A stretch of DNA of 64,000 bases from positions 62,001-126,000 of the forward strand of contig BAABWY010000007.1 in assembly GCA_040367435.1 (NCBI GenBank), read 5' to 3'. Origin of the DNA: Hyphomicrobiales bacterium 4NK60-0047b. Lineage in GTDB: Bacteria > Pseudomonadota > Alphaproteobacteria > Rhizobiales > HXMU1428-3. Shown in pieces: positions 1-64,000 of this stretch. Positions within the stretch are counted from its first letter, which is position 1; the number at the start of each line of letters is the position of its first letter. The translations under genes and the position numbers were made by a program. The notes below the pieces were generated by a model. The model did no database searches. It was not told the origin of the DNA and was given only the letters and a program-made list of their open reading frames with translations.

Positions 1-369
1 AGTGATCAGTAATTTTGTTTCTGCATGGTCCATCTGAAAGGCAATAATTTCCGCGTCTAACCGCGTGTTCATTGTATGAAGGACAGCGCCTGCCATCGGC
101 ACGGCCATATGAGCCTCCAACATGGACGGTGTGTTTGACAGCATCACTGAGACAGTATCGCCTTTTCCAAGGTTTTGCTGACTGATCGCACTTGCAAGCT
201 TAATACTGCGCTTATAGAACTCAGAATAAGTTGTACGGCTTTCACCATGAATGATGGCCACGTGTTCTGGAAAAATCGCGGATGTTCTCTCAAACAAAGA
301 AAGAGGCGTGAGAGGTTGATAGTTTGCTGGATTTTTATCCAAATTTTGTTCAAAAATATTTTTCGTCAT
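1..369 (-). CDS. Acyl-CoA synthetase (AMP-binding family), N-terminal fragment
   Basis: Reading leftwards from an ATG at 369, an open frame of 123 codons runs off the window edge. The N-terminus (MTKNIFEQNLDKNPANYQPL) and later stretches VAIIHGESRTTYSEFY and VLHTMNTRLDAEIIAFQMDH match the start of the ANL superfamily of acyl-CoA/fatty acid ligases, which activate a carboxylic acid with ATP and load it onto CoA. It is closest in style to the medium-chain/methylmercaptopropionate ligase group, but substrate cannot be judged because the AMP-binding core lies outside the window. It is divergent from yjbQ, with repeats between them. Confidence 0.85.
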   Translation of the reverse strand, partial: MTKNIFEQNLDKNPANYQPLTPLSLFERTSAIFPEHVAIIHGESRTTYSEFYKRSIKLASAISQQNLGKGDTVSVMLSNTPSMLEAHMAVPMAGAVLHTMNTRLDAEIIAFQMDHAETKLLIT

Positions 370-401
370 GATTTAGATTTCTCTTTTTTAATGCGCTTTT
401 T

Positions 402-514
402 CTCTCTCACGGGCCATTCCGCTGCAGAGCAGCGGGCCCTCCGAGAGGCGGCGCTTGCGCCGGGCAGCTAAGCTGCCATGTGCGTGCTCTGAAGTAGAGC
501 ACTCCCTTCTTCGG
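402..514 (+). repeat. Interspersed repeat, family B, complete copy
   Basis: It opens with CTCTCACGGGCCATTC and ends with CCTTCTTCGGG. Between them lie successive hairpins: CCGCTGC-aga-GCAGCGG, GGCGC-tt-GCGCC, GCAGC-taa-GCTGC and GTGCTCT-gaagt-AGAGCAC. The same order of hairpins with other arm sequences is found in the other family B copies of this window. It lies between two divergently transcribed genes. Confidence 0.8.
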
Positions 515-532
515 GTAGTCAGGTTCTATTTC

Positions 533-735
533 TCTCACAGCTATTCTAAGTGCTCATGGCGCTTAGACCTACGAGGTGCAGTTTTTTACAATCAGCTTAC
601 CGCACTCGCTTTGCTCCTTTCGGGCTGATCTTATACGCCGGACACCCATGGCGTCATGCGCTTCAGATTGCCTACCAGCAACCGCGCTTTCTTTGACTGC
701 GCTTCAGATTGCCCACTTGCAACCGCGCTATACAT
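533..735 (+). repeat. Degenerate family B copy with two family A units
   Basis: A second leader (CTCTCACAGCTATTC) is followed by the hairpin TAAGTGC-tcatg-GCGCTTA and by a variant middle module also seen near 57240. Two family A units follow at about 658-690 and 698-728, each with core GATTGC..GCAACC and outer arms GCGC/GCGC. Together with the copy at 402-514 it fills most of the 370-925 gap; no gene is seen there. Confidence 0.7.
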
Positions 736-925
736 ATGGTGCTCAATTAGATATATTCCCCTAACCTATCTTTTATATTTTATTTTTATTCCAGACTTAA
801 TTTTCTGGAATTTTTATAGTGTTAGTTCTTTTGAAATTTGGCAAATTGTTTTTGGCCTAAAGTCTACATTTTTTATTTTACTATTGATCTGTTTTAATCA
901 CGAACCTCATAGGAAGTTTGAAGAT

Positions 926-1360
926 ATGCAAAATAGCTTTTTTCAGAAAACAGATTTAATTCAGATTGATACCTCTCCTTTTTCGTTTCATATGATCACT
1001 TCAAAACTAGATTTTTGGTTGCGAGAGATTGGGGCATCTGAAGGACTTTTGACACTTTTGGTCAAACATACGTCAGCCTCCTTGACCATTCAGGAAAATG
1101 CCGACCCAACTGTTCGGGATGATTTGCTCACGATATTAGATGAGCTTGCACCTGAGACCCGTGACTATCGTCATAACATGGAGGGGCCAGATGATATGCC
1201 AGCTCATATCAAGACCATGCTGACAAACACTACATTATCTATTCCTGTGGTTGATGGAAAGATGGACCTGGGGACTTGGCAGGGTGTTTATTTAATTGAA
1301 CATAGAGCTCATAGAATGCACCGCTCGATCAGGTTATTTTTTGCTGGGACTGATGCTTGA
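926..1360 (+). CDS. yjbQ: YjbQ family protein (UPF0047)
   Basis: A 144-residue protein, matching the usual size (about 138) of the YjbQ/UPF0047 family, which some databases name secondary thiamine-phosphate synthase on the basis of weak activity. Family motifs are present: LLVKHTSASLTIQENADPTV, then the His-rich DYRHNMEGPDDMPAHIK and GTWQGVYLIEHR. The frame is open back to 656, but that part runs through repeat DNA. The ATG at 926 is preceded by AGGAAG at 911 and begins where the family begins. Physiological role is not settled. Confidence 0.9.
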   Translation: MQNSFFQKTDLIQIDTSPFSFHMITSKLDFWLREIGASEGLLTLLVKHTSASLTIQENADPTVRDDLLTILDELAPETRDYRHNMEGPDDMPAHIKTMLTNTTLSIPVVDGKMDLGTWQGVYLIEHRAHRMHRSIRLFFAGTDA

Positions 1361-1390
1361 AGCAAATAGTATGATTTATGATTTTACGGT

Positions 1391-2155
1391 CTAGTCTTCT
1401 CTTCCAACACAAATCAAAAATTCTTGATTGCCTGTTTGCCCTGTTATGGGTGATGGAATCAAACCTATAACATGCCATGACATTTGGTTTTCAAACCAAC
1501 TTGTTACAGTATCTAAAACTACCTGTATGGCTTCCTTGTCTTTCACAATGCCTTTTTTGCCTAAGGCTTTTTTACCCACTTCAAATTGAGGTTTGATAAG
1601 GGCGATAACCCAACCACCTGGCTCAACTAATGTAAGGGGTTGCTCCAGAAGTTTCATTAAAGAAATGAAACTGACATCTACCGTGATGGCATCAATTGGA
1701 TGTTTGAATTCATCTTTAATCAGGGTCCGCGCGTCGCGGCCTTCCATAGAGGTGATACGCTCATCTTCCTTGAGATCTTTATGAAGTTGATCCCGGCCGA
1801 CATCGACCGCATAAACATGGGCAGCTTCATGACCTAATAAAACTTCTGTGAAACCACCAGTTGATGCGCCAAGATCTAGAATGGTTTTTCCCTTACACTC
1901 CATTTCAAACTGCTCTAGAGCATGCGCCAATTTAATCCCTGCTCTTGATACAAAACCTGGAGCTTCTTCTGCTATTTTAATTTCGGCTGTTTCCAACCAT
2001 ATTTGGCCGGCTTTTTTTGTTACCTCACCATCAACCCTCACATGGCCAGATTTAATCAGATCTCTTGCTTTAGATCGTGTCGGCACTAATTTTTTCTCAA
2101 CCATGAGGAGGTCAAGGCGCACCTTTTTGGGATTTGATGGTTGGCTTTTCGACAT
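1391..2155 (-). CDS. tlyA: TlyA family rRNA 2'-O-methyltransferase (hemolysin-A family)
   Basis: 254 residues, normal for TlyA. Residues about 14-75 form an S4 RNA-binding domain (RLDLLMVEKKLVPTRSKARD), followed by an FtsJ/RrmJ-type methyltransferase domain with the SAM-binding motif LDLGASTGGFTEVLL near residue 93. TlyA proteins methylate cytidine 2'-OH groups of ribosomal RNA. In many Rhizobiales this gene sits near dxs; here it stands alone, convergent with yjbQ and divergent from xerC, with repeats in its upstream region. Confidence 0.92.
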   Translation of the reverse strand: MSKSQPSNPKKVRLDLLMVEKKLVPTRSKARDLIKSGHVRVDGEVTKKAGQIWLETAEIKIAEEAPGFVSRAGIKLAHALEQFEMECKGKTILDLGASTGGFTEVLLGHEAAHVYAVDVGRDQLHKDLKEDERITSMEGRDARTLIKDEFKHPIDAITVDVSFISLMKLLEQPLTLVEPGGWVIALIKPQFEVGKKALGKKGIVKDKEAIQVVLDTVTSWFENQMSWHVIGLIPSPITGQTGNQEFLICVGRED

Positions 2156-2170
2156 TTCAATGCTCTGTTC

Positions 2171-2323
2171 TCTCTCACGGCTATTCTATGAGCTGAAGCT
2201 CATAGGCCTCCACTTTAAGGTACTTTAGGTTGCCCACGTGCAACCGCACTGTGCAGCGCTTGCGCCGGGCTTCACTGGCGTTTCGCCATGTCCCCTAGCC
2301 GAAGAGGCTAGGCTCCTTCTTCG
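2171..2323 (+). repeat. Family B copy carrying an embedded family A hairpin
   Basis: Leader CTCTCACGGCTATTC, then hairpin TATGAGCT-ga-AGCTCATA, a family A unit (GGTTGC-ccacgt-GCAACC), the GCGCTTGCGCCGGGC module, TGGCG-ttt-CGCCA and CCTAGCC-gaaga-GGCTAGG, ending CTCCTTCTTCG. The hairpin arms differ from those of the other copies but pair. Confidence 0.8.
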
Positions 2324-2352
2324 TATAGCTCGTTTTTAGTTTTTTATCTTTT

Positions 2353-2485
2353 TTCTCTTACAGCTATTCTTTTTACAAACTCTTTCGGTACCTCATAAAC
2401 AACCATCTGTTTTAATGCTCCTTCGGTTGGCTTTTCTATGCTTCAGATGCCCAATAGGCATCCGCACAAGCAACCGTCGCAGTGA
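2353..2485 (+). repeat. Degenerate family B/A repeat
   Basis: A leader-like CTCTTACAGCTATTC is followed by degraded sequence and a family A unit whose inner arms are GATGCC..GGCATC instead of GTTGC..GCAAC. With 2171-2323 it accounts for most of the tlyA-xerC intergenic region. No gene was seen in that region. Confidence 0.6.
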
Positions 2486-2562
2486 CCGAATAGAGCTTGT
2501 TAATCCTTTTTAGTATATAGTCAATTTGTTTTACATCATTATGATTTGGGAACTTACACCTT

Positions 2563-3510
2563 ATGAATACCGCTTTTGAAAATTGGCCTGTTGAGAAAGA
2601 CTTGAATACGGCTCTTTGTTCATGGAGTGCGTATCTAGAAGATGAGCGCGACCTCGCTCTCAAAACACTTGATAGTTACAAACGAGATATTCGGCAATTT
2701 ATTGGATTTGTTCATCGTTCAGAAGATAAGAAAATAACCCTGGTTGATTTGTCGAACTTGCAGGCACGAGACTTTCGAAGCTTTCTTGCATACCGGCGAG
2801 ATAGCGGTGCTTCTGATCGCTCTGTTGCACGTGGGCTTTCTGCATTGCGGATGTTTTTTAAATATTTAGAACGTCATTTCAATTTTCAAAATTCAGAGTT
2901 ACATTTAATTTCATCTCCGAAGATCCCACATTCTATTCCAAAACCACTTCCTGTTGATAAAGCGCTTGAAAGTTTGGCTTCAACTGATGTGGTCAGGGAT
3001 GTAGCGCCCTGGATAAACGACAGGGATTTAGCTGTGATGCTGCTTTTATATGGGGCCGGGCTTCGTATATCTGAGGCACTTGGCCTCCTAAGGAATGAAG
3101 CTCCCATTAAAGGGGTTACAATTTTAGAGATTACTGGCAAGGGCAAACGTGAGCGCCGAGTTCCTATTTTACCAGTTATTTCTGATGCGATTTCAACTTA
3201 CATTACCAATTGTCCATTTGAACTCGAAGCAAATGAGCCTTTGTTTCGCGGGGAGAGAGGCGGCAAATTATCGCCTCGAATTATTCAACTTTTAATGGCG
3301 CGCTTGCGCCATGCTTTGCAATTGCCAGAGACGGCAACTCCGCATGCTTTGCGACATTCATTTGCAACGCACCTTTTGGGAACCGGAGCTGATTTGCGCC
3401 AGATCCAGGAACTTCTAGGTCATGCCAGCCTTTCAACAACACAAATTTATACTGAAGTTGATCGGGATCAATTGCTTCGTATTTATGATGCTGCTCACCC
3501 GCGAGACTAA
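2563..3510 (+). CDS. xerC: Tyrosine recombinase XerC
   Basis: 315 residues with an N-terminal SAM-like core-binding domain (about 15-110) and a C-terminal catalytic domain. The catalytic residues are visible: Arg in GAGLRISEAL, Lys in GKGKRERRVP, His and Arg in HALRHSFATHLL, His in LGHASLS and the nucleophile Tyr in TTQIYT. Together with XerD it would resolve chromosome dimers at dif near the terminus. Size and the absence of mobile-element neighbours favour the housekeeping enzyme over a phage integrase; XerC versus XerD naming is by resemblance. Confidence 0.9.
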   Translation: MNTAFENWPVEKDLNTALCSWSAYLEDERDLALKTLDSYKRDIRQFIGFVHRSEDKKITLVDLSNLQARDFRSFLAYRRDSGASDRSVARGLSALRMFFKYLERHFNFQNSELHLISSPKIPHSIPKPLPVDKALESLASTDVVRDVAPWINDRDLAVMLLLYGAGLRISEALGLLRNEAPIKGVTILEITGKGKRERRVPILPVISDAISTYITNCPFELEANEPLFRGERGGKLSPRIIQLLMARLRHALQLPETATPHALRHSFATHLLGTGADLRQIQELLGHASLSTTQIYTEVDRDQLLRIYDAAHPRD

Positions 3511-3531
3511 AGTTTTTTTTAGTTTGTTTTC

Positions 3532-3600
3532 TCTCGCGGGCTATTTCTTTTTTAGTGGCGCTTCAGATACCCACAAAGCATCCGCGCAACCGTGCTGGGG
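3532..3600 (+). repeat. Short family B leader plus family A unit
   Basis: TCTCGCGGGCTATTTC is followed by TTTTTTAGTGGCGCTTCA and a family A hairpin (GATACC..GCATCC), then GCAACCGTGCTGG. It directly follows xerC. Confidence 0.6.
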
Positions 3601-3629
3601 TCATATCACTCAAACTGGAATGGACTGAA

Positions 3630-4094
3630 TTACTGCTTGGGGTGAAGATAGAAAGACTGCTTTGTGGGTTGGCGTCTTGTGTCGCGGTAATTATTTTGCA
3701 CTTCAACGCGTAGCAAGCCTGATTCAATAAATATTTTAAGCTCTCTGACATATGAAAAAGAGCTGAAGGTTACGTGCATTTCATTTGAGTTTATCATCGT
3801 CCCTTTCGCGCGACCCCAAATGCATTCTGCTCTACCGCATTTCATAAAGCCACGCACAATCCAAAGAGATGCTGATAGAGGATCATATGATTTAATTGGT
3901 TTTTCACCGCAATTGTAATCAATTTTTAAGCGGACCAGATCTTTTTCTTTGGCGTCTGAGTTTACCCATATTGTAGCTAGAGAGGGTTTTATGCAGGCTG
4001 AAGCTGTTGGTATGTGAGGACCGTTTGGGCCAATTAAGAATAGGGTCGTGAATAAGGCGCTAAGTCCTACATAATAAAATGTATGTGTTTTCAT
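3630..4094 (-). CDS. Secreted hypothetical protein with C-x-W-G motif
   Basis: 154 residues. An N-terminal signal peptide (hydrophobic stretch about 7-25, cut near ASA-C) suggests export. The mature part holds four cysteines, including the pair in MKCGRAECIWGRAKG, followed by alternating beta-type sequence (MHVTFSSFSYVRELKIFIES, LLRVEVQNNYRD). C-x-W-G-x-A segments of this type occur in several uncharacterised bacterial secreted proteins, so a small beta domain is likely. No function can be given. It lies downstream of, and in the same direction as, the small Cys-rich gene at 4189-4425. Confidence 0.7.
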   Translation of the reverse strand: MKTHTFYYVGLSALFTTLFLIGPNGPHIPTASACIKPSLATIWVNSDAKEKDLVRLKIDYNCGEKPIKSYDPLSASLWIVRGFMKCGRAECIWGRAKGTMINSNEMHVTFSSFSYVRELKIFIESGLLRVEVQNNYRDTRRQPTKQSFYLHPKQ

Positions 4095-4188
4095 AATGAA
4101 AACCTCTCATGGTTGTGCTTATAGATTAGCAATGAGAGGTAAAACCTTCATGAATCAATTCAATCAAATGGAAGCGTATTTTGAGGGA

Positions 4189-4425
4189 TTACCGGCCAAG
4201 CCTACTTTGGCAAGAAGCAAAACAGGCGTTTCTTTGTTTGATGCAACTCCCTGTCTGGCCTGATTTAAAACAAGCTTTGGTTCTTGACCGGCAAGATGCC
4301 ATACAAGCTTGGAGAGCTTTCACTTTACTATTAGCTTGTGCTTCAGGCAGGGGGAAAGATTGAGTTGCCAGTGCTGCACCAGCAAATGCTAAAACCCCTA
4401 AAATGATGATCATTCTTTTTTGCAC
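4189..4425 (-). CDS. Small secreted protein with mirror-symmetric cysteine pattern
   Basis: 78 residues. A signal peptide (MIIILGVLAFAGAALA) is followed by a basic mature peptide of about 47 residues. Its six cysteines are spaced C-x3-C-x6-C-x8-C-x6-C-x3-C, symmetric about the centre. This suggests two antiparallel helices linked by disulfides, as in alpha-hairpinin or CX3C folds; that is inference. The family was not recognised. The gene is followed on the same strand by another secreted protein (3630-4094), and its upstream region is an eight-copy tandem repeat. Confidence 0.65.
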   Translation of the reverse strand: MQKRMIIILGVLAFAGAALATQSFPLPEAQANSKVKALQACMASCRSRTKACFKSGQTGSCIKQRNACFASCQSRLGR

Positions 4426-4450
4426 GATAACTGCCCTCTTGCCTTTTTTA

Positions 4451-4770
4451 GTGCCCCTTCAGTTGCCCACTACGCAACCGGGGTAATTTAGTGCCCCTTC
4501 AGTTGCCCACTACGCAACCGGGGTAATTTAGTGCCCCTTCAGTTGCCCACTACGCAACCGGGGTAATTTAGTGCCCCTTCAGTTGTCCACTACGCAACCG
4601 GGGTAATTTAGTGCCCCTTCAGTTGTCCACTACGCAACCGGGGTAATTTAGTCCCCCTTTAGTTGCCTACTACGCAACCGGGGTAATTTAGTGCCCCTTT
4701 AGTTGCCTACTACGCAACCGGGGTAATTTAGTGCCCCTTTAGTTGCCTACTACCAACTGGGGCAAACTGC
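4451..4770 (+). repeat. Eight-copy 40-bp tandem array of family A
   Basis: Units start at 4451, 4491, 4531, 4571, 4611, 4651, 4691 and 4731. Each contains CCCCTTCAGTTGCCCACTAC followed by GCAACCGGGG and AATTTA. The inner GTTGC/GCAAC and outer CCCC/GGGG arms form one hairpin per unit. Units 1-3 are identical, units 4-5 share a C-to-T change, units 6-8 share further changes and the last is degraded. This suggests stepwise expansion from one side. It fills the 4426-4949 gap between divergent genes; the remaining 180 bp is AT-rich with nothing recognised. Confidence 0.95.
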
Positions 4771-4949
4771 TTCATACCCCTTGATGCCTTCTAGCACCCT
4801 TTATATAGCTAATAAATCGATTAATTCACACTACAATATAGTGAATGAACCAAAGCTGAATAGATTTAAATAATATGCTAGAATGAGCCTTCTATGCAAT
4901 AATATCTTTTAGATATTGGATTTTTTATCTTCTTTTCAGGAGCTTAACC

Positions 4950-5588
4950 ATGTTTCACCCTCGCCGTACCTTTCTAAAGGCAAGTGTTTTTTTTAGTGCA
5001 TATATGGCTGGCCAACTCTCTCATTTATCATTAGCGAAAGCCAAAGATGGTGACCTTTTTAAAAGTGGTAATGGTCTTTATAGCCAACCCTGGTTTGAAG
5101 ATGGTTTTCTTGACCTTGGTGAGGAACTTCAATTAGCTGCTGATGAGGGTAAACAACTTGTCATCATTTATGAACAAGAAGGGTGCCCCTATTGCAAGCA
5201 ATTGCACCAGGTTAATTTAAAAAACCCTTCAATTAAGAAATTTATGCAGGAAAACTACAGGGTTATCCAACTTGACATCCGTGGCTCACGCGAAGTTACT
5301 GATTTTGCGGGAAAAACTTATTCTGAAAAAGAATTCTCACGAAAATGGCAAATTAACTTCACGCCAACATTAAGTTTCTTTCCAGCTGATCCTGCTCATG
5401 TTTTAAACAAAAAAGGAAAAGAAGCTGAAGCCTTTCGCCTTACGGGCTTTTGGAAAGTCTTTCATTTTGAAACCGTTTTGCGATTTGTTAAAAGCGGCGC
5501 TTATAAGAAAGACACATTACAAGACTATCTCAATGAGCGAATTAAAGGATTGAAAGAAACTGGGAAGTCTGTGAAAATCTGGGATTAA
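4950..5588 (+). CDS. SoxW-like thioredoxin-fold protein, Tat-exported
   Basis: 212 residues. The N-terminus has a twin-arginine motif (HPRRTFLKA) and a hydrophobic segment, so periplasmic export by Tat is likely. The thioredoxin-like domain holds the redox motif EGCPYCKQLHQ at about residue 76 and the cis-proline loop NFTPTLSFF. This is the pattern of SoxW/thioredoxin_2-type proteins, which keep periplasmic thiols reduced, often for sulfur oxidation or cytochrome maturation. No sox genes are nearby, so the substrate is open. A terminator-like hairpin follows. Confidence 0.85.
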   Translation: MFHPRRTFLKASVFFSAYMAGQLSHLSLAKAKDGDLFKSGNGLYSQPWFEDGFLDLGEELQLAADEGKQLVIIYEQEGCPYCKQLHQVNLKNPSIKKFMQENYRVIQLDIRGSREVTDFAGKTYSEKEFSRKWQINFTPTLSFFPADPAHVLNKKGKEAEAFRLTGFWKVFHFETVLRFVKSGAYKKDTLQDYLNERIKGLKETGKSVKIWD

Positions 5589-5674
5589 CTCGCTTTTCTT
5601 TTCTTCAGTTTATTGTATAAATTTTTTCACTAGAGCATATTTCTTTTGTTTTAAATCATTGGGATGCTCTAAAT

Positions 5675-5720
5675 AGTTGAGGGATGGTCTTTTTTAGGCC
5701 CTTAACTCTATTTTTCTTTT
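5675..5720 (+). terminator. Probable terminator after the SoxW-like gene
   Basis: AGTTGAGGG at 5675 pairs with CCCTTAACT at 5699 (nine pairs, one G-U), followed by CTATTTTTCTTTTTAC. Confidence 0.6.
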
Positions 5721-5852
5721 TACGGCCAATTAATTTTCATATCTAATATATCATGAAAAGAGACATTTGCTTTGTTTTGCGCTCCATTTTCAATTTTGTA
5801 GCGCCCAATTTAAATGACTTAATGAACAAAAGGTGTTAAGAGTAGTATTCGC

Positions 5853-7979
5853 ATGACATTAGGATCTCACTTTATTGGGCGGCTTATTTCTTTACCGCGC
5901 TATACCAAAAGAGCCATTTTAATGTCACTTGACTTTAGCCTTTTGTCTTTTGCGCTTTGGTGCTCTTATTCCCTTAGACTTGGCATGTTTTACATGCCAG
6001 ATAGTTGGCAACTCTTGGCTGTTCAACTGGCAGCGCCAACTTTGGGAATTTTTTGTTTTCATTATTATGGCTTGTATAAACTCATTACCCGTTTTGCTGG
6101 ACGACGTGGTGCATTAAAAATATGCGTGTCAGTTGCGGTTTCAATTTTGGGATGGCTTTTACTACTTTACATGACCAAGTTCACACTGGCGAATGTACCT
6201 CGCTCTGTCATTGTCATGTATGGCTTGTTCTCAATTATTTATACATGGACCAGCCGAAGTTTCATCACTTATTTATTAAGTGATTATATTCCGAATTCTT
6301 ACAAAAAAGACTTAGACCAAGCTTTACCTGTATTAATTTATGGTGTTGGTGAAGAGGGTACGCAGCTTTATCATGATTTAGACCGTTCAGCTGATTACCG
6401 ACTTGTTGGATTTATTGATGACAACCCATCCCTATGGCGTCAGATGTTGTTTGGCCTTCGGGTTAATGAGCCAACTTCAGTTATAGACCTTGTGCGAGAT
6501 CATGGTGTTAAAGAAATATTTTTAGCTGATCCGTCCTTAACACGACGCTTTAAAAGAGATTTACTTAACAAATTAGCTCCTTTTTCCGTGAAGGTAAAAG
6601 CGTTACCCGCTTTACATGAGATCGCCTCAGGTAAAGTGATGATTTCAGACTTACGCTCTATCGGGCTTGAAGATCTTTTAGGACGAGTGCCAGTGCCAGC
6701 TCAACAGGACCTTCTCGAGAAAACAGTTCAACAAAAAATCGTGATGATTACAGGTGCTGGTGGTTCCATCGGTTCAGAGATTGCGCGTCAGGTCATTTCG
6801 CTCGCCCCTAAAATGATCATTCTTTATGAGCGTTCTGAGTTTGCCCTTTACCAAATCGAATATGAGCTACGGCAAAAACTAAAAGATATGGCTACTACAA
6901 AGTCACCTTCCTCAACTTCGACCACCTCTGATATCGAAATTGTTCGTGTTCTTGGTTCGGTTTTAGATGACAAATTACTGAGAAAAACAATGTCCACATA
7001 TGGGGTGAATACACTTTATCATGCAGCCGCATACAAGCATGTACCTATTGTTGAAGACAACCCATTTGCCGGAATAGAAAACAATGTATTTGGTACGCAG
7101 TTTACTGCACTTGCTGCAAAGGATTGTGGAGTTGATCTATTTGTTTTGATCTCAACTGACAAAGCTGTTCGACCTACGAATGTGATGGGTGCCAGTAAGA
7201 GGATGGCTGAGCTTGTTCTTCAAGCTCTTGCTGATGAGCCACATACCAATACACTTTTTACGATGGTGAGATTTGGAAATGTTCTTGGTTCTTCAGGCAG
7301 CGTTGTTTCTCGCTTTCGTGAGCAGATTCAAAAAGGCGGTCCTGTAACGGTTACGCACCCTGAAATCATTCGTTATTTCATGACTATTCCTGAAGCTGCT
7401 CAACTTGTTATTCAATCAGGTGGACTTGCTAAGGGGGGCGATGTTTTTGTGCTTGATATGGGACAACCTGTTAAGATTGTGGACTTGGCGAAATCGATGA
7501 TCAACCTTTCCGGTCTTGAAGTGGCTGATAAAGCAAACCCAGATGGTGATATCGCGATTGAATTTATGGGATTGCGTGAAGGTGAAAAGCTATATGAAGA
7601 ATTGCTGATCAATGAGAATTGCTCACCAACTGACCATGTTAGCATTACACGCAATAATGAAAATTATCTCTCGGCTGCTGAATTAAGCCCAAAAATTAAA
7701 TCCTTGCGCCACTCAATAGAAGCTTATGATACAGAAGCTTTGTTAAGTTTATTAAGTGAGATCGTCGAAGGTTATCAAATATCTAATACGGTTATGGACT
7801 TGCAAAACAAAAATTACAAAGACAAGACATTAAAATCTCAGCACTTAGATGTCATGAAAAACTCTTCTCCACTTGAACGCAATGATGTTGATGAATTCAT
7901 TGATGAAGCACCTGTTCCCTTAAGCGAACAAACTGAAGTAACTTTTAAAGATGTAACTTCACTGAAACCTTCAAATTAA
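5853..7979 (+). CDS. Membrane NDP-sugar 4,6-dehydratase/epimerase (CapD/WbpM type)
   Basis: 708 residues. Four transmembrane segments lie in the first 150 residues, followed by a CoA-binding-like nucleotide domain (VLIYGVGEEGTQLYHDL) and an SDR domain. That domain has the NAD-binding motif ITGAGGSIGSEIARQV near residue 300, and a C-terminal LREGEKLYEELL. Such enzymes convert UDP-GlcNAc-type sugars to 4-keto-6-deoxy sugars at the inner membrane for O-antigen or capsule. The SDR catalytic region reads STDKAVRPTNVMGASKRMAE, with Met where short-chain enzymes usually have Tyr; this is the normal state in the large WbpM-type members. The acidic C-terminal 90 residues are extra. A glycosyltransferase follows 19 bp downstream. 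Confidence 0.9.
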   Translation: MTLGSHFIGRLISLPRYTKRAILMSLDFSLLSFALWCSYSLRLGMFYMPDSWQLLAVQLAAPTLGIFCFHYYGLYKLITRFAGRRGALKICVSVAVSILGWLLLLYMTKFTLANVPRSVIVMYGLFSIIYTWTSRSFITYLLSDYIPNSYKKDLDQALPVLIYGVGEEGTQLYHDLDRSADYRLVGFIDDNPSLWRQMLFGLRVNEPTSVIDLVRDHGVKEIFLADPSLTRRFKRDLLNKLAPFSVKVKALPALHEIASGKVMISDLRSIGLEDLLGRVPVPAQQDLLEKTVQQKIVMITGAGGSIGSEIARQVISLAPKMIILYERSEFALYQIEYELRQKLKDMATTKSPSSTSTTSDIEIVRVLGSVLDDKLLRKTMSTYGVNTLYHAAAYKHVPIVEDNPFAGIENNVFGTQFTALAAKDCGVDLFVLISTDKAVRPTNVMGASKRMAELVLQALADEPHTNTLFTMVRFGNVLGSSGSVVSRFREQIQKGGPVTVTHPEIIRYFMTIPEAAQLVIQSGGLAKGGDVFVLDMGQPVKIVDLAKSMINLSGLEVADKANPDGDIAIEFMGLREGEKLYEELLINENCSPTDHVSITRNNENYLSAAELSPKIKSLRHSIEAYDTEALLSLLSEIVEGYQISNTVMDLQNKNYKDKTLKSQHLDVMKNSSPLERNDVDEFIDEAPVPLSEQTEVTFKDVTSLKPSN

Positions 7980-7998
7980 ACGCGAAGAGTTTTTTTTC

Positions 7999-9960
7999 AT
8001 GACGAAAAATTCAGGTTTCATGTCACAAAATTCAGACCCTTTTTATAATCATACTAAATCGTTTGACCCCATACAGATGCAAACCGAAGATATTGAAGAT
8101 TTAAAACAACTCATTGTTGGTCGTCTTGTCACTCAGGCTCTTTTTGATTTAGCACTTACTAAAGCGGTACAAACAGGCATTTCTCTTGATGGTCTCTTGC
8201 TACAAGAAGGCCTCATGGATGAAGAAAATTATTTCCGCTTACTCTCACAAGTTGTTGGTGTCAATTACTTGCCTCCTGATCACGCCCCAAAATTGCAACT
8301 GCAATTTGATGACAACAAAAAAATCAACCAACGCTTTGGTTGGTCATCTTATGAAACCGATGATGGTTTTGCGATTATCCCTTTTGGAATAAGTGGGATG
8401 GGACCTAAAAAAGTTCGAGCTTCTTTGCAAAAATTCATTGAAGATAAGCAAGCTTTACACCCGAATTTCAACCAAGCCAAAATTTATTTGGTCAGCCCTA
8501 CTACAATGCGAAATAGATTTCAAACTCGATTTTCCAATGAGTTGTTGTTTTGTGCTGGGGAAGAGTTGGCGCAAAAAGCCCCACTAAGTTGCGCTAAGAG
8601 TGGAGTTTCAGTTTTACAGACAATTGGCTTGTTAGGTTTGACTGGTTTCTGCTTTTATGGATTGTGGAGCTCTTATCAAATTTCTATATACGCACTTTCT
8701 GCTTTTTTCTCTCTTTTCTTTTTTTGTTTGATTTTCTTTCGCTTAATTACAGCACTGAAATTTCAATCTATTTCAAAACAGTTCAGGCCTTCAACACACC
8801 CTCTACCACGAAACCACCCTGTACTTCCGGTTTATACGTTACTCGTTCCGCTATTTCGTGAAACAGCTGTGTTGCACCAATTAATTTCTGCCCTTGAAGA
8901 ACTTGATTATCCAAAAGCGAAACTTGATATTAAGTTACTGTTGGAAGAGATAGATGCCACGACTATAGACGCTGTTAAGGCCATGAATTTACCGCCCTAT
9001 TTTCATGTAGTCATTGTGCCGAATAGTCAGCCTAGAACGAAACCAAAAGCTTTGAATTATGGCTTGCAACTCGCACAAGGTGACTATGTTGTTATTTATG
9101 ACGCTGAGGATATTCCTGAACCATCTCAATTAAGGCGCGCCCTAGAGACTTTTGAAAACAGCGCTTCAAATTGTGCTGTTATTCAAGCAAAGCTGAATTT
9201 TTACAACCAAAAACAAAACTGGCTCACTAAACAATTTACTATGGAATATAGCTCTCTGTTTGATGGTCTACTACCTGCCTATTTAAAATTCTCAATTCCT
9301 TTACCTCTTGGCGGAACTTCAAATCATTTTCGAGCAGATATTTTGCAGTCTGTTGGTGCTTGGGACCCCTATAATGTTACTGAAGATGCTGACCTTGGCA
9401 TGCGGTTTTATCGACATGGATACCGTGCTGATATTCTAGGCTCTACAACATATGAAGAAGCATGCTCTTCGTTTTCGAGCTGGCTTTATCAACGAACCCG
9501 TTGGTTGAAGGGATGGATGCAAACTTATTATGTTCATATGCGCCATCCTTTTACTTTATGGCGAGAGCTTGGGACGTGGCAGTTCATTGGCTTTCAGTTG
9601 GTTATTGGTGCTCCTATTTTTTCTGCTCTTGGCCACCCCCTATTTTTAGGCTTTTTAGTTTGGACTTTGTCCTTCTGTGAATTGCCAAACTATTATGACG
9701 ATTGGCCACAAAATTGGCCCCTAAGTTGGCCTTTGTGGGGACTAGCTTCATTCAATTTAACTGTTGGGTACTTTGCGACTATGTGGCTTGGGTCGCAAGC
9801 TCTTCGTTTTCGTAAATTATCTGGTTTTTTATTCACCATCTTCACATTACCTCTTTATTGGCTCTTAATATCTTTCGCTACATATCGAGCTTTGTTCCAG
9901 CTCATACATGCTCCATTTTATTGGGAAAAAACCGATCATAAGGGACAGACACAAGATTAG
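7999..9960 (+). CDS. Membrane glycosyltransferase family 2 with N-terminal MshEN-like domain
   Basis: 653 residues. About 30-170 resembles the N-terminal domain of type II secretion ATPases (LVTQALFDLALTKAVQ, LLQEGLMDEENYFRLLSQVV), a domain that binds cyclic di-GMP in some proteins. Two transmembrane segments follow at about 200-250, then a GT-A domain with VIYDAEDIPEP, EDADLGMRF and the processive-type QRTRWLKGW motif. Further membrane helices lie at the end. It probably polymerises or exports a surface polysaccharide, in an operon with the dehydratase gene 19 bp upstream. The sugar is unknown, and c-di-GMP control is only a possibility. Confidence 0.85.
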   Translation: MTKNSGFMSQNSDPFYNHTKSFDPIQMQTEDIEDLKQLIVGRLVTQALFDLALTKAVQTGISLDGLLLQEGLMDEENYFRLLSQVVGVNYLPPDHAPKLQLQFDDNKKINQRFGWSSYETDDGFAIIPFGISGMGPKKVRASLQKFIEDKQALHPNFNQAKIYLVSPTTMRNRFQTRFSNELLFCAGEELAQKAPLSCAKSGVSVLQTIGLLGLTGFCFYGLWSSYQISIYALSAFFSLFFFCLIFFRLITALKFQSISKQFRPSTHPLPRNHPVLPVYTLLVPLFRETAVLHQLISALEELDYPKAKLDIKLLLEEIDATTIDAVKAMNLPPYFHVVIVPNSQPRTKPKALNYGLQLAQGDYVVIYDAEDIPEPSQLRRALETFENSASNCAVIQAKLNFYNQKQNWLTKQFTMEYSSLFDGLLPAYLKFSIPLPLGGTSNHFRADILQSVGAWDPYNVTEDADLGMRFYRHGYRADILGSTTYEEACSSFSSWLYQRTRWLKGWMQTYYVHMRHPFTLWRELGTWQFIGFQLVIGAPIFSALGHPLFLGFLVWTLSFCELPNYYDDWPQNWPLSWPLWGLASFNLTVGYFATMWLGSQALRFRKLSGFLFTIFTLPLYWLLISFATYRALFQLIHAPFYWEKTDHKGQTQD

Positions 9961-10056
9961 GTACAAATTTGGTTTTTAAAACCTCTCATTTTTTGACATT
10001 TATTAACTCTCTCACAGCATACTATTCCTTTAAGTTTCAGTTGATTCGGGGTTGAG

Positions 10057-10656
10057 ATGTCTAAGAAGAAGTTTGATTTTGGTACCAAACAGATTTTGTT
10101 GATTGAAAATAATAAAATGATGCGTCGGCTTGTGCGTGAAATGTTGCTTAGTTTTGGTGTCAAAATGACCAACTTGATTGAAACAGATAATGTGACCAAC
10201 GCTATTCAATTGATTTACAGCCAAAAATTTGACCTCGTTATCACGGATTTCTTTTTAGGAGATTTAGATGGAGGGGATTTTACCAGGCATATCCGCGGTG
10301 ATGAGAGTTGCATCAACCGTAGGATTCCCATATTGCTGATTACGGCCTCTCCCAATCATGAAAAAGTTTTAAAGGCCCTTGAGTCTGGTGTTAATGAATT
10401 GCTTGCTAAACCGATTGCACCAAGCGCCCTTTATTATCGTGTTTATGCAATGCTAACACGCCCATGCCCATTTGTAATTACTGAAGCATATGTTGGACCG
10501 TCTCGAAGCACGAAACGTCTTGATAGTATGAAAAACCTAAAAGATAATATGCCGGCAGGTAAGATGAGAACGTGGCGCAAAATTTCATCAACTAGTATTC
10601 ATTACCCTCAAATGACCCCCAAGACCACGGCTACAGATCCCTTTTTAATGTCTTGA
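10057..10656 (+). CDS. Single-domain response regulator receiver protein
   Basis: 199 residues. Residues about 11-135 form a receiver domain: acidic pair at ENNKMM, phospho-acceptor Asp in LVITDFFLGDLDGG, Thr in LLITASPN and Lys in LLAKPIAPSALYYRV. The remaining 60 residues are basic and have no recognised output domain. Such proteins act in phosphorelays or bind partners. A histidine kinase gene lies at 12012 with a radical SAM gene between them, so a partnership is possible but unproven. A family B leader-like CTCTCACAGCATACTATTCC lies just upstream at about 10009. Confidence 0.88.
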   Translation: MSKKKFDFGTKQILLIENNKMMRRLVREMLLSFGVKMTNLIETDNVTNAIQLIYSQKFDLVITDFFLGDLDGGDFTRHIRGDESCINRRIPILLITASPNHEKVLKALESGVNELLAKPIAPSALYYRVYAMLTRPCPFVITEAYVGPSRSTKRLDSMKNLKDNMPAGKMRTWRKISSTSIHYPQMTPKTTATDPFLMS

Positions 10657-10807
10657 TGCTCATGGTTCAAAACAACTTGAAATGCACTTATTCTTGTAAA
10701 GCTCTAATTTTGTCCGCTCTCATCACAATTTTCTGTATTTTTGTGAAGTCATAAAGCACTTTCTTCTGTTATATTCGCCCTGAATAACTTCACGGGGACA
10801 ATTTCTT

Positions 10808-11797
10808 ATGAATGAATTAACGGTTAAATTATCAGGGCAACCAATCGAAGGTAAGTTCTCAAATCCTGATATCACTCTTGATGGAGAGACACGGGCTCAA
10901 GTTCCTTTTGAAAAATTAGAGACCTTGTGGATCAATACTGGGTCTCTTTGTAACATTGAGTGCGCCCACTGTTATATCCTATCTAGCCCTAAGAATGATG
11001 ACCTCGTCTATATACGCCTTGAGGAAATTCTCCCTTTATTCGATGAGATTAAGCAGCTCAAACTTGGTACCAAGGAGATTGCTTTTACTGGCGGTGAGCC
11101 TTTTATGAACCCTGAAATGATCAAGATGGCTGAGGCTGCTTTGGAACGTGATTTTTCAGTCCTCATTTTGACAAATGCTATGGCCCCTATGATGCGCAAG
11201 ACTGTTCGGGCTGGTTTGCTTGATTTACAAGAGCGGTTTGGTGATCGCTTGAATCTGCGGATTAGTCTCGACCATTATTCTGAAGAATTTCATGATATAG
11301 AGCGTGGCAAGGGAAGCTTTGCAAAAAGTTTAACCGGGCTCAATTGGTTGAATGAGCATGGCTTTCAATTTTCAATTGCTGGACGAAGCTTGTGGGATGA
11401 AGGTTCGGAAGATGTCACAGGTAAATTCCAAAATTTATTTGAAACGCAAGGTTGGTCACTTTGCGCAACTAACCCTGATGATTTGATGATTTTTCCAGAA
11501 ATGGATGAACAGGCAGACAAACCTGAAATTACTGAAAAATGTTGGGATATTTTAAGCCTTAGTCCGAAAGACCTGATGTGCTCATCAAGCCGTATGGTTG
11601 TTAAACGTAAAGGTGAAGCCAGCGTGAAAATATTACCTTGCACACTTTTACCTTATAGAGCTGATTTTGAAATGGGTGATACTTTAAAAAAATCTTTGAA
11701 GATCGATGGTGGTATGTTTGATCATGGTGCCGTTAAGCTTTGTCACATTCATTGTTCTAAATTTTGCGTTCTTGGTGGGGGTAGCTGTACCTCATAA
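10808..11797 (+). CDS. Radical SAM protein of unknown substrate
   Basis: 329 residues. The radical SAM cluster motif C-x3-C-x2-C is in GSLCNIECAHCYILSS at about residue 47, followed by the SAM-binding GGEPFMNPE. The C-terminus carries further cysteines (PCTLLPY, then CHIHCSKFCVLGGGSC), suggesting one auxiliary iron-sulfur cluster of SPASM/twitch type. This architecture is used for peptide modification and cofactor synthesis, but no precursor peptide or pathway gene was recognised beside it. It stands alone between a receiver protein and a kinase, with 150 bp upstream and 214 bp downstream non-coding. Confidence 0.85.
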   Translation: MNELTVKLSGQPIEGKFSNPDITLDGETRAQVPFEKLETLWINTGSLCNIECAHCYILSSPKNDDLVYIRLEEILPLFDEIKQLKLGTKEIAFTGGEPFMNPEMIKMAEAALERDFSVLILTNAMAPMMRKTVRAGLLDLQERFGDRLNLRISLDHYSEEFHDIERGKGSFAKSLTGLNWLNEHGFQFSIAGRSLWDEGSEDVTGKFQNLFETQGWSLCATNPDDLMIFPEMDEQADKPEITEKCWDILSLSPKDLMCSSSRMVVKRKGEASVKILPCTLLPYRADFEMGDTLKKSLKIDGGMFDHGAVKLCHIHCSKFCVLGGGSCTS

Positions 11798-12011
11798 CTT
11801 CGCTAAACTCTTAGCTTTACACATTAAATGCTTTAGCTGTGCTTTTCCAAAACGAAGTTTATTGATTTTTTAATCAATTCAAAATCGTTTCTTAATCGTT
11901 ATTTCTTAATATGAGCAAACTTGTTTTTGCTGCTTAAGTATAATGAAATTTTTGTTTCTTTCAAAATCCAGCTCAAACAAGGTTAGCTTCTTTTGTTTTG
12001 GGTAGGGTTTT

Positions 12012-14054
12012 ATGATGCGTATTGGGTTAACAGCGAAAGTTCTTGCAATCGTAGGAGTTAGTTTTATATCAACTCTAGCGGTTTCAATTGTTAGCATTCA
12101 TCAAATGTCAAAGATGAATGAAGAAACTCATGCGATTGCCAAAGAATTCTTGCCACTCAACCGCGTTATCAGTCAAATCATTCTTTTACAACATGAACAA
12201 AACAAAGTTCTTACAAATGTTTCCCGTTCTATAGATAATCAATATGCTTTTACAAAAGGATATTTCCTGCGGGCAAGAACAGATCTTGAAAATATAGCCC
12301 TTCAAATTAAAGATAATCTCACTCAGGGGAAGAAATTACTTCAGCAAGAAAATCATACGCATTTTACAAATTCATATATTGGTAACGTCCAATATGAAAT
12401 GCAATATGTAGAAGATATCCTCCTGCAATTTAGTAAAAATGCATATTCTGTTTTTTCTCAACCAGATAGTTATGTATCAAAGGATGTCATTGCGCATATT
12501 TCCGCACTCATTGATCAACAACAATTTATTTCTGATCGACTTTATCGGTTGGAGAACCAACTTATCCAACTTACATATGAATCAGCTCAGCATGTTCAGC
12601 ACCATGAAGAAGCCGCCCTTGCTTTTATCTTTTGGTTTTCAATCGGCACCTTTATAACAAGTATCGGTCTAGCCTTGTTTTTAGCTAACTCTCTCATTTC
12701 TAGGCCGATTAGAAAAATTCTACAATTTTGGCGCAATATGCAAGAAGGCAATCTTAATGTAGACCTTAATGTATATTCAAATGATGAAATCGGTGAATTG
12801 GCAAGACAATCCAGATCTTATCTGGATACGCTTTGTGAAAAGAAAGCCATGGAAGAAGAAATTCAAGAATCTTATTCCAGGTTAGCTTTTGCGATTAATT
12901 CAATGCGTGATGGCTTTGTGGTCTATGATAAAAATGACCGCCTTGTGATGGTCAACCAAGCGTTTCTTGATTTTTATGACTGCATTCATGATGACGTCAA
13001 ACCTGGCATTACATATGAAGGCCTTGTTAGAGCTTCTCTTGCTAAAGGTATGTGGAATATTGGTGATTGGGATCCTGAAGACTGGGTACAAAGCCAACTT
13101 AAAAACCGCTCTAATGATAAATTTAATTTTGAGACAGAAGCACATTTAGCTGATGGTCGTATTATGCTTAGAAGAGAACGCCGCGATGCGTCTGGACAAA
13201 TTGTTGGTATCCGTATTGATGTTACTGAAATGCGCCGTAAAGAAGAAGAACTAAGACAGCATAAAGAAAATCTTGAAGAAATCGTTGTCGAGCGAACCGC
13301 TGTGATTGCTGAACAGACCACTCAACTTGAAGAGGCTCTGGCCGCTGAACAACAACTAAATGAAATGCAACGCCAATTTGTCTCCATGGCGTCACATGAA
13401 TTTAGAACACCCCTTGCTATCATTGATAGTTCTGCCCAGCGCCTATTGCGTAAAAAAGGTAAACTTACCGATGAAATTTTATCTAAGCGTATAAGTATCA
13501 TTATGGAAGCTGTTCAGAGAATGCAGTCCTTAATGGAGAGCACATTATCGGCCGCCAAGGTGAACGCGGGTAAACTCACTGTACAAATTTCAGATTGCGA
13601 TATTACTCGACTTATTGAAAGTGTTTGTTCTCGCCAACAGGAGATCTCTCATCATCACATCATTCATTTTGATGAACTTAATCTGCCGAAATTAATTCAG
13701 GCTGATAAAGCTAAAGTGGATCAAGTACTTACTAACCTACTTTCAAATGCGATTAAATATGCTCCTGATGCTCCGAATATAACAGTTACAGCTCACCATG
13801 ATGAAACTGATGTTTTTCTTTCTGTGCAAGATGAAGGACTTGGTATTGGCAGTGATGACTTACCTAATATGTTTGAACAATTTTTCCGTGCCCAGACTTC
13901 AACTGGAATTGCGGGAACTGGCATTGGTTTACATATCGTAAAGCAGATTATCGAACATCATGGTGGGGAAATCTCAGTTGAAAGTGAAGTCGGCGTTGGT
14001 TCAACATTCACTGTGCGCTTGCCAATAACCGGGCCGTTGGAAAAAGCGGCTTAA
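12012..14054 (+). CDS. Membrane PAS-containing histidine kinase
   Basis: 680 residues. A first transmembrane helix (about 8-28), a periplasmic helical region (30-195) and a second helix (about 200-222) are followed by HAMP (about 223-275). Next come PAS with PAC-like end (about 290-400), a coiled coil, HisKA with phospho-acceptor His in MASHEFRTPLAIID (about 462) and a HATPase domain (DQVLTNLLSNAIKYAPDAP, GTGIGLHIVKQIIEHHGG). It senses an unknown periplasmic or redox cue. No response regulator with output domain is adjacent; the orphan receiver at 10057 is the nearest candidate. Start is ATG 12012 or the next codon, 12015. Confidence 0.92.
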   Translation: MMRIGLTAKVLAIVGVSFISTLAVSIVSIHQMSKMNEETHAIAKEFLPLNRVISQIILLQHEQNKVLTNVSRSIDNQYAFTKGYFLRARTDLENIALQIKDNLTQGKKLLQQENHTHFTNSYIGNVQYEMQYVEDILLQFSKNAYSVFSQPDSYVSKDVIAHISALIDQQQFISDRLYRLENQLIQLTYESAQHVQHHEEAALAFIFWFSIGTFITSIGLALFLANSLISRPIRKILQFWRNMQEGNLNVDLNVYSNDEIGELARQSRSYLDTLCEKKAMEEEIQESYSRLAFAINSMRDGFVVYDKNDRLVMVNQAFLDFYDCIHDDVKPGITYEGLVRASLAKGMWNIGDWDPEDWVQSQLKNRSNDKFNFETEAHLADGRIMLRRERRDASGQIVGIRIDVTEMRRKEEELRQHKENLEEIVVERTAVIAEQTTQLEEALAAEQQLNEMQRQFVSMASHEFRTPLAIIDSSAQRLLRKKGKLTDEILSKRISIIMEAVQRMQSLMESTLSAAKVNAGKLTVQISDCDITRLIESVCSRQQEISHHHIIHFDELNLPKLIQADKAKVDQVLTNLLSNAIKYAPDAPNITVTAHHDETDVFLSVQDEGLGIGSDDLPNMFEQFFRAQTSTGIAGTGIGLHIVKQIIEHHGGEISVESEVGVGSTFTVRLPITGPLEKAA

Positions 14055-14057
14055 ATT

Positions 14058-14172
14058 CTCTCACGGCTATTCCAAGCGCTTATGGCGCTTGGGCCTCCGA
14101 GGGGCGGTGCTAGGCACCGGACGCCAAAGGCGTCATGTCACTCAGCCTGAAAAAGGCTGAGCTCCTTCTTCG
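14058..14172 (+). repeat. Interspersed repeat, family B, complete copy
   Basis: Leader CTCTCACGGCTATTC; hairpins CCAAGCGC-ttatg-GCGCTTGG, GGTGC-tag-GCACC, GACGCC-aaa-GGCGTC and CTCAGCCT-gaaa-AAGGCTGAG; end CTCCTTCTTCG. It begins three bases after the kinase stop codon. It is one of the cleanest copies for comparing hairpin arms. Confidence 0.85.
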
Positions 14173-14251
14173 TGATGACCATTTTCACGTTTTCTCATTC
14201 TAAAAAATATGAACTATGAATATTAATGTCGACTGACAGAAGCAAAAAATT

Positions 14252-14935
14252 TTAAGGGCTATTTGGGCCTTTTTCTATGACTTCAATTTCTTTAAATAGC
14301 CTTTTCAAGGCTGTCCTAATCCTAGCTGCATCGTAGGAATGATCCCAATGTGACGCCAGATAGGCTGAACTTACAGTTTCTCCAAACTCTTGACCCCATT
14401 CAATTAATTCTGAGATAGATTCAAGGCAGGGTAGACACTCATCTTCACTGTCTTCAAAAAATTTTGGATGAGCAATATAATTATTTCTAAATTCAATTAG
14501 CTTTTTTAGAGTGCCACTTCTGTTTCGATTAGGCATCTTAGACGATATTATCTTTATAAATTTCTCACCAATATTTAGATCATTAAAAGCAGATATCTCT
14601 AGATATTTTGAATCAATGAAAGAGACTAAATATTGCCTCTCTATAGGTTCGCAGCCTTTTAATAATTCTAATATTTGCCCTACACTATATTTTGTATATT
14701 GCTTTTCAAGTGGTTCGTAAGCATTACATACTTTCAATACCATACTTTCTAATGCGAGTTTCTGATAAATGCCTAACGAATATCCGTGATTATTATCATT
14801 TAATTTTAATGCATTCTCGGAAATTTCATCATAGACATTTCTATAAAGCAAAGCAGAATGTATGTTTTTGTGAAAATCGCTAAGAACTTTTTCAATTTTT
14901 TCTGAATTACTCTGACGCACATCATCCATTAACAT
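14252..14935 (-). CDS. HEPN/AbiU2-like protein, unknown function
   Basis: 227 residues, all-helical by eye. Residues around LKKLIEFRNNYIAHPKF contain an R-N-x4-H pattern typical of HEPN-fold proteins such as the AbiU2 family of abortive-infection-associated proteins. The coding sequence is visibly richer in A and T than its neighbours and is flanked by a family B repeat (14058) and a family A unit (14978). Both facts suggest acquisition by transfer. No nucleotidyltransferase (MNT) antitoxin gene is next to it. A role in defence or RNA cleavage is inference only. Confidence 0.6.
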   Translation of the reverse strand: MLMDDVRQSNSEKIEKVLSDFHKNIHSALLYRNVYDEISENALKLNDNNHGYSLGIYQKLALESMVLKVCNAYEPLEKQYTKYSVGQILELLKGCEPIERQYLVSFIDSKYLEISAFNDLNIGEKFIKIISSKMPNRNRSGTLKKLIEFRNNYIAHPKFFEDSEDECLPCLESISELIEWGQEFGETVSSAYLASHWDHSYDAARIRTALKRLFKEIEVIEKGPNSP

Positions 14936-14977
14936 TATCCAAAAAACTATGTTCTAGTTGATAATCTTTTATTGGAG

Positions 14978-15005
14978 CCCCTTCAGGTTGCCCACCTACA
15001 ACCGC
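14978..15005 (+). repeat. Family A unit
   Basis: CCCCTTCAGGTTGCCCACCT then ACAACCGCG; inner arms GGTTGC/ACAACC. It sits three bases from the dcd stop codon. Confidence 0.6.
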
Positions 15006-15007
15006 GA

Positions 15008-16192
15008 TTAGACAAAATGCTTCGAGAGCTTAAGGCCTTGGGCTTGGTAGTTGGATTTTAGGTCTGCGCCGTAGATTGTCTCTGGGATTTCAGTGAGTGG
15101 CTCGTAAATGAGCCTTGCTATGATTTGGCCATCTTCTAATACAAACGGTATATCATGACTGCGCACCTCTAGCACCGCACGGCTGCCTTTGCCACCTGCT
15201 GATTCTGCGCCAAAGCCTGGGTCAAAAAAGCCGGCATAATGCGCGCGGAACTCGCCCATCATCGGGTCAATTGGCACCATTTCGGCTGCGTATTGAATGG
15301 GAATGTGCAGTGCTTCTTTCGAGACAAGAATATAAAACTCACCCGGGTCCAGGATTAACCGGCCGTCGGCACGGCCATAAAGTGGTTCCCAGAACTCATC
15401 CATTTTATAGCTGTTTGGTTTATCAACATCGATGATGTCTGTGTGTTTTTGCGCTCTGTAACCAATTAAGTTACTGCCATCAATACCACGCAAATCAACC
15501 CGTGTGTTCAGTCCATCGCGGATAGTTGGCTCGCAATTCACTAATTGCTCTTTTTCATGCAAGACACGCAACTCCTTGTCTGTGAGCTTTGGTCTTTCAA
15601 ATCTGTCTTGCTGGCCGATGCGCCGGCGAAAACGCAACTGATTTAAACGGCTGCCTGGGCGCACTTTGATAGAAAATGTGCGCGGTGAAATTTCGACATA
15701 GAGTTTGCCTTCATAACCCGCTTCAACATAATCAAAAATCTCGGCGCCATCAGAAATAAGCCGCGTGAACACATCGAGGCGCCCCGTTGAACTTTTTGGA
15801 TTAGCAAAGCAAGACACACTATCTGGCAATTTCAAGCATTCTTCGACTTCCACGACGTAGAAACATTCACGCTCTAAAACGGCCCCGTCTTCGAGTGAAA
15901 ACTCATGGAGTGATAGGTCTTCTAACTGAGATTCTACTGTTCTGCCGCCGCCTGGTAGAAAACTTGCGCGCACTCTATAAGCTTTTTTCCCCAAACGCAG
16001 ATCAAGGCTGGCAGGTTGAATTTGGTTATCAAGAATATCTACACCGTTTGCGGTTTTTAAAAACCCACGATGAATGAGATCTTTAATGGCCTGGCTTGGA
16101 AAAATGCCTCCCTTTGTGGGCAAGTGAGCTTTGGGCAATTCGCTCCCATTTTCCTGATCATTATTCCAAAGGTTTTTTGCTTCTTCAGCCAT
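15008..16192 (-). CDS. dcd: dCTP deaminase, long alphaproteobacterial form
   Basis: 394 residues, about twice the length of E. coli Dcd, as usual in alphaproteobacteria where two dUTPase-fold halves are fused. Motifs include IQPASLDLRLGKKAYRVR near residue 57, CFANPKSSTGRLDVFTRLIS near 130, and a second-half motif EFRAHYAGFFDPGFGAE near 312. The enzyme deaminates dCTP to dUTP for thymidylate synthesis. It is divergent from metZ, a neighbour pair also common in Rhizobiales. Confidence 0.92.
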   Translation of the reverse strand: MAEEAKNLWNNDQENGSELPKAHLPTKGGIFPSQAIKDLIHRGFLKTANGVDILDNQIQPASLDLRLGKKAYRVRASFLPGGGRTVESQLEDLSLHEFSLEDGAVLERECFYVVEVEECLKLPDSVSCFANPKSSTGRLDVFTRLISDGAEIFDYVEAGYEGKLYVEISPRTFSIKVRPGSRLNQLRFRRRIGQQDRFERPKLTDKELRVLHEKEQLVNCEPTIRDGLNTRVDLRGIDGSNLIGYRAQKHTDIIDVDKPNSYKMDEFWEPLYGRADGRLILDPGEFYILVSKEALHIPIQYAAEMVPIDPMMGEFRAHYAGFFDPGFGAESAGGKGSRAVLEVRSHDIPFVLEDGQIIARLIYEPLTEIPETIYGADLKSNYQAQGLKLSKHFV

Positions 16193-16206
16193 CTTTCAAT
16201 CCTTTT

Positions 16207-16360
16207 TTAGTGCTCCTTCAGTTGCCCACAAGCAACCGTCGCGGCGTCCAGATTACTATCTCAGATGCCCACACTTTTGTGCTCCCTTTAGATTGCCCAC
16301 TAGCAACCGGGACAGTAACTGCAAGCTTTTGCTTCAGATACCCACTAAGTATACACAAAT
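16207..16360 (+). repeat. Cluster of three family A-like units
   Basis: Units at about 16210 (GTTGCCCACAAGCAAC), 16282 (GATTGCCCACTAGCAACC with outer arms TCCC/GGGA) and 16332 (GATACCCACTAAGTATAC). The third has changed inner arms that still pair. They lie between dcd and the metZ leader; a long open frame on the minus strand across this region looks non-coding. Confidence 0.7.
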
Positions 16361-16491
16361 TGCGCTCCAGACACCAAAACAACAGCTGCAACTGACAAAC
16401 CGGGGTGAGTACTTCCAGTACTAAATTGGCCCCATAATCGCTGAAGGAGGTAGAGGTTACAAGCTGGAAACATACTTTTTGTGAAAAACTC

Positions 16492-16521
16492 TTGACCCTT
16501 TCCCCGTTTTTGTACTTAGAT
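16492..16521 (+). promoter_or_regulatory. Probable sigma-70 promoter of metZ
   Basis: TTGACC at 16492 and TTAGAT at 16516 with an 18-bp spacer. A start near 16528 would place the riboswitch just inside the transcript. Confidence 0.5.
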
Positions 16522-16548
16522 GGGCCATCGAATAAGGGTTTAGACCCT

Positions 16549-16606
16549 TGTGGTGATTTGGCCGGTCGGCTTGCAGCCACATAAAATAACTTGCTAAAAG
16601 GCCGAT
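16549..16606 (+). promoter_or_regulatory. SAM-II riboswitch upstream of metZ
   Basis: The sequence shows the SAM-II layout. Stem P1 forms from TGTGGT and GCCACA, enclosing GATTTGGCCGG and GGCTTGCA, followed by an A-rich linker and TTGCTAAAAGGCC. The final GGCC pairs with GGCC inside the P1 loop, giving the class-defining pseudoknot. A small hairpin, AAGGGT-ttag-ACCCTT (16534-16549), precedes it. SAM-II elements repress methionine synthesis genes in alphaproteobacteria when S-adenosylmethionine is high. The aptamer ends about 120 bp before the metZ start, further than in many known cases. Confidence 0.88.
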
Positions 16607-16726
16607 TGCCCCGGTTTTCCCTAACTTGATTTGGTTGGACCTGTGTCATCGGTATTGGTGGTACTGGTGTGCTGGGTTTTTTATTGCTCACACACTTAAA
16701 TTCAGAGCAATACATAAGGGTTTTCT

Positions 16727-17926
16727 ATGTCTAATACAAAAATTTCTAAAGATCGGTTTGCTTCATTGAAAGATGCAACAAAGCTTGTGCATGGCGGCAC
16801 CATTCGTAGTGAGTTTGGTGAAACCTCTGAAAGCTTGTTTTTAACCTCTGGTTACGTCTATGACAGTGCTGAAAGCGCTGAAGCGCGTTTTAAAGGGGAT
16901 GAAGATGGGTATATTTACAGCCGCTTCATGAACCCTACGATTAAAATGTTTGAAGAACGCATGATTGCACTTGAAGGGGCCGAGGATGCCCGCGCCACAG
17001 CTACTGGTATGGCTGCGGTTTCTGCTTCCGTTCTTTCTTACTTAAATGCTGGCGATCATATTGTCTCAGCCAAAGCTTTGTTTGGCTCTTGCCGTTATGT
17101 GGTAGAGACCTTACTACCGCGCTTTGGCGTGGAGACAACATTGGTTGATGGCAGTGACATAGAGGCCTGGAAAGCGGCTATGAAGCCGAATACGAAGGCT
17201 GTGTTTTTTGAAACACCAACCAACCCAGCTCTTGAATTGGTAGATATGCAAGCTGTAGCTGACATTGCTCATGAAGCTGGGGCTTTGGTGATTGTGGACA
17301 ACGTTTTTGCCACACCATATTTTCAGAAACCTATGGAATTTGGGGCTGATGTTGTCTGTTATTCAGCAACGAAGCATATTGACGGACAAGGGCGGTGTCT
17401 TGGGGGCGTCGTACTTGGCAAACAAGACTATATCGACGACTATTTACATGATTTTATGCGCCAAACCGGGCCTTCTATTAGCCCGTTTAACGCTTGGGTT
17501 ATGCTTAAGGGGCTTGAAACACTGCCTTTGCGCATTGAAAAAGCGGCGTCTAATGCCCGCAAAGTAGCTGATTTTCTTAGCGAACACCCAAAAGTGAAGC
17601 GCGCGATATACCCTGGACGGGAAGACCACCCTCAACATGAGCTTGCCAAACGCCAAATGAAGGGCTTTGGCACTATGGTCGCCTTTGAAATTGTTGGGTC
17701 AAAAGAAGATGCATTCAGCTTCATGAATAAACTGGAAATTATTAGCATTTCTAATAACTTAGGTGATACAAAGAGCTTAATTACTCATCCAACGACGACA
17801 ACCCATCAACGGTTGGAGGAAGAGGAACGTCTTGAGCTTTCTATTACTCCTTCGTTGATCAGACTTTCTGTTGGAATTGAAGATAGTGATGACCTTTTAA
17901 ATGATATTGCAGATGCTCTTAAGTAA
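16727..17926 (+). CDS. metZ: O-succinylhomoserine sulfhydrylase
   Basis: 399 residues, full length for the Cys/Met metabolism PLP-dependent family. The PLP lysine lies in CYSATKHIDGQGR at about residue 218, and the C-terminal SVGIEDSDDLLNDI is typical. MetZ makes homocysteine directly from O-succinylhomoserine and sulfide in the cytoplasm. The SAM-II riboswitch upstream and apaG downstream support metZ over metB or metC. Start ATG 16727 has AAGGG nine bases before it. Confidence 0.94.
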   Translation: MSNTKISKDRFASLKDATKLVHGGTIRSEFGETSESLFLTSGYVYDSAESAEARFKGDEDGYIYSRFMNPTIKMFEERMIALEGAEDARATATGMAAVSASVLSYLNAGDHIVSAKALFGSCRYVVETLLPRFGVETTLVDGSDIEAWKAAMKPNTKAVFFETPTNPALELVDMQAVADIAHEAGALVIVDNVFATPYFQKPMEFGADVVCYSATKHIDGQGRCLGGVVLGKQDYIDDYLHDFMRQTGPSISPFNAWVMLKGLETLPLRIEKAASNARKVADFLSEHPKVKRAIYPGREDHPQHELAKRQMKGFGTMVAFEIVGSKEDAFSFMNKLEIISISNNLGDTKSLITHPTTTTHQRLEEEERLELSITPSLIRLSVGIEDSDDLLNDIADALK

Positions 17927-18013
17927 AGAAACTAAGTTTCGGTCATTTTTATCAATTTTTCGGTTGATTTTGGGCTTAATAATCGTTCAAATCTGACTGT
18001 GTTATAAAAGAAT

Positions 18014-18418
18014 ATGGGTAAGTTTATGTTTCATGCCACAACAAAAGCCATTGAAGTGCGAGTTGAACCTCAATTTCTGGATGAGCAATCTAGTCCTGAG
18101 GACCATCAGTATTTTTGGGCTTATTATGTTGAAATCGAAAATCAAGGTGCTGAACCGGTCCAATTGCTAGGGCGGCACTGGCGGATTACAAACGGCCATG
18201 GTGATACTCAGGAAGTTATTGGGGAAGGTGTCGTTGGTGAACAACCCGTTATCCAACCTGGGGAAACATATAGCTACACATCTGGTGCCCCTCTTGGCAC
18301 TCCGACCGGATTTATGGGCGGAGAATATAAAATGGAAAGCACTGCTGGTGAAGATTTTATGATTGATATTCCGGCCTTCTCACTTGATAGCCCTTATGAC
18401 ATTCATGCAGTGAATTAA
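18014..18418 (+). CDS. apaG: ApaG family protein
   Basis: 134 residues, one fibronectin-III-like ApaG domain. The motifs YYVEIENQG, LGRHWRITNGHG, GEGVVGEQPVIQPGETYSYTSG and GFMGGEYKM are characteristic. ApaG proteins are small cytoplasmic proteins linked to Co/Mg resistance phenotypes in enterics, and their biochemical role is uncertain. It follows metZ by 87 bp, as in many Rhizobiales. The true start may be the second Met at 18026. Confidence 0.93.
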   Translation: MGKFMFHATTKAIEVRVEPQFLDEQSSPEDHQYFWAYYVEIENQGAEPVQLLGRHWRITNGHGDTQEVIGEGVVGEQPVIQPGETYSYTSGAPLGTPTGFMGGEYKMESTAGEDFMIDIPAFSLDSPYDIHAVN

Positions 18419-18486
18419 TTATTTGTTTGCGTTTGACTTATTAAACTAAACATTGCTTGAGACTGGATGAGGGACTGCATTTTCGA

Positions 18487-19944
18487 ATGGTTGATTTTCG
18501 CCCCATATCCTTTGTTATTGGTATTTTGCTGGCCACTCTTGGCATCGCGCTTATCATTCCGACATTAATCGACCTTGGTGCAGGCAATTCGAATTGGCTA
18601 GGCTTTGCAGCTGCTAGCTTGGTTACCCTCTTTTTCGGTGTTGGACTTGGTTTTTCTCAATATACACCCAACCCCGAACTTTCCATTAAGCAGGCCTTTT
18701 TGCTCACCACTTTAGCTTGGCTTGCTCTGACCGCTTTTTCGGCTCTTCCTTTTGTTTGGTCTGATATGAGTATGAGTTACTCTGATGCTTTTTTTGAAGC
18801 CATGTCAGGTTTAACCACCACCGGGGCGACGGTTATTTCAGGGCTTGATGAGAAATCACCCGGCATTTTACTTTGGCGCAGCTTGCTGCAATGGCTTGGC
18901 GGTATTGGTATTATTGTGATGGCGCTTGCTGTTATGCCGATGTTGCAAATTGGTGGTATGCAGCTCTTTCGAACAGAAAGCTCAGATAATTCTGAAAAAA
19001 TTGTTCCTCGTGCTGCGCAGCTAGCCAGCTCGATTACCAGCCTCTATGTCACGCTTTCATTACTTTGTGTTGTCGGATACTTGCTTGCAGGTATGAGTTT
19101 ATTTGACGCGATCGCTCACTCTATGACCACCATTGCAACGGGCGGGCTTTCCACTCATGATGCGTCTCTTGGCTATTTTGAAGGAGATGCGGTTAAATAT
19201 GTTGCTATTGTTTTTATGATTCTTGGTAGCTTACCATTTGGCCTTTATCTCTATGCGGTTAATGGCCGTGTTGATCGCTTATTTAAAGATAGCCAGGTGC
19301 ACTGGTTTTTCATCACATTGTCAGCTTTTATTTTCTTAACCTGGATTTCTCAGTTTGGTTCTGGTGCCGATGGTAAAAACCTTTGGGCCGACCAATTAAG
19401 AGATGCGGCATTTCATTCCGTTTCTATTATGACGGGTACCGGCTATGCAACTGGTGATTATGGTCAATGGAGCACTTTTGCTGAGGTGTTATTTTTTATC
19501 ATGATGTTCGTTGGTGGCTGTGCGGGCTCAGCCTCATGCGGTATTAAAATTTTTAGGCTGCAAGTGCTTTTTCAAACCATAAAGCAACGCACCTTTTCCC
19601 TTATTCAACCCAACGGCATTTATATTCCGCGTTATTCTGGCCGGCCTATTGAGGAACGGGTTTCAACGGCGGTTTTAAGCTTTATCTTTTTGTTTTTATT
19701 CTGCTTTGCAGTTTTGACCTTTCTCTTAACGCTCTATGATCTTGATTTAATGACCGCGATTTCAGCTGCCGCTAGTTCGCTCACAAATGTTGGCCCTGGA
19801 CTTGGTGATATTGTTGGTCCTACCGGCAATTTTCAGAGCCTGCCAGATGGGGCAAAATGGTTGCTTGCTGCTGGCATGCTGCTTGGTCGGCTTGAGCTCT
19901 TTACGGTTCTTGTATTGTTTATACCTACCTTCTGGCGAAGCTAG
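18487..19944 (+). CDS. trkH: TrkH family potassium uptake protein
   Basis: 485 residues from ATG 18487. The open frame extends to a TTG at 18457, but GGATGAGGGA lies just before 18487 and the family begins at MVDFRP. Four repeated selectivity-filter segments can be followed, for example SGLTTTGATVISG and TTIATGGLSTHDA, with TGTGYATGDYGQW and SLTNVGPGLGDIVG. Around ten membrane helices are expected. TrkH moves K+ together with TrkA-type NAD-binding subunits, which are not in the window. Confidence 0.93.
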   Translation: MVDFRPISFVIGILLATLGIALIIPTLIDLGAGNSNWLGFAAASLVTLFFGVGLGFSQYTPNPELSIKQAFLLTTLAWLALTAFSALPFVWSDMSMSYSDAFFEAMSGLTTTGATVISGLDEKSPGILLWRSLLQWLGGIGIIVMALAVMPMLQIGGMQLFRTESSDNSEKIVPRAAQLASSITSLYVTLSLLCVVGYLLAGMSLFDAIAHSMTTIATGGLSTHDASLGYFEGDAVKYVAIVFMILGSLPFGLYLYAVNGRVDRLFKDSQVHWFFITLSAFIFLTWISQFGSGADGKNLWADQLRDAAFHSVSIMTGTGYATGDYGQWSTFAEVLFFIMMFVGGCAGSASCGIKIFRLQVLFQTIKQRTFSLIQPNGIYIPRYSGRPIEERVSTAVLSFIFLFLFCFAVLTFLLTLYDLDLMTAISAAASSLTNVGPGLGDIVGPTGNFQSLPDGAKWLLAAGMLLGRLELFTVLVLFIPTFWRS

Positions 19945-19953
19945 GTTTGTTTT

Positions 19954-20027
19954 CTCTCACGGGCGATGCAGCGTAGCTGCCGCCCTACGAGGTGCAGCGC
20001 TCAGCGCTGACGGCCGTTCGGCCTACG
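19954..20027 (+). repeat. Short family B copy
   Basis: Leader CTCTCACGGGCG; hairpins GCAGC-gta-GCTGC, AGCGC-tca-GCGCT and GGCC-gttc-GGCC. It has the end CCTACG instead of CTTCTTCGG. A bare leader follows at about 20061. It separates the convergent trkH and RND genes. Confidence 0.75.
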
Positions 20028-20103
20028 TTTTTCGAGCACTGCTGATTTTGAGATTTATTTTCTCTCTCACGAGCAATTGCGATAAACAAAGAGTGAACTG
20101 GCA

Positions 20104-23100
20104 TTATTCAGCTGGCTCTGGAGGGGTGGGTTTTGTGCCCAGTGCCATATACCAATTTTTGATTTTGCCGATGTCGCCGCCGATGCCAACGATGACGGGC
20201 ACGAGTACAAGAACAAGTATAGTTGCAGCAGCTAAACCAAAGACCATTGTGATGGCCATTGGCAATAGGAACTGTGCCTGGCGGCTTGTTTCAAACAACA
20301 AGGGTAATAACCCGCCAATGGTTGTTAGAGACGTGAGCAACACAGCACGCAAACGATCTTGGCTGGCACCAATAGCGGCTTCGTGCAGACCTTCTCCTCG
20401 ATCAAGTCTGTTTTTCACTTCTGTTACCAAGATGATGGAATCATTTACCAAAATACCAGATAAACCAAGAAGACCTATGAAAGATAAAATGGTGAGCGCA
20501 CTTCCCATGACCATATGACCCAATATTGCGCCGACTGCACCAAAAGGAATAATAACCATTACAGCTAGTGGCTTGGCATAACTTTCAAATACCCAGGCTA
20601 GGATGATATATATGAGGACAAGCGCAAGAAGAGCACCTAACTTCAAGTCAGCAAAGCTTTTCGCCTGATCTTCAGCACGACCAGCCAGACTATAGGTAAT
20701 TCCATATTTTTCTTCAGCATTGGGTAAAGCTTCGATATGCAATTGTTCGATGACTGTTGTGACTTCTGTTACCTTTGGATCGATATCTCCTGTAACCGAA
20801 ACTGTGCGAGAACCGTCTCTTCTTTGGATAACAGAAAAACCAGGTTTTTCGCGAAGGGTCACTGCTTCTGGCAAAGGTACACGGATGTTATCTGGTGTCA
20901 GGAGATAAATCGAACGTAATGCCTCAATACCATTTAAATCATGTTTTCTCTTAACACGAACTGTGATTTCTTCGTCACCCCTTGCAAAGCGCGTGGCAAT
21001 CGTACCTTCAAAACTATTTCTTATTTGAGTACCAACTGATTGTGCGGTTAGGCCAAGAGATGTACCTCTAGGTGTTACTTCAATAATCCATTCAGGTTTG
21101 CCATAGGGGAGATCATCATCAACATTGGAGACGCCACTGACACCAGCTAATGCCAGTTTAATGTCTTCAGCTGCTTTTTTCAAAGTTGAGACATCAGCTC
21201 CTTGCAATCGGATATCAATATCAGCACCGGGAGGGCCGGTGCGATTTCCGCCAATAGCAAAACGCTCGATAGCAGGGAGTTTAGGAACTGATTTGCGCCA
21301 TTCTTTTATGAAGGCTCTCGTGCGAACGGAACGGGCTTCACTTGGCGACAAGTTTACGGTTACTTCAGCTAAGTTATCTCCCTGGGCACGGCCTGATTTT
21401 CCTTGCAAACCATAAACGGCTACAATTAGTTTTTCATCTTTACCTTTGGTCAGTTTAGTTTCTACCGCGTTTAATGTCTCTTCAATTTTTTTGAGAATTT
21501 TCACTTGCTCTTCGCTTGGTGTGCCGGGAACGAAATTGATTTTCGCTGTCACCTTTTCCGCCTCTGGTGAAGGGAAAAATTGAAAACCCACGCGGCCACC
21601 AGCGATTAATCCCATCGATATAATCAACGTTAGAACTGTAAGTGCAAAGAAGCTATAACGCCAATCATAGCAAATTTCCACAAATCGTCTGTAAGGTCCG
21701 TCTCTAAACGCATCTAAACTATCGTCAAATTTTGCACGGAAGCGCCCTCTTTCTTCCATATTACCTGTCGTGGCAGCGTGCCTTAAGTGACCGGGAAGAA
21801 TTAAAAAACATTCCACAATACTTGCGATGAGCACTGCCATCACAACAAGTGGTATCGCTGACATAAAGTCGCCAAGCCTGCCTTGAATAAGAAAAATTGG
21901 GAAGAAAGCTGCCATGGTTGTTAGTGTGGCGGCCATTACGGGTTTAAGCATACGCAAGGCGCCTTGCTCAGCAGATGACCTTGCACCTATACCCATCGAT
22001 TGTCTCGTGGCTGTGTCTTCAGCGACCACAATGGCATCGTCGACGATAATACCAATCATCATGATCAGGGCGAACATTGAGATCATATTGATTGTCTGGC
22101 CTGAGACCCACATGACAAGAACCGTCGCCATAAGTGCTACAGGAATACCAGCAGCGACCCAAAAGGCAATCCGCCAATTTAGAAAGATAAAGAGGACGAT
22201 TAAGACTAAAATTAACCCTTGTAAGCCGTTCTCGATCAAGATGCCTAAACGTTGTTTTACATTTTCACCGCGAACATCATAAACAGCTATTTTTAGGCTT
22301 GGGGGGAGTGTTGGTTTTATTTTCTCAACGTAGGCATAAAAACTTTCCATTGTTTTCAAAGTGTTTGAAGACAATGCTCGTTTTATGGACAGTTGGATGG
22401 CTCGGTTGCCAGAAATGATGCCTGTATTTCCATCTTTATCAAACTGGGTGTGAATGGTGGCGATATCTTTTAAAAATATTTTTTCGCCGCTTGAAAGGGA
22501 AATGATTTCAATCTTGGCAAGCTCTTCTGGTGTGCGTCGCTCAGCTAAGGCGCGTAACTGTATTTCTAATCCGCCTTCAACCGTACCGGCAGGAAGGTCT
22601 CTTGTCTCGAGGCGGATGCGCTGCGCGATTGTGTCGAGGCTTAAATTAAGACGACGAAGTTCTTCTTCTTTAATTTCGATCCAGATTTCTTCATCTCGAA
22701 CGCCGCTCAAAGTCACGCGATCAATTCCGCTATTAAGAAGACCATCTCTTATTTGCTTAGCATAGGCTTTCACCGTTTCTTCTGCAAAAGGGCCGGAGAT
22801 GGCTAATTTTGCGACATTTTCATAAAAGGCCACGCGGTTAATAATGGGCTCTTCACTGTCTTCTGGCAGGGTTGTAACGCCTGTAATCGCTTGCTCCACG
22901 TCTGACTGCGCTTTTTGCATGTCGGCGTTGGCATAGAACTCAAGTGAGATTGTTCCAACGCCTTCACGGGCATATGAATTCACTTCTTCAACATCATCGA
23001 GAAAACGAAGTTCTGGTTCTAAACTGTCTAGGATGTTTTTTTCTACATCTTCAGCACTGGCTCCCGGCCAATGAACTGAGACATTAATGATCGGTACTTC

Positions 23101-23286
23101 GACAGTAGGGAAGAACTGGACATTAATTTTAGAAATAGCATAAAGCCCCATCAAAACCATGATGGCCATAAGTAGATTTGCTGCGGTTGAATGGCGAACA
23201 AAAATACTTACAAGATTTGATTTATTTGATTGAGATTTACTTGTCTGCCCAGCAGTGGTCTCTTCAAGAGGTTTATCATTTGACAT
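20104..23286 (-). CDS. RND efflux transporter permease
   Basis: 1060 residues, the usual size for HAE1/AcrB-like pumps. Twelve membrane helices and two large periplasmic loops are expected. The first helix is LLMAIMVLMGLYAISK, followed by FFPTVEVPIINVSVHWPGAS. Motif IGIIVDDAIVVAEDT holds the acidic pair of the proton relay, and GLLGLSGILVNDSIILV its second-half equivalent. It exports drugs or other amphiphiles using the proton gradient. The adaptor gene ends three bases upstream; no outer-membrane factor gene is adjacent. Specificity cannot be inferred. Confidence 0.93.
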   Translation of the reverse strand: MSNDKPLEETTAGQTSKSQSNKSNLVSIFVRHSTAANLLMAIMVLMGLYAISKINVQFFPTVEVPIINVSVHWPGASAEDVEKNILDSLEPELRFLDDVEEVNSYAREGVGTISLEFYANADMQKAQSDVEQAITGVTTLPEDSEEPIINRVAFYENVAKLAISGPFAEETVKAYAKQIRDGLLNSGIDRVTLSGVRDEEIWIEIKEEELRRLNLSLDTIAQRIRLETRDLPAGTVEGGLEIQLRALAERRTPEELAKIEIISLSSGEKIFLKDIATIHTQFDKDGNTGIISGNRAIQLSIKRALSSNTLKTMESFYAYVEKIKPTLPPSLKIAVYDVRGENVKQRLGILIENGLQGLILVLIVLFIFLNWRIAFWVAAGIPVALMATVLVMWVSGQTINMISMFALIMMIGIIVDDAIVVAEDTATRQSMGIGARSSAEQGALRMLKPVMAATLTTMAAFFPIFLIQGRLGDFMSAIPLVVMAVLIASIVECFLILPGHLRHAATTGNMEERGRFRAKFDDSLDAFRDGPYRRFVEICYDWRYSFFALTVLTLIISMGLIAGGRVGFQFFPSPEAEKVTAKINFVPGTPSEEQVKILKKIEETLNAVETKLTKGKDEKLIVAVYGLQGKSGRAQGDNLAEVTVNLSPSEARSVRTRAFIKEWRKSVPKLPAIERFAIGGNRTGPPGADIDIRLQGADVSTLKKAAEDIKLALAGVSGVSNVDDDLPYGKPEWIIEVTPRGTSLGLTAQSVGTQIRNSFEGTIATRFARGDEEITVRVKRKHDLNGIEALRSIYLLTPDNIRVPLPEAVTLREKPGFSVIQRRDGSRTVSVTGDIDPKVTEVTTVIEQLHIEALPNAEEKYGITYSLAGRAEDQAKSFADLKLGALLALVLIYIILAWVFESYAKPLAVMVIIPFGAVGAILGHMVMGSALTILSFIGLLGLSGILVNDSIILVTEVKNRLDRGEGLHEAAIGASQDRLRAVLLTSLTTIGGLLPLLFETSRQAQFLLPMAITMVFGLAAATILVLVLVPVIVGIGGDIGKIKNWYMALGTKPTPPEPAE

Positions 23287-23289
23287 GGC

Positions 23290-24741
23290 TTATAAACCTT
23301 TTGAAGAGGATGCTTTTTTAGCGTCATGTTGGCTTAAAGCTTTATTGCCGTTTAGAGAATTTTTATTTTTCGACCTGACTTTAACTTTTACGCCTTCACC
23401 AGCGAGAGTTAGCCTCGTTGTGAGGATTTTACTTCCCTTTGGTAAGTTGACCTTCACCAAAGTATCACTTCCCGAGGCACCGACGACTTCAACTGTTCGT
23501 TCTGTTAAGCGTTCATTTTTAATCAGATAAATTTTATTACCGTTATAAATAGCTGTTTGCGGTAATCGGATAACATTTTTGTATTCTCTATCATCTAGCT
23601 TCACCTCAACAAAAGCACCGGAGCGCAATGGCACAGGTGTAAAAGGATTTTCGACCAGGGCATAAACTTCAATGCCGCCGCTTTGTGAAGTGATAACGGC
23701 CGCAGTTCTTACGATGGTTGCTTTATAAAGGATGGGAGTTTCGCCAACCTTCCAGCTCAAAGTCACTTTTCGATCGTTTAAAGTTTTTTCCTGAGCTAAG
23801 ATCCGGCCATATTGAGCGTTTGTTAACGTAAAGCGTACGTCGATTTTATTTTGATCAATTAATGTGGCAACACTATCATTCACACTCATTGTACGACCAA
23901 TCTCAGCGTTGACAGCGCTGACATAAGCATCGAATGGTGCGATGAGCTGTGTTTCTTCTAATCGGCGTTTGGCTTGAGTTACTCTCCAGGTTAATCTATC
24001 GACTACTGCGACTTGTTGTGCCTTGCGGGCGCGTAGTAAATCTAAATTCACTTTGCTGGTTGCCACAGCTTGACGGCGCTGCGATAGGACTACATTTCTA
24101 TCGTCGGCAAGTTTTTTGGTTACCGTTCCTCGTTTCGATAAGTCTTGAGCGCGTTTGAAATCTTTTTCACCTAAAGCGAGCTGCACTTTGGCGTATTTTA
24201 AATTTTCCTGCTCTAATACCAGACTTGCTTGCATCTCACTTTTGCGGGCAACGGCTTCAGCTAAATTTGCTTGTGCTTCCTGGAGGGCACCTTTGTAATC
24301 AAAATCATCAATTTTGAGAAGGAGCTCACCTTTTTTTATCAAGGCCCCTTCTTTTAAACCTGCCCCAACTTGTGTAATTTTACCTGATACTAAAGCTCTT
24401 AAATCAACCCGTCGATTGGCGACGGTTGTGCCATATAATTTTAACTTTGGGGTATGGTTTTTAACGATTGCAGTAACACTATCAACTGGCCATGTTTTTT
24501 CAACGATTTGGGGTTTTCTGGGTTTTGGTTTCGAAGCTTTTAGATAGCTGTACCCTGAGAAAGCCACAAAGAGGATGACTAACGGGACAACAGTTTTTAT
24601 GACTGCCAGGAAAAGAGAATTTTTAGCCGACTTTGAAGATTGCCCATGGAGGCCTGCCCCCTTTGAAACTTTTGCGTTAGCTGCAGTTTCAGCTTCAGAG
24701 GATTGTGAGTTATTTTGACTTCGTTGATCCATTTGCTTCAT
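23290..24741 (-). CDS. RND efflux periplasmic adaptor (membrane fusion protein)
   Basis: 483 residues. A cytoplasmic, Ser/Ala-rich N-terminus and one transmembrane helix (about 43-65) are followed by a lipoyl/barrel-sandwich half (LRALVSGKITQVGAGLKEGA). A coiled-coil hairpin occupies about 140-240, then the second lipoyl half (LIAPFDAYVSAVNAEIG) and beta-barrel domains. It links the permease encoded immediately downstream to an outer-membrane channel. The Lys/Ser-rich last 35 residues are extra to the usual family end. Confidence 0.9.
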   Translation of the reverse strand: MKQMDQRSQNNSQSSEAETAANAKVSKGAGLHGQSSKSAKNSLFLAVIKTVVPLVILFVAFSGYSYLKASKPKPRKPQIVEKTWPVDSVTAIVKNHTPKLKLYGTTVANRRVDLRALVSGKITQVGAGLKEGALIKKGELLLKIDDFDYKGALQEAQANLAEAVARKSEMQASLVLEQENLKYAKVQLALGEKDFKRAQDLSKRGTVTKKLADDRNVVLSQRRQAVATSKVNLDLLRARKAQQVAVVDRLTWRVTQAKRRLEETQLIAPFDAYVSAVNAEIGRTMSVNDSVATLIDQNKIDVRFTLTNAQYGRILAQEKTLNDRKVTLSWKVGETPILYKATIVRTAAVITSQSGGIEVYALVENPFTPVPLRSGAFVEVKLDDREYKNVIRLPQTAIYNGNKIYLIKNERLTERTVEVVGASGSDTLVKVNLPKGSKILTTRLTLAGEGVKVKVRSKNKNSLNGNKALSQHDAKKASSSKGL

Positions 24742-25076
24742 TCAAACTCGCGACTTAATCTTCTTACTATATAGAGGCTCAAAACTTATAAACAATGATA
24801 GGACAGCTCCTCATAAAAAGGTGACAGCCATAATATCAGCAAAGAGTATGCCATTTATTCCTCAATATATTACGAATGATAGAGGCAAACTCCGTCTAAA
24901 ATTGGGAATATTTCTCTTTTTTCTCACTCATTCGTTGCTATAAATCTTATCTTAACCATGATGAACAGGATATGACGATCGTTTTAAAGTCTAACCCGTA
25001 GAAAAATCCATCAAACATATGTGATTATAAAGATTTTGTAATTTCATGCTGACCAACACAGAGGGAAACTATATTA
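24742..25076. other. Divergent upstream region, RND adaptor / argE
   Basis: An AT-rich gap between two divergently transcribed genes. It should hold both promoters, but I could not choose convincing -35/-10 pairs. No repeat or RNA was seen. GAGGGA at 25061 is the argE ribosome binding site. Confidence 0.4.
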
Positions 25077-26240
25077 ATGGTAAATATGAATGATTACCTT
25101 GAGCAAGCCGTAGAGATTTTAGCTCAGCTCGTTCATTTTGATACCACCTCTCATAAAACCAACCTTCCTTTGATTTCTTACATTGAAGAGATTTTAAAAG
25201 ACGCCGCTGTTCCATACTCTCTTGTTCCGAATGATGAGGGTGATAAAGCCTCTTTATTTGCAACTATTGGCCCTTCAGGACCGCTTGGTATTGGGCTTTC
25301 AGGTCATACGGATGTTGTGCCAGTTGAGGGGCAAGAGTGGTATACAGACCCGTTCACACTCACTCAAAAAGGTGACCAGCTCTTTGGCCGTGGCACAACC
25401 GACATGAAGGGTTTTTTAGCCTGTATGCTAGCCGCAATTCCTGCATTTAAAGCAGCACCACTTCAACAACCGATTTATCTCATTTTTTCATATGATGAAG
25501 AAATTGGCTGTACCGGTGTTCGGCCACTTGTCAATCAATTGGGTGTAGACCTTCCGATGCCCTCTTTGGTTTTGGTGGGAGAGCCATCTAACTGCCAAGT
25601 TGTTGAAGCTCATAAAAGCATCACTAGCTATGTGACACGTATTATTGGGCATGAAGCGCATTCTAGTCTTTTGCATCAAGGGGTTAGCGCTATTGAGATT
25701 GCTGCAAAATTAATCAATCATCTCACAGATGCTCAGCAACAACTTAAATCCACACAAAATGATGCTCGTTTTGATCCGGCTTATTCGACTGTGCATGTTG
25801 GGCGAATAGATGGTGGAACGGCGCGTAACATTGTTGCCAAGGATTGCGAATTTTTATGGGAAGTTCGGGCACTTCCGGACTTTGATGGTTCTGAGATTTC
25901 TCAAACCATGATGGCATATGCGAAAAAAGACTTACTACCAGGAATGAAATCTATTTCACCTGCTACCGACATTGTAACTGAACAAATTACATCAGTTCCC
26001 GGGTTAGCCTCTTCTGCCTCGGCTGTTAGCTTGGGGATGAAGCTTGCCAATCAGAATGAAAGTTTTGTTGTTTCTTATGGAACTGAGGCTGGTTTATTTG
26101 AAGACCAGGGGGCTGCTAGTGTGATTTGCGGGCCGGGGTCTATTGAACAAGCGCACAAGCCAAACGAGTTTATAGACCGGGCTGAACTGGTGAAATGCCT
26201 TTCCATCCTTGACCGTGTTGCGGACCATCAAAGCAGCTAA
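25077..26240 (+). CDS. argE: Acetylornithine deacetylase (ArgE/M20 family)
   Basis: 387 residues. The M20 metallopeptidase pattern is complete: GLSGHTDVVPVEGQEW, LFGRGTTDMKGFLACML, YDEEIGCTGVRPL, LVGEPSN and a late His in IEQAHKPNEFI. This supports hydrolysis of N2-acetylornithine to ornithine in arginine synthesis; the length and GRGTTDMKG motif fit ArgE rather than DapE. Start ATG 25077 has GAGGGA ten bases upstream. The argB gene lies at 53052. Confidence 0.9.
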   Translation: MVNMNDYLEQAVEILAQLVHFDTTSHKTNLPLISYIEEILKDAAVPYSLVPNDEGDKASLFATIGPSGPLGIGLSGHTDVVPVEGQEWYTDPFTLTQKGDQLFGRGTTDMKGFLACMLAAIPAFKAAPLQQPIYLIFSYDEEIGCTGVRPLVNQLGVDLPMPSLVLVGEPSNCQVVEAHKSITSYVTRIIGHEAHSSLLHQGVSAIEIAAKLINHLTDAQQQLKSTQNDARFDPAYSTVHVGRIDGGTARNIVAKDCEFLWEVRALPDFDGSEISQTMMAYAKKDLLPGMKSISPATDIVTEQITSVPGLASSASAVSLGMKLANQNESFVVSYGTEAGLFEDQGAASVICGPGSIEQAHKPNEFIDRAELVKCLSILDRVADHQSS

Positions 26241-26419
26241 CGTGTTGATATTAAACAGACCTATACTTGACTAGTATTGTCAGGAATTGCTGAAATTTCT
26301 GTACAAAAGCTTTTTCAGCACTTATTACGGAGAGCATAGTTCTTAGAATTTCTCTAAATTATATAGTTAGAGACCACTAAGACAGGCATTTTACGTATTT
26401 TAAAAATTAGGTTTGTTAA

Positions 26420-26944
26420 ATGAATTATATGAGTCAGCCGATTGAAGGCGTACCTCCTTCAAAACCACATAATCTTAGATCTCAGCTCTTTTGTGCCTCA
26501 CGCTGGATGGCTCAATCTTGCTCGAATATGATGTCTGGCCTTGGTTATCAAGTTCTTGAAACCTTAGATTATGAACTCATTACTGTTCTTGATAATGGTT
26601 TACTTACAATTGAAGATGTCGCTGAGCGTTTATCTTGGGACGTGGCTGACACAAATGATCGAGCCAATCATCTTGAAACACTCGGATTTATCAAGATTGT
26701 TCGTGATCCTTCAAACGATAATCGAAAGCAGATTGTCTTTACAGATGCGGGTTGGCAGCTTATCAATGACCTATCAAATGTGGTTACTCAAGTTGAACTC
26801 CTATTGAGCCAAAGAATTGGTATCTCTGATGTGAATAATATTCGGAGTGTTTTTTCTTCTCACTGGGGACCTGCTTTGAAGGAAAGTGATTTATTTCTCA
26901 ATGAACAATTTAAAGGCAAATTCCATTCAGAATTGGATCTTTGA
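26420..26944 (+). CDS. MarR-like winged-helix regulator
   Basis: 174 residues. Central helix-turn-helix region LTIEDVAERLSWDVADTNDRANHLETLGFI and wing VRDPSNDNRKQIVFTDAG at about 60-115 match MarR family proteins. The DNR-x5-FTDAG wing is diagnostic. The ligand and targets are unknown. The gene overlaps the following HAD nucleotidase gene by 44 bp, so they are probably co-transcribed. Confidence 0.8.
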   Translation: MNYMSQPIEGVPPSKPHNLRSQLFCASRWMAQSCSNMMSGLGYQVLETLDYELITVLDNGLLTIEDVAERLSWDVADTNDRANHLETLGFIKIVRDPSNDNRKQIVFTDAGWQLINDLSNVVTQVELLLSQRIGISDVNNIRSVFSSHWGPALKESDLFLNEQFKGKFHSELDL

Positions 26945-27605
26945 TCTAGACAATACACTCTATCCGGCTGAGTGTAATTTGTTTGCCCAAATTGATGAAC
27001 GAATGGGAAGTTTTATAGCTGAGCTTCTTGATGTTGACCGGATTACTGCTCGTAAAGTTCAGAAAGATTATTACTATCGCTATGGCACGACACTGAATGG
27101 ATTAATGCGCGAACACCAGCTCGATCCGCATATTTATTTAGATTATGTGCATGATATTGACCATTCAGTTTTACCTGACTTACCCGAGCTGAATAGTGCA
27201 TTGGATGCTTTGCCGGGGCGTAAATTCATTTTTACAAATGGCTCAGCTGCACACGGTGAAAATGTAGCCGCTGCTCTTGGTATTCTTGATGTTTTTGATG
27301 GAATTTTTGATATTGCAGCCGCTGACTTTACACCCAAACCGAATAAACCGGCTTATGATCAATTTTTAAAACATCACAATGTAACGCCGCAAAATTCGAT
27401 CATGTTTGAGGACTTGCACCCGAACTTAAAAGTACCTCACGAGCTTGGAATGGCCACCGTATTGGTGCACTCATCTTATGAAGACCACCCCGCACAAAAA
27501 GAACGTCTCAACTGGGATAACCTGCCTGTTTATATCCATCATGAGACAAATGATTTGGTTGATTTCCTCGCCTCAAAAAATTTGAAATCAGCTGAACTTC
27601 TTTAG
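26901..27605 (+). CDS. Pyrimidine 5'-nucleotidase (HAD superfamily, SDT1-like)
   Basis: 234 residues from ATG 26901; the frame extends to GTG 26886. HAD motif I is WIFDLDNTLYPAECN, motif II IFTNGSAAH, motif III Lys in FTPKPNKPAYD and motif IV MFEDLHPNLKVP. This is the pyrimidine 5'-nucleotidase subfamily frequent in Rhizobiales, where it often lies between argB and dapD; here it is about 25 kb from argB. It would dephosphorylate UMP/CMP or damaged nucleotides. Confidence 0.88.
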   Translation: MNNLKANSIQNWIFDLDNTLYPAECNLFAQIDERMGSFIAELLDVDRITARKVQKDYYYRYGTTLNGLMREHQLDPHIYLDYVHDIDHSVLPDLPELNSALDALPGRKFIFTNGSAAHGENVAAALGILDVFDGIFDIAAADFTPKPNKPAYDQFLKHHNVTPQNSIMFEDLHPNLKVPHELGMATVLVHSSYEDHPAQKERLNWDNLPVYIHHETNDLVDFLASKNLKSAELL

Positions 27606-27847
27606 GAAAACGCCCACCAATTTTTCTCTCTATTTTTTCTTTTCTACTTTCGTCCAGACTTTCGTATTCTTTGATCTAAGTTAAAGTTTTACTCCTGGAA
27701 TTTGACATAAGATTTTTCATGTCCTCTTACTTTCCTTTTCGTTCTGCATTTTCATTTTGATCTCATATATTCAAATTAAATATCCATTAAATACAGTGAC
27801 TTAATTTACAAGTTGGAGGCTTAACCACTTTCCCCAGAGGTAAAATT

Positions 27848-28261
27848 ATGAAAAATATATATAAGTTGCTTACTATTATTACTCTTAGCTCTTGTAGTCT
27901 TTTGAGCTTTCAACCTTTTGCTTTTGCTGAGATGACACCGGCTGGACAAGAAGCACTAGTTAAGGCTGGAGAAACCATGTACCAGCATCGTTGTAGGGTT
28001 TGTCATTCTAATGATATGGAACATCCGTCTTATGGACCTCCTTTGAAAAACATTCTTGGCCGTAAGGCAGGTTCTGTTCCTGGGTTTAATTACTCAGATG
28101 CTTTGAAAAATTCTGGTATTGTATGGAATGAAGAGAAATTGCGAGAATGGATTAAGGATAATAAATCCGTTATGCCTGGTACTCGGATGCGTCATGTAGG
28201 GATCACTGATAAAACCGAACAAGACTTTCTTCTTACCTTTTTAAAACACATCTCAAAATAA
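27848..28261 (+). CDS. Class I c-type cytochrome
   Basis: 137 residues. A signal peptide (about 1-27, ending AFA) precedes one haem c domain. The haem-binding motif CRVCH lies near residue 56, with the usual PLKNILGRKAG, GFNYSDALKNSGIVW and axial Met in KSVMPGTRM. It resembles cytochrome c2/c550-type periplasmic electron carriers. It is convergent with nikR, and its electron-transfer partner is unknown. Confidence 0.93.
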   Translation: MKNIYKLLTIITLSSCSLLSFQPFAFAEMTPAGQEALVKAGETMYQHRCRVCHSNDMEHPSYGPPLKNILGRKAGSVPGFNYSDALKNSGIVWNEEKLREWIKDNKSVMPGTRMRHVGITDKTEQDFLLTFLKHISK

Positions 28262-28268
28262 AAATGCT

Positions 28269-28309
28269 CTCCCCCATCAGAACTAAGTGTTTTCACCCTG
28301 ATGGGGGAG
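28269..28309 (-). terminator. Hairpin between cytochrome c and nikR
   Basis: CTCCCCCATCAG (28269-28280) pairs perfectly with CTGATGGGGGAG (28298-28309). Read leftwards it is followed by AGCATTTTATTTTG, so it serves nikR best. It may also stop transcripts from the cytochrome gene. Confidence 0.8.
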
Positions 28310-28332
28310 CCATATTCTATTCCTAAGAATCT

Positions 28333-29121
28333 CTAATGACTATGATCGTCATGAAGCTCAGCTTCATGGCCGGGGTGGTCATGGGTATGGGCTCCGTGAT
28401 CTTCACCGATGTGATCATGATCGTGAGCACGAAAATCGTGAATGTGATCGCCATCATGATTATGGTGATGATGATTTTTGTGCGCATGACTGTGGGTGTG
28501 AGAGTGACCATGTTCGTGAATATGTTCATGGGGGTGACTGTGAGTGTGTTCATGGGGATGGCAATGGTATGTGCCATCTTTATGTGTGTGCCAATGCTCG
28601 TGACTGTGCGTATGCTCATGGGTATGAATATGCTTATGTTCATGAGTGTGCTCATGGCTGTGTTGTTTCTCTTCCTCTACACTTTCATCTTCAAAATCAG
28701 TGATTGTGTTTTTAGGAAATTCAACGGGAGTTATCTGAAGTGTGCCATGACGGATACCGCGCTCAGCAATAATGGAATTTGCTATCTCTTTGACCTGACG
28801 CACACTTCCCTTCAAGATCACCGTTTCATGACAGGTTTTTTCATCAATATGCACTTGCATTGTACTTTGATGAAGGCTGTAGGTTGCATGATGTTTTTTT
28901 GCTAATCTTTTCGCTAATTCACGCTCTTCAAAATCATAAAGATAAGACAAGGTGGCTATGCAATTTTTGCTCGTTGTATTGGTTTCTATGCGCTCTGCTT
29001 CCAAACGGTCACGGGTTATATCTCTGATCGCCTCTGATCGATTTGCATAATTTTTCTCATTCATAAAACGATCTAACTGATTTAGCAGATCTGTATCTAT
29101 GGTGATTGTGACGCGCTGCAT
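28333..29121 (-). CDS. nikR: NikR nickel-responsive regulator with giant His-rich tail
   Basis: 262 residues, about twice the normal NikR (about 135). Residues 1-45 form the ribbon-helix-helix DNA-binding domain (RVTITIDTDLLNQLDRFM). Residues 50-135 are the ACT-like metal domain ending AERGIRHGTLQITPV. Aligned to E. coli NikR, ligands H76, H89 and C95 are present (H78, H91, C97), but H87 is replaced by Gln (Q89). From about residue 153 to the end, around 47 of 110 residues are His, mostly in H-x-H runs with Glu, Thr, Ser and Asp. It is divergent from nikKMLQO, which it presumably represses. The tail could store or sense Ni, Co or Zn. Confidence 0.93.
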   Translation of the reverse strand: MQRVTITIDTDLLNQLDRFMNEKNYANRSEAIRDITRDRLEAERIETNTTSKNCIATLSYLYDFEERELAKRLAKKHHATYSLHQSTMQVHIDEKTCHETVILKGSVRQVKEIANSIIAERGIRHGTLQITPVEFPKNTITDFEDESVEEEKQHSHEHTHEHKHIHTHEHTHSHEHWHTHKDGTYHCHPHEHTHSHPHEHIHEHGHSHTHSHAHKNHHHHNHDGDHIHDFRAHDHDHIGEDHGAHTHDHPGHEAELHDDHSH

Positions 29122-29254
29122 TTTGTCAAAGCCTCTTTCGTAACGCTTTTCATCTCTCTTTGTTAGAGAAGCTTAGTTTGGTTCTTTCTTTCAAACCAGT
29201 CTTGATTGGTTTTTCCCTTTGTTTAAATCGATTGACTTACAAGCTCAACAGAAT

Positions 29255-29287
29255 GTATGATAATTTTACGAAACATCATATATGATG
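29255..29287. promoter_or_regulatory. Candidate NikR operator
   Basis: GTATGA (29255) and TCATAT (29276) are spaced by 15 bp, close to the known NikR consensus GTATGA-N16-TCATAC. The right half is part of a perfect 14-bp palindrome CATCATATATGATG (29274-29287). The site lies between the divergent nikR and nikK, 43 bp before the nikK start. Confidence 0.5.
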
Positions 29288-29329
29288 AATATTATTTTTG
29301 TAATACTTTTTTTGTTTTGAGACTTAATA

Positions 29330-30199
29330 ATGAAGCAGATTTATTCATATTTTTCGGATTTTGTGGCCAAAATATTTTTTGGTAGCTGTATTTTTTTAAT
29401 TAGTTCTCAATTGGTTAAGGCGCATTTTCAAGAACTTATTCCAACAAGTGATATTGTTATTCAAGAAACGGTTGGTGCCCCCCAAATTCAAAATTTTTCA
29501 CTTTCTCTACGTTTTACCCACCCAATGGACAACGGTCCATTGATGGAAATGACCAAACCACTGGGCTTTGGAGTGATGATAAATGGCAAGAAACGTAGCT
29601 TAATAGCGAACTTAACCCCCTTTAAACAAGCGAATAAAACGACTTGGCTTGCTCCCTATAAATTGCAAGAACCGGGCGATCATATTTTTTATGTGAGCCC
29701 AGCACTTTATTGGGAGCCTGGTGAGCAAAAAATGATCCAACACCACACAAAGGTTGTTGTTGATGGATTTGGCGGTGGTGAGGGCTGGGATAAACTGGTT
29801 GGTTTACCGGTTGAGATTGAACCGCTTTCGCGGCCTTATGGATTGTGGACCCATAATAGTTTTAGAGGCCGTGTTTTGAAAGCTGGCAAACCTGTTCCTT
29901 TTGCCATTGTCGAGGTTGAATACCGCAATGATCGTAACGAGGTTCACGTTCCCTTTGCAGCCTATTCTACTCAAGTGATTAAAACTGATGGTCATGGCGT
30001 CTTTTCTTACGGGTTACCACGTGCTGGTTGGTGGGGGTTTGCGGCCCTCACGACGCGCGCTGAAAAAGCCCCCAACCCAAAGGGCGAGTTAACAGATGTT
30101 GAAGAAGCTGGCGTGATTTGGGTTTTTGCAAGAGACATGATTTCAAAGAAACACAGAATGCAAAAGAAACACAAGACACTAAAGAAACATGGAGATTAA
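29330..30199 (+). CDS. nikK: NikK-type periplasmic nickel transport component (DUF4198)
   Basis: 289 residues. An N-terminal signal segment (IFFGSCIFLISSQLVKA) leads to a mature protein starting AHFQELIP, where the near-terminal His may bind metal. Conserved DUF4198 features are LRFTHPMDNGPLMEM, YVSPALYWEPGEQKMIQHHTK and GRVLKAGKPVPFAIVEVEY. DUF4198 proteins accompany NikMLQO transporters. The C-terminus (KKHRMQKKHKTLKKHGD) is unusually rich in Lys and His. First gene of the nik operon. Confidence 0.88.
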   Translation: MKQIYSYFSDFVAKIFFGSCIFLISSQLVKAHFQELIPTSDIVIQETVGAPQIQNFSLSLRFTHPMDNGPLMEMTKPLGFGVMINGKKRSLIANLTPFKQANKTTWLAPYKLQEPGDHIFYVSPALYWEPGEQKMIQHHTKVVVDGFGGGEGWDKLVGLPVEIEPLSRPYGLWTHNSFRGRVLKAGKPVPFAIVEVEYRNDRNEVHVPFAAYSTQVIKTDGHGVFSYGLPRAGWWGFAALTTRAEKAPNPKGELTDVEEAGVIWVFARDMISKKHRMQKKHKTLKKHGD

Positions 30200-30203
30200 T
30201 CTG

Positions 30204-30920
30204 ATGCATATTATGGATGGTGTTGTTTCTTCTCCTCTTGTTGTTGGTGCCGCGATTGTTGCGGTGAGTGCTGTTGGCTTTGGTTTAAAACGAATTGAGC
30301 CTGATGATATCCCTAAGATCGCCCTTCTTGCTGCTGCATTTTTTGTGGCCAGTGTTATTCGTGTGCCGATAGGTCCGACATCAGCTCATCTTATGTTAAC
30401 CGGTTTATTGGGGCTTGTTTTGGGTCCAGCTATTTTTCCTGCGATATTAGCGGGACTGATGCTGCAAACTTTCATTTTTGGTTTCGGCGGGATCACGGTG
30501 CTGGGGTTGAACCTTGTGAATATGGCATTGCCCGGGTTTTTGGCTTACTTGATTTTTATGCCCTTTCTACAAAAGGAACTTCGCAGAGGGGCGGAGGGTT
30601 TTTATACGCTCTCATCATCTAATCACAAACTTTTTGAACTCATACAAAAAAACAGAATTTTTCTGATTGGCTTTTGTGCGGGCAGTTTTGCCATAGCTGG
30701 CTCTCTTCTCATGGTGGCGTTCAGTCTTGCGCTTTCTGGGCAAGCTTTTATTCCTGTTGCAAAATTTATGGTGATTGCAAACCTTCCTCTTGTTATTAGC
30801 GAAGGGCTTGTTGTTGGGGTTATTTTACAATTTTTAACAAGCCTCAAACCTGAACTCTTTGTCGGGCACACTATACAACAAACACCTGCTCTTCAGTCAT
30901 CTTCGGAACTTCGGACATGA
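30204..30920 (+). CDS. nikM: NikM, substrate-binding membrane component of ECF nickel transporter
   Basis: 238 residues. Start is set at ATG 30204 rather than 30189 because NikM/CbiM proteins need Met-His at the N-terminus, where His2 coordinates the metal: here MHIMDGVVSSP. GGAG lies ten bases before 30204. About seven membrane helices; GPTSAHLMLTGLLGLVLG and LMLQTFIFGFGGITVLG are core motifs. The context (NikR, NikK, NikL) argues for nickel rather than cobalt. Confidence 0.92.
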   Translation: MHIMDGVVSSPLVVGAAIVAVSAVGFGLKRIEPDDIPKIALLAAAFFVASVIRVPIGPTSAHLMLTGLLGLVLGPAIFPAILAGLMLQTFIFGFGGITVLGLNLVNMALPGFLAYLIFMPFLQKELRRGAEGFYTLSSSNHKLFELIQKNRIFLIGFCAGSFAIAGSLLMVAFSLALSGQAFIPVAKFMVIANLPLVISEGLVVGVILQFLTSLKPELFVGHTIQQTPALQSSSELRT

Positions 30921-31558
30921 AGTGGAGTGTGCTGAAATTAGGTCACTTGTTTATAATTTGCACTTTACTGCTGTTCTCTATTCAGCCAGCTAACGCTCAT
31001 AAATTACAGATGTTTGTTACACTTGAAGCGCTTTCTTCTCAGTCTAATCAAACAGAAGTTCAAGCAACTGGTTTTCAGCTTTTAGGGCAAGTTTATTTTT
31101 CTGCTCACTCCCCGCTAGCAAATGCAGAAATTACTATTTCATCGCTTCAAAACAAAAAGATACATGTTTTGCGTAGTGATAAGCAGGGACGCTTCCAATG
31201 GCGGCTACCCTCAACAGCTCCATTTAAAATTCAATGTCGATCAATAGACGGACATCTTGTTGAAAGGATCATTACGCCGAAGTTATCTGATCATGGTGCT
31301 ATGAAGATACATGGGCAAGAGCTACGCACTGTTGATGGAGAAACACATAAACCTCAACAAGGCGTCAAAGTTGATGCACAAGAATTAAGACATATCATTT
31401 CTTCAGAGCTCACGCCTTTAAAAGAGCAAATCTCCAAGTTGCATCAAAAGATCTGGCTGCTCGAAATTTTAGGTGGTCTTGGGGTTTTGTTTGGTGGGTT
31501 TGGAATTTGGATGTTTTTTCTATCCCGGCGGGCACTCGTTGATAAGAGGGATGTCTAA
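30917..31558 (+). CDS. nikL: NikL-type membrane-anchored accessory component
   Basis: 213 residues. Signal/anchor helix, mature start AHKLQMFVTLEA, a carboxypeptidase-regulatory-like beta domain (GQVYFSAHSPLANAEITI, SDKQGRFQWRLP), a short coiled coil (LTPLKEQISKLHQKI) and a C-terminal helix. This matches NikL of NikMLQO systems. Overlaps nikM by ATGA and nikQ by one base, so translation is coupled. Confidence 0.85.
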   Translation: MKWSVLKLGHLFIICTLLLFSIQPANAHKLQMFVTLEALSSQSNQTEVQATGFQLLGQVYFSAHSPLANAEITISSLQNKKIHVLRSDKQGRFQWRLPSTAPFKIQCRSIDGHLVERIITPKLSDHGAMKIHGQELRTVDGETHKPQQGVKVDAQELRHIISSELTPLKEQISKLHQKIWLLEILGGLGVLFGGFGIWMFFLSRRALVDKRDV

Positions 31559-32328
31559 TGTCCCTTTCTTTTTTTGATGCCCGTTTTGACCCCCGCACGC
31601 TCATCTTCCTTACACTTAGTTTTTCGGTTCTAGCGATTAGCGTTTCTTCATTACAGCTTAGCTTGGGACTTTTCATTTTTGCCTTTGGGTTGGCCGTTTT
31701 ATTTCGTGTTCCTCTGGTCTCTACATTTAAAAAAATCATGTTCCTCGATGGCTTTATGATTTTAGCTCTTTTTTCTCTCCCTTTTACATTTGCGAGCGGG
31801 CCGTCTCTGCTGATTTGGGGAGTTCCGGTTTATCTTGATGGCTTTTGGTTGGCGGTGAGCATTGCCCTTAAAGCAAATAGTATATTTTTATGCTTCACAG
31901 CCTTAATGGGTCGCATGGGTGTCGCTGAATTTGCACATGCTCTTGCTCATTTGAAAGTGCCTACCCAATTTGTCCAGATCCTTCTTTTGATGGTGCGCTA
32001 TATTCATGTGTTACGCTTTGAGCTTGAACGCATGCGTACAGCTATGAAATGCCGCGGATTTCAATATTCGACAAGTTGGCATTGCTGGAAAAGCATTGGC
32101 CATTTAATTGGGATGTTATTCGTGCGCTCGATAGAGAGAGGCGAGCAAATTTTAATTGCTATGAAATGCCGAGGGTTCCAGGGTACGTTTCCGCTTCTTC
32201 ATCATTTTCATTATGGTCGCCAGGATACTTTTTTGATACTCACCTTTTTTTCTGGCCTTTTGCTTTTTTTAGTTTTTAGCTCCTCACTAGATTTCAAATC
32301 TTTTATGGAATTTATCACCTATGGCTGA
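31558..32328 (+). CDS. nikQ: NikQ/CbiQ, transmembrane coupling component
   Basis: 256 residues, five to six membrane helices. The cytoplasmic coupling motifs of ECF T-components are both present: ERMRTAMKCRGF near residue 160 and RGEQILIAMKCRGF near residue 196, each with the A-x-R-G/C-R-G type signature. It couples the ATPase NikO to NikM. Stop of nikL and start of nikQ overlap by one base. Confidence 0.92.
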   Translation: MSLSFFDARFDPRTLIFLTLSFSVLAISVSSLQLSLGLFIFAFGLAVLFRVPLVSTFKKIMFLDGFMILALFSLPFTFASGPSLLIWGVPVYLDGFWLAVSIALKANSIFLCFTALMGRMGVAEFAHALAHLKVPTQFVQILLLMVRYIHVLRFELERMRTAMKCRGFQYSTSWHCWKSIGHLIGMLFVRSIERGEQILIAMKCRGFQGTFPLLHHFHYGRQDTFLILTFFSGLLLFLVFSSSLDFKSFMEFITYG

Positions 32329-32977
32329 ACCTTACTTTAAGTTACAAAACATTTCGTTTTCACGGCCTGGTTTTGCCCCATTGTTTAGCGAACTGAATTT
32401 CGAAGTTTTAAAGGATGAAACTATTGGTTTGATTGGGGGCAATGGAACTGGGAAAACAAGCCTCTTTCATTTGATGATGGGCTTGTTGAAACCTGGCTCA
32501 GGTGAAATCATTGCTTTTGGTAAGGCTTGTTCATCAGAAGATGATTTCTTAGCTGTCCGGACACAGGCTGGATATCTGTTTCAGAATTCAGATGATCAAT
32601 TGTTTTGCCCAACCGTTGAAGAAGATGTGAGCTTTGGTCCTTTGAACCTTGGACTAAACCATACAAAGGCGAAAGAGATAACAATGAAGGTTCTAAGTGA
32701 ATTAGGCCTTTCAGGATTTGAGAAACGTATCACACACCATCTTTCTGGCGGTGAGAAACGGCTGGTTGCCCTTGCCAGTGTTCTTGCTATGGAACCGAAA
32801 GTCTTGTTGCTAGATGAACCAACCACCGGCCTTGATGAGCCCGCCTATGAGCGCCTTACTGACATTTTAAAAAAACTTGATATTTCTAAAGTGATCATTT
32901 CTCATGACGAGACTTTCTTGTCGGCTTTGACTGAGAGGACTTACCGACTTAAAGCAGGCCAACTTCATCTCCTCTAA
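32321..32977 (+). CDS. nikO: NikO/CbiO, ATPase of nickel ECF transporter
   Basis: 218 residues, a complete ABC ATPase: Walker A GGNGTGKTSLFHLMMG, Q-loop LFQNSDDQLFCPTVEEDV, signature HLSGGEKRLVALA, Walker B VLLLDEPTTGLDE and switch His in KVIISHDETF. Overlaps nikQ by eight bases. A strong terminator follows directly, ending the nikKMLQO operon. Confidence 0.95.
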   Translation: MAEPYFKLQNISFSRPGFAPLFSELNFEVLKDETIGLIGGNGTGKTSLFHLMMGLLKPGSGEIIAFGKACSSEDDFLAVRTQAGYLFQNSDDQLFCPTVEEDVSFGPLNLGLNHTKAKEITMKVLSELGLSGFEKRITHHLSGGEKRLVALASVLAMEPKVLLLDEPTTGLDEPAYERLTDILKKLDISKVIISHDETFLSALTERTYRLKAGQLHLL

Positions 32978-32981
32978 AAAC

Positions 32982-33012
32982 AAAAGCCCTCCAAAGTTTT
33001 GGAGGGCTTTTG
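32982..33012 (+). terminator. Bidirectional terminator, nikO / chemoreceptor
   Basis: AAAAGCCCTCCAAA pairs with TTTGGAGGGCTTTT and is flanked by A-rich and T-rich ends, so it can serve both convergent genes. Confidence 0.92.
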
Positions 33013-33033
33013 TTTTCTTATCTTCAGCAATAT

Positions 33034-34524
33034 TTATGCGGCTATTTCGTTTAAGAAATTATCGATTTCTTGTCTTAGACGATCTGCGTCTTGTTCAAGC
33101 TTGGTTGAGGCTTTATGAACTTCTTCTGCTGAAACGCTGGTTTTATCAGCTGAGTGATCTACGCCTGATACAGCGCTGGCTAATTCAGCTGAGTGTGAGG
33201 CTGTTTCTTGCACATTTGAAGAGATCTCACTTGTCACGGCACCTTGTTCATTCATAGCATCAGAAATTGAACTTGAAAGCTTATCAACTTGAGTCATGGT
33301 TTGAGCTATCTCGTTAATTTCTGTTGCCGTATCTTTTGATGCTGCCTGAATCTCTTGAATATGCTTTGCGATCTCGCTGGTTGCCTGACTGGTTTGCTCA
33401 GCTAATGATTTAACTTCTGCAGCTACCACTGCAAAACCTTTACCAGATTCACCTGCTCTTGCAGATTCGATCGTTGCGTTCAATGCTAACAGATTTGTTT
33501 GTTCAGCGATTTCTTCAATTAGGTTAACAACCGTTCCTATGCTCTCTGCCGCTTCGGTTAGCGCCCTTACTCTTGTTGAACTTTGGCGGGCTTGATCTGT
33601 TGCTTTGCGTACAGCTGTAGAGGTGTCTACAACTTGTGTTGAGATTTCAGATACTGAACTGGCCAATTGCTCAGCAGCACCGGCGAGTGATCTTACATTA
33701 TTATCTGCTGACTGGGAGGCTGAGCTTGCTGTGCCGGCGAGCTCAGCTGTATGTTTTGCAATATCTGTAAGCTCAATGGCTGAGCCGGTCATTTGACCAG
33801 CACCTTGACCAACAGCCTTGATGAAGCCATCCATCCGAGATCTAAAACTTTCAGCTATTTCAGTTAATCGTTCGCGGCGCTCTTCTTCATGCCTTACTGC
33901 TGATCTTTTTTGTTCTGATGCCATGCCTTCGGCTTTAGCTGTCGCAGTATTCGCTTCATCAAGCGCTTCACCAACACGGCCTGCCGCTGTTTCCATATTA
34001 CCGACAATCCAGTTTACGCCTTCTTGAGTAATGAAAATGGTCACAAGGTGGATCATGGTGAGAACGATACCAACATCGCCTATGAACGCAGCTGCTGGAT
34101 CTAAAATTGCGGCACTCAAAGTGAAGCCCATGGCGCATACGGCGGCAATTGTTGTCGCTTTTTTATCGCACCAACCAGAAAGTATAGCGATCACTGCTAC
34201 CAGGCCAAACTGCGCTTCAATCTGCAATGGATTACCACGCAGCATAATGATCAACGCGATCATGTTCACAGCCAAGTTCGCACTTGTTATATATCTGGTT
34301 TGCAATTCCATCGGCTGTGTTCTCAACAGGTAGGTGGAATAGACGGTGAGACCGATAGCAAACAGCAACGGGAATGCCGAGGTGTTGAAGTCTGACCATG
34401 TTAGAGGGAAGACATTTGTCATCAAATCCGATGACACATATGCCATGGCAGACAACATCAATGGCAACCACATCATCACGGTGAGGAACAAGACAAAACG
34501 TCTGCGTAATATATTTAAATCCAT
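33034..34524 (-). CDS. Methyl-accepting chemotaxis protein without periplasmic sensor
   Basis: 496 residues. Five or six membrane helices occupy the first 185 residues with only short loops, so no periplasmic ligand domain exists. A coiled coil follows ([17 protein letters not shown]), then the signalling domain. The hairpin tip [20 protein letters not shown] with [20 protein letters not shown] is at about residues 345-385. Such receptors may sense membrane, redox or intracellular cues. No che genes are adjacent. It faces nikO, so no operon link to nickel genes. Confidence 0.92.
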
Positions 34525-34759
34525 TTTATTTTCCTTCCATTCATACAGGGTGCAATCACTTCATTTGACTGCTGATAATCCGTGTAGAATTGATACTTGT
34601 ACTATAGGCCAAAAAACTGTAAAGCTAAGGTAAACGTCTGGTTTAATTTATTGTTTTTATTGAACTTATTTTGTTCCAAATTCTTCGAAATCTTATTTTT
34701 TGGAACCTTTCTTTTCACCTTGTACTTGCGTTGGAATGTTTCTTTACAAGAGAGCTAAC

Positions 34760-35503
34760 ATGACCGATACAACACAATCACCAACACCCTCCACTTCTGC
34801 TCAATCACTTGATGTTTTTTCAAGTTCTACTAAGGAAGAGCAACAATCTCAGATAGCGATTTATGTTTATCAAAGCCCTATCCGAGCCTGGCATTGGCTC
34901 AATATGTTTTGCATTATTGTGCTTTGCGTCAGCGGATATTTTATTGGAAGCCCACCACCAACCCTTTCAGGTGAAGCAAGTGACCATTACCTGATGGGCT
35001 ATACTCGGTTTGCTCATTTTGCAGCCGGACAAATTATGGTTTATCTATTTTTGGGGCGCATATTTTTTGCGTTCACTGGTAATAAATATGCAAGAGAATT
35101 ATTTTTATTACCTGTTCATTCACAAGAATGGCGAACCGGATTTTTAGAGCAGATCAAATGGTATTGTTTTGCTAACAATCAAGCGCCGCAATTTGTTGGT
35201 CATAATCCGGTGGCTCAATGCATAATGTTTTTTGGCTTCGTTCTTCCTGCTATTTTTATGATTGTTTCTGGACTTGCTCTCTATGCAGAAGGGCTAGGTA
35301 TGGGGCATTGGCTTTATAATGTAACCGATTTTATGTTGCTGTTTTTTGATGGCACAATGGCCATTCATACTTATCATCATCTTGGTATGTGGGTGATCAT
35401 CTGTTTTATCATGTTGCATTTATATGCAGCATTTCGTGAGGAATTGGTCTCTCGTCAATCAATGATTTCAACAATGATCTCTGGCTGGCGCATGTTTAAG
35501 TAA
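34760..35503 (+). CDS. Ni,Fe-hydrogenase-type b cytochrome
   Basis: 247 residues from ATG 34760; the frame is open from 34700 but the stretch before the ATG is not family-like. Four membrane helices carry haem-ligand-type histidines in PIRAWHWLNMF, YTRFAHFAAGQIM, IHTYHHLGMWVI and MLHLYAAFREE. This is the HyaC/HupC pattern, the subunit that passes electrons from uptake hydrogenase to quinone. No hydrogenase structural or maturation gene is in the window, so it is an orphan here. A related cytochrome b561-like role is possible. Confidence 0.85.
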   Translation: MTDTTQSPTPSTSAQSLDVFSSSTKEEQQSQIAIYVYQSPIRAWHWLNMFCIIVLCVSGYFIGSPPPTLSGEASDHYLMGYTRFAHFAAGQIMVYLFLGRIFFAFTGNKYARELFLLPVHSQEWRTGFLEQIKWYCFANNQAPQFVGHNPVAQCIMFFGFVLPAIFMIVSGLALYAEGLGMGHWLYNVTDFMLLFFDGTMAIHTYHHLGMWVIICFIMLHLYAAFREELVSRQSMISTMISGWRMFK

Positions 35504-35535
35504 GTAGGCCGAGTTCATGCCTTGATGCAAAATTC

Positions 35536-35590
35536 CATTCAAATTCGCCTTTTTTTATGAAAAGAGGCGGGTTTGAATGATTTTTCATAT
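35536..35590 (+). terminator. Terminator after cytochrome b gene
   Basis: CATTCAAATTCGCCT (35536-35550) pairs over 15 positions, with G-U pairs, with AGGCGGGTTTGAATG (35565-35579). ATTTTTCATATTT follows. Confidence 0.75.
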
Positions 35591-35632
35591 TTAATTGTGT
35601 CTTCCATCTCAAACGAACAATTCAGTCCCTGT

Positions 35633-35670
35633 ATTACTTAAGTTGAACTTTATTACTTAAGTTGAACTTT
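35633..35670. repeat. Perfect 19-bp direct repeat upstream of bufA
   Basis: ATTACTTAAGTTGAACTTT occurs twice with no gap (35633-35651, 35652-35670). Each unit contains CTTAAG and TTGAACTTT. It lies about 150 bp before bufA, between a terminator and the operon, and could hold regulator or ECF -35 elements. Nothing else was seen in the 35504-35818 gap. Confidence 0.7.
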
Positions 35671-35818
35671 TTTTCATTTTTTTGCAATCAAACCTATCTC
35701 TAGATCGTTATTGGTATGACAGGGTTATTTGACCATAGTTTTTAGCTTTTTTAGTTTTGCTATGGTTTGGATAAGTTTGTCTATTTCTATGGATATCCTT
35801 AATTTTATGGAGAGCGTT

Positions 35819-36109
35819 ATGAAAAAAACAACGACACTATCTACTCTTGCTGCTGCTGGTATCATGGCAACAGCTGGCCTTGGCGCGACAACGGCTTTTG
35901 CTGTGCCTGATAGCCCTGCCGCATGGGAAAAATGTGCTGGCGTTTCTAAAGCTGGCAAGAATGATTGCGGCGCTAAAGACGGCAGTCATGCTTGTGCTGG
36001 TCAAGCGAAAGCTGACAACCTCAAAACTGAGTGGGTTTATTTACCAAAAGGCACATGTGAGAAAATCACTGGTGGAGCTGTTGTTGGTGAGAAACCAGCT
36101 AAATCGTAA
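35819..36109 (+). CDS. bufA: Bufferin precursor peptide, DUF2282 family
   Basis: 96 residues from ATG 35819, with GGAG eight bases before. An upstream in-frame extension to 35729 lacks family character. A signal peptide ([20 protein letters not shown], cut near AFA) is followed by a mature core with four cysteines: [18 protein letters not shown], then [12 protein letters not shown] and [11 protein letters not shown]. That is the DUF2282/BufA1 signature. Bufferins are exported ribosomal peptides whose cysteines are modified by the BufB-BufC enzyme pair to bind copper. Here bufB and bufC follow directly. Confidence 0.9.
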
Positions 36110-36137
36110 GCTCTCTTAAAAGAAGGGGTTCAAGCCT

Positions 36138-37004
36138 ATGAAACGTTCATCTCTTTCTGCTGTTAAATCTGCGGGACTTGGTTTCCGTATGCCACATTTC
36201 GCGGATATTATGAAGCGAAGAGATGAAGTTCCATGGATTGAACTCCTTCTTGATAATTGGCTCTGTGAAGACGGCATTGTTGCCGACAGACTGGAGCGAC
36301 TTATCAATACATTCCCTATTACGTTTCACGGGGTTGGGCTGTCTATTGCTTCCTCCTCCCCAGTTGATGAAGACTATTTGCAGCAAGTCAAAAATCTACT
36401 AGATAAATCAGATGCGCTAGTCTATTCGGAACATTTGAGTTTCTCCCGTACCGGGTCTCAATTTATTCCTGATCTTTTGCCGTTTCCTTTTACAAGCAAA
36501 ACCCTTGAGCATGTCGCCAATAAAATTGACTTTGTTCAATCGTTTTTAAACCGACAAATGTTGATCGAGAATGTTTCGGCTTATATTGATTTCCCCAATA
36601 ATGACTTTAGTGAAGAAGATTTTATCACTGACCTTGTGAAACGAACCGGATGTGGTCTCTTACTTGATGTGAACAATATGTATGTCAATCAAGTTAACCT
36701 TGGCCGTGATGCCGAAAGGGCTCTTAAACATTTGCCTCTTGACGCAGTGCAAGAAGTTCACCTTGGTGGTCATGAGGCTGGCGAAGGGTTTTTAATTGAT
36801 GCGCATAATAATAAAGTTTGCCCTGAGGTTTGGGACATTTACCAACGGACAATCAATTTAACGGGGCCAGTTGCCTCACTTATTGAATGGGACAATGATA
36901 TTCCCTCATTTGATGTGCTTCTTGGCGAACAACAAACAGCACAAAAAATTTTAGATCGCACTCAGCCAGACCACTCTCTTGTAAGTGAGATCAATTATGG
37001 ATGA
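36138..37004 (+). CDS. bufB: MNIO-family multinuclear iron oxygenase (DUF692)
   Basis: 288 residues, a TIM-barrel DUF692 protein. Metal-binding positions of the family are visible in ITFHGVGLSI, LVYSEHLSFSR, MLIENVSAYI, LLLDVNNMYVN, EVHLGGHEAG, LIDAHNNKV and LIEWDNDIPS. MNIO enzymes oxidise peptide cysteines, for example to thiooxazole or oxazolone groups, using two or three iron atoms. It acts with the DUF2063 partner encoded next; the start of bufC overlaps its stop as ATGGATGA. Confidence 0.92.
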   Translation: MKRSSLSAVKSAGLGFRMPHFADIMKRRDEVPWIELLLDNWLCEDGIVADRLERLINTFPITFHGVGLSIASSSPVDEDYLQQVKNLLDKSDALVYSEHLSFSRTGSQFIPDLLPFPFTSKTLEHVANKIDFVQSFLNRQMLIENVSAYIDFPNNDFSEEDFITDLVKRTGCGLLLDVNNMYVNQVNLGRDAERALKHLPLDAVQEVHLGGHEAGEGFLIDAHNNKVCPEVWDIYQRTINLTGPVASLIEWDNDIPSFDVLLGEQQTAQKILDRTQPDHSLVSEINYG

Positions 37005-37815
37005 TAAACCATTAGGCTCCATATCCCTTCGTGAAACTGAAGATGCATTTGACGCATTGATGCAGGGTGAGGCTTCTGAGTTATCTAACATTTTGAGAGA
37101 CACTCCGATTGGACAATCTGTTGGTGTAAACGTTTACCGTCAGACGTCACTGTCGGCGCTAATCAACGCGATTAAAGAGACCTTTGAGACATGCCAGCAT
37201 ATATTAGGTGAAGATAATTTTGACCAATGCGCGACCTCTTTTTGTCAACTCTATCCACTCTTTCACAATGACCTGAATGTTTATGGCTCTGATTTTCCTG
37301 GGTTTATGGTGGAGCTGGTTGAGACTAGAGATGAGCTGGCGAACTTGAAATTTCTTTGTGATTTGAGCTCTTTAGAATGGGCGCTCAATGAAGCTTTTTT
37401 CGCTGATAAAAAACACCCCTTTGATGTTGATAAATTTGGCCAATTAAATGACGAGCAAAGAGGGAAACTGCTTCTTAAACTTGGACCTGACGTTCGCCTT
37501 TTGCACTCTCACTATAATGTGAAAGATATTTACACCTTTCACAAACAAGAAGAGAATATACTCAATGAGCGCTCATTCGATGTGATCTTAGAAGAACATT
37601 TCTATGTGATCCATCGTGGTTCTGCAGAAACAAATTTTGAGCTCTTCATCGACCAAGTGGATGCTTATAATTTTTCAGTTCTCAGCGCTATAAAAGATGA
37701 ATGTTGCTTTAATGATCTTTGCGAAAATTTTGCTAGAGAGATTGATGGGGTTATGCAGCCCCCTCCTTTTGGAGATTATATTTCTAAAGGGATTGTAAGT
37801 GATTTTATTTTATAA
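36997..37815 (+). CDS. bufC: BufC-like DUF2063 partner protein
   Basis: 272 residues from ATG 36997; an in-frame GTG at 36985 is less likely. The N-terminal DUF2063 domain (TEDAFDALMQGEASELSNIL, NVYRQTSLSALINAIKETFE, FCQLYPLFHNDLNVYGSDFP) is the usual partner of MNIO enzymes. It recruits the precursor peptide despite its older label of putative DNA-binding domain. The C-terminal half is less conserved. Overlap with bufB indicates coupled translation. Confidence 0.88.
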   Translation: MDDKPLGSISLRETEDAFDALMQGEASELSNILRDTPIGQSVGVNVYRQTSLSALINAIKETFETCQHILGEDNFDQCATSFCQLYPLFHNDLNVYGSDFPGFMVELVETRDELANLKFLCDLSSLEWALNEAFFADKKHPFDVDKFGQLNDEQRGKLLLKLGPDVRLLHSHYNVKDIYTFHKQEENILNERSFDVILEEHFYVIHRGSAETNFELFIDQVDAYNFSVLSAIKDECCFNDLCENFAREIDGVMQPPPFGDYISKGIVSDFIL

Positions 37816-37856
37816 TACTTGAGAAATTTAGCCCGACTAGAGTGAGTCCAGACTAA

Positions 37857-38363
37857 ATGCTGACTGAAGCTGATTATCAAAATTTATTTAAGTATGGCGT
37901 TGCTTTGGCTGGCAATGAAGATGATGCGTTTGAATTGTTACAACAATCGATAGAGAATTTTATTCGCGCACAAAAGTCGACCGTTGACAAAGACCATATT
38001 CTCAACCCTGCGGCTTATGTTAGACGGTCTATCAAAAATCTATTTATTGACAAGATGCGTCATGACCAAAAATTTCATCATATTGATTATGATGATTGTG
38101 AGTTGGAGCCGATTTTAATTACTGAGGATCATTCAATTGAAGAGATCCTTATTACAAAGCAAGACTTTCAATCATGTTGGTCCATGATGAATGTTGATGA
38201 GAGAGAGCTTTTGTATCTGTTTGCAATTGAGGGATACACCGTGCAGGAGATTGCAGATGATCTCGGGGTGAAAAAGGGAACCTTGCTCTCTAAAATTCAC
38301 CGGTTAAAGGCTCGCTTGAGAACTCAGCTCGAACTTTTAAATGAAGATAAGAAAGTTATTTGA
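37857..38363 (+). CDS. ECF-type sigma factor
   Basis: 168 residues. Region 2 includes LFKYGVALAGNEDDAFELLQ and AAYVRRSIKNLFIDKMR; region 4 has ELLYLFAIEGYTVQEIADDL followed by VKKGTLLSKIHRLKARLR, a helix-turn-helix. It follows bufC by 41 bp in the same direction and overlaps a membrane protein gene that is probably its anti-sigma factor. It most likely controls the buf operon in response to metal, by analogy to SigF control of bufferins in Caulobacter; this is inference. Confidence 0.85.
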   Translation: MLTEADYQNLFKYGVALAGNEDDAFELLQQSIENFIRAQKSTVDKDHILNPAAYVRRSIKNLFIDKMRHDQKFHHIDYDDCELEPILITEDHSIEEILITKQDFQSCWSMMNVDERELLYLFAIEGYTVQEIADDLGVKKGTLLSKIHRLKARLRTQLELLNEDKKVI

Positions 38364-38365
38364 TC

Positions 38366-38992
38366 ATGGAAAGAAAATCAATAAATCAACATCTTCAAGA
38401 TAACCTTGCTAACGTTCACTTGTCTGAAGAACAACTTTCGTCTTTAAAAGCTTTGCAAGAAGCAGAGCAATACCATCAATCTGCGCCGACTAAAACTAAG
38501 GTGCGTAATTTCTTTGCCTTGCCTGTCTCATCAATTTACCTTAACGGCATGGTGGCTTGTGTTGTCTTTTTTCTTTCATTCATTCTCTTTGCGCAGCCAA
38601 CTGATTTAGCTGAAGACATATCCCATGAAGTTGTCTCTAACCATATTTTGCTGAAACCGCTTGAGGTTAAATCTTCTGATATGGGTACCATTAAAAAACA
38701 TTTGGTTGAACTGCAATTTAACCCGATTGTTTCGAAGGTCTTTAACGAGATGCATGGACGATTGCTCGGCGGTCGTTATTGCAGCATCAAGCGCGCATTG
38801 GCTGTCCAATTGCGTTATGATACGGGCAATGGAAAGTCCTCAACTCTTTACGAAACCTCATATCATCCTAAGAAATTTTCTTTCCTCCCCAATGTCGACA
38901 AGGGGGAAGAACCTTTAGAGCATCAATTGCAAGGCTTGCGCGTGCGGCTTTGGATTGAAAAAGGCTTGGTGCTAGCAAGTGTGACTGAATGA
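38366..38992 (+). CDS. One-helix membrane protein, probable anti-sigma factor
   Basis: 208 residues from ATG 38366, two bases after the sigma stop codon; a TTG at 38360 is also in frame. A cytoplasmic N-terminus of about 50 residues (LSEEQLSSLKALQEAEQYHQ) and one membrane helix (SSIYLNGMVACVVFFLSFIL) precede a periplasmic domain. That domain holds MHGRLLGGRYCSIKRALAVQ, a motif shared with uncharacterised proteins next to sigma factors. The topology and gene order suggest an anti-sigma factor; it is not the multi-helix NrsF/DUF1109 type. A terminator follows. Confidence 0.7.
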   Translation: MERKSINQHLQDNLANVHLSEEQLSSLKALQEAEQYHQSAPTKTKVRNFFALPVSSIYLNGMVACVVFFLSFILFAQPTDLAEDISHEVVSNHILLKPLEVKSSDMGTIKKHLVELQFNPIVSKVFNEMHGRLLGGRYCSIKRALAVQLRYDTGNGKSSTLYETSYHPKKFSFLPNVDKGEEPLEHQLQGLRVRLWIEKGLVLASVTE

Positions 38993-39073
38993 TTTTTTCA
39001 ATCAAACCACATGACTGAACCATCTATTCTACTTGCTAACACCTAATTTTGATCTCTACATTTTAAATCTAAT

Positions 39074-39115
39074 GAAAGATTTCTTTATTGATCATTAGAA
39101 ATCTTTTCTTTGTTT
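39074..39115 (+). terminator. Convergent terminator, anti-sigma gene / rsgA
   Basis: GAAAGATTTCT pairs with AGAAATCTTTT, followed by CTTTGTTTTTGTTTTTTTG. The right arm overlaps the last codons of rsgA. Confidence 0.7.
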
Positions 39116-40153
39116 TTGTTTTTTTGCGTTTTTAACCATCTTACCAAATGCTCGCTCTCGTTCGTGCCGTTCTGCAAGACTCTCAGAATTGTAAGCTTCC
39201 TCGGCGAGGAGTTTACGCCATCGTTTCAAACGATTGGCATCTAGCTCACCTTTATCGACAGCCGAAAGAACAGCGCAATCTGGTTCGGTGTTATGTTCAC
39301 AATTTTTAAAACGACATTGTTCAGCTAATTCCCGTATATCAGAAAACACTTCGTCAAGACCGGTTGCAACGTCTGTCAATTGAAGCTCACGCATTCCTGG
39401 CGTGTCCAGCAACAAGCCTCCTTGGGGCGTGAAGTATAGCTTTCGTGAAGTTGTTGTATGTCGCCCCTTGTCATCATCTTCTCGTATAGCTTGCGTCGCA
39501 ATTTTACTTGATTTCATTAGAGAATTAACCAATGTGGATTTTCCAACTCCTGAAGAGCCTAGGAGGGCAACTGTTTGTCCTTTTGCACACCAGGGGGTTA
39601 GACACTCCAATGTGTTTGGGTCGTGTGAATTTACTGTTTCCACCAGGAGGCCCGGTTGTAATTTACGGGCTGCATGAGCAAAGTTTTCTGGATCCTCACT
39701 TAAATCACTCTTAGTTAAAATGATTATAGGGGTGACATTCGCTTCGCTAGCTATAACCAAGTAACGCTCGAGCCTTGGAATATTAAAATCCTGATTACAA
39801 GAAGAGACGATAAACAATGTATCCACGTTTGCTGCGATGAGCTGAAGCTTACGGCCTGTACCAGAGGCCCGGCGTTTGAATAAACTGTTGCGAAGCAGTA
39901 AACGGTTTGGCTTTAAAGTTTTGGCGTCGAGTAACAGCCAATCACCTACCGTTGCAACTGAGCTTTCTTCCCCATCATCAGAGCGAAAAGGTGGTATTGT
40001 TCGATCTAAGGAAATTCCCACAACACGCAAATTATTGCGGTGCACTTCTATAACTTTTACGGGAACGTATGAATTTAGATCTGTTGTATCAAGTTGTGAT
40101 AAAAAGAAAGCATTCCAGCCAAGGTTGGCCAATTCAGAAATTTTATATGTCAT
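39095..40153 (-). CDS. rsgA: Ribosome small-subunit-dependent GTPase RsgA
   Basis: 352 residues from ATG 40153; a GTG six codons upstream is in frame. Circularly permuted GTPase: TKSDL (G4) comes before the P-loop GSSGVGKSTLVNSL, then DTPGMREL (G3). An N-terminal OB domain and a C-terminal zinc finger (CRFKNCEHNTEPDC) complete the family. RsgA checks maturation of the 30S decoding centre. It is monocistronic here. Confidence 0.95.
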   Translation of the reverse strand: MTYKISELANLGWNAFFLSQLDTTDLNSYVPVKVIEVHRNNLRVVGISLDRTIPPFRSDDGEESSVATVGDWLLLDAKTLKPNRLLLRNSLFKRRASGTGRKLQLIAANVDTLFIVSSCNQDFNIPRLERYLVIASEANVTPIIILTKSDLSEDPENFAHAARKLQPGLLVETVNSHDPNTLECLTPWCAKGQTVALLGSSGVGKSTLVNSLMKSSKIATQAIREDDDKGRHTTTSRKLYFTPQGGLLLDTPGMRELQLTDVATGLDEVFSDIRELAEQCRFKNCEHNTEPDCAVLSAVDKGELDANRLKRWRKLLAEEAYNSESLAERHERERAFGKMVKNAKKQKQRKDF

Positions 40154-40536
40154 TGATTTCTCACTAAGCACCGCGTGCTAAAAAGCTGGCGCAGTAAAAT
40201 GTCAAGCACCATGAAGGCCTTACTACTAAGGGTAGGAACTTTCAGTTTCAGCGAGGTTGTGAGATTACGATTATGAAATAGCTCTTTGAATTTAGCTATT
40301 TAGTTTCATCAATCGGTCTTTCAATTAATCTCGAACCTCAGAGATAAATTCAACGACAATCATAAAATTTTCCTTTTTCATTTATATATTCAATATAACA
40401 AAACTAAAGACGTTAAGCTATATAGATCATAATATGTAATAGTTTAAAGGCGAGAAAATGGTCTGGAAACAATTCACACGGCGACCGCTTGCCGATACAA
40501 GCCAGTAGATTAATTAATCAATCATTTATTGTGAAA
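40154..40536. other. Intergenic region upstream of rsgA
   Basis: AT-rich sequence between the rsgA start and the 3' end of the tRNA gene. No gene, repeat or convincing hairpin was seen. The rsgA promoter should be here. Confidence 0.35.
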
Positions 40537-40613
40537 TGGCGCGCCGGGGAAGATTCGAACTCCCGACCCCCTGATTCGTAGTCAGGTACTCTATCCAGCT
40601 GAGCTACCGGCGC
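40537..40613 (-). tRNA. tRNA-Arg (anticodon ACG)
   Basis: Acceptor arms GCGCCGG and CCGGCGC pair fully; discriminator G and an encoded CCA end follow. The D arm holds GCTCAGCTGGATAGAGT, the anticodon arm CTGACTACGAATCAG with anticodon ACG, and the T arm GGGAGTTCGAATCTTCC. It would read CGN arginine codons after A34 deamination. 77 nt including CCA. Confidence 0.97.
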
Positions 40614-40840
40614 CTAATCGAGATGCCATGAGTTGGCACTGATTATTATGTTTGAAGGGTTTACCCTTAAAGTCTTTAATAAAAAGCAAATTTATCAGAA
40701 CTTTAATTTGAATTGCCTTCAGGTCAGGCGGTATTACTAGCCGCTTCATTAGCCAATTGCAAGAGGCTTATTGAAGAAAATTTCTGTTTTTAAATTTTTT
40801 ATTAAAAAGCTCCGCTCGGCTCCTAATACTGACTTTCTAT

Positions 40841-42283
40841 TTAAGAAGAGGCTCCATTCCCGCCGTTTCCGTTTTCTGGTAGTTGAATTTGGAAATGGGC
40901 GCCTGCATCGTTGTTTTTATAGGTAATCGAGCCATTGTGAGCCTGGATAATTTCAGCTGAGATGGCTAACCCTAAGCCTGTGCCACCTTTTCTTAGGCTG
41001 CCTTTAAAGGGCTGGAACATAAATTCCTGGGCCTTATCCGGAACGCCTGGGCCAGTATCCTTGATATCTATAATATTCAAATTGCCTTCTTTGTTCAGCT
41101 CTATGCTCACAGTATCTGGCGCTGAACAATCTGTTTTGGCATCTAAAACTTGCACACTATTGCGTATTAAATTACCGAACACACGGTAGAGCTGCTCATA
41201 ATCACCGTAGATTTTGGTATTTTCATCAATATCTATTTTGATATTCACACGTGCTTTTGGCAATCCGAGCTCTTCAAAAACTTCGTTAAATAAATCCATT
41301 AATTTAAAATTTGTTCTGCTGAGACTTTTCTCATCTTCAATTTTGCCATATTGCAACGTCTCAGAGCAAAGTTTAATGGCGCGGTCAATTGAACGAACAA
41401 GCCTTGGTGTCACTCGTTGTACTGTTGGGTCATCAACACCTGTTAAACGATCCGAGACCAGCTGGGCTGTGCCGAGCATATTGCGCAAATCATGATTAAT
41501 TTTACTCACCGCTCCGCCCAGATTTGCTAGCCTGTTTTTTTGCTTCAGTAAGGATGCGAGATCAGTTTGGAGCGAAAGAAGCTCGTTTTCTACCGTTCCG
41601 ATTTCATCTGTTCGTCCACTTGGGATTACCCGCCGGTCTGGGTCTTGGGGATTTTCACTGAAGTGCATCATGTTTTCAGTTAACTGGCCAATGGGTGCAA
41701 CAAGTAACCGGTTCAGTGCTAAGTAAACAAGAGCAGCACTGAAGATTGAGATGATGATCGACAGCCCTAAAATGTTAAGCGCGAAACTTATCATATCTTT
41801 TTTTAAGGGGCCTTGAACCATAAGCACCTCTAAGAATTGCACATCCGACATTTCAGGCTTGTCGACAACACGTATAAGTAAATTATCCGGCTGGAAGTAG
41901 ACCGCAATGGCATCACGAATAAGAGATAGGAAATTTTGATGACGTAAGTCAAAATGAGCCATAATGGCGCGAGGCATTGGAGACTGGAGAATGAGTTGGC
42001 GCCGATTACCTTTTTTAAGAGCCACTGCATAAACCTGAGCGTTATTGAGCAATTCCCAGCGCAACTTTTCCGGGACCTGGTTATTAGGTGCAGCTTCGAC
42101 GGCAAGGGCTGCAATTTGAGCCGCACTCATGCGTTCGTCGATCCAATTTTTTCGAAAATTCCCAATTGAAGGCAGAAAGATTAAAATCTCCGCCAACATA
42201 ACAAAAAGAGCCGTCAACAGCAGTAATTTTGCTGAAAGACTAAAGCCAGTAGCTACTCTTTTATTTGACTGAAAAAACCTCAC
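40841..42283 (-). CDS. Membrane sensor histidine kinase with HAMP domain
   Basis: 480 residues. Two membrane helices (about 20-40 and 168-190) enclose a periplasmic domain; HAMP follows (LVAPIGQLTENMMHF). The phospho-acceptor His lies in SKINHDLRNMLGTAQLV (about 265), and the ATPase domain shows YRVFGNLIRNSVQVLDA and GGTGLGLAISAEIIQAHNG. This HDLRN type of dimerisation helix is common in alphaproteobacterial kinases. No response regulator is adjacent. Ligand unknown. Confidence 0.9.
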   Translation of the reverse strand: MRFFQSNKRVATGFSLSAKLLLLTALFVMLAEILIFLPSIGNFRKNWIDERMSAAQIAALAVEAAPNNQVPEKLRWELLNNAQVYAVALKKGNRRQLILQSPMPRAIMAHFDLRHQNFLSLIRDAIAVYFQPDNLLIRVVDKPEMSDVQFLEVLMVQGPLKKDMISFALNILGLSIIISIFSAALVYLALNRLLVAPIGQLTENMMHFSENPQDPDRRVIPSGRTDEIGTVENELLSLQTDLASLLKQKNRLANLGGAVSKINHDLRNMLGTAQLVSDRLTGVDDPTVQRVTPRLVRSIDRAIKLCSETLQYGKIEDEKSLSRTNFKLMDLFNEVFEELGLPKARVNIKIDIDENTKIYGDYEQLYRVFGNLIRNSVQVLDAKTDCSAPDTVSIELNKEGNLNIIDIKDTGPGVPDKAQEFMFQPFKGSLRKGGTGLGLAISAEIIQAHNGSITYKNNDAGAHFQIQLPENGNGGNGASS

Positions 42284-42498
42284 GTTTCATCTTCCCGCCC
42301 CTCACGGGCATTTTTGTTAAGCTCATATGTAATCAAACAAATTTTGATTACAAGAGCCTTTCAATTTAAACTACTTTCTTTATTTTTACCTATAGAAACT
42401 TCTATAGGCAAAGAAATATGATGAGAATGGTAACCAGCAATTTCCCGATTGGCTTGGTCTACTTAAGCTAAGCCTGTTGTGCTGGCACCTTCTTTTTA

Positions 42499-43923
42499 TC
42501 AACCAAATTTGGCCAAAAACTTAATTGCTTTTCTCAACATTGGGCTCATTAATTTTGGCTGAAAATATGTGTATGCAACACGTTTATTAATCTCACTCAA
42601 AGTTGGATATGGAGAGACAAACCCTGTAAACGCCTTGATATTTAAATTTGACGACATTGCCAGTGACCACATTTGAATAAGCTCACCTGCATTTTCACCA
42701 ACGATAGAAACCCCTAGGATTTTGCCTTTGCGGGTCGTGACTAATTTTACAAGACCGTCCGTCTTTCTCTCGGCTTGAGCGCGATCATTTTCAGCATAAG
42801 GCCAACGCAGCACATGGACTTTGCCATGTTTCTTTGTTGCTTCTTCTTCTGTTAAACCAATATGTGCAAGCTCTGGGTCTGTGTAAGTTACCCATGGAAT
42901 TTTGGTTGTATCTACTTTGGCAGGCATGCGGAACAAGGCACGGCGAATGACAATGCCGGCGTGATAATTTGCCATGTGTGTGAATTGCAAGCCGCCAGTG
43001 ATGTCACCAATTGCGAAAACTTTCTTATTTGTCGTCACCAGGCCTTTGTTCACTTTTACACCGCGGCGATCAAAGAGAATGCCAGCATTTTCTAATTTTA
43101 GGCTATCCAGATTTGGACGCCTTCCTGTTGCGATAAGAAGATGTGTGCCTTTAATTTCGCCTTGCTCAGCTCCTTTAGATACTCTGACAGTTATCCCTTG
43201 GATGTCTTGGCTCACTCTTTCAACACTTGTTTCTTCTAGAATTTCAATACCTTCATCTCTTAAGCGTTCGAGAACAACTGATGTTAATTCAGGGTCATCT
43301 TTGCCTAGCGCTTTCATGGCTTCGATAACTGTTACTTTCGAGCCAAGGCGATGATGGGCCTGTGCCATTTCCATACCGATGGGGCCACCACCAATGACGA
43401 TGAGATGCGGGATCGCTTGGTCATTATCGAAGATGGTTTCATTGGTGAAAAAGTTTACATTTTCTAATCCCTCAATTGGAGGAATGGCTGGTGCTGATCC
43501 AGTTGCGATGATTGTGCGCCGAGCTTTGATTTCATAGTCACCGGCTGTTACCGTATAGCTATCTTTAAAAGATGCTTCTGCCTGGATAACGTTTACGCCT
43601 AACCCTTCGAAACGCTCGACTGAGTCATTCGGCTCAATCGCTGCGATCACTTCATGAACGTGTTTGTTCACAGCACGAAAATCGATTGACGGTTCTTGCG
43701 GAGTGATGCCGAATTTGTTTTGTGAGCGCATCTGATGTGCTCTTTTACCTGCGGCCAAAAGTGCCTTTGACGGAACGCAGCCAGTGTTCAAGCAATCACC
43801 GCCCATTTTATGTTTTTCGATGAGAACAACTTCCACACCAAGTTGGGCGGCGGCAGCTGCTACAGAGAGCCCTCCCGAGCCAGCTCCGATGACGCATAAA
43901 TCTGGTGTTAGTACGTTTGACAT
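42499..43923 (-). CDS. Flavin disulfide oxidoreductase, mercuric-reductase-like
   Basis: 474 residues from ATG 43923, with GAGGAAA ten bases before; the longer open frame reads through a repeat. FAD-binding GAGSGGLSVAAAAAQ, redox disulfide GGDCLNTGCVPSKALL, NAD-binding VIGGGPIGMEMAQAHHRLG and second FAD motif VFAIGDITGG are present. The C-terminal segment reads SPYPTLSEINKR, lacking the His of the HxHPT active site of lipoamide dehydrogenase. No N-terminal heavy-metal domain. It is the third gene of an operon with DUF547 and VTT proteins, a widespread association of unknown purpose. Substrate unknown. Confidence 0.85.
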   Translation of the reverse strand: MSNVLTPDLCVIGAGSGGLSVAAAAAQLGVEVVLIEKHKMGGDCLNTGCVPSKALLAAGKRAHQMRSQNKFGITPQEPSIDFRAVNKHVHEVIAAIEPNDSVERFEGLGVNVIQAEASFKDSYTVTAGDYEIKARRTIIATGSAPAIPPIEGLENVNFFTNETIFDNDQAIPHLIVIGGGPIGMEMAQAHHRLGSKVTVIEAMKALGKDDPELTSVVLERLRDEGIEILEETSVERVSQDIQGITVRVSKGAEQGEIKGTHLLIATGRRPNLDSLKLENAGILFDRRGVKVNKGLVTTNKKVFAIGDITGGLQFTHMANYHAGIVIRRALFRMPAKVDTTKIPWVTYTDPELAHIGLTEEEATKKHGKVHVLRWPYAENDRAQAERKTDGLVKLVTTRKGKILGVSIVGENAGELIQMWSLAMSSNLNIKAFTGFVSPYPTLSEINKRVAYTYFQPKLMSPMLRKAIKFLAKFG

Positions 43924-43945
43924 TTTTTCTGTTTCCTCTTTTTTT

Positions 43946-44022
43946 GTCTCACGGGAGTTTACCGCTGCGCGGTCTTCCCTCCGACTGGGCGGGGCTAGGC
44001 CCCGACGGCCGTTCGGCCTACG
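43946..44022 (+). repeat. Short family B copy ahead of the oxidoreductase gene
   Basis: Leader GTCTCACGGG; hairpins ACCGC-tgc-GCGGT, GGGGC-tag-GCCCC and GGCC-gttc-GGCC; ends CCTACG like the copy at 19954. A degraded echo (GATAGCC-gttc-GGCCTATG) lies at about 44092. Confidence 0.75.
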
Positions 44023-44175
44023 TTTTTTATTCTCGGTAATACGGTTAGTTTCTCTTTGAGATCGCAACCTGTATCTACTCTCTTAGTTCCGATAGCCGTT
44101 CGGCCTATGTCTATGTTCTCGGTGATACGGTCAATTTACTTAATTGACCGTAACCTCCATCGATTATTTTTCTCT

Positions 44176-45006
44176 TTACTGCTTGCGGAATTTTTTGATG
44201 GCCACAGGCAAGAGTGATACGACTGCTAATAACGCAAATGCTATAAGTAAGTCTGTTGTTATTAGCGATGAGGTGTCTAACTCAAATTTACAATTGGCTG
44301 CATTCGCTCCTGCTAAACAAGCTTCATATGATTCTTTTTGTGCAACGATGACACTTTCAAGACCCTGACCAACATATGAGAAGGCAAGAGTGCCAGGTAT
44401 GATACCGAAAAAAGTTGCTATAAAATACGTACTTAATTTTACACCTAAAAGCGCAGGCGCTAAATTAACAAGCCAAAACGGGAAAGCAGGTACAAGACGT
44501 AAGAAAAACATGTAGCTCAGGGCATTTTCTTCAAAGCCTTTTTGCAGTTTTTCTAAAAAAGGTCCTGCTTTAGATTTTAAATGTTCACCTAGAGATGTTT
44601 TGGCAGCCAGGAATAAAATGGTTGCGCCAATGGTTGCGCCGGTTACGGTGGCAAAGGTTCCAACGAACCACCCAAACAACAAACCACCTGCGACTGTGAT
44701 TACAATTCCACTTGGAAAAGAAAGCGCTGTAAGCACTGCATAGGCTAATATATAAAGTAAGATGGCTGAGACATAATTCGCTGAGATGAAACTTCTTAGA
44801 TTTTCCAAGTTTAAGGCCAGCTCCTTGAAGGAAAGGTAATTGTGCCACCCTTGTGAAAAGGCCACTCCCATGAAGGCTACGATGGCCATTAATGGAAGAT
44901 ATTTTTTCCAGACCGATGTGCTCTCAGCTTCGGCAGTTTGTTGTACTTGATCTTCCATCAAAGTGGACTCCTTTGGTGTGTATGTCATATTATTTTGATT
45001 GGTCAT
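44176..45006 (-). CDS. VTT-domain (TVP38/TMEM64/DedA-like) membrane protein
   Basis: 276 residues, about six membrane helices. The VTT core can be followed: ILAYAVLTALSFPSGIVITV, then GGLLFGWFVGTFATVTGATI and LRLVPAFPFWLVNLAPALLG. Family members are linked to lipid scrambling or transport across membranes. The gene overlaps the end of the DUF547 gene by 17 bp, with an alternative start at 44988. It is the middle gene of the DUF547-VTT-oxidoreductase operon. Confidence 0.88.
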   Translation of the reverse strand: MTNQNNMTYTPKESTLMEDQVQQTAEAESTSVWKKYLPLMAIVAFMGVAFSQGWHNYLSFKELALNLENLRSFISANYVSAILLYILAYAVLTALSFPSGIVITVAGGLLFGWFVGTFATVTGATIGATILFLAAKTSLGEHLKSKAGPFLEKLQKGFEENALSYMFFLRLVPAFPFWLVNLAPALLGVKLSTYFIATFFGIIPGTLAFSYVGQGLESVIVAQKESYEACLAGANAANCKFELDTSSLITTDLLIAFALLAVVSLLPVAIKKFRKQ

Positions 45007-45874
45007 TTAATGTCCAATCATAAAATGAGCTGTTAATAGAACCGATTTTTGTGATCTTTGCTTTTAGGTCTTTATCAGCGTGTTTTTTCAAATGAGCTAG
45101 TACGCTTCTATCATTGCCACCAAAATCTTTTTTGAACCACACATAGATTTTAGAAATGGCTAAACGATTACCTTTGACTACAGCGCCGCGATTTGAATTG
45201 ACATAATCTCTTGCCGCGCTGTTAAGCTGAGCTTGAAGATTTTTACCATCAAAGGCTTGATTTTGAATGTTTGGGCAGCCAACTGACGCACAATTTACCG
45301 CATAGTGGACCCTTGGGTCTTTGTGTACTTTTCTTAATATCTGATGCTCGATATCATCTAAACTGATTTTGGTGCCTTCAATGGTCACTAGTTTTTTGCC
45401 CCACGGACCGTTTGAGAAAAGGCCAGGGGAGATATCGATATCTTTAATTGATTTAACTGGGTAGGCATCCAGAACCACATTGATAGTGACAGCATTATAA
45501 AGATTGGCCCAGTAAGCGAATTGTTCACTTTTTGAAAGAGATGTCACTTTTACAGTTTCAAGGGTCTTGATATAGGACTTTAAAGCTGACTGTTTGGTTT
45601 TAAAGCTTTTATAATCCACCCGGTTAAGGCCGTTCTTATCTGCTTTGACATATTGCTTTAGTAATTGTGAGAAGGCTTTATGGTCTATTGTTTTTTGGCT
45701 ACTGGCGTTAATTTTAGAGAATTGCTCCGTCACGCTCGCTGTCATTAGTGTGACAGCATTAGCCTTACTCATAGCATTCAGCTCTAAAATACCGCTAGAA
45801 ATGGTGCTTACACCTGCAAGAAGTGAGAAACTCATTAAAAAATGAGTGATTTTTTTGCGATTTGTCATTTTCAT
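44990..45874 (-). CDS. DUF547 secreted protein
   Basis: 294 residues. A signal peptide (about 1-40) precedes a DUF547 domain: SEQFAYWANLYNAVTINVVL, the GPWGKK-x-T segment, LDDIEHQILRK and the cysteine pair in VNCASVGCPNI. The domain is of unknown function and is structurally compared to cysteine peptidases. First gene of an operon with the VTT protein and the flavin oxidoreductase; divergent from rpmH. Confidence 0.88.
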   Translation of the reverse strand: MKMTNRKKITHFLMSFSLLAGVSTISSGILELNAMSKANAVTLMTASVTEQFSKINASSQKTIDHKAFSQLLKQYVKADKNGLNRVDYKSFKTKQSALKSYIKTLETVKVTSLSKSEQFAYWANLYNAVTINVVLDAYPVKSIKDIDISPGLFSNGPWGKKLVTIEGTKISLDDIEHQILRKVHKDPRVHYAVNCASVGCPNIQNQAFDGKNLQAQLNSAARDYVNSNRGAVVKGNRLAISKIYVWFKKDFGGNDRSVLAHLKKHADKDLKAKITKIGSINSSFYDWTLNDQSK

Positions 45875-46345
45875 TTATGTGTCCTACGCCATTATAAATC
45901 TTTTTTAGCTTAAATTTGCTGCATTCGAGCCTATTTTAACTGTTTCTACAGGTTAACCGGTAAAAACAGACTGCCCGCTTTCCGATTTAAGAGGTAGCAC
46001 AGGTTTGCAAAATTACCTGATCATACATCTTCAAACCCTTGTGAGACGTTTGTGAACAAGATTTGAACTGCTAGAAGCTTCTTAGGTTTATAAATTTGGA
46101 CTTTTTGAAGAGCTTTTCATTGACAATTCGGGTTTGTGCAGGCTATATGCCCTTTTTATAGATATTTACTGATCTTAATGATAAGTAGACTGGCTCTGAA
46201 GCTTTAAGCAGACTGGTTCTAAAGCATAATCTGTTTTGGAGGCGGGCGCTTTTGCATTCACCCTTTTTTTTCATTTTAGGTCAGATTAACGATTTTTCAA
46301 TTGATACTTTATGTAGTGTGAAGATCAATTAGATGGAGACCTCAA
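45875..46345. other. Divergent upstream region, DUF547 gene / rpmH
   Basis: 471 bp without a gene. It holds the probable rpmH promoter at 46120 and a near-duplicate pair AAGTAGACTGGCTCTGAAGC / AAGCAGACTGGTTCTAAAGC at about 46182 and 46205. No family A-C repeat was found here. Confidence 0.45.
46120..46149 (+). promoter_or_regulatory. Probable sigma-70 promoter of rpmH-rnpA-yidC
   Basis: TTGACA at 46120 and TATATG at 46144 (spacer 18; or CTATAT, spacer 17). A start near 46156 would give a leader of about 190 nt before rpmH. Confidence 0.6.
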
Positions 46346-46480
46346 GTGAAACGTACATATCAACCAAGCCGCTTGGTACGTAAACGGCGCCATGGATTTA
46401 GAGCACGCAAAGCAACTGTTGGTGGACGCCAAGTTTTAGCTAACAGACGTTCACGTGGCCGCAAGAAGTTAAGTGCTTAA
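46346..46480 (+). CDS. rpmH: 50S ribosomal protein L34
   Basis: 44 residues starting at GTG 46346: [20 protein letters not shown], followed by [20 protein letters not shown] and KLSA. This is complete bL34, with TGGAGA ten bases before the start. It heads the rpmH-rnpA-yidC-engB block and is too short for many ORF lists. Confidence 0.98.
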
Positions 46481-46681
46481 AACAAAAGTTTAGCTTTTAA
46501 ACTTTTGAGATTACACTCACTTAATGATGAAATTTTAGGGCAATGTTGAAACTCAACTTTGCCCTTTATTTTTACTTAGCTTACCCCTTTAATTTATTAG
46601 GGTCCTTTATTTTTAAAGCTAAATCAGTTTTGCAGCATTCACTACCCTCTTTAAATGGATTTTTTGTTGGATTTAAATCTC

Positions 46682-47236
46682 ATGAGCCTTCCTCCAAGAA
46701 AACTTTCCATAATAAAACAGAGACGCGAATTTTTAGCCGTTAAAACAGGCAGTTCTCAAAATGGTACTCAAGGTAGTACGTGGGGAACGCCTGGGTTTTT
46801 ACTGCAAGCTTGTGTGAGGGAAGGCCAAATTGAGGATAAAGCTGAGGGAACAAAGGCTGAAGCTCGTTTTGGCATAACTGTTACGAATAACACCGTACGA
46901 AGGATGATTGCCCAGATACAAAAAGGGCAAAAGGCTAAAGAAAACAGCTCTCCGCCTTTTAAACAAGTGACTAATAAAAAAGGGTCTAAGAATAAAGGCA
47001 GGTCTTCAAACGCTGACGGGAAACGGGGCCCTGTTTCAGTTATGCGAAATAAGATGAGACGGCGATTAAAGGAAGCCTTGCGGCAAATTGCACCTGACGC
47101 TGCCGAGCCTGGAATTGATTATGTGATAATTGGCCGTCAGGCTTGTTTATCAATTGATTATGCTGATCTTCTAAAAGATTTAGAGAAAAGCTTTAAAAAA
47201 GTTCATAGACGGATTATATCATCTGGCACTGACTAA
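46682..47236 (+). CDS. rnpA: Ribonuclease P protein component with internal insertion
   Basis: 184 residues from ATG 46682; an in-frame ATG at 46655 lacks a ribosome site. Normal RnpA is about 110-130 residues. N-terminal LSIIKQRREFLAV, strand ARFGITVT and the RNR-type helix VMRNKMRRRLKEALRQI are conserved. Between the strand and that helix lie about 45 extra basic residues (KKGSKNKGRSSNADGKRGP and more). RnpA binds the 5' leader of pre-tRNA with M1 RNA. The insertion falls next to the RNA-binding cleft; whether it is a disordered RNA-binding loop is inference. Confidence 0.9.
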   Translation: MSLPPRKLSIIKQRREFLAVKTGSSQNGTQGSTWGTPGFLLQACVREGQIEDKAEGTKAEARFGITVTNNTVRRMIAQIQKGQKAKENSSPPFKQVTNKKGSKNKGRSSNADGKRGPVSVMRNKMRRRLKEALRQIAPDAAEPGIDYVIIGRQACLSIDYADLLKDLEKSFKKVHRRIISSGTD

Positions 47237-47279
47237 GATTTAAACGCGCCATTAACATTTAAGCAATAGAGCATTTTCC

Positions 47280-49073
47280 ATGGATGAAAATAATAAAAAT
47301 TTTATAGTTGCCCTTGTTCTTTCAGTTTTGGTCTTCCTGGTTTGGAACTATTTTTACATTGTTCCCAAACAAGAAAAACAGAAAGAACGTCAACAAGCTG
47401 AAGCTCTTTTGAAGAAACAAGGCCAAGGAGCAAACCCTCCTAAAGTTGATGGCAAAATTCAAGCTGGCACGCCAATTACTCCTGGTGTTGTTCAAGCACC
47501 TGTCAGAGTTAAATCTAGAGGTGATATTTTATCAGATACGTCTAAACGCGTTGCTATTGATACACCGGCAATATCGGGTTCGATCAATCTTGTTGGTGGC
47601 CGCGTTGACGATGTATTATTAAAGAATTTCCGCCAAAAAGTTGATAAGAATAGCCCGCCGGTTGAGTTCTTTTCTCCTGAAGGAACGAAGCATCCTTATT
47701 TTGCTGATTTTGGTTGGGTAAGCAGTGATAGCTCTGTCGTTGCTCCAAAAAATGACACGCTTTGGACAAAGGTTTCTGGTGACCGTTTGTCAGTTGGATC
47801 CCCTGTTAAACTTCAATATGACAATGGTAAGGGGCTGCTTTTTGAGCGTGAGATTTCAATTGATGAGCGCTTTATGTTCACCATCACACAGCGGGTGATG
47901 AATAAAGGCTCGAAAGCTCTTGACCTATCTCCCTATGGCTTAATCTATCGCCGTAATAAACCGATTAGTGAATCAATCTTCATTTCTCATGAAGGTGTTG
48001 TGGGTGTTTTCAATGATGAGTTAATTGAAACAACTTACAGTGACCTGGCTGATGACAGATTAGAAAAACATTCAGGGAAAACCGGGTGGGTTGCACTTAC
48101 TGATAAATATTGGGCAGCAGCGCTTATTCCTGATGAGCGTCACAAATTTTCTTCTAATTTTCTAGGTAATGCGCCTGAGGGCAGCGATGATAATTACACC
48201 GTGAATTATTTACTCGCAGGGCAGATCATTGAGCCTGGAAAAACAATTGAAGTGACCAATCGCCTCTATGCTGGCGCCAAGCAGGGTGAACTGATTGAGA
48301 CCTATGCGGATACTCTTAAAATAAATAAGTTCACCAACTTGATTGATTGGGGTTGGTTCCATTTCATCACGAAACCAATGTTTAAGTCTTTGGTTTATTT
48401 TAATCATCTCGTTGGCAATTTTGGTTTATCGATTTTGATCGTTACAGTTATTATTAAACTGCTTTTATTCCCTCTGGCTAACAAGTCTTATAAATCGATG
48501 GCGTATATGAAAAAGATGCAGCCTGAGATGGAGAAAATCAGAACGCGCTATAAAGACGACAAGATGAAGCAGCAGCAAGAGCTGATGGAGCTTTATAAGA
48601 AAAACAAGATCAACCCCCTATCTGGTTGTTGGCCCGTTCTTATTCAGATCCCTATTTTCTTTGCGCTCTATAAAGTGCTTTATGTAACTATTGAAATGCG
48701 ACATGCGCCGTTTGTTGGTTGGATCCAGGATCTATCAGCACCAGACCCGACATCTCTTTTCAATTTATTCGGCTTGATCCCGATTGACCTTCCACAATTC
48801 TTGATGATTGGTATTTGGCCATTGATCATGGGGATTACCATGTTCATTCAAATGAAGCTAAACCCAGCGCCAACTGATGCGGTGCAGGCTCAAATCTTCA
48901 CTTATATGCCGATTATCTTTACGTTTATTCTTGCTGGTTTTTCTTCGGGACTTGTTATTTACTGGGCGTGGAACAATACACTCTCAGTGATCCAACAATA
49001 TTATATTATGCGGCGGCACGGCGTTGAGGTGAATCTCTTGGAGAATATGGGTTTCAAGAAGAAGAGCAGTTAA
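47280..49073 (+). CDS. yidC: Membrane protein insertase YidC
   Basis: 597 residues. N-terminal helix (FIVALVLSVLVFLVWNYF), a proline/lysine-rich linker, the large periplasmic beta domain (about 90-370) and the five-helix insertase core from about 375. The core includes VNRLYAGAKQ-type entry sequence, MQPEMEKIRTRYKDDKMKQQ and the conserved Arg of the hydrophilic groove region. Inserts Sec-dependent and independent inner-membrane proteins. Standard neighbour of rnpA. Confidence 0.96.
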   Translation: MDENNKNFIVALVLSVLVFLVWNYFYIVPKQEKQKERQQAEALLKKQGQGANPPKVDGKIQAGTPITPGVVQAPVRVKSRGDILSDTSKRVAIDTPAISGSINLVGGRVDDVLLKNFRQKVDKNSPPVEFFSPEGTKHPYFADFGWVSSDSSVVAPKNDTLWTKVSGDRLSVGSPVKLQYDNGKGLLFEREISIDERFMFTITQRVMNKGSKALDLSPYGLIYRRNKPISESIFISHEGVVGVFNDELIETTYSDLADDRLEKHSGKTGWVALTDKYWAAALIPDERHKFSSNFLGNAPEGSDDNYTVNYLLAGQIIEPGKTIEVTNRLYAGAKQGELIETYADTLKINKFTNLIDWGWFHFITKPMFKSLVYFNHLVGNFGLSILIVTVIIKLLLFPLANKSYKSMAYMKKMQPEMEKIRTRYKDDKMKQQQELMELYKKNKINPLSGCWPVLIQIPIFFALYKVLYVTIEMRHAPFVGWIQDLSAPDPTSLFNLFGLIPIDLPQFLMIGIWPLIMGITMFIQMKLNPAPTDAVQAQIFTYMPIIFTFILAGFSSGLVIYWAWNNTLSVIQQYYIMRRHGVEVNLLENMGFKKKSS

Positions 49074-49085
49074 TATCTCTGTTTT

Positions 49086-49200
49086 CTCTCACGGGCTATT
49101 CTGCCGCAATAAGCGGCAGGCCCTACGAGGTGCGGCGCTTGCGCCGGACGCCTCTGGCGTCATGTCCCTCAGCCCGAAAATGGGCTGAGCTCCTTCTTCG
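49086..49200 (+). repeat. Interspersed repeat, family B, complete copy
   Basis: Leader CTCTCACGGGCTATTC; hairpins CTGCCGC-aata-AGCGGCAG (GCGGCAG arm), GGCGC-tt-GCGCC, GACGCC-tct-GGCGTC and CTCAGCCC-gaaaat-GGGCTGAG; end CTCCTTCTTCG. It starts 13 bases after the yidC stop codon. Confidence 0.85.
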
Positions 49201-49231
49201 AATGGTGAGTTATGGAGTTGTGGCCGTTTTT

Positions 49232-49465
49232 TCTTTCACGGCTATTTCTTTTTAGTGGCGCTTCAGGTTGAATTTTTTTGCTTCAGATGCTCACTATGCA
49301 TCCGCAAAGCAACCGTGCTGGTGCTTGGACCTCCGAGGGGCGGGTGCTAGGCACCGGCTATGCGAAGCGCTTCGCCATGTCCTGACGCCGAAAAGGCGTC
49401 ACTCCTTCTTCGGGAGGTGAGTTATGGGTTTTTTATTGCGCTTCAGTTGCCGACTATGAACCGTG
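49232..49465 (+). repeat. Family B copy with family A insert, plus a family A remnant
   Basis: Leader CTTTCACGGCTATTTC, then a double family A unit (inner arms GATGC/GCATC), then family B modules GGTGC-tag-GCACC, GCGAAGC-GCTTCGC and TGACGCC-gaaa-AGGCGTCA, ending CTCCTTCTTCGG. A family A remnant lies at about 49437-49463. Together with 49086-49200 it fills the yidC-engB gap. Confidence 0.75.
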
Positions 49466-49484
49466 TTAACATCGAGATAATAAA

Positions 49485-50135
49485 ATGAGCGATTTAGACG
49501 AAATTAAAATTACTGATGACCTCATTAAAGAAGGCATTTCGCTTTTTCGATTACCCATTGATTTTGTCAAAGGGGTGGTTGCGGAAAGTGGGCTGCCGAC
49601 AGCTGATCGGCCCGAGATTGCTTTTGCCGGACGCTCCAATGTTGGTAAATCCAGTTTGATTAATGCGCTATGCAATCGCAAGAATTTAGCTCGCACTTCA
49701 AACACGCCAGGTCGCACGCGTGAAATTAATTATTTCACCATTGGGGATGAAGCATTCCTGGTTGATATGCCCGGTTATGGTTTTGCTAAAGTGCCGAAAG
49801 AGATGGTTGCCGGGTGGACAAAACTCATTGAAAAATACTTACGAGGCCGCACTAACCTCAAGCGAACATTTGTACTGATCGACAGCCGGCATGGTATCAA
49901 GAAAAAAGATCTTGAGATCATGGAGAAGCTTGATAGCTCGGCCGTGCTTTATCAAATCGTCTTAACAAAAACAGATAAGATAAAGACAGGGGAACTTGAA
50001 AAACGAATTAGTGAAACTGAAACGATCATCAAAAAGCACCCTGCTGCGTTTCCCTTATTAATCGCGACTTCGTCGAACAAAGGCCAGGGAATTGATGAGC
50101 TGAAGGGTGCTATAATTTTAGCGCTGAATTCTTAA
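49485..50135 (+). CDS. engB: Ribosome biogenesis GTP-binding protein EngB/YihA
   Basis: 216 residues. Complete GTPase motifs: P-loop [37 protein letters not shown] and ATSSNKG. EngB acts in large-subunit assembly. In Rhizobiales it normally lies between yidC and argB; here a long minus-strand gene separates it from argB. Confidence 0.96.
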
Positions 50136-50189
50136 GCCAAACCCATTACATTGATCACACGATTAATTTGGTTATTTCTAGACTAGGCT

Positions 50190-52523
50190 CTAATCTTTGC
50201 GGCTAAATTCTTGAACTTGCTCTTGAACAAGTTCATAAGCTTGCTGACTATATTGAGCCACTCCGAACCCAACAACAAAAATTCCGGCAATCAAAATTAG
50301 CTTTTTGAAAATTGATCCATAATTGCGCGTGACTTTGATGTCTATTGATTTGGATGGTTGAATTGGAATTTCGGCAGTTAGACCATCTTCATTGCTTGTA
50401 CGGGCTGTTACATCTAACCTTAATTTTGAAACTCCACTTTTACGTGGCAACACACGCCAGCGCCAAACGGCAAAATCAGCATCATTGGTTATGCCGCCTT
50501 GCATCTCTGTCCATTGTGTAGAAGCTGTTGCGCAATCTATTAAAAACAAACCATCTGACCCTGTGAGCCGAACGGTAATTGCTTTCGTCAATGGGTTGCT
50601 ATTTTGCTTAGATCTTAGACCATAATCTTCAGGTGCTAGTTCAATTTCTGTATTTGCAAATTTCGCAACGCGCACTTCCAAATAATGCACTTTACCAACC
50701 CGCATTACCTTAGGAATATTTTCAACAACCTGATCTTGATCGCCAAGAATTTCTCTGTTTTTTTGATTTTGGGCGATGGAGTTAGCGATGCCATCCATCT
50801 TTTCCTGAGTTTGGCTATGCTGGTGCCCACCATGCGGCAGTGGTGGCTGCCCTGGATGTACTGGTTGCTGCAGCCCTTGGGGTGGCATCATATTCTTTGC
50901 CGGAAACTGTCCTTGCTTAAGTGGCATGCCTTCCCGCGCGAGCGGGGGTAGGTTTAATGGCGCTTGATCAACGGCACCTTGCTCCATAAGCCCTTGTTTC
51001 ATAAGATCTTGATCCAAAAGACCTCTGCTGATTGCAGCCTGTTCATTTAGTTTTGGTTCTTTGATTTGCGGAAAATGTGGAGGCATTGCGTTTTGGGCAG
51101 TTCTTATTGGAGCCTCTTCTTTCCCTTCAATTTTTGGTGTTGAATTTGCGTTTTCAGATAAATCGACATCACGCTGACCATTTTGTTGGTCGTTGCGTTG
51201 GTCATTTCGTTCTTGAGAACCTGGTTGTGGCGGTAAAGGAAGTGAGGGAGGTGTGTTCCCATATTTATCTTCTTTGATGAACTTATCTTGTGGCTGTGCG
51301 AATTCTGCCTTTTTAAAACTCACCTTTCGGCCCGCTGCTTGAGGAGCTTCAGACTGTTCATCTGGGCCAGGTGTTTCTGCCCTTACTCCTTGAGGCCCTT
51401 TATTATTTAAGATTGATGGCAAAGGTTCTTGCTCATTTACGCCTTGTTGTTGCGGCGTCCGAATTGCTTGAGCAGGTGGTCTTCTCACTTGGCCTTGCAT
51501 GTTCGCTTGAGCCTGTATGTTCCCTTGAGAAGGTATGTTCACAGGAGCTGGCATGCCATTTTGCATTTTATGAGGTGGCACATTATCAGCTTGTCTCAGT
51601 GTCTGTTGCTGACCTTTTCCTTTTTGCGCTGCTTCTAAACCAGCTTCCGGCTTGATAGGTGGTTGTCTCTCTCCACGCACCTGATTTTGGTTTTGAACAT
51701 TTAGATGGGGGTTTGAAGCTTCCTGTTGCGGAACTTTACCACCCTTTGGGAGCGGTTGTTTTGCCTTAGGGGGAACTGGATGATATTCACGGCCTTCTAC
51801 AGTCATCCCATAATCTTCTGGCCGGGCTTCTGCCTGAACGATTGACTCTGGAGGACCTTGATTTCTCTTATCACCTTGAGGTTTTACAGCAGCCTTATTG
51901 GCAGGACTTTCTTGCTGCGAAGGTTGTTCTGACTTTTGCTCTCTAACTTCATCTTTACCTGAAACTTCAGGAACTAATTTGTAACTTTCACTTTGCTCAT
52001 TGTCTGGCTGGCCTTCAACTTCTTTGGCAGGCTCTTGTTGTTTGAGGCCTGTTTGTTTTGTATCTTCATTTGGTTTTCTATTTTCAAGATTTAAGACCGT
52101 TTCATTGAAAGTTAGCCCATGTTTTTGCAAAATTTTATGGGTAATCATTCCGCCTTCACCACTGATGATAGCGGATAGAATGTTTGAGCCATCAATTTCA
52201 GTGTGACCAGCTTGTAGGGCAGCAGCTGACGCATGGGCGATGAGATTTTGGACAGTCACATCAAATGAAGGAGGGACAGTGTTTGGACTACGCATACGAG
52301 CTTCTGGGCCTAATTTGCGTAATAAATCCATGCAAAGTGCTTCAACATCAACTTTACAAACTAATAGAACGGCAACGGCCTCTGGGTCTTGGCCAAGTGC
52401 GAGCAGGAGGTGATCCAGCCCTACAATCGAATGTTTGCGACGTGTTGCCAGCTCCTCAGCGCGAGAGAGGCTTTCGTGCAAATTGCGTGTTGCAGGAAGT
52501 TGTTGATCTAATTGTTCAGCCAT
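50190..52523 (-). CDS. Clp-N domain protein with Q/P-rich linker and C-terminal membrane anchor
   Basis: 777 residues from ATG 52523 (a TTG at 52538 has GGAGG before it). Residues about 12-150 resemble the N-terminal repeat domain of ClpA/ClpB (ATRRKHSIVGLDHLLLALGQ, GHTEIDGSNILSAIISGEGG), but no AAA+ ATPase module follows. About 155-600 is low-complexity, rich in Gln, Pro, Glu and Lys. Residues about 610-735 look like a beta domain, followed by one membrane helix (LILIAGIFVVGFGVAQY) and a short tail. A membrane-tethered substrate or adaptor-binding scaffold is a guess. Function unknown. It sits opposite in strand between engB and argB. Confidence 0.75.
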   Translation of the reverse strand: MAEQLDQQLPATRNLHESLSRAEELATRRKHSIVGLDHLLLALGQDPEAVAVLLVCKVDVEALCMDLLRKLGPEARMRSPNTVPPSFDVTVQNLIAHASAAALQAGHTEIDGSNILSAIISGEGGMITHKILQKHGLTFNETVLNLENRKPNEDTKQTGLKQQEPAKEVEGQPDNEQSESYKLVPEVSGKDEVREQKSEQPSQQESPANKAAVKPQGDKRNQGPPESIVQAEARPEDYGMTVEGREYHPVPPKAKQPLPKGGKVPQQEASNPHLNVQNQNQVRGERQPPIKPEAGLEAAQKGKGQQQTLRQADNVPPHKMQNGMPAPVNIPSQGNIQAQANMQGQVRRPPAQAIRTPQQQGVNEQEPLPSILNNKGPQGVRAETPGPDEQSEAPQAAGRKVSFKKAEFAQPQDKFIKEDKYGNTPPSLPLPPQPGSQERNDQRNDQQNGQRDVDLSENANSTPKIEGKEEAPIRTAQNAMPPHFPQIKEPKLNEQAAISRGLLDQDLMKQGLMEQGAVDQAPLNLPPLAREGMPLKQGQFPAKNMMPPQGLQQPVHPGQPPLPHGGHQHSQTQEKMDGIANSIAQNQKNREILGDQDQVVENIPKVMRVGKVHYLEVRVAKFANTEIELAPEDYGLRSKQNSNPLTKAITVRLTGSDGLFLIDCATASTQWTEMQGGITNDADFAVWRWRVLPRKSGVSKLRLDVTARTSNEDGLTAEIPIQPSKSIDIKVTRNYGSIFKKLILIAGIFVVGFGVAQYSQQAYELVQEQVQEFSRKD

Positions 52524-53051
52524 CTCTACTCTACTCAAGCTGCCTCCGAGGTTAGCTACTTAGATAAATCATATTATTTAGAGCGTACTTCATTTCTCTT
52601 GAATTCAAAGGCACGCTCTATCTTTTTTTCTGAAGCGTTCCTTTTTCCCCAAAAACCGGTGCTCACTTTTGGGCGGAACGCTCTAGACTTGTATTTCCAG
52701 GACCGTATTTTTAGCTAGATAAGTGAAAAAATTTGACACAACACTTGCCATAATACTAAGCAAAGTTTGTGGCCGAATACGGACGAATTTCTTACTCGTT
52801 TTAGCTCTGGCCTCTTCTCGTTGAAGTCTTTAGCTTTTTTTAAATATGATAGTCAGTATTAGTTTACTTTTGAGCACTTTAGCCTTATTGGGTTCAAGTC
52901 TCCTTTAAGATTTATCAATTATTTGACGGTTTGGGTATCACTATTTCAAATTGTGCCTCAGATTCACGTTAGCTTTACCAACTTTTATTGATTGTGGTTA
53001 AGAGCAATTAGCACTAAAAAGCCTGAAGACACTTTTTTGGATGAATAAATT
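52524..53051. other. Divergent upstream region, Clp-N gene / argB
   Basis: Holds a family C repeat at 52628 and an inverted pair AGAGCGT (about 52580) / ACGCTCT (about 52613) next to it. The right half is AT-rich and should contain the argB promoter, which I could not place. No gene seen. Confidence 0.4.
52628..52684 (+). repeat. Family C palindromic repeat, single copy
   Basis: TTCTGAAGCGTTCC followed by AAAACCGGTGCTCACTTTTG and GGCGGAACGCTCT. Outer arms AGCGTTCC and GGAACGCT pair. Elements with AAACCGGTGCCCACTTTT are common in Rhizobiales genomes. Confidence 0.8.
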
Positions 53052-53972
53052 ATGACAAAACCATCTGCTGAAGCCCCAACAGCTAGTACTTCACCTTTAA
53101 GTCAAGCTCAGATCTTGTCTGAAGCTCTGCCATTTATGCAGCGCTATGATAATCAAACCGTGGTTATTAAATATGGCGGGAATGCCATGGGAGACGAAAC
53201 GCTGGCTGCTAGTTTTGCGCGGGATATCGTTTTGCTAAAACAATCTGGCGTTAATCCGATTGTTGTTCACGGTGGTGGGCCGCAAATTGGGGCGATGCTT
53301 GAACGTTTGCAGATTAAAAGCGAATTTAAAGATGGCCTCAGGGTAACTGACAGGGCGACCGTTGAAATCGTGCAGATGGTGCTTGCTGGCTCTATTAACA
53401 AAGAGATCGTAACCGCTATTAACCATCAAGGTGGCAAGGCTTGCGGTATTTCTGGCAAAGACGCGCATTTGATGACGGCTAAAAAGTTAGAAAAACTTTC
53501 TCATGACCCAAAATCAAATACAACCAAAATGGTTGACCTTGGGTTTGTTGGAGAGCCGGTCGAAATGAACCCGCATATTGTTGAGGTAATGGTTCAAAGC
53601 GACTTGATCCCTGTTATTGCACCAATTGCTGCGGGGCGTGATGGCGAGACCTTTAATATTAACGCAGATACTTTTGCGGGCCATTTGGCGCAAGCCATGA
53701 AAGCTAAGCGCTTGTTATTGCTAACTGATGTTACCGGTGTGCTTGATAAAAGCGGTGAACTTATCGATAAGCTCACCCTTGAGGAAGCGCGCGGTTTGAT
53801 TGCTGATGGCACCATTAGCGGAGGGATGATCCCTAAAATTGAAAGCTCCATGGCTGTTGTTGAAAACGGCGTTGAAGGCGTCGTGATTGTTGATGGCCGC
53901 GTTCGTCATGCTTGTTTGCTTGAGCTTTTTACAGCTCATGGTGTGGGAACACTGCTTGAAGATACTGCGTGA
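53052..53972 (+). CDS. argB: N-acetylglutamate kinase
   Basis: 306 residues, amino-acid kinase fold: [58 protein letters not shown] and [12 protein letters not shown]. Catalyses phosphorylation of N-acetylglutamate, second step of arginine synthesis. Size and sequence match Rhizobiales ArgB. A terminator hairpin follows the stop by 26 bp. Confidence 0.96.
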
Positions 53973-53997
53973 AAATGTGAAGTGATTTAATATTAAA

Positions 53998-54023
53998 AAG
54001 GCGCGGGGGAAGTTCCGCGCCTT
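53998..54023 (+). terminator. Terminator after argB
   Basis: AAGGCGCGG pairs with CCGCGCCTT around an eight-base loop; the T-tract behind it (AATTCTTATC) is weak. Confidence 0.65.
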
Positions 54024-54120
54024 AATTCTTATCCGCTTGCTCTTTTACTTTTGGATTTTTTCCAATTTCTGACCTAATAAAGTCAGTCAGTACTCAAAAG
54101 AGAGGGGGAGAGAGCAAAAT

Positions 54121-54300
54121 GCTCTTTTTCCTGAAGCGTTCCCTTTATCCCAAAACCGGTGCCCACTTTTGGGCGGAACGCTCTTTTTCCTGAAGCGTTC
54201 CTGATTCCCAAAACCGGTGCCCACTTTTGGGCGGAGCGCTCTTTTTTCTTGAAGCGTTCCTGATTCCCAAAACCGGTGCCCACTTTTGGGCGGAGCGCTC
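54121..54300 (+). repeat. Family C repeat, three tandem copies
   Basis: Units begin at 54121, 54180 and 54238 (period 58-59). Each contains CTGAAGCGTTCC or its variant, CCCAAAACCGGTGCCCACTT and TTGGGCGGARCGCTC. The second and third units are nearly identical, indicating recent duplication. The last base overlaps the stop codon of the ydcH gene. Confidence 0.9.
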
Positions 54301-54473
54301 TAATTAATTGTTAATTCTAGACGTTTGATTTCATCTTTTAATTGAAGTTTTTTGCGTTTCAATTCTGCGAGTTTTACATCGTCGATTAACGGTCGGGATT
54401 GTTCTTTCTCAATTTTTTGATCAAGTACTCTGTGTCTTTGGCTCAGTTCAGAAATATGGTTTTCAACTGCCAT
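54300..54473 (-). CDS. YdcH family small helical protein (DUF465)
   Basis: 57 residues: MAVENHISELSQRHRVLDQK, then a coiled-coil stretch and LAELKRKKLQLKDEIKRLEL. This is the DUF465/YdcH pattern of short coiled-coil proteins of unknown function. The start has GGAGGG upstream. Rhizobiales often carry two ydcH genes just before purE; here the two are divergent. Its stop codon abuts the family C repeats. Confidence 0.88.
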   Translation of the reverse strand: MAVENHISELSQRHRVLDQKIEKEQSRPLIDDVKLAELKRKKLQLKDEIKRLELTIN

Positions 54474-55031
54474 GCAACCCTCCGTAAGTTAGTTTCCATT
54501 AAGACTTAAATTGTCTCATAGAACTTTATCTATGTCTAATCCCCTTTGGTTACAATATTGAAAGGAAATTAAATTTTTTATTATAATTTTCCTTAGTTAG
54601 AATACTGATGTATTATTTTTTTTCTTATACTTCGCGCACTGATTCAGCGTTACAACCCAGCCTTCAGAAATTCAACTTTTCTCATAAAAATCAATGATTT
54701 AAACCACCCATTTCACATGATTAGTAAAATTCATTCATAAATGTCAAAAGAAGCTTAGTTAGATGAAAATTATAGATTTAAGGCCATGTGAACTTTTGTT
54801 TGGCCATTGAATTTATTATTTGAAAATGACCTAAAATTAATAGGTTATTGTGCATATATTGTTGATTTTTTGGATTTTCCTATTAATTTTTTATATCCTT
54901 GAATCTAAGTGCGGGGTGTGGATCGACATTCGTTTTATATTGCGCAATCTTAAAACAGGGCAAATCTTTTGTCTTGCAACGTATTTTGGGCTGGTTTGGG
55001 TAAGCTTTTGGAAGATTCTAATAACATTGAT
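54474..55031. other. AT-rich region between the two ydcH genes
   Basis: 558 bp, very AT-rich. An open frame from 54850 encodes a hydrophobic, Trp/Phe-rich peptide that overlaps the second ydcH gene in another frame and resembles no family, so I do not call it. Nothing else seen. Confidence 0.4.
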
Positions 55032-55220
55032 ATGGATTTTCGGGCTCTTTTGGCATCTAAACGGCAAGAGCACAGAGATCTTGATCGCGATATTTCAGAA
55101 TTAACGGCGGAGCTCCAAGTTGACCAATTAAAACTTCGCAGGCTGAAGAAGAAGAAATTATCTCTAAAAGACGAAATACGTGCCCTGGAAGAACGTTTTT
55201 TTCCAGACATCATTGCGTGA
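55032..55220 (+). CDS. YdcH family small helical protein (DUF465), second copy
   Basis: 62 residues from ATG 55032; a TTG at 55008 is an in-frame alternative that would add eight residues. The sequence MDFRALLASKRQEHRDLDRD, VDQLKLRRLKKKKLSLKDEI and end ERFFPDIIA match the second-type DUF465 protein usually found before purE in Rhizobiales. A coiled coil spans most of it. Function unknown. Confidence 0.85.
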   Translation: MDFRALLASKRQEHRDLDRDISELTAELQVDQLKLRRLKKKKLSLKDEIRALEERFFPDIIA

Positions 55221-55508
55221 ATACTAAACTGACTTAAGAGGAATTGGGCGGAAGCTTGCAAATTTGATGTTTCTGCCTATAATGCACCGCTTTTCAACTG
55301 ATCATTAAAGATATTAACACTGCATCCTCTTTTGGGGACTGCTTTAAGGCTTCTTTTTTAAACCAATAGAACAAAAGTGTTTTCTTTATCGTATGCGTGT
55401 TTATGTAAGCTTTTGAATTGCAATTGCTTTCAATGTAACAAGGCTCTTTAACTCAGAACTTAAAAAGATGATTACCGGGAGAATTAGGGGATACCCTAAT
55501 TGATTTAG
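55221..55508. other. Upstream region of purE
   Basis: 288 bp between ydcH and purE. No purine riboswitch or other structured element was recognised, and no repeat was found. Confidence 0.35.
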
Positions 55509-56000
55509 ATGGCATCAAAGTCACCACTTATCAGCATCATAATGGGCAGCCAATCTGATTGGCCAACAATGAAACTTGGGGCGGATCTCTTAACAAGCCT
55601 CGATGTTCCTTTTGAAACGCAAATTGTCTCAGCACACCGCACCCCTGATCGCCTCTATGATTTTGCGAAATCAGCTCGTGGCCGCGGCCTTAAAGTTATT
55701 ATCGCAGGGGCTGGCGGTGCAGCTCACCTCCCTGGAATGGTCGCAGCTTTGACACCCCTTCCTGTTCTTGGTGTTCCTGTGCAAAGTAAAGCGCTTTCTG
55801 GCAAAGATAGCCTTCTTTCAATTGTGCAAATGCCAGCTGGAGTGGCAGTTGGTACATTGGCTATTGGGGCGGCAGGTGCTACTAATGCAGGACTTCTAGC
55901 TGCTCAGATTTTAAGTGGTAATGATGAAGAGTTGCTTGAACGGATCGTCGAATGGCGGAAAGCTCAGACAGAAAAAATCGCACTAACTCCTGTCGATTAA
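55509..56000 (+). CDS. purE: N5-carboxyaminoimidazole ribonucleotide mutase
   Basis: 163 residues. Class I PurE motifs: [19 protein letters not shown], the catalytic loop [31 protein letters not shown] and [20 protein letters not shown]. It moves the carboxyl group of N5-CAIR to C4 in purine synthesis. purK follows 43 bp downstream. Confidence 0.97.
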
Positions 56001-56043
56001 GACACTTAAAAGATAGCCATGTTAAAGGCAACCAAGTGAAATT

Positions 56044-57132
56044 ATGATAAACAAACCTTTAGCTCCTGGATCAACGATTGGCATTTTTGGTGGTGGTCAA
56101 CTTGGACGTATGCTTGCTATGGCAGCAGCTCGCCTTGGTCTCCATGCGCACATTTATTCTCCGCAACATGACGCGCCCGCCTTTGAAGTTTCAGCAAAAC
56201 AAACTGTGGCTCCTTACACAGATTTAAACGCGGTTAAAGAGTTTGCCTCACAGGTGGATGTTGCAACTGTTGAATTTGAAAATATTCCGCTAGACACCTA
56301 TGAACATGCGGCTAAATACACGACCATTGCCCCTGGGCAAACCGCACTCGCCATTTCACAAGACAGGTTGGCAGAAAAGAAATTCCTATCTTCGCATGGC
56401 ATACCCGTTGCCCCTTATTTTGAGATCAATCGTGAAACTGATATTGTTTCAGCGATCTATAAACTGGGCCAAGACGGTATCTTGAAGACCAGACGTATGG
56501 GATATGACGGCAAGGGACAGATCAGGCTAGGCGCTAACATTGACCCTGATGTTGCTATCCAGGCCTACAATGGTGAACCTGCAGTTTTTGAGCAATTGGT
56601 CAATTTCAGCCTGGAGATTTCGTGCCTTGTGGCGCGTGATTTTAAAGGTGAGATTGTTTTTTATGATTGCCCTCGCAATGTTCATCGCAATCAGATTTTA
56701 GCTGAATCTCATGTGCCAGCCAATATACCGGATGATCTTGAGAAACTTGCACGTGCCTTTGCCGCCAAGATTGCTGAGAAACTAAATTATGTTGGCGTTT
56801 TGGCCGTTGAATTTTTTGCAATTGGCGGTGTGACTGATACGCCTTTGATTGTTAACGAGATTGCGCCCCGTGTCCATAATTCGGGGCATTGGACTATGGA
56901 TGCCTGTGTCTGCGATCAATTTGAAAACCATATTCGCGCCGTCGCTGGATGGCAGCTTGGAACAACAAGACGTCATTCAAATACCATGATGGTCAATATG
57001 GTCGGATCTGATATGGATAGATGGGGTGAAGTGGCCTCAAGTGAGGGTGCCATTTTGCATGTTTATGGCAAAGACGAAACTCGTGATGGCCGCAAGATGG
57101 GTCATATCAATTATCTATATGATATTGATTGA
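56044..57132 (+). CDS. purK: N5-carboxyaminoimidazole ribonucleotide synthase
   Basis: 362 residues, ATP-grasp fold. N-terminal GIFGGGQLGRMLAMAAARLG, ATP-binding LKTRRMGYDGKGQ and the late NEIAPRVHNSGHWTMDAC, all typical of PurK. Forms N5-CAIR from AIR, bicarbonate and ATP, the substrate of PurE encoded upstream. A family B repeat begins 16 bases after the stop. Confidence 0.97.
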   Translation: MINKPLAPGSTIGIFGGGQLGRMLAMAAARLGLHAHIYSPQHDAPAFEVSAKQTVAPYTDLNAVKEFASQVDVATVEFENIPLDTYEHAAKYTTIAPGQTALAISQDRLAEKKFLSSHGIPVAPYFEINRETDIVSAIYKLGQDGILKTRRMGYDGKGQIRLGANIDPDVAIQAYNGEPAVFEQLVNFSLEISCLVARDFKGEIVFYDCPRNVHRNQILAESHVPANIPDDLEKLARAFAAKIAEKLNYVGVLAVEFFAIGGVTDTPLIVNEIAPRVHNSGHWTMDACVCDQFENHIRAVAGWQLGTTRRHSNTMMVNMVGSDMDRWGEVASSEGAILHVYGKDETRDGRKMGHINYLYDID

Positions 57133-57147
57133 GTTATTTTCTATTTT

Positions 57148-57297
57148 CTCTCACGGCTATGATTTTTAAATACTCCTTCAGGTTGCCCACTAGCAACCGT
57201 CGCTGCTGAAGCGGCAGGCCCTCTGAGGGGCGCGACTTTTTTTACAATCAACTTATCTGTACTCGCTTTGCTCCGTTCAGGCTGAGCTCCTTCTTCG
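57148..57297 (+). repeat. Family B copy with family A insert
   Basis: Leader CTCTCACGGCTATG, a family A unit (GGTTGC-ccacta-GCAACC), then CGCTGCTGAAGCGGCAGGCC, the variant middle module shared with about 580-625 (TTTTTTACAATCA, ACTCGCTTTGCTCC) and end CTCCTTCTTCG. A bare leader echo follows at about 57332. Confidence 0.75.
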
Positions 57298-57379
57298 TTT
57301 AGGATGTTTGATGTTGAGCCTTTTATCTTTCACGGCTATAATTATGTCATGCTACTTATTCAAATAGTGAGAGATGAAG

Positions 57380-57466
57380 CTAGTTCTGTTTTTTGGTAAA
57401 TTATTTGCCCTTTATTGGACATTTCTATGGACATTCCTATAGATATTTGATAAAGGGAAGGACTAG
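57380..57466 (+). ncRNA. Candidate structured RNA upstream of rpsU
   Basis: Three nested stems: CTAGTTCT (57380) with AGGACTAG (57459), CCCTTTAT (57408) with ATAAAGGG (57450), and TCTAT (57424) with ATAGA (57439). Smaller hairpins follow before rpsU, such as ATTGG-ctcggt-CCAAT at 57469. It may be an independent small RNA or the rpsU mRNA leader. No known family was recognised. Confidence 0.4.
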
Positions 57467-57558
57467 AGATTGGCTCGGTCCAATAAGGGCTTATGAGCAC
57501 CTTGGTAGATTCCTTAAAAATTTGGAATTTGGGACCTTAATATTTGAGAGGTAGACGC

Positions 57559-57780
57559 GTGCAAGTACTCGTTCGCGATAACAATGTTGATCAAGCGCTG
57601 AAAGCGCTGAAAAAGAAAATGCAACGTGAAGGCATTTTCCGTGAGATGAAACTTCGTAATTTTTACGAAAAACCTTCTGAAAAACGTGCTCGTGTGAAAG
57701 CTGAAGCTATTCGCCGCGCTCGCAAACTTGCACGCAAAAGAGCTCAACGTGAAGGTTTAGTTCCTGGTCGTTCTAGATAG
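57559..57780 (+). CDS. rpsU: 30S ribosomal protein S21
   Basis: 73 residues starting at GTG 57559 ([20 protein letters not shown]). The frame is open to TTG 57544, but GAGAGG at 57545 and the family start support 57559. The basic tail [20 protein letters not shown] is typical. It follows purK in many Rhizobiales. A terminator lies at 57955. Confidence 0.96.
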
Positions 57781-57954
57781 GTATCTTGCACACTAAATCT
57801 TATTAGGTTTAGTGATACTCGAACTTGATCTAACTATTAAGACTGATTTTCCTATAAAATTGGGCTTAAAGATTGAATTGATTGGCCTTGCTTTAATTGT
57901 TTTGATTAATTGACTCAACTTATAGACACAAAAATTCTGATAAGATGATTTTCT

Positions 57955-57988
57955 AATAAGCTCGCATATGTGGGCTTATTTTTGTTTG
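57955..57988 (+). terminator. Probable terminator in the rpsU-TPR gene gap
   Basis: AATAAGCTC pairs with GGGCTTATT (one G-U), followed by TTTGTTTG. The rest of the 57781-58123 gap is AT-rich; a weaker hairpin CACTAAA..TTTAGTG lies at about 57791. Confidence 0.7.
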
Positions 57989-58123
57989 TAGGCTTGATTG
58001 TTTAAAAAACTCAAAAATTATCTAGTTATTTGGACTGATTTTCTTAATGATCAAATTTGAGTCTTAATCTTTCATTATATTACTTGATGGTTGTATTGCT
58101 TTGAATTAAGTGGTGTTTTTCTC

Positions 58124-58960
58124 ATGAGATCAGTTGCTGGTTTTTTTATTGTTATTTCTTGCATTTCGGTCCTGTCAGGCTGCCAAGCCCCTGTTATCAG
58201 TGGTGAGCAAAATTATGCAACTTTACAACCTCTCTCAACTAAACAACATGAAAATAACATTCTCTCACTCACCAGTGTGATTGAGAAAAGCCCTGATGAC
58301 CCGAGTGCCTTTAATATGCGCGGAACTGCTCATGGAGACGCGCGCAGCTATTCCAAAGCTATTGCTGACTTTTCGAAAGCTATTGAAATTGATCCTAGTT
58401 ACTATCAGGCCTTTGCGAACAGAGCTCTTATTCATGTTCGATTAAAGCAATTTGATAAAGCTATGAGTGATTTTGACCAGGCTCTAACACTTTCAACCGA
58501 ATATCCAGTTGCTTATTTTGGTCGTGGCATGCTTTACCGCATTAAGAACAAGCAAGCATTGGCTTTGGCTGATTTCAATAAAACCCTTGAGTTTGCCCCT
58601 GACCATGCTGGTGCTTATTTCAATCGAGGTGAGATTTATTTAGCACGCGGAGATAATGCTTTGGCATTGGCCGATTTTAACAGTGCGATTGACCTGCAAC
58701 CAAACTCTTTTGCCCCTTATTATGGACGTGGTCTAAGTCGCATAGCTTCTGGAAATTACAAAGAAGCCTATGATGATTTTTACGTGGCGGCACGGCGGAA
58801 AAAAGGCTTCTATCAGGCTTGGACATATCGTGGTCTTGCTGCGGAAAAACAAAATGCGCCGGAAGAGGCATCACGTGCCTATCAACGCGCATTATCAATC
58901 AACCCTCATTACAAACCGGCGATTGAAGGCTTGAAGCGTGTGAAAGTTAAAAGTAGCTGA
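58124..58960 (+). CDS. TPR-repeat lipoprotein
   Basis: 278 residues from ATG 58124 (frame open to 58091). A lipoprotein signal with lipobox LSGC at about residue 23 predicts membrane anchoring. At least five tetratricopeptide repeats follow, for example YSKAIADFSKAIEIDPSYYQ, FDKAMSDFDQAL and ALALADFNSAIDLQPNSF. It resembles NlpI-like envelope scaffolds. Partner proteins are unknown. It is convergent with irr. Confidence 0.9.
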   Translation: MRSVAGFFIVISCISVLSGCQAPVISGEQNYATLQPLSTKQHENNILSLTSVIEKSPDDPSAFNMRGTAHGDARSYSKAIADFSKAIEIDPSYYQAFANRALIHVRLKQFDKAMSDFDQALTLSTEYPVAYFGRGMLYRIKNKQALALADFNKTLEFAPDHAGAYFNRGEIYLARGDNALALADFNSAIDLQPNSFAPYYGRGLSRIASGNYKEAYDDFYVAARRKKGFYQAWTYRGLAAEKQNAPEEASRAYQRALSINPHYKPAIEGLKRVKVKSS

Positions 58961-58997
58961 TAAATAATTTTCTGGATAAAAGCGTAACGCTCTAGAG

Positions 58998-59447
58998 CTA
59001 TTTTTTTGGTCTGAGACGAACAACAATATCTACACCAGCGATTTCCATTCCTTCAGGAGCTTCTGGTAAGCCTGAGACAGAGAGGGCAGAATTCGGTATA
59101 TCCAAAAGTTCGGCATTTTCTTCTAAATAGAAATGTTGGTGATCTGACATATTCGTATCAAAATAAACCCGGGTGCCTACTAATGCCACTTCTCGTAATA
59201 ACCCTGCATCACGAAACTGGTTTAGAGTATTATAAACAGTAGCCAACGACACTGGAATTTTATGCTCAACTGCTTCTTCATGCAAAATTTCCGCACAGAC
59301 ATGACGATCACCATTTTTGAATAGCAAATCTCCTAACGCAACACGCTGGCGAGTTGGTCTCATGCCTGCTGAGCGTAATTTCTCAGACATATCGATAAGA
59401 TTGTTCTTAGAGACTTCAAATTCTGATGTATTTGTCATGTTATCCAT
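58998..59447 (-). CDS. irr: Iron response regulator Irr (Fur family)
   Basis: 149 residues. Winged-helix domain MRPTRQRVALGDLLF to VSLATVYNTLNQFRDAGLL, then SDHQHFYLEENAELLDIPN, where Fur proteins have an HHDH segment. The sequence and the position beside fabA are typical of Irr, a haem-responsive regulator that controls iron genes in Rhizobiales. A clear iron-control-element operator was not seen upstream. ATG 59438 is an alternative start. Confidence 0.9.
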   Translation of the reverse strand: MDNMTNTSEFEVSKNNLIDMSEKLRSAGMRPTRQRVALGDLLFKNGDRHVCAEILHEEAVEHKIPVSLATVYNTLNQFRDAGLLREVALVGTRVYFDTNMSDHQHFYLEENAELLDIPNSALSVSGLPEAPEGMEIAGVDIVVRLRPKK

Positions 59448-59779
59448 GGCCCATTAAATTAAGTGCTCCTATCAATCGGGGCACACTAAAGTTTTTTTGT
59501 GCTTTTAAAACACAATCATGGCAAAAAATATTTAAAAAAACTAGCAATGTTATATTGCTTTGTTTTATGTTGCATTTGTAATATGTTACAAAAACGTTAA
59601 AAACATCACGTGTTATTAAAACTGCCTCTTTTGGAGGTTTTGTAATTATGTTACCAGCAACTGTTTTAAAGGCAGTCGTGAACAGCAAAATTATAGTCTG
59701 AATTGCCGTGTATGTAATGTAAAATTGTTACAAAACGACTGAATTACTATCTATATAACAAAAATGACGGGGTGCATCA
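59448..59779. other. Divergent upstream region, irr / fabA
   Basis: 332 bp, AT-rich, with several TGTTACA/TGTAACA-like words (about 59584, 59728) near the fabA side. They may be regulator sites, but no defined family could be assigned. No gene seen. Confidence 0.35.
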
Positions 59780-60295
59780 ATGGCGGATCGCCAATCCAAT
59801 TATAGCTATGAAGAACTTTTAACATGCGGACGGGGTGAACTATTTGGGCCAGGGAATGCTCAACTTCCTTTGCCTCCTATGCTTATGTTTGATCGCATTA
59901 CCGAAATCAATGACAATGGTGGTGAATTTGGTAAGGGATTTATCCAAGCTGAGTTTGATATTAAGCCTGATTTATGGTTTTTCCCGTGTCATTTTGAAGG
60001 TGACCCTGTGATGCCTGGTTGTCTTGGTTTGGATGCTTTATGGCAATTAACAGGCTTTTTCCTCGGATGGCTTGGTGAACCTGGCCGTGGCCGTGCGATC
60101 TCAACTGGCGAGGTTAAATTTACAGGCATGGTGTTGCCGACGACAAAATTAGTGACTTATGAAATTAATATTCAACGCCTCATTTTACGCCGCCTTAAAC
60201 TTGCTGTCGCTGAAGGTGTTGTGAAAGCTGATGGAGAGCCCATTTTCCATGCAAAAGATTTGCGTGTGGGCTTATTTGGCGGAGACGAAGCTTAG
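59780..60295 (+). CDS. fabA: 3-hydroxydecanoyl-ACP dehydratase/isomerase
   Basis: 171 residues, hot-dog fold. The active-site His lies in [20 protein letters not shown], with the Asp nearby. FabA dehydrates and isomerises the C10 intermediate, starting anaerobic unsaturated fatty acid synthesis with FabB, which is encoded next. Standard order irr-fabA-fabB-fabI. Confidence 0.97.
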
Positions 60296-60446
60296 AGTGT
60301 TGATTTTGAGCAAAGTGCTCATGACATGAGTGTTTTACAAAAATAGCGTTGGCAGGTTCTTTAAAATTTAGGTAGAACCTATCAAAAATTGATTGTGTTT
60401 GGCAGCTTCTCCTGTGTGAAGATGGGCCGATAGATAAGGAATAGAC

Positions 60447-61661
60447 ATGAGACGCGTTGTCATTACAGGTATGGGGATTGTCTCCAGCATTGGTAACAAT
60501 AGAGACGAAGTTTTAGATAGTCTCCAAAATTGTAAATCTGGTATTAGCAGAGCTGAAAAATATGCTGAGCTTGGGTTTAGAAGCCAGGTGGAAGGCGCGC
60601 CAACACTCGACGCTTTATCTTTGGTTGATCGTAAAACGAAACGTTTTATGGGCATGGGCGCTGCATGGAACTACGTCGCCATGGAAGAAGCCATTGCACA
60701 AGCTGGTCTTGAAGAAAAAGAGATTAGTCATGAGCGTACTGGTCTGATTATGGGCTCTGGTGGTCCATCTGCTAAAGCAATTGTCAAAGCTGCCAATACG
60801 ACCTTAGAACGGGGCCCTAAAAAAGTTGGTCCGTTTGAAGTTCCAAAATCAATGTCGAGTACAAACTCAGCGACTTTGGCAACACCTTTTAAAATTAAAG
60901 GTATCAACTATTCTATTTCATCAGCCTGTTCGACTTCGAGCCATTGTATTGGCAATGCGGTTGAGCAAATTCAATGGGGCAAGCAAGATGTGATGTTCGC
61001 TGGTGGTGGTGAAGAGCTTGACTGGACTTTATCTGTTTTATTTGATGCGATGAATGCTATGTCATCTAACTTTAACGACACTCCTGAGCGTGCTAGCCGG
61101 GCTTATGATGCTAACCGTGATGGCTTTGTGATTGCTGGTGGTGCTGGTGTATTAGTTCTTGAAGCTCTTGAACATGCTCAGGCTCGCGGTGCGAATATTA
61201 TTGCTGAGGTTATCGGTTACTGTGCTAACTCTGATGGGTTTGATATGGTGGCGCCTTCTGGTGAGGGAGCAATGCGCTGCATGAAGATCGCGCTTGAGGG
61301 TGTTAATGACAAAATCGATTACATTAACCCGCACGGAACCTCAACACCTATTGGTGACATAAAAGAAATTGAAGCAATACAAGAGGTCTTCGGTGAAGAT
61401 ATGCCGCCAATCTCAAGCACCAAATCATTAACTGGCCACTCTCTTGGTGCTGCTGGTGTTCAGGAGGCGATTTATTCGCTCTTAATGCTGCAAAATAACT
61501 TTATTTGCGAATCTGCTCACATTGATGAGCTTGATGAAGCCTTTGCAAGCGTTCCAATTGTTCAAAAACGCCAAGATGTGCCTCTTAACGCTATCATGTC
61601 AAATAGCTTTGGGTTTGGTGGAACAAATGCAACATTAGTGATGAAAAAATTTGACGGCTAA
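60447..61661 (+). CDS. fabB: 3-oxoacyl-ACP synthase I
   Basis: 404 residues. Catalytic Cys in [14 protein letters not shown], His in [11 protein letters not shown] and the Lys/His pair in [15 protein letters not shown]-terminal [13 protein letters not shown]. FabB elongates cis-3-decenoyl-ACP. It lies 151 bp after fabA. Confidence 0.97.
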
Positions 61662-61724
61662 GTAACCCGCTAAGTTTTATCTATTAATCAATTGAAAATA
61701 TTAAATAATTTAGGCTGTAAGCAG

Positions 61725-62564
61725 ATGACTGATCCTGTAAATTCAACAGATATTGCAACACCTGGCCCTATGATGGCGGGTAAAAAAGGTTTGATTATGG
61801 GCGTTGCCAATGATCGTTCAATCGCATGGGGCATTGCTCGTGTTCTGGCTGGGCAAGGCGCTGAACTGGCTTTCACTTACCAAGGTGATGCCTTTGGACG
61901 CCGTGCTATCCCGTTAGCTGAATCTGTTGGTTCTGAAATCATTGAGAGTTGTGATGTAAACGATATCGCGACCGTAGATAATGTATTTAATGTGATTGGT
62001 GATAAATGGGGTGAGCTTGACTTTGTTGTTCATGCTCTTGCCTTTTCAGACCGCAATGAACTGAAAGATCGTTACTGCGATACTAGCCGTGAGAATTTCA
62101 TCAACACCATGGTGATTTCTTGTTTCTCATTTACCGAGATTGCAAAACGCGCTGCGCCTCTCATGAAAAATGGCGGTAGCTTACTTACTCTTTCTTATGC
62201 TGGTGCGCAAAAGGTTGTGCCTTGCTATAATGTGATGGGTGTTGCAAAAGCTGCGCTCGAGACCAGTGTTAAATATTTGGCTACAGACCTTGGACCGGAC
62301 AACATTCGCGTGAACGCTATGTCTGCAGGCCCGATGAGAACATTAGCTGGCGCAGGTATTTCAGATGCGCGCTCAATGTTTAATTTCCAACAACAACATT
62401 CGCCTCTTAAACGCACTCCTAAATTGGATGACGTTGGCGGTGCTGGCCTTTACCTTCTCTCTGACCTTTCTGGCGGTGTTACTGGTGAAGTGCATTATGT
62501 TGATTGTGGGTATAATACTGTGTTCATGCCTGACTTAGAGTCACTGAAATCGACTGGGTATTGA
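61725..62564 (+). CDS. fabI: Enoyl-ACP reductase (NADH)
   Basis: 279 residues from ATG 61725; a TTG at 61692 opens the frame earlier. NAD-binding GVANDRSIAWGIARVLAGQG, the catalytic Tyr/Lys pair in CYNVMGVAKAALE and AGPMRTLAGAGI identify the classic FabI. It reduces enoyl-ACP in fatty acid elongation and completes the fabA-fabB-fabI cluster. Confidence 0.96.
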   Translation: MTDPVNSTDIATPGPMMAGKKGLIMGVANDRSIAWGIARVLAGQGAELAFTYQGDAFGRRAIPLAESVGSEIIESCDVNDIATVDNVFNVIGDKWGELDFVVHALAFSDRNELKDRYCDTSRENFINTMVISCFSFTEIAKRAAPLMKNGGSLLTLSYAGAQKVVPCYNVMGVAKAALETSVKYLATDLGPDNIRVNAMSAGPMRTLAGAGISDARSMFNFQQQHSPLKRTPKLDDVGGAGLYLLSDLSGGVTGEVHYVDCGYNTVFMPDLESLKSTGY

Positions 62565-62588
62565 TAGCCTAGAGCATTTCTCTATTTT

Positions 62589-62737
62589 CTCTCACGGGCT
62601 ATTGGTTTTTAGTGGCGCTTCAGGTTGCCTACCAGCAACCACGCTACTTCGCTGCGGGCCCTCCGAGGGGCGGCGCTTACGCCGGGCAGCTCTCGCTGCC
62701 ATGTCCTGACACCGAAGTGGTGTCACTCCTTCTTCGG
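62589..62737 (+). repeat. Family B copy with family A insert
   Basis: Leader CTCTCACGGGCTATT, a family A unit (GGTTGC-ctacca-GCAACC), then CGCTGCGGGCCCTCCGAGGG, hairpins GGCGC-tta-CGCC, GGCAGC-tctc-GCTGCC and TGACACC-gaagt-GGTGTCA, ending CTCCTTCTTCGG. Arms of the last hairpin differ from those of all other copies but pair fully. Confidence 0.85.
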
Positions 62738-62824
62738 AATAGGAATACTCAGATAAGACTTTTCTGAAGCACTTTTTGAATTAATAAGCTAAGGGGCTTA
62801 CTTAACCTAACCGGAGTGTATTTT

Positions 62825-63670
62825 ATGATTGGTGTTTTTGATTCCGGTCACGGTGGGCTGACAGTTCTTAAAGCTTTGAGGGATCAGTTTCCCTCAACTC
62901 CCTTTATCTATCTTGGCGATCATGCCAAAGCTCCTTACGGCAACCGCAGCTCTGAAGAGGTCGTTGACCTGACGAAAGCTGGTGTCGAAACTTTGTTTAG
63001 TCAGGGTTGTAAACTGGTTGTGCTTGGTTGCAACACAGCCACTTCAATTGCGTGCCGGACTTTGCAACAAGATTGGTTGCCAAACTCTGAATGGCAGGGA
63101 CGCAATGTTCTTGGTATCATCGCACCTACCGTTGAAGTGGCGACACAAACGCCTTGGGGCGTAACTGAGCCGCAATACCCTCAAATGTATAAGGAAGATG
63201 TGATCGCTGTTTTTGCAACGCAGCGGACGATTGAGAGCGCTGTGTTTGACGAAGAGATCCGCAAACGCTGCCCGCAAATACATGTGGTGAACCAGGCTTG
63301 TAAAACGCTTGCTGGTGCAATTGAAGCTGGTGAGCCCACAGACATTTTAGATGATATTGTCGCCAATTATGTTTCTTTAATGATGGAAAAATCAGCTGGG
63401 AAGGTGCCGCACTTTGCTGTGCTTGGTTGCACGCACTACCCGCTTGTTGAGCCTTTATTTGTGAAACATCTACCGACCTCCTGCCGTGTGCTATCACAAC
63501 CACGCATTGTCGCTCAAGCGCTTGAGCATTATTTAAAAAGGCATTCACATTATCTAGATGCGAATTGTTCTGATGCTGGACTTACGCTTTTAACAACAGG
63601 TGATGTTACAGACGTTGAAGAGAAGTTAGTTTTAGCATGGCCGGAAAGACCTGTGTTTTTATCCCTCTAA
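62825..63670 (+). CDS. murI: Glutamate racemase
   Basis: 281 residues from ATG 62825, with GGAG at 62811; GTG 62816 is also in frame. DSGHGGLTVLKAL, the first catalytic Cys in LGCNTATSIA, the second in LGCTHYPLVE, and YLGDHAKAPYGNRS identify MurI, which supplies D-glutamate for peptidoglycan. Followed by a bidirectional terminator. Confidence 0.95.
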   Translation: MIGVFDSGHGGLTVLKALRDQFPSTPFIYLGDHAKAPYGNRSSEEVVDLTKAGVETLFSQGCKLVVLGCNTATSIACRTLQQDWLPNSEWQGRNVLGIIAPTVEVATQTPWGVTEPQYPQMYKEDVIAVFATQRTIESAVFDEEIRKRCPQIHVVNQACKTLAGAIEAGEPTDILDDIVANYVSLMMEKSAGKVPHFAVLGCTHYPLVEPLFVKHLPTSCRVLSQPRIVAQALEHYLKRHSHYLDANCSDAGLTLLTTGDVTDVEEKLVLAWPERPVFLSL

Positions 63671-63769
63671 GCTTACTAAACTCACTGAACTTGACTTAAT
63701 TCCAGATAAGAGTTCTCGCGACGTTGCCAGCATTTAGGCTTCAATCTATTTCACTAATCAGACATAAAA

Positions 63770-63796
63770 AAACGGGCTCTAAAATAGAGCCCGTTT
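63770..63796. terminator. Bidirectional terminator, murI / pnp
   Basis: AAACGGGCTCTA pairs with TAGAGCCCGTTT around an AAA loop, flanked by A-rich and T-rich ends. It lies between convergent genes. Confidence 0.92.
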
Positions 63797-63826
63797 CTAT
63801 AAAATTACTTTCAATCAAAGAATGAT

Positions 63827-64000
63827 TTAGTCGTCTTTATCTTCAACGATTTCTTCACCAGTTTCCTGGTCAACCACTTTCATTGAAAGACGGACTTTGC
63901 CGCGATCATCAAAGCCAACAAGCTTCACAAAGATCTCTTGACCTTCTTTCACAACGTCTCCCACCGTTTTCGGGCGGAACTCATTGGTGAGTTGTGAGAT
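63827..64000 (-). CDS. pnp: Polynucleotide phosphorylase, C-terminal fragment
   Basis: The last 57 codons of a frame that enters from the right edge. The sequence [20 protein letters not shown] and [20 protein letters not shown] is the end of the S1 RNA-binding domain of PNPase, with an acidic tail EDKDD. PNPase degrades RNA 3' to 5'. In Rhizobiales pnp lies near the fabI-fabB-fabA-irr cluster, which fits. Confidence 0.9.

Follow-up and report, generated by a model that had tools for sequence, protein, structure and literature searches.

The spread of REP-like repeats and the upkeep of their palindromes comprise a standing question, which is raised by a non-coding element of ~110 bp scattered through the 64,000 nucleotides of DNA analysed here (the window). 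In the initial annotation, copies of this element were described as sharing a frame in which hairpins of fixed order carry different and always complementary arms, and this was taken to imply either selection on the folded nucleic acid or a copying mechanism based on it. The element family offers material for tests of such alternatives, namely two species, hundreds of copies, visible hairpin replacement, a fixed polarity that follows replication, and a genome in which no Y1 transposase or reverse transcriptase has been found.

The element is a series of several hairpins, connected through conserved linkers (GGCTATTC, CCTCCGAGGGGCGG, CATGTCC and CTCCTTCTTCG; Table 1, where the family-A hairpin is CTTCAGGTTGCC..GCAACC). 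The frame motif CCCTCCGAGGGGCGG (up to 3 mismatches) has 9 matches in the window against 0.38 expected, two of which, at copies 57219 and 62659, are the palindromic motif read again from the minus strand, and the frame motif CTCTCACGGGCTATTC has 7 against 0.36 expected, one of which lies on the minus strand at 34337, outside the family. Together with a reading of the sequence, which agrees, these matches bear out the shared frame and the arms originally listed. The covariance model R1, built from 23 copies, recovers 9 window copies at E≤0.01. Of the copies originally listed, the one at 57148 retains no more than its opening part and its tail (E=0.33). Three features had been missed: at 532-695 a degenerate copy, at 3531 a remnant, and in the element an outer stem that covaries; the outer stem reads CTC/GAG, GTC/GAC or ATC/GAT, and in other genera CGC/GCG or CGT/ACG.

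Table 1. Copies of the element in the window, with the arms read together with their complements and the state of the locus in the congeneric species G003.
Feature	Position	Strand	Evidence	Arms	Locus in G003
Complete element	404..513	+	R1 125.8 bits, E 1.4e-28; DNA fold z -4.26	copy 402: CCGCTGC/GCAGCGG, GGCGC/GCGCC, GGCAGC/GCTGCC, GTGCTCT/AGAGCAC	ortholog 97% identical
Domain 1 of 404..513	outer stem 404-406 with 443-445; stem b 411-414 with 436-439; hairpin 1 419-435				
Rest of 404..513	module 2 449-462; module 3 463-477; ATGTGC linker 478-483; module 4 484-502				
Pyrimidine-rich tail of 404..513	503-513				
Degenerate or composite copy 3' of the first element; inserted CAATCAGCTTACC..GGCTGATC hairpin	532..695	+	R1 32 bits, E 3.6e-6		largely conserved; one of two family-A hairpins behind the copy missing
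Element with family-A hairpin inserted after hairpin 1	2172..2323	+	R1 50.4 bits	copy 2171: TATGAGC, CCTAGCC; module 4 CCTAGCC/GGCTAGG	kept
5' remnant (CTCTCGCGGGCTATT), then family-A hairpin	3531..3596	+	motif match with 2 mismatches; no R1 match		contents differ
Complete element	14058..14172	+	R1 105.7 bits; DNA fold z -7.48	hairpin 1 CAAGCGC, module 2 GGTGC/GCACC, GACGCC, module 4 CTCAGCC	two elements ~1.4 kb apart
Short variant, ends early in ACGGCCGTTCGGCCTACG hairpin	19954..20034	+	R1 35.5 bits, E 5.3e-7		full-length element
Short variant, ends early	43946..44033	+	R1 30.6 bits, E 7.9e-6	outer stem GTC/GAC	
Complete element	49086..49200	+	R1 116.5 bits	hairpin 1 CTGCCGC, GACGCC, module 4 CTCAGCC	domain 1 replaced wholesale, 3' half alike
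Second element in tandem; family-A hairpins in domain 1; modules 2-4 present	49232..49412	+	R1 41 bits, match 49282-49412	GGTGC/GCACC, TGACGCC	absent
Derived copy; first part and tail kept, other hairpins fill the middle	57148..57297	+	R1 11.3 bits, E 0.33; frame motif match; sequence		
Modules 2-4, family-A hairpin in domain 1	62589..62736	+	R1 91 bits	GGCAGC, TGACACC; module 4 TGACACC/GGTGTCA	

The hairpins are real and their arms are paired beyond chance. In an alignment of 150 rows, 96.4% of 4606 cells are paired and two-sided changes occur in 29 of the 32 structure pairs, and the covariation score was reached by none of 500 shuffles, either with this fitted alignment or with an unfitted one of 23 rows, for which the number of pairs with two-sided change was reached by 2/500 shuffles and that of further pair types by 17/500. 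The claimed whole-arm covariation also survives a tree-simulated null, 12 of the 13 significant column pairs being structure pairs; 20 of the 32 structure pairs miss E≤0.05 in this test, many since they hardly vary. Decay of one ancestral sequence, which would have explained the differences between copies otherwise, is rejected because 30 perfectly paired hairpin-1 arm types are found among 108 perfect copies. Arm types connected by single base-pair steps form networks with 36 edges for hairpin 1 and 20 for module 4 (14.1 and 6.3, respectively, after column shuffling).

The window copies are part of a genome-wide family with an estimated ~250-450 members; the exact core is matched 168 times in the genome and 0 times in a reversed control, and 172 of 182 copies are intergenic relative to mechanically called open reading frames. 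Recently duplicated dispersed copies were sought among the 182, and because no pair exceeds 92.4% identity (over at least 95 bp, neighbours within 600 bp excluded), these copies show no sign that whole elements transposed in a recent burst. The element occurs in all 8 congeneric genomes, and R1 has matches in 14 of the 121 genomes sampled from the order. Among 142 genomes of the class, its matches are confined to the own genome and a single genome from another order (3 weak matches). Counts per genome are lower bounds, since scoring covered 31 or 26 candidates per genome for the order and the class and 150 in two other searches. Diverged relatives are found in other families of the order. Spread by plasmids was dismissed, plasmid records containing no match to the element, and a single pattern match labelled "Thermoleophilia" (L060) lies beside a tRNA-like stretch and looks like chance.

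Between copies, the hairpin types assort almost freely. Mutual information between hairpin 1 and each of modules 2, 3 and 4 (83, 71 and 75 of the 150 rows, rare types dropped) is at the level of shuffled data; hairpin 1 and its stem b are linked, and weak linkage is seen between modules 2 and 3 and between the outer stem and module 4, the observed values being reached by 21 and 26 of 500 shuffles, respectively. Both flanks of 49 of the 150 copies are present in the fetched G003 stretches, with a model match there for 46, and removal of repeat use of the same G003 copy leaves 43 orthologous sites, which are selected for strong matches and for presence of the element in both species. The flanks at shared sites are 80-100% identical, and a hairpin has been replaced at 24 of the 43 sites (4 of the 24 from gaps alone), the replacements affecting hairpin 1 at 18 sites, module 3 at 14, module 4 at 10 and module 2 at 2, with 96 two-sided changes from one Watson-Crick pair to another in the replaced modules. 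At the 19 sites without replacement, 30 stem changes are one-sided and 3 two-sided. Much of the covariation between copies is whole-hairpin exchange and less of it site-by-site compensation. Given these one-sided changes and the replaced hairpins, copying based on the fold, one half of the original proposal, fits better than selection on the fold, the other half, though at the unswapped sites 3.9% of stem positions changed against 10.5% in the flanks, a result favoured by the choice of strong matches. The slower change of the stems could mean selection on resident copies, even if ascertainment favours it. The composite copy L141:4901-5047 faces an empty site in the related species (L224); this is the only clean empty site seen, beside one missing tandem copy, and most of the compared sites, chosen for holding elements, are occupied in both species. 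L141:2501 and L119 were discarded as empty sites, their alignments being poor outside the shared flanks.

Base-pair covariation among dispersed repeats, however strong, does not on its own point to a functional RNA, and weighing G·T against A·C mismatches is of help in separating such cases. Helices with exactly one non-Watson-Crick pair contain 41 G·T, 51 A·C and 34 other mismatches in the own genome (G000), 18, 42 and 25 in G003, and 5, 8 and 9 in 36 further rows (5 from the congener G004, the other 31 spread over six genomes that belong to other genera); in all, 64 G·T stand against 101 A·C, a sum of counts that are not independent, as the G000 and G003 rows share ancestry. In 7 tRNAs from the fetched stretches (152 pairs), the control counts are 11 and 0. 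Counted over all cells, G·T amounts to 126 and A·C to 77, with 59 of the G·T cells in one column beside a bulge (A2 column 12); leaving out helix 2 gives 60 and 71. Because G·T is no more tolerated than A·C, the folded molecule is probably DNA, the constraint acting on DNA or its copying and not on sense-strand RNA, which is dismissed on this count and its tRNA control. The A·C excess in G003 (42 vs 18, p 0.003) may also be expected from wobble pairing on the opposite strand, that is, from antisense RNA. Rfam 15 yields 2 matches in the window at gathering scores, both elsewhere than the element, and none at E≤1 for four element loci, in line with the initial failure to recognise the consensus.

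Nearly all copies read one way along their contig, and this orientation is not driven by genes. It agrees within contigs for 175 of 182 copies, for 95 of the 100 listed among the 168 exact core matches, and for 130 of 134 listed copies in G003. Neighbouring genes relative to the element are (+,+) in 48 cases, (-,-) in 40, (+,-) in 61 and (-,+) in 15, convergent gaps being the commonest position (61/164), and mechanically called open reading frames of at least 150 aa run with the element in 259 cases and against it in 225. In 172 of 182 cases, the strand that carries the element is the T-rich one, and the single 16S rRNA gene detected, on contig C1, shares its strand with the majority of the elements there. 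GC skew is weak outside C1 and the first 343 kb of C2, and there the leading strand was assigned mainly from T skew. From skew and this 16S gene, we infer that the common direction is probably that of the replication fork. The replication-linked orientation had not been seen in the initial annotation.

The Y1_Tnp profile (PF01797) has no match in the own genome (control positive in 5 of 14 named genomes) and is found in 1 of 8 congeneric genomes, G003, with two matches; the profile of reverse transcriptase (RVT_1, PF00078), the enzyme expected for a retroelement, group II intron or retron product, likewise has none in the own genome (control positive in 3 of 14) and is present in 2 of 8 genomes of the genus. 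The family suggests a DNA-level spreading process that is not tied to the usual repeat-moving enzyme, and in our interpretation it is a single-stranded-DNA element that resembles REP/BIME but is new in its design. REP, BIME and REPIN sequences are described as short, intergenic, palindromic repeats with hundreds of copies and composites, thought to be mobilised by RAYTs (PMC3116915; PMC3733652). The element shares with GTAG REPs and REPINs the short, palindromic, extragenic and composite form and the high copy number, and differs from REP/BIME/REPIN in its ~110 bp of ordered hairpins with conserved linkers, its replication-locked orientation and the reassortment of hairpins; unlike GTAG REPs and REPINs, it has no Y1 transposase (RAYT) detected in its own genome. 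Of 150 copies, 26 contain GTAG, for the most part within the hairpin of module 4 (CTGAAGTAG..) and in 25 of the 26 away from the ends; no unpaired GTAG foot tag was found, and the alignment shows no conserved GTAG. CGTC REPs are mostly alphaproteobacterial and apparently lack a dedicated transposase; each is a single stem of 8-9 bp that bears an unpaired CGTC (or TGTC/CCTC) at its end and usually a CCA tail (PMC3733652). They have the host class and the apparent absence of a transposase in common with the element, which however is built of multiple hairpins; its CGTC (81 of 150 copies) nearly always belongs to the 3' arm of module 3 or module 4 where that arm is GGCGTC-like, and other arm types are devoid of it. 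The Bordetella BRE, a GC-rich repeat of 75-91 bp found singly or in short tandems, does not follow the fork in its orientation, as its authors state (PMC3110155), in contrast to the replication-linked element. IS200/IS605 transposons (IS608/ISDra2) are tied to the lagging-strand template and recognised by secondary structures at their ends (PMC6006769); the orientation bias of the element (175/182; T-rich strand 172/182) is similar, with fork direction inferred, whereas its genome contains no detected Y1 HUH transposase and its internal hairpins vary and reassort. MITEs, which derive from DDE transposons, have terminal inverted repeats with target duplication. For a candidate long form of the element with CTAGAGC...GCTCTAG-like ends, 7 of 182 copies pass a loose test (two of which look spurious) against 37 of 4000 random places, and a strict pattern yields none. 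RIME and ABC, cited in PMC2873474, are mosaic palindromic repeats of rhizobia, of the same order, and the likeness to them is one of description; the element has no match in plasmid records, and R1 has matches in no more than the above 14 of 121 genomes.

We consider the chances evenly poised that the family is a high-copy DNA element of the REP/BIME kind that acts as folded single-stranded DNA on the lagging-strand template and exchanges hairpins. The sense strand, read in the fork direction, would be the lagging-strand template and transiently single-stranded, would fold there, and would be copied or inserted in one orientation, exchanging hairpins with sister copies, probably through template switching or through gene conversion, the breakpoints of which would fall within the linkers. 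Copies no longer pairing would propagate less, so that the pool of arms would stay complementary, and resident copies would gather mostly uncompensated mutations. The weak GC skew, the sparse empty sites, the identity ceiling of 92.4%, the slower stems, the A·C excess in G003, the weak linkages between modules and the structure pairs that miss E≤0.05 count against this explanation. A bolder and more doubtful version sees a new DNA population of freely recombining hairpin cassettes, copied via the lagging-strand template by host replication or another factor without a dedicated transposase, the copying itself keeping the palindromy; if true, new perfectly complementary arms would evolve without site-by-site selection.

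An extinct or off-stage mobile element, that is, a non-autonomous REPIN- or IS200/IS605-like single-stranded-DNA transposon whose Y1 transposase has since been lost and whose hairpin swaps are homologous recombination, seems rather unlikely. The orientation bias resembles the targeting of the lagging-strand template described for IS608/ISDra2 (PMC6006769). The two Y1_Tnp matches in G003 and the limit of 92.4% likeness among examined copies also fit, and recombination between two copies in the same orientation would explain the 14058 locus, but Y1_Tnp is found in one congener and the element in all eight, the GTAG foot tag is absent, and freely reassorting multiple hairpins are not the REPIN form. 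KOPS and Chi sites bind host proteins, and a comparable replication-polarised chromosome signal, whose orientation is kept for segregation or repair, would be consistent with the 95-97% orientation bias, with occupation of the same sites in two species (sites picked for holding elements) and with stems changing more slowly than flanks. Such a signal is nonetheless improbable: the linkers and not the arms should then constitute it, yet the arms change and stay paired, an element with ~110 bp of structure would be a large site of this type, and tandem copies exist while one composite copy is missing from the related species.

The readings that place the function in RNA are less probable still. 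Covariation with conserved linkers, intergenic location most often between convergent genes (61/164), T-rich flanks and an A·C excess that fits opposite-strand RNA are what a structured RNA family (sRNA or 3'-UTR element) with its fold under selection would show; it is made very improbable by the lack of preference for sense-strand G·T (64 vs 101; tRNA control 11 vs 0), an orientation that ignores gene direction, the absence of Rfam matches at E≤1 for the four loci, and hundreds of copies with unlinked hairpins. Scarcely credible are bidirectional terminators or mRNA 3'-end stabilisers spread via recombination, for although 172/182 copies are intergenic, convergent gaps are commonest and the ends are pyrimidine- and T-rich, the replication-linked orientation would be left unexplained, 15 copies lie in divergent gaps, and L006, L008 and L009 are located directly behind what appears by eye to be a hairpin-plus-T terminator.

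Complete copies of the element follow a single order: an outer stem (CTC/GAG), stem b (GGGC/GCCC or GGC/GCC), hairpin 1, modules 2 and 3, a CATGTCC-like linker, module 4 and the tail CTCC(C)TTCTTCG. The covariance model R1, derived from 23 copies and a structure drawn by hand, detected nine copies in the window at E<=0.01, besides remnants. The hairpin arms listed in the initial annotation are present in the window on direct reading, and its proposal that opposite arms covary between copies is upheld across the genome by both shuffling and a tree-based null. In an alignment of 150 copies (149 distinct) that was fitted to the structure, 96.4% of 4606 cells are paired, versus 74.7% after shuffling and at most 46.9% after sliding, and two-sided changes occur in 29 of the 32 structure pairs. 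An unfitted 23-row alignment gave a covariation score of 0.436, compared with 0.164 shuffled and at most 0.095 slid; two weaker measures were matched by 2 and 17 of 500 shuffles. An R-scape-style test written for this analysis, with the null simulated on a FastTree tree (a single tree being a rough null if hairpins reassort), yielded 13 significant column pairs: 12 coincide with base pairs of the structure, and the 13th is displaced by one column in module 3. The remaining 20 structure pairs lie above the threshold of E<=0.05, many of them because their columns hardly vary.

The element was also compared at 43 orthologous sites in the relative G003, with flank identity of 80-100%; these sites were chosen for strong model matches in both genomes, so rates of presence and absence cannot be read from them. 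A module with at least two two-sided pair changes, or with gaps, was counted as replaced. Unchanged, slightly changed and replaced cases numbered 17, 8 and 18 for hairpin 1, 19, 22 and 2 for module 2, 22, 7 and 14 for module 3, and 16, 17 and 10 for module 4. Gaps contribute to 5 of the 18 replacement calls in hairpin 1, to both in module 2 and to 6 of 14 in module 3; of the 24 sites with any replacement, 4 rest on gaps alone. Replaced modules carry 96 two-sided changes from one Watson-Crick pair to another, 12 other two-sided and 22 one-sided changes; in slightly changed modules, one-sided changes number 55 and two-sided changes 19. Where no module was replaced (19 sites), the changes among 463 pairs were one-sided in 30 cases and two-sided in 3, with 0.7 of the latter expected by chance; divergence there is 3.9% in stems versus 10.5% in the 100-bp flanks.

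Whole copies differ as well: G003 has an empty site opposite one composite copy of the own genome and lacks the tandem copy at 49232. At 14058, where the window has a single copy, G003 carries two same-direction elements about 1.4 kb apart, and the 3' flank of the single copy matches that of the second G003 element. The intervening segment, absent from the window, contains short ORFs in a mechanical list (e.g. 103 and 160 aa); the difference reflects a deletion or an insertion, possibly by recombination between elements.

Hairpin 1 types are independent of the types of modules 2, 3 and 4, the observed mutual information being reached by 325, 268 and 175 of 500 shuffles, respectively (83, 71 and 75 of 150 rows kept, types with fewer than four copies dropped). 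Hairpin 1 type is tied to stem b of its own domain (0 of 500 shuffles), and weak linkage joins module 2 to module 3 (21 of 500) and the outer stem to module 4 (26 of 500). No near-identical dispersed pairs occur among 182 copies in fetched stretches of the own genome, which suggests that recent spread of whole elements counts for less than exchange at sites already occupied.

Pairing could be maintained in RNA, where G-U is tolerated and A-C is not, or by a DNA constraint or copying process, which is indifferent to the distinction. In helices whose pairs are all Watson-Crick with a single exception, the exceptions divide into G·T, A·C and other mismatches as 41, 51 and 34 in the own genome, 18, 42 and 25 in G003, and 5, 8 and 9 in 36 further rows (31 from other genera, 5 from the congener G004). 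Since A·C is not below G·T in the elements, versus 11 G·T and 0 A·C in seven tRNAs from the fetched stretches, RNA-type selection does not act on the sense strand. The lean to A·C recurs among one-sided ortholog differences (35 versus 9, mostly G to A) and could reflect either strand-biased mutation or wobble pairing in the complementary strand. Seven DNA foldings gave z-scores from -2.7 to -7.5; the stems were recovered whole or nearly so in five copies from two genera (404, 14058, 49086, one from G004 and one from G032) and on the reverse strand of copy 404, and a different fold was obtained for the L187 copy from G018.

The majority direction of the contig is followed by 175 of the 182 copies (with:against 43:3 on C1, 32:2 on C2, 22:0 on C3, 16:0 on C5, 12:1 on C6 and 31:0 on C7, plus six small sets). 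The same holds, independently of the model, for 95 of 100 listed places (of 168, contigs C1-C3) of the exact core TCTCACGGN{0,1}CTATT. In G003, 130 of 134 listed copies (of 150) agree in direction. According to mechanical ORFs, the neighbouring genes are both co-directional with the copy in 48 cases and both opposed to it in 40, and 61 copies lie in convergent and 15 in divergent gaps; gene direction therefore does not explain the orientation. Within its stretch, the strand that carries the element is the T-rich one for 172 of the 182 copies and the G-rich one for 121. Where GC skew is strong, in C1 and at the beginning of C2, the G and T skews concur; the single 16S gene found, in C1, has the direction of the elements. 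GC skew passes from about -0.15 to near 0 at about 343 kb of C2, T skew and element orientation continuing unaltered, and is likewise small in the C3-C12 stretches. A GTC outer stem is present in four of the seven misoriented copies. In a loose test for CTAGAGC-like ends, two of these seven were positive and a further two showed just the left end. Long forms with such ends and extra flanking stems are listed in the table.

By established replication geometry, a sense strand read in the direction of the fork serves as lagging-strand template. We infer that a single-stranded-DNA process at the fork acts on the element; acting on the sense strand as lagging-strand template, it would explain the orientation, the need for hairpins, the indifference to genes and the exchange between copies. 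Y1 transposases and reverse transcriptases were sought in the own genome and not found.

In the 3.47 Mb own genome, R1 has at least 150 matches, every one at E<=1.2e-8 (150 of 996 candidates scored). The exact core occurs 168 times (reversed control, 0) and recovers 125 of 182 model matches and 4 of the window's 9, from which we estimate about 250-450 copies in total. Elements lie at or next to the ends of several contigs, and further copies are therefore probable in the assembly gaps. DNA similarity finds the family in all 8 genomes of the genus, counting the own genome, and in none of 13 others of the order, three of which (G008, G013, G018) are positive with R1. With the model, positives number 14 among 121 genomes sampled from the order and cover 9 of 84 genera, with one weak case outside the order in a search of 142 genomes of the class. 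Judged by reading, relatives' elements have the same plan with other arms, and their outer stems covary further (CGC/GCG, CGT/ACG). Among named genome records, 24 of 25 stretches come from four MAGs labelled Hyphomicrobiales, Methyloligella or Rhodomicrobium; the remaining one looks like a chance match.

RIME and ABC elements are mosaic palindromic repeats of Rhizobiales, and KOPS and Chi are sites bound by host proteins. The consensus, which the initial annotation did not recognize, has no Rfam match either, at gathering scores over the whole window or at E<=1 for four loci. Literature searches, in which most subscription journals were outside the coverage, listed no paper with a title or opening of the abstract that describes the family, and a description may exist elsewhere; the comparison literature comprised PMC3733652, PMC3116915, PMC2873474, PMC4666352, PMC3110155 and PMC6006769.

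Two other hairpin repeats accompany the elements. Those of the second family, GCGCTTCAGRTTGCC..GCAACCGCGC and variants, stand alone, in tandem or inside domain 1. In some copies the middle modules are replaced or interrupted by a third hairpin (CAATCAGCTTACCGCACTCGCTTTGCTCCTTTCGGGCTGATC and variants). A putative XerC-type tyrosine recombinase ORF, judged by reading the sequence, is flanked by elements at 2172 and 3531.

Coordinates of features in and around the elements (window positions unless a contig or fetched stretch, L, is named)
Feature	Location	Strand	Remark
Second repeat family	656-735, 2430-2480, 3550-3590, 49255-49320, 62605-62645		
Third hairpin	585-635, 57240-57280; also L030		
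SAM_alpha (SAM-II) riboswitch	16540-16617	+	Rfam RF00521, 67.8 bits
Putative XerC-type ORF	2563-3510		
G003 segment at locus 14058	L163 ~4424-5695 (G003 C6 ~118100-119400)		
Elements in or beside contig ends, own genome (G000)	C3:4-117, C6:202045-202155, C7:196031-196144, C9:66973-67092		
Long forms with CTAGAGC-like ends	L088:2501, L082:8645, L078:2501, L122:2501, L068:2501		extra flanking stems
Forms resembling these	L141:2501, L100:2501		look related by eye
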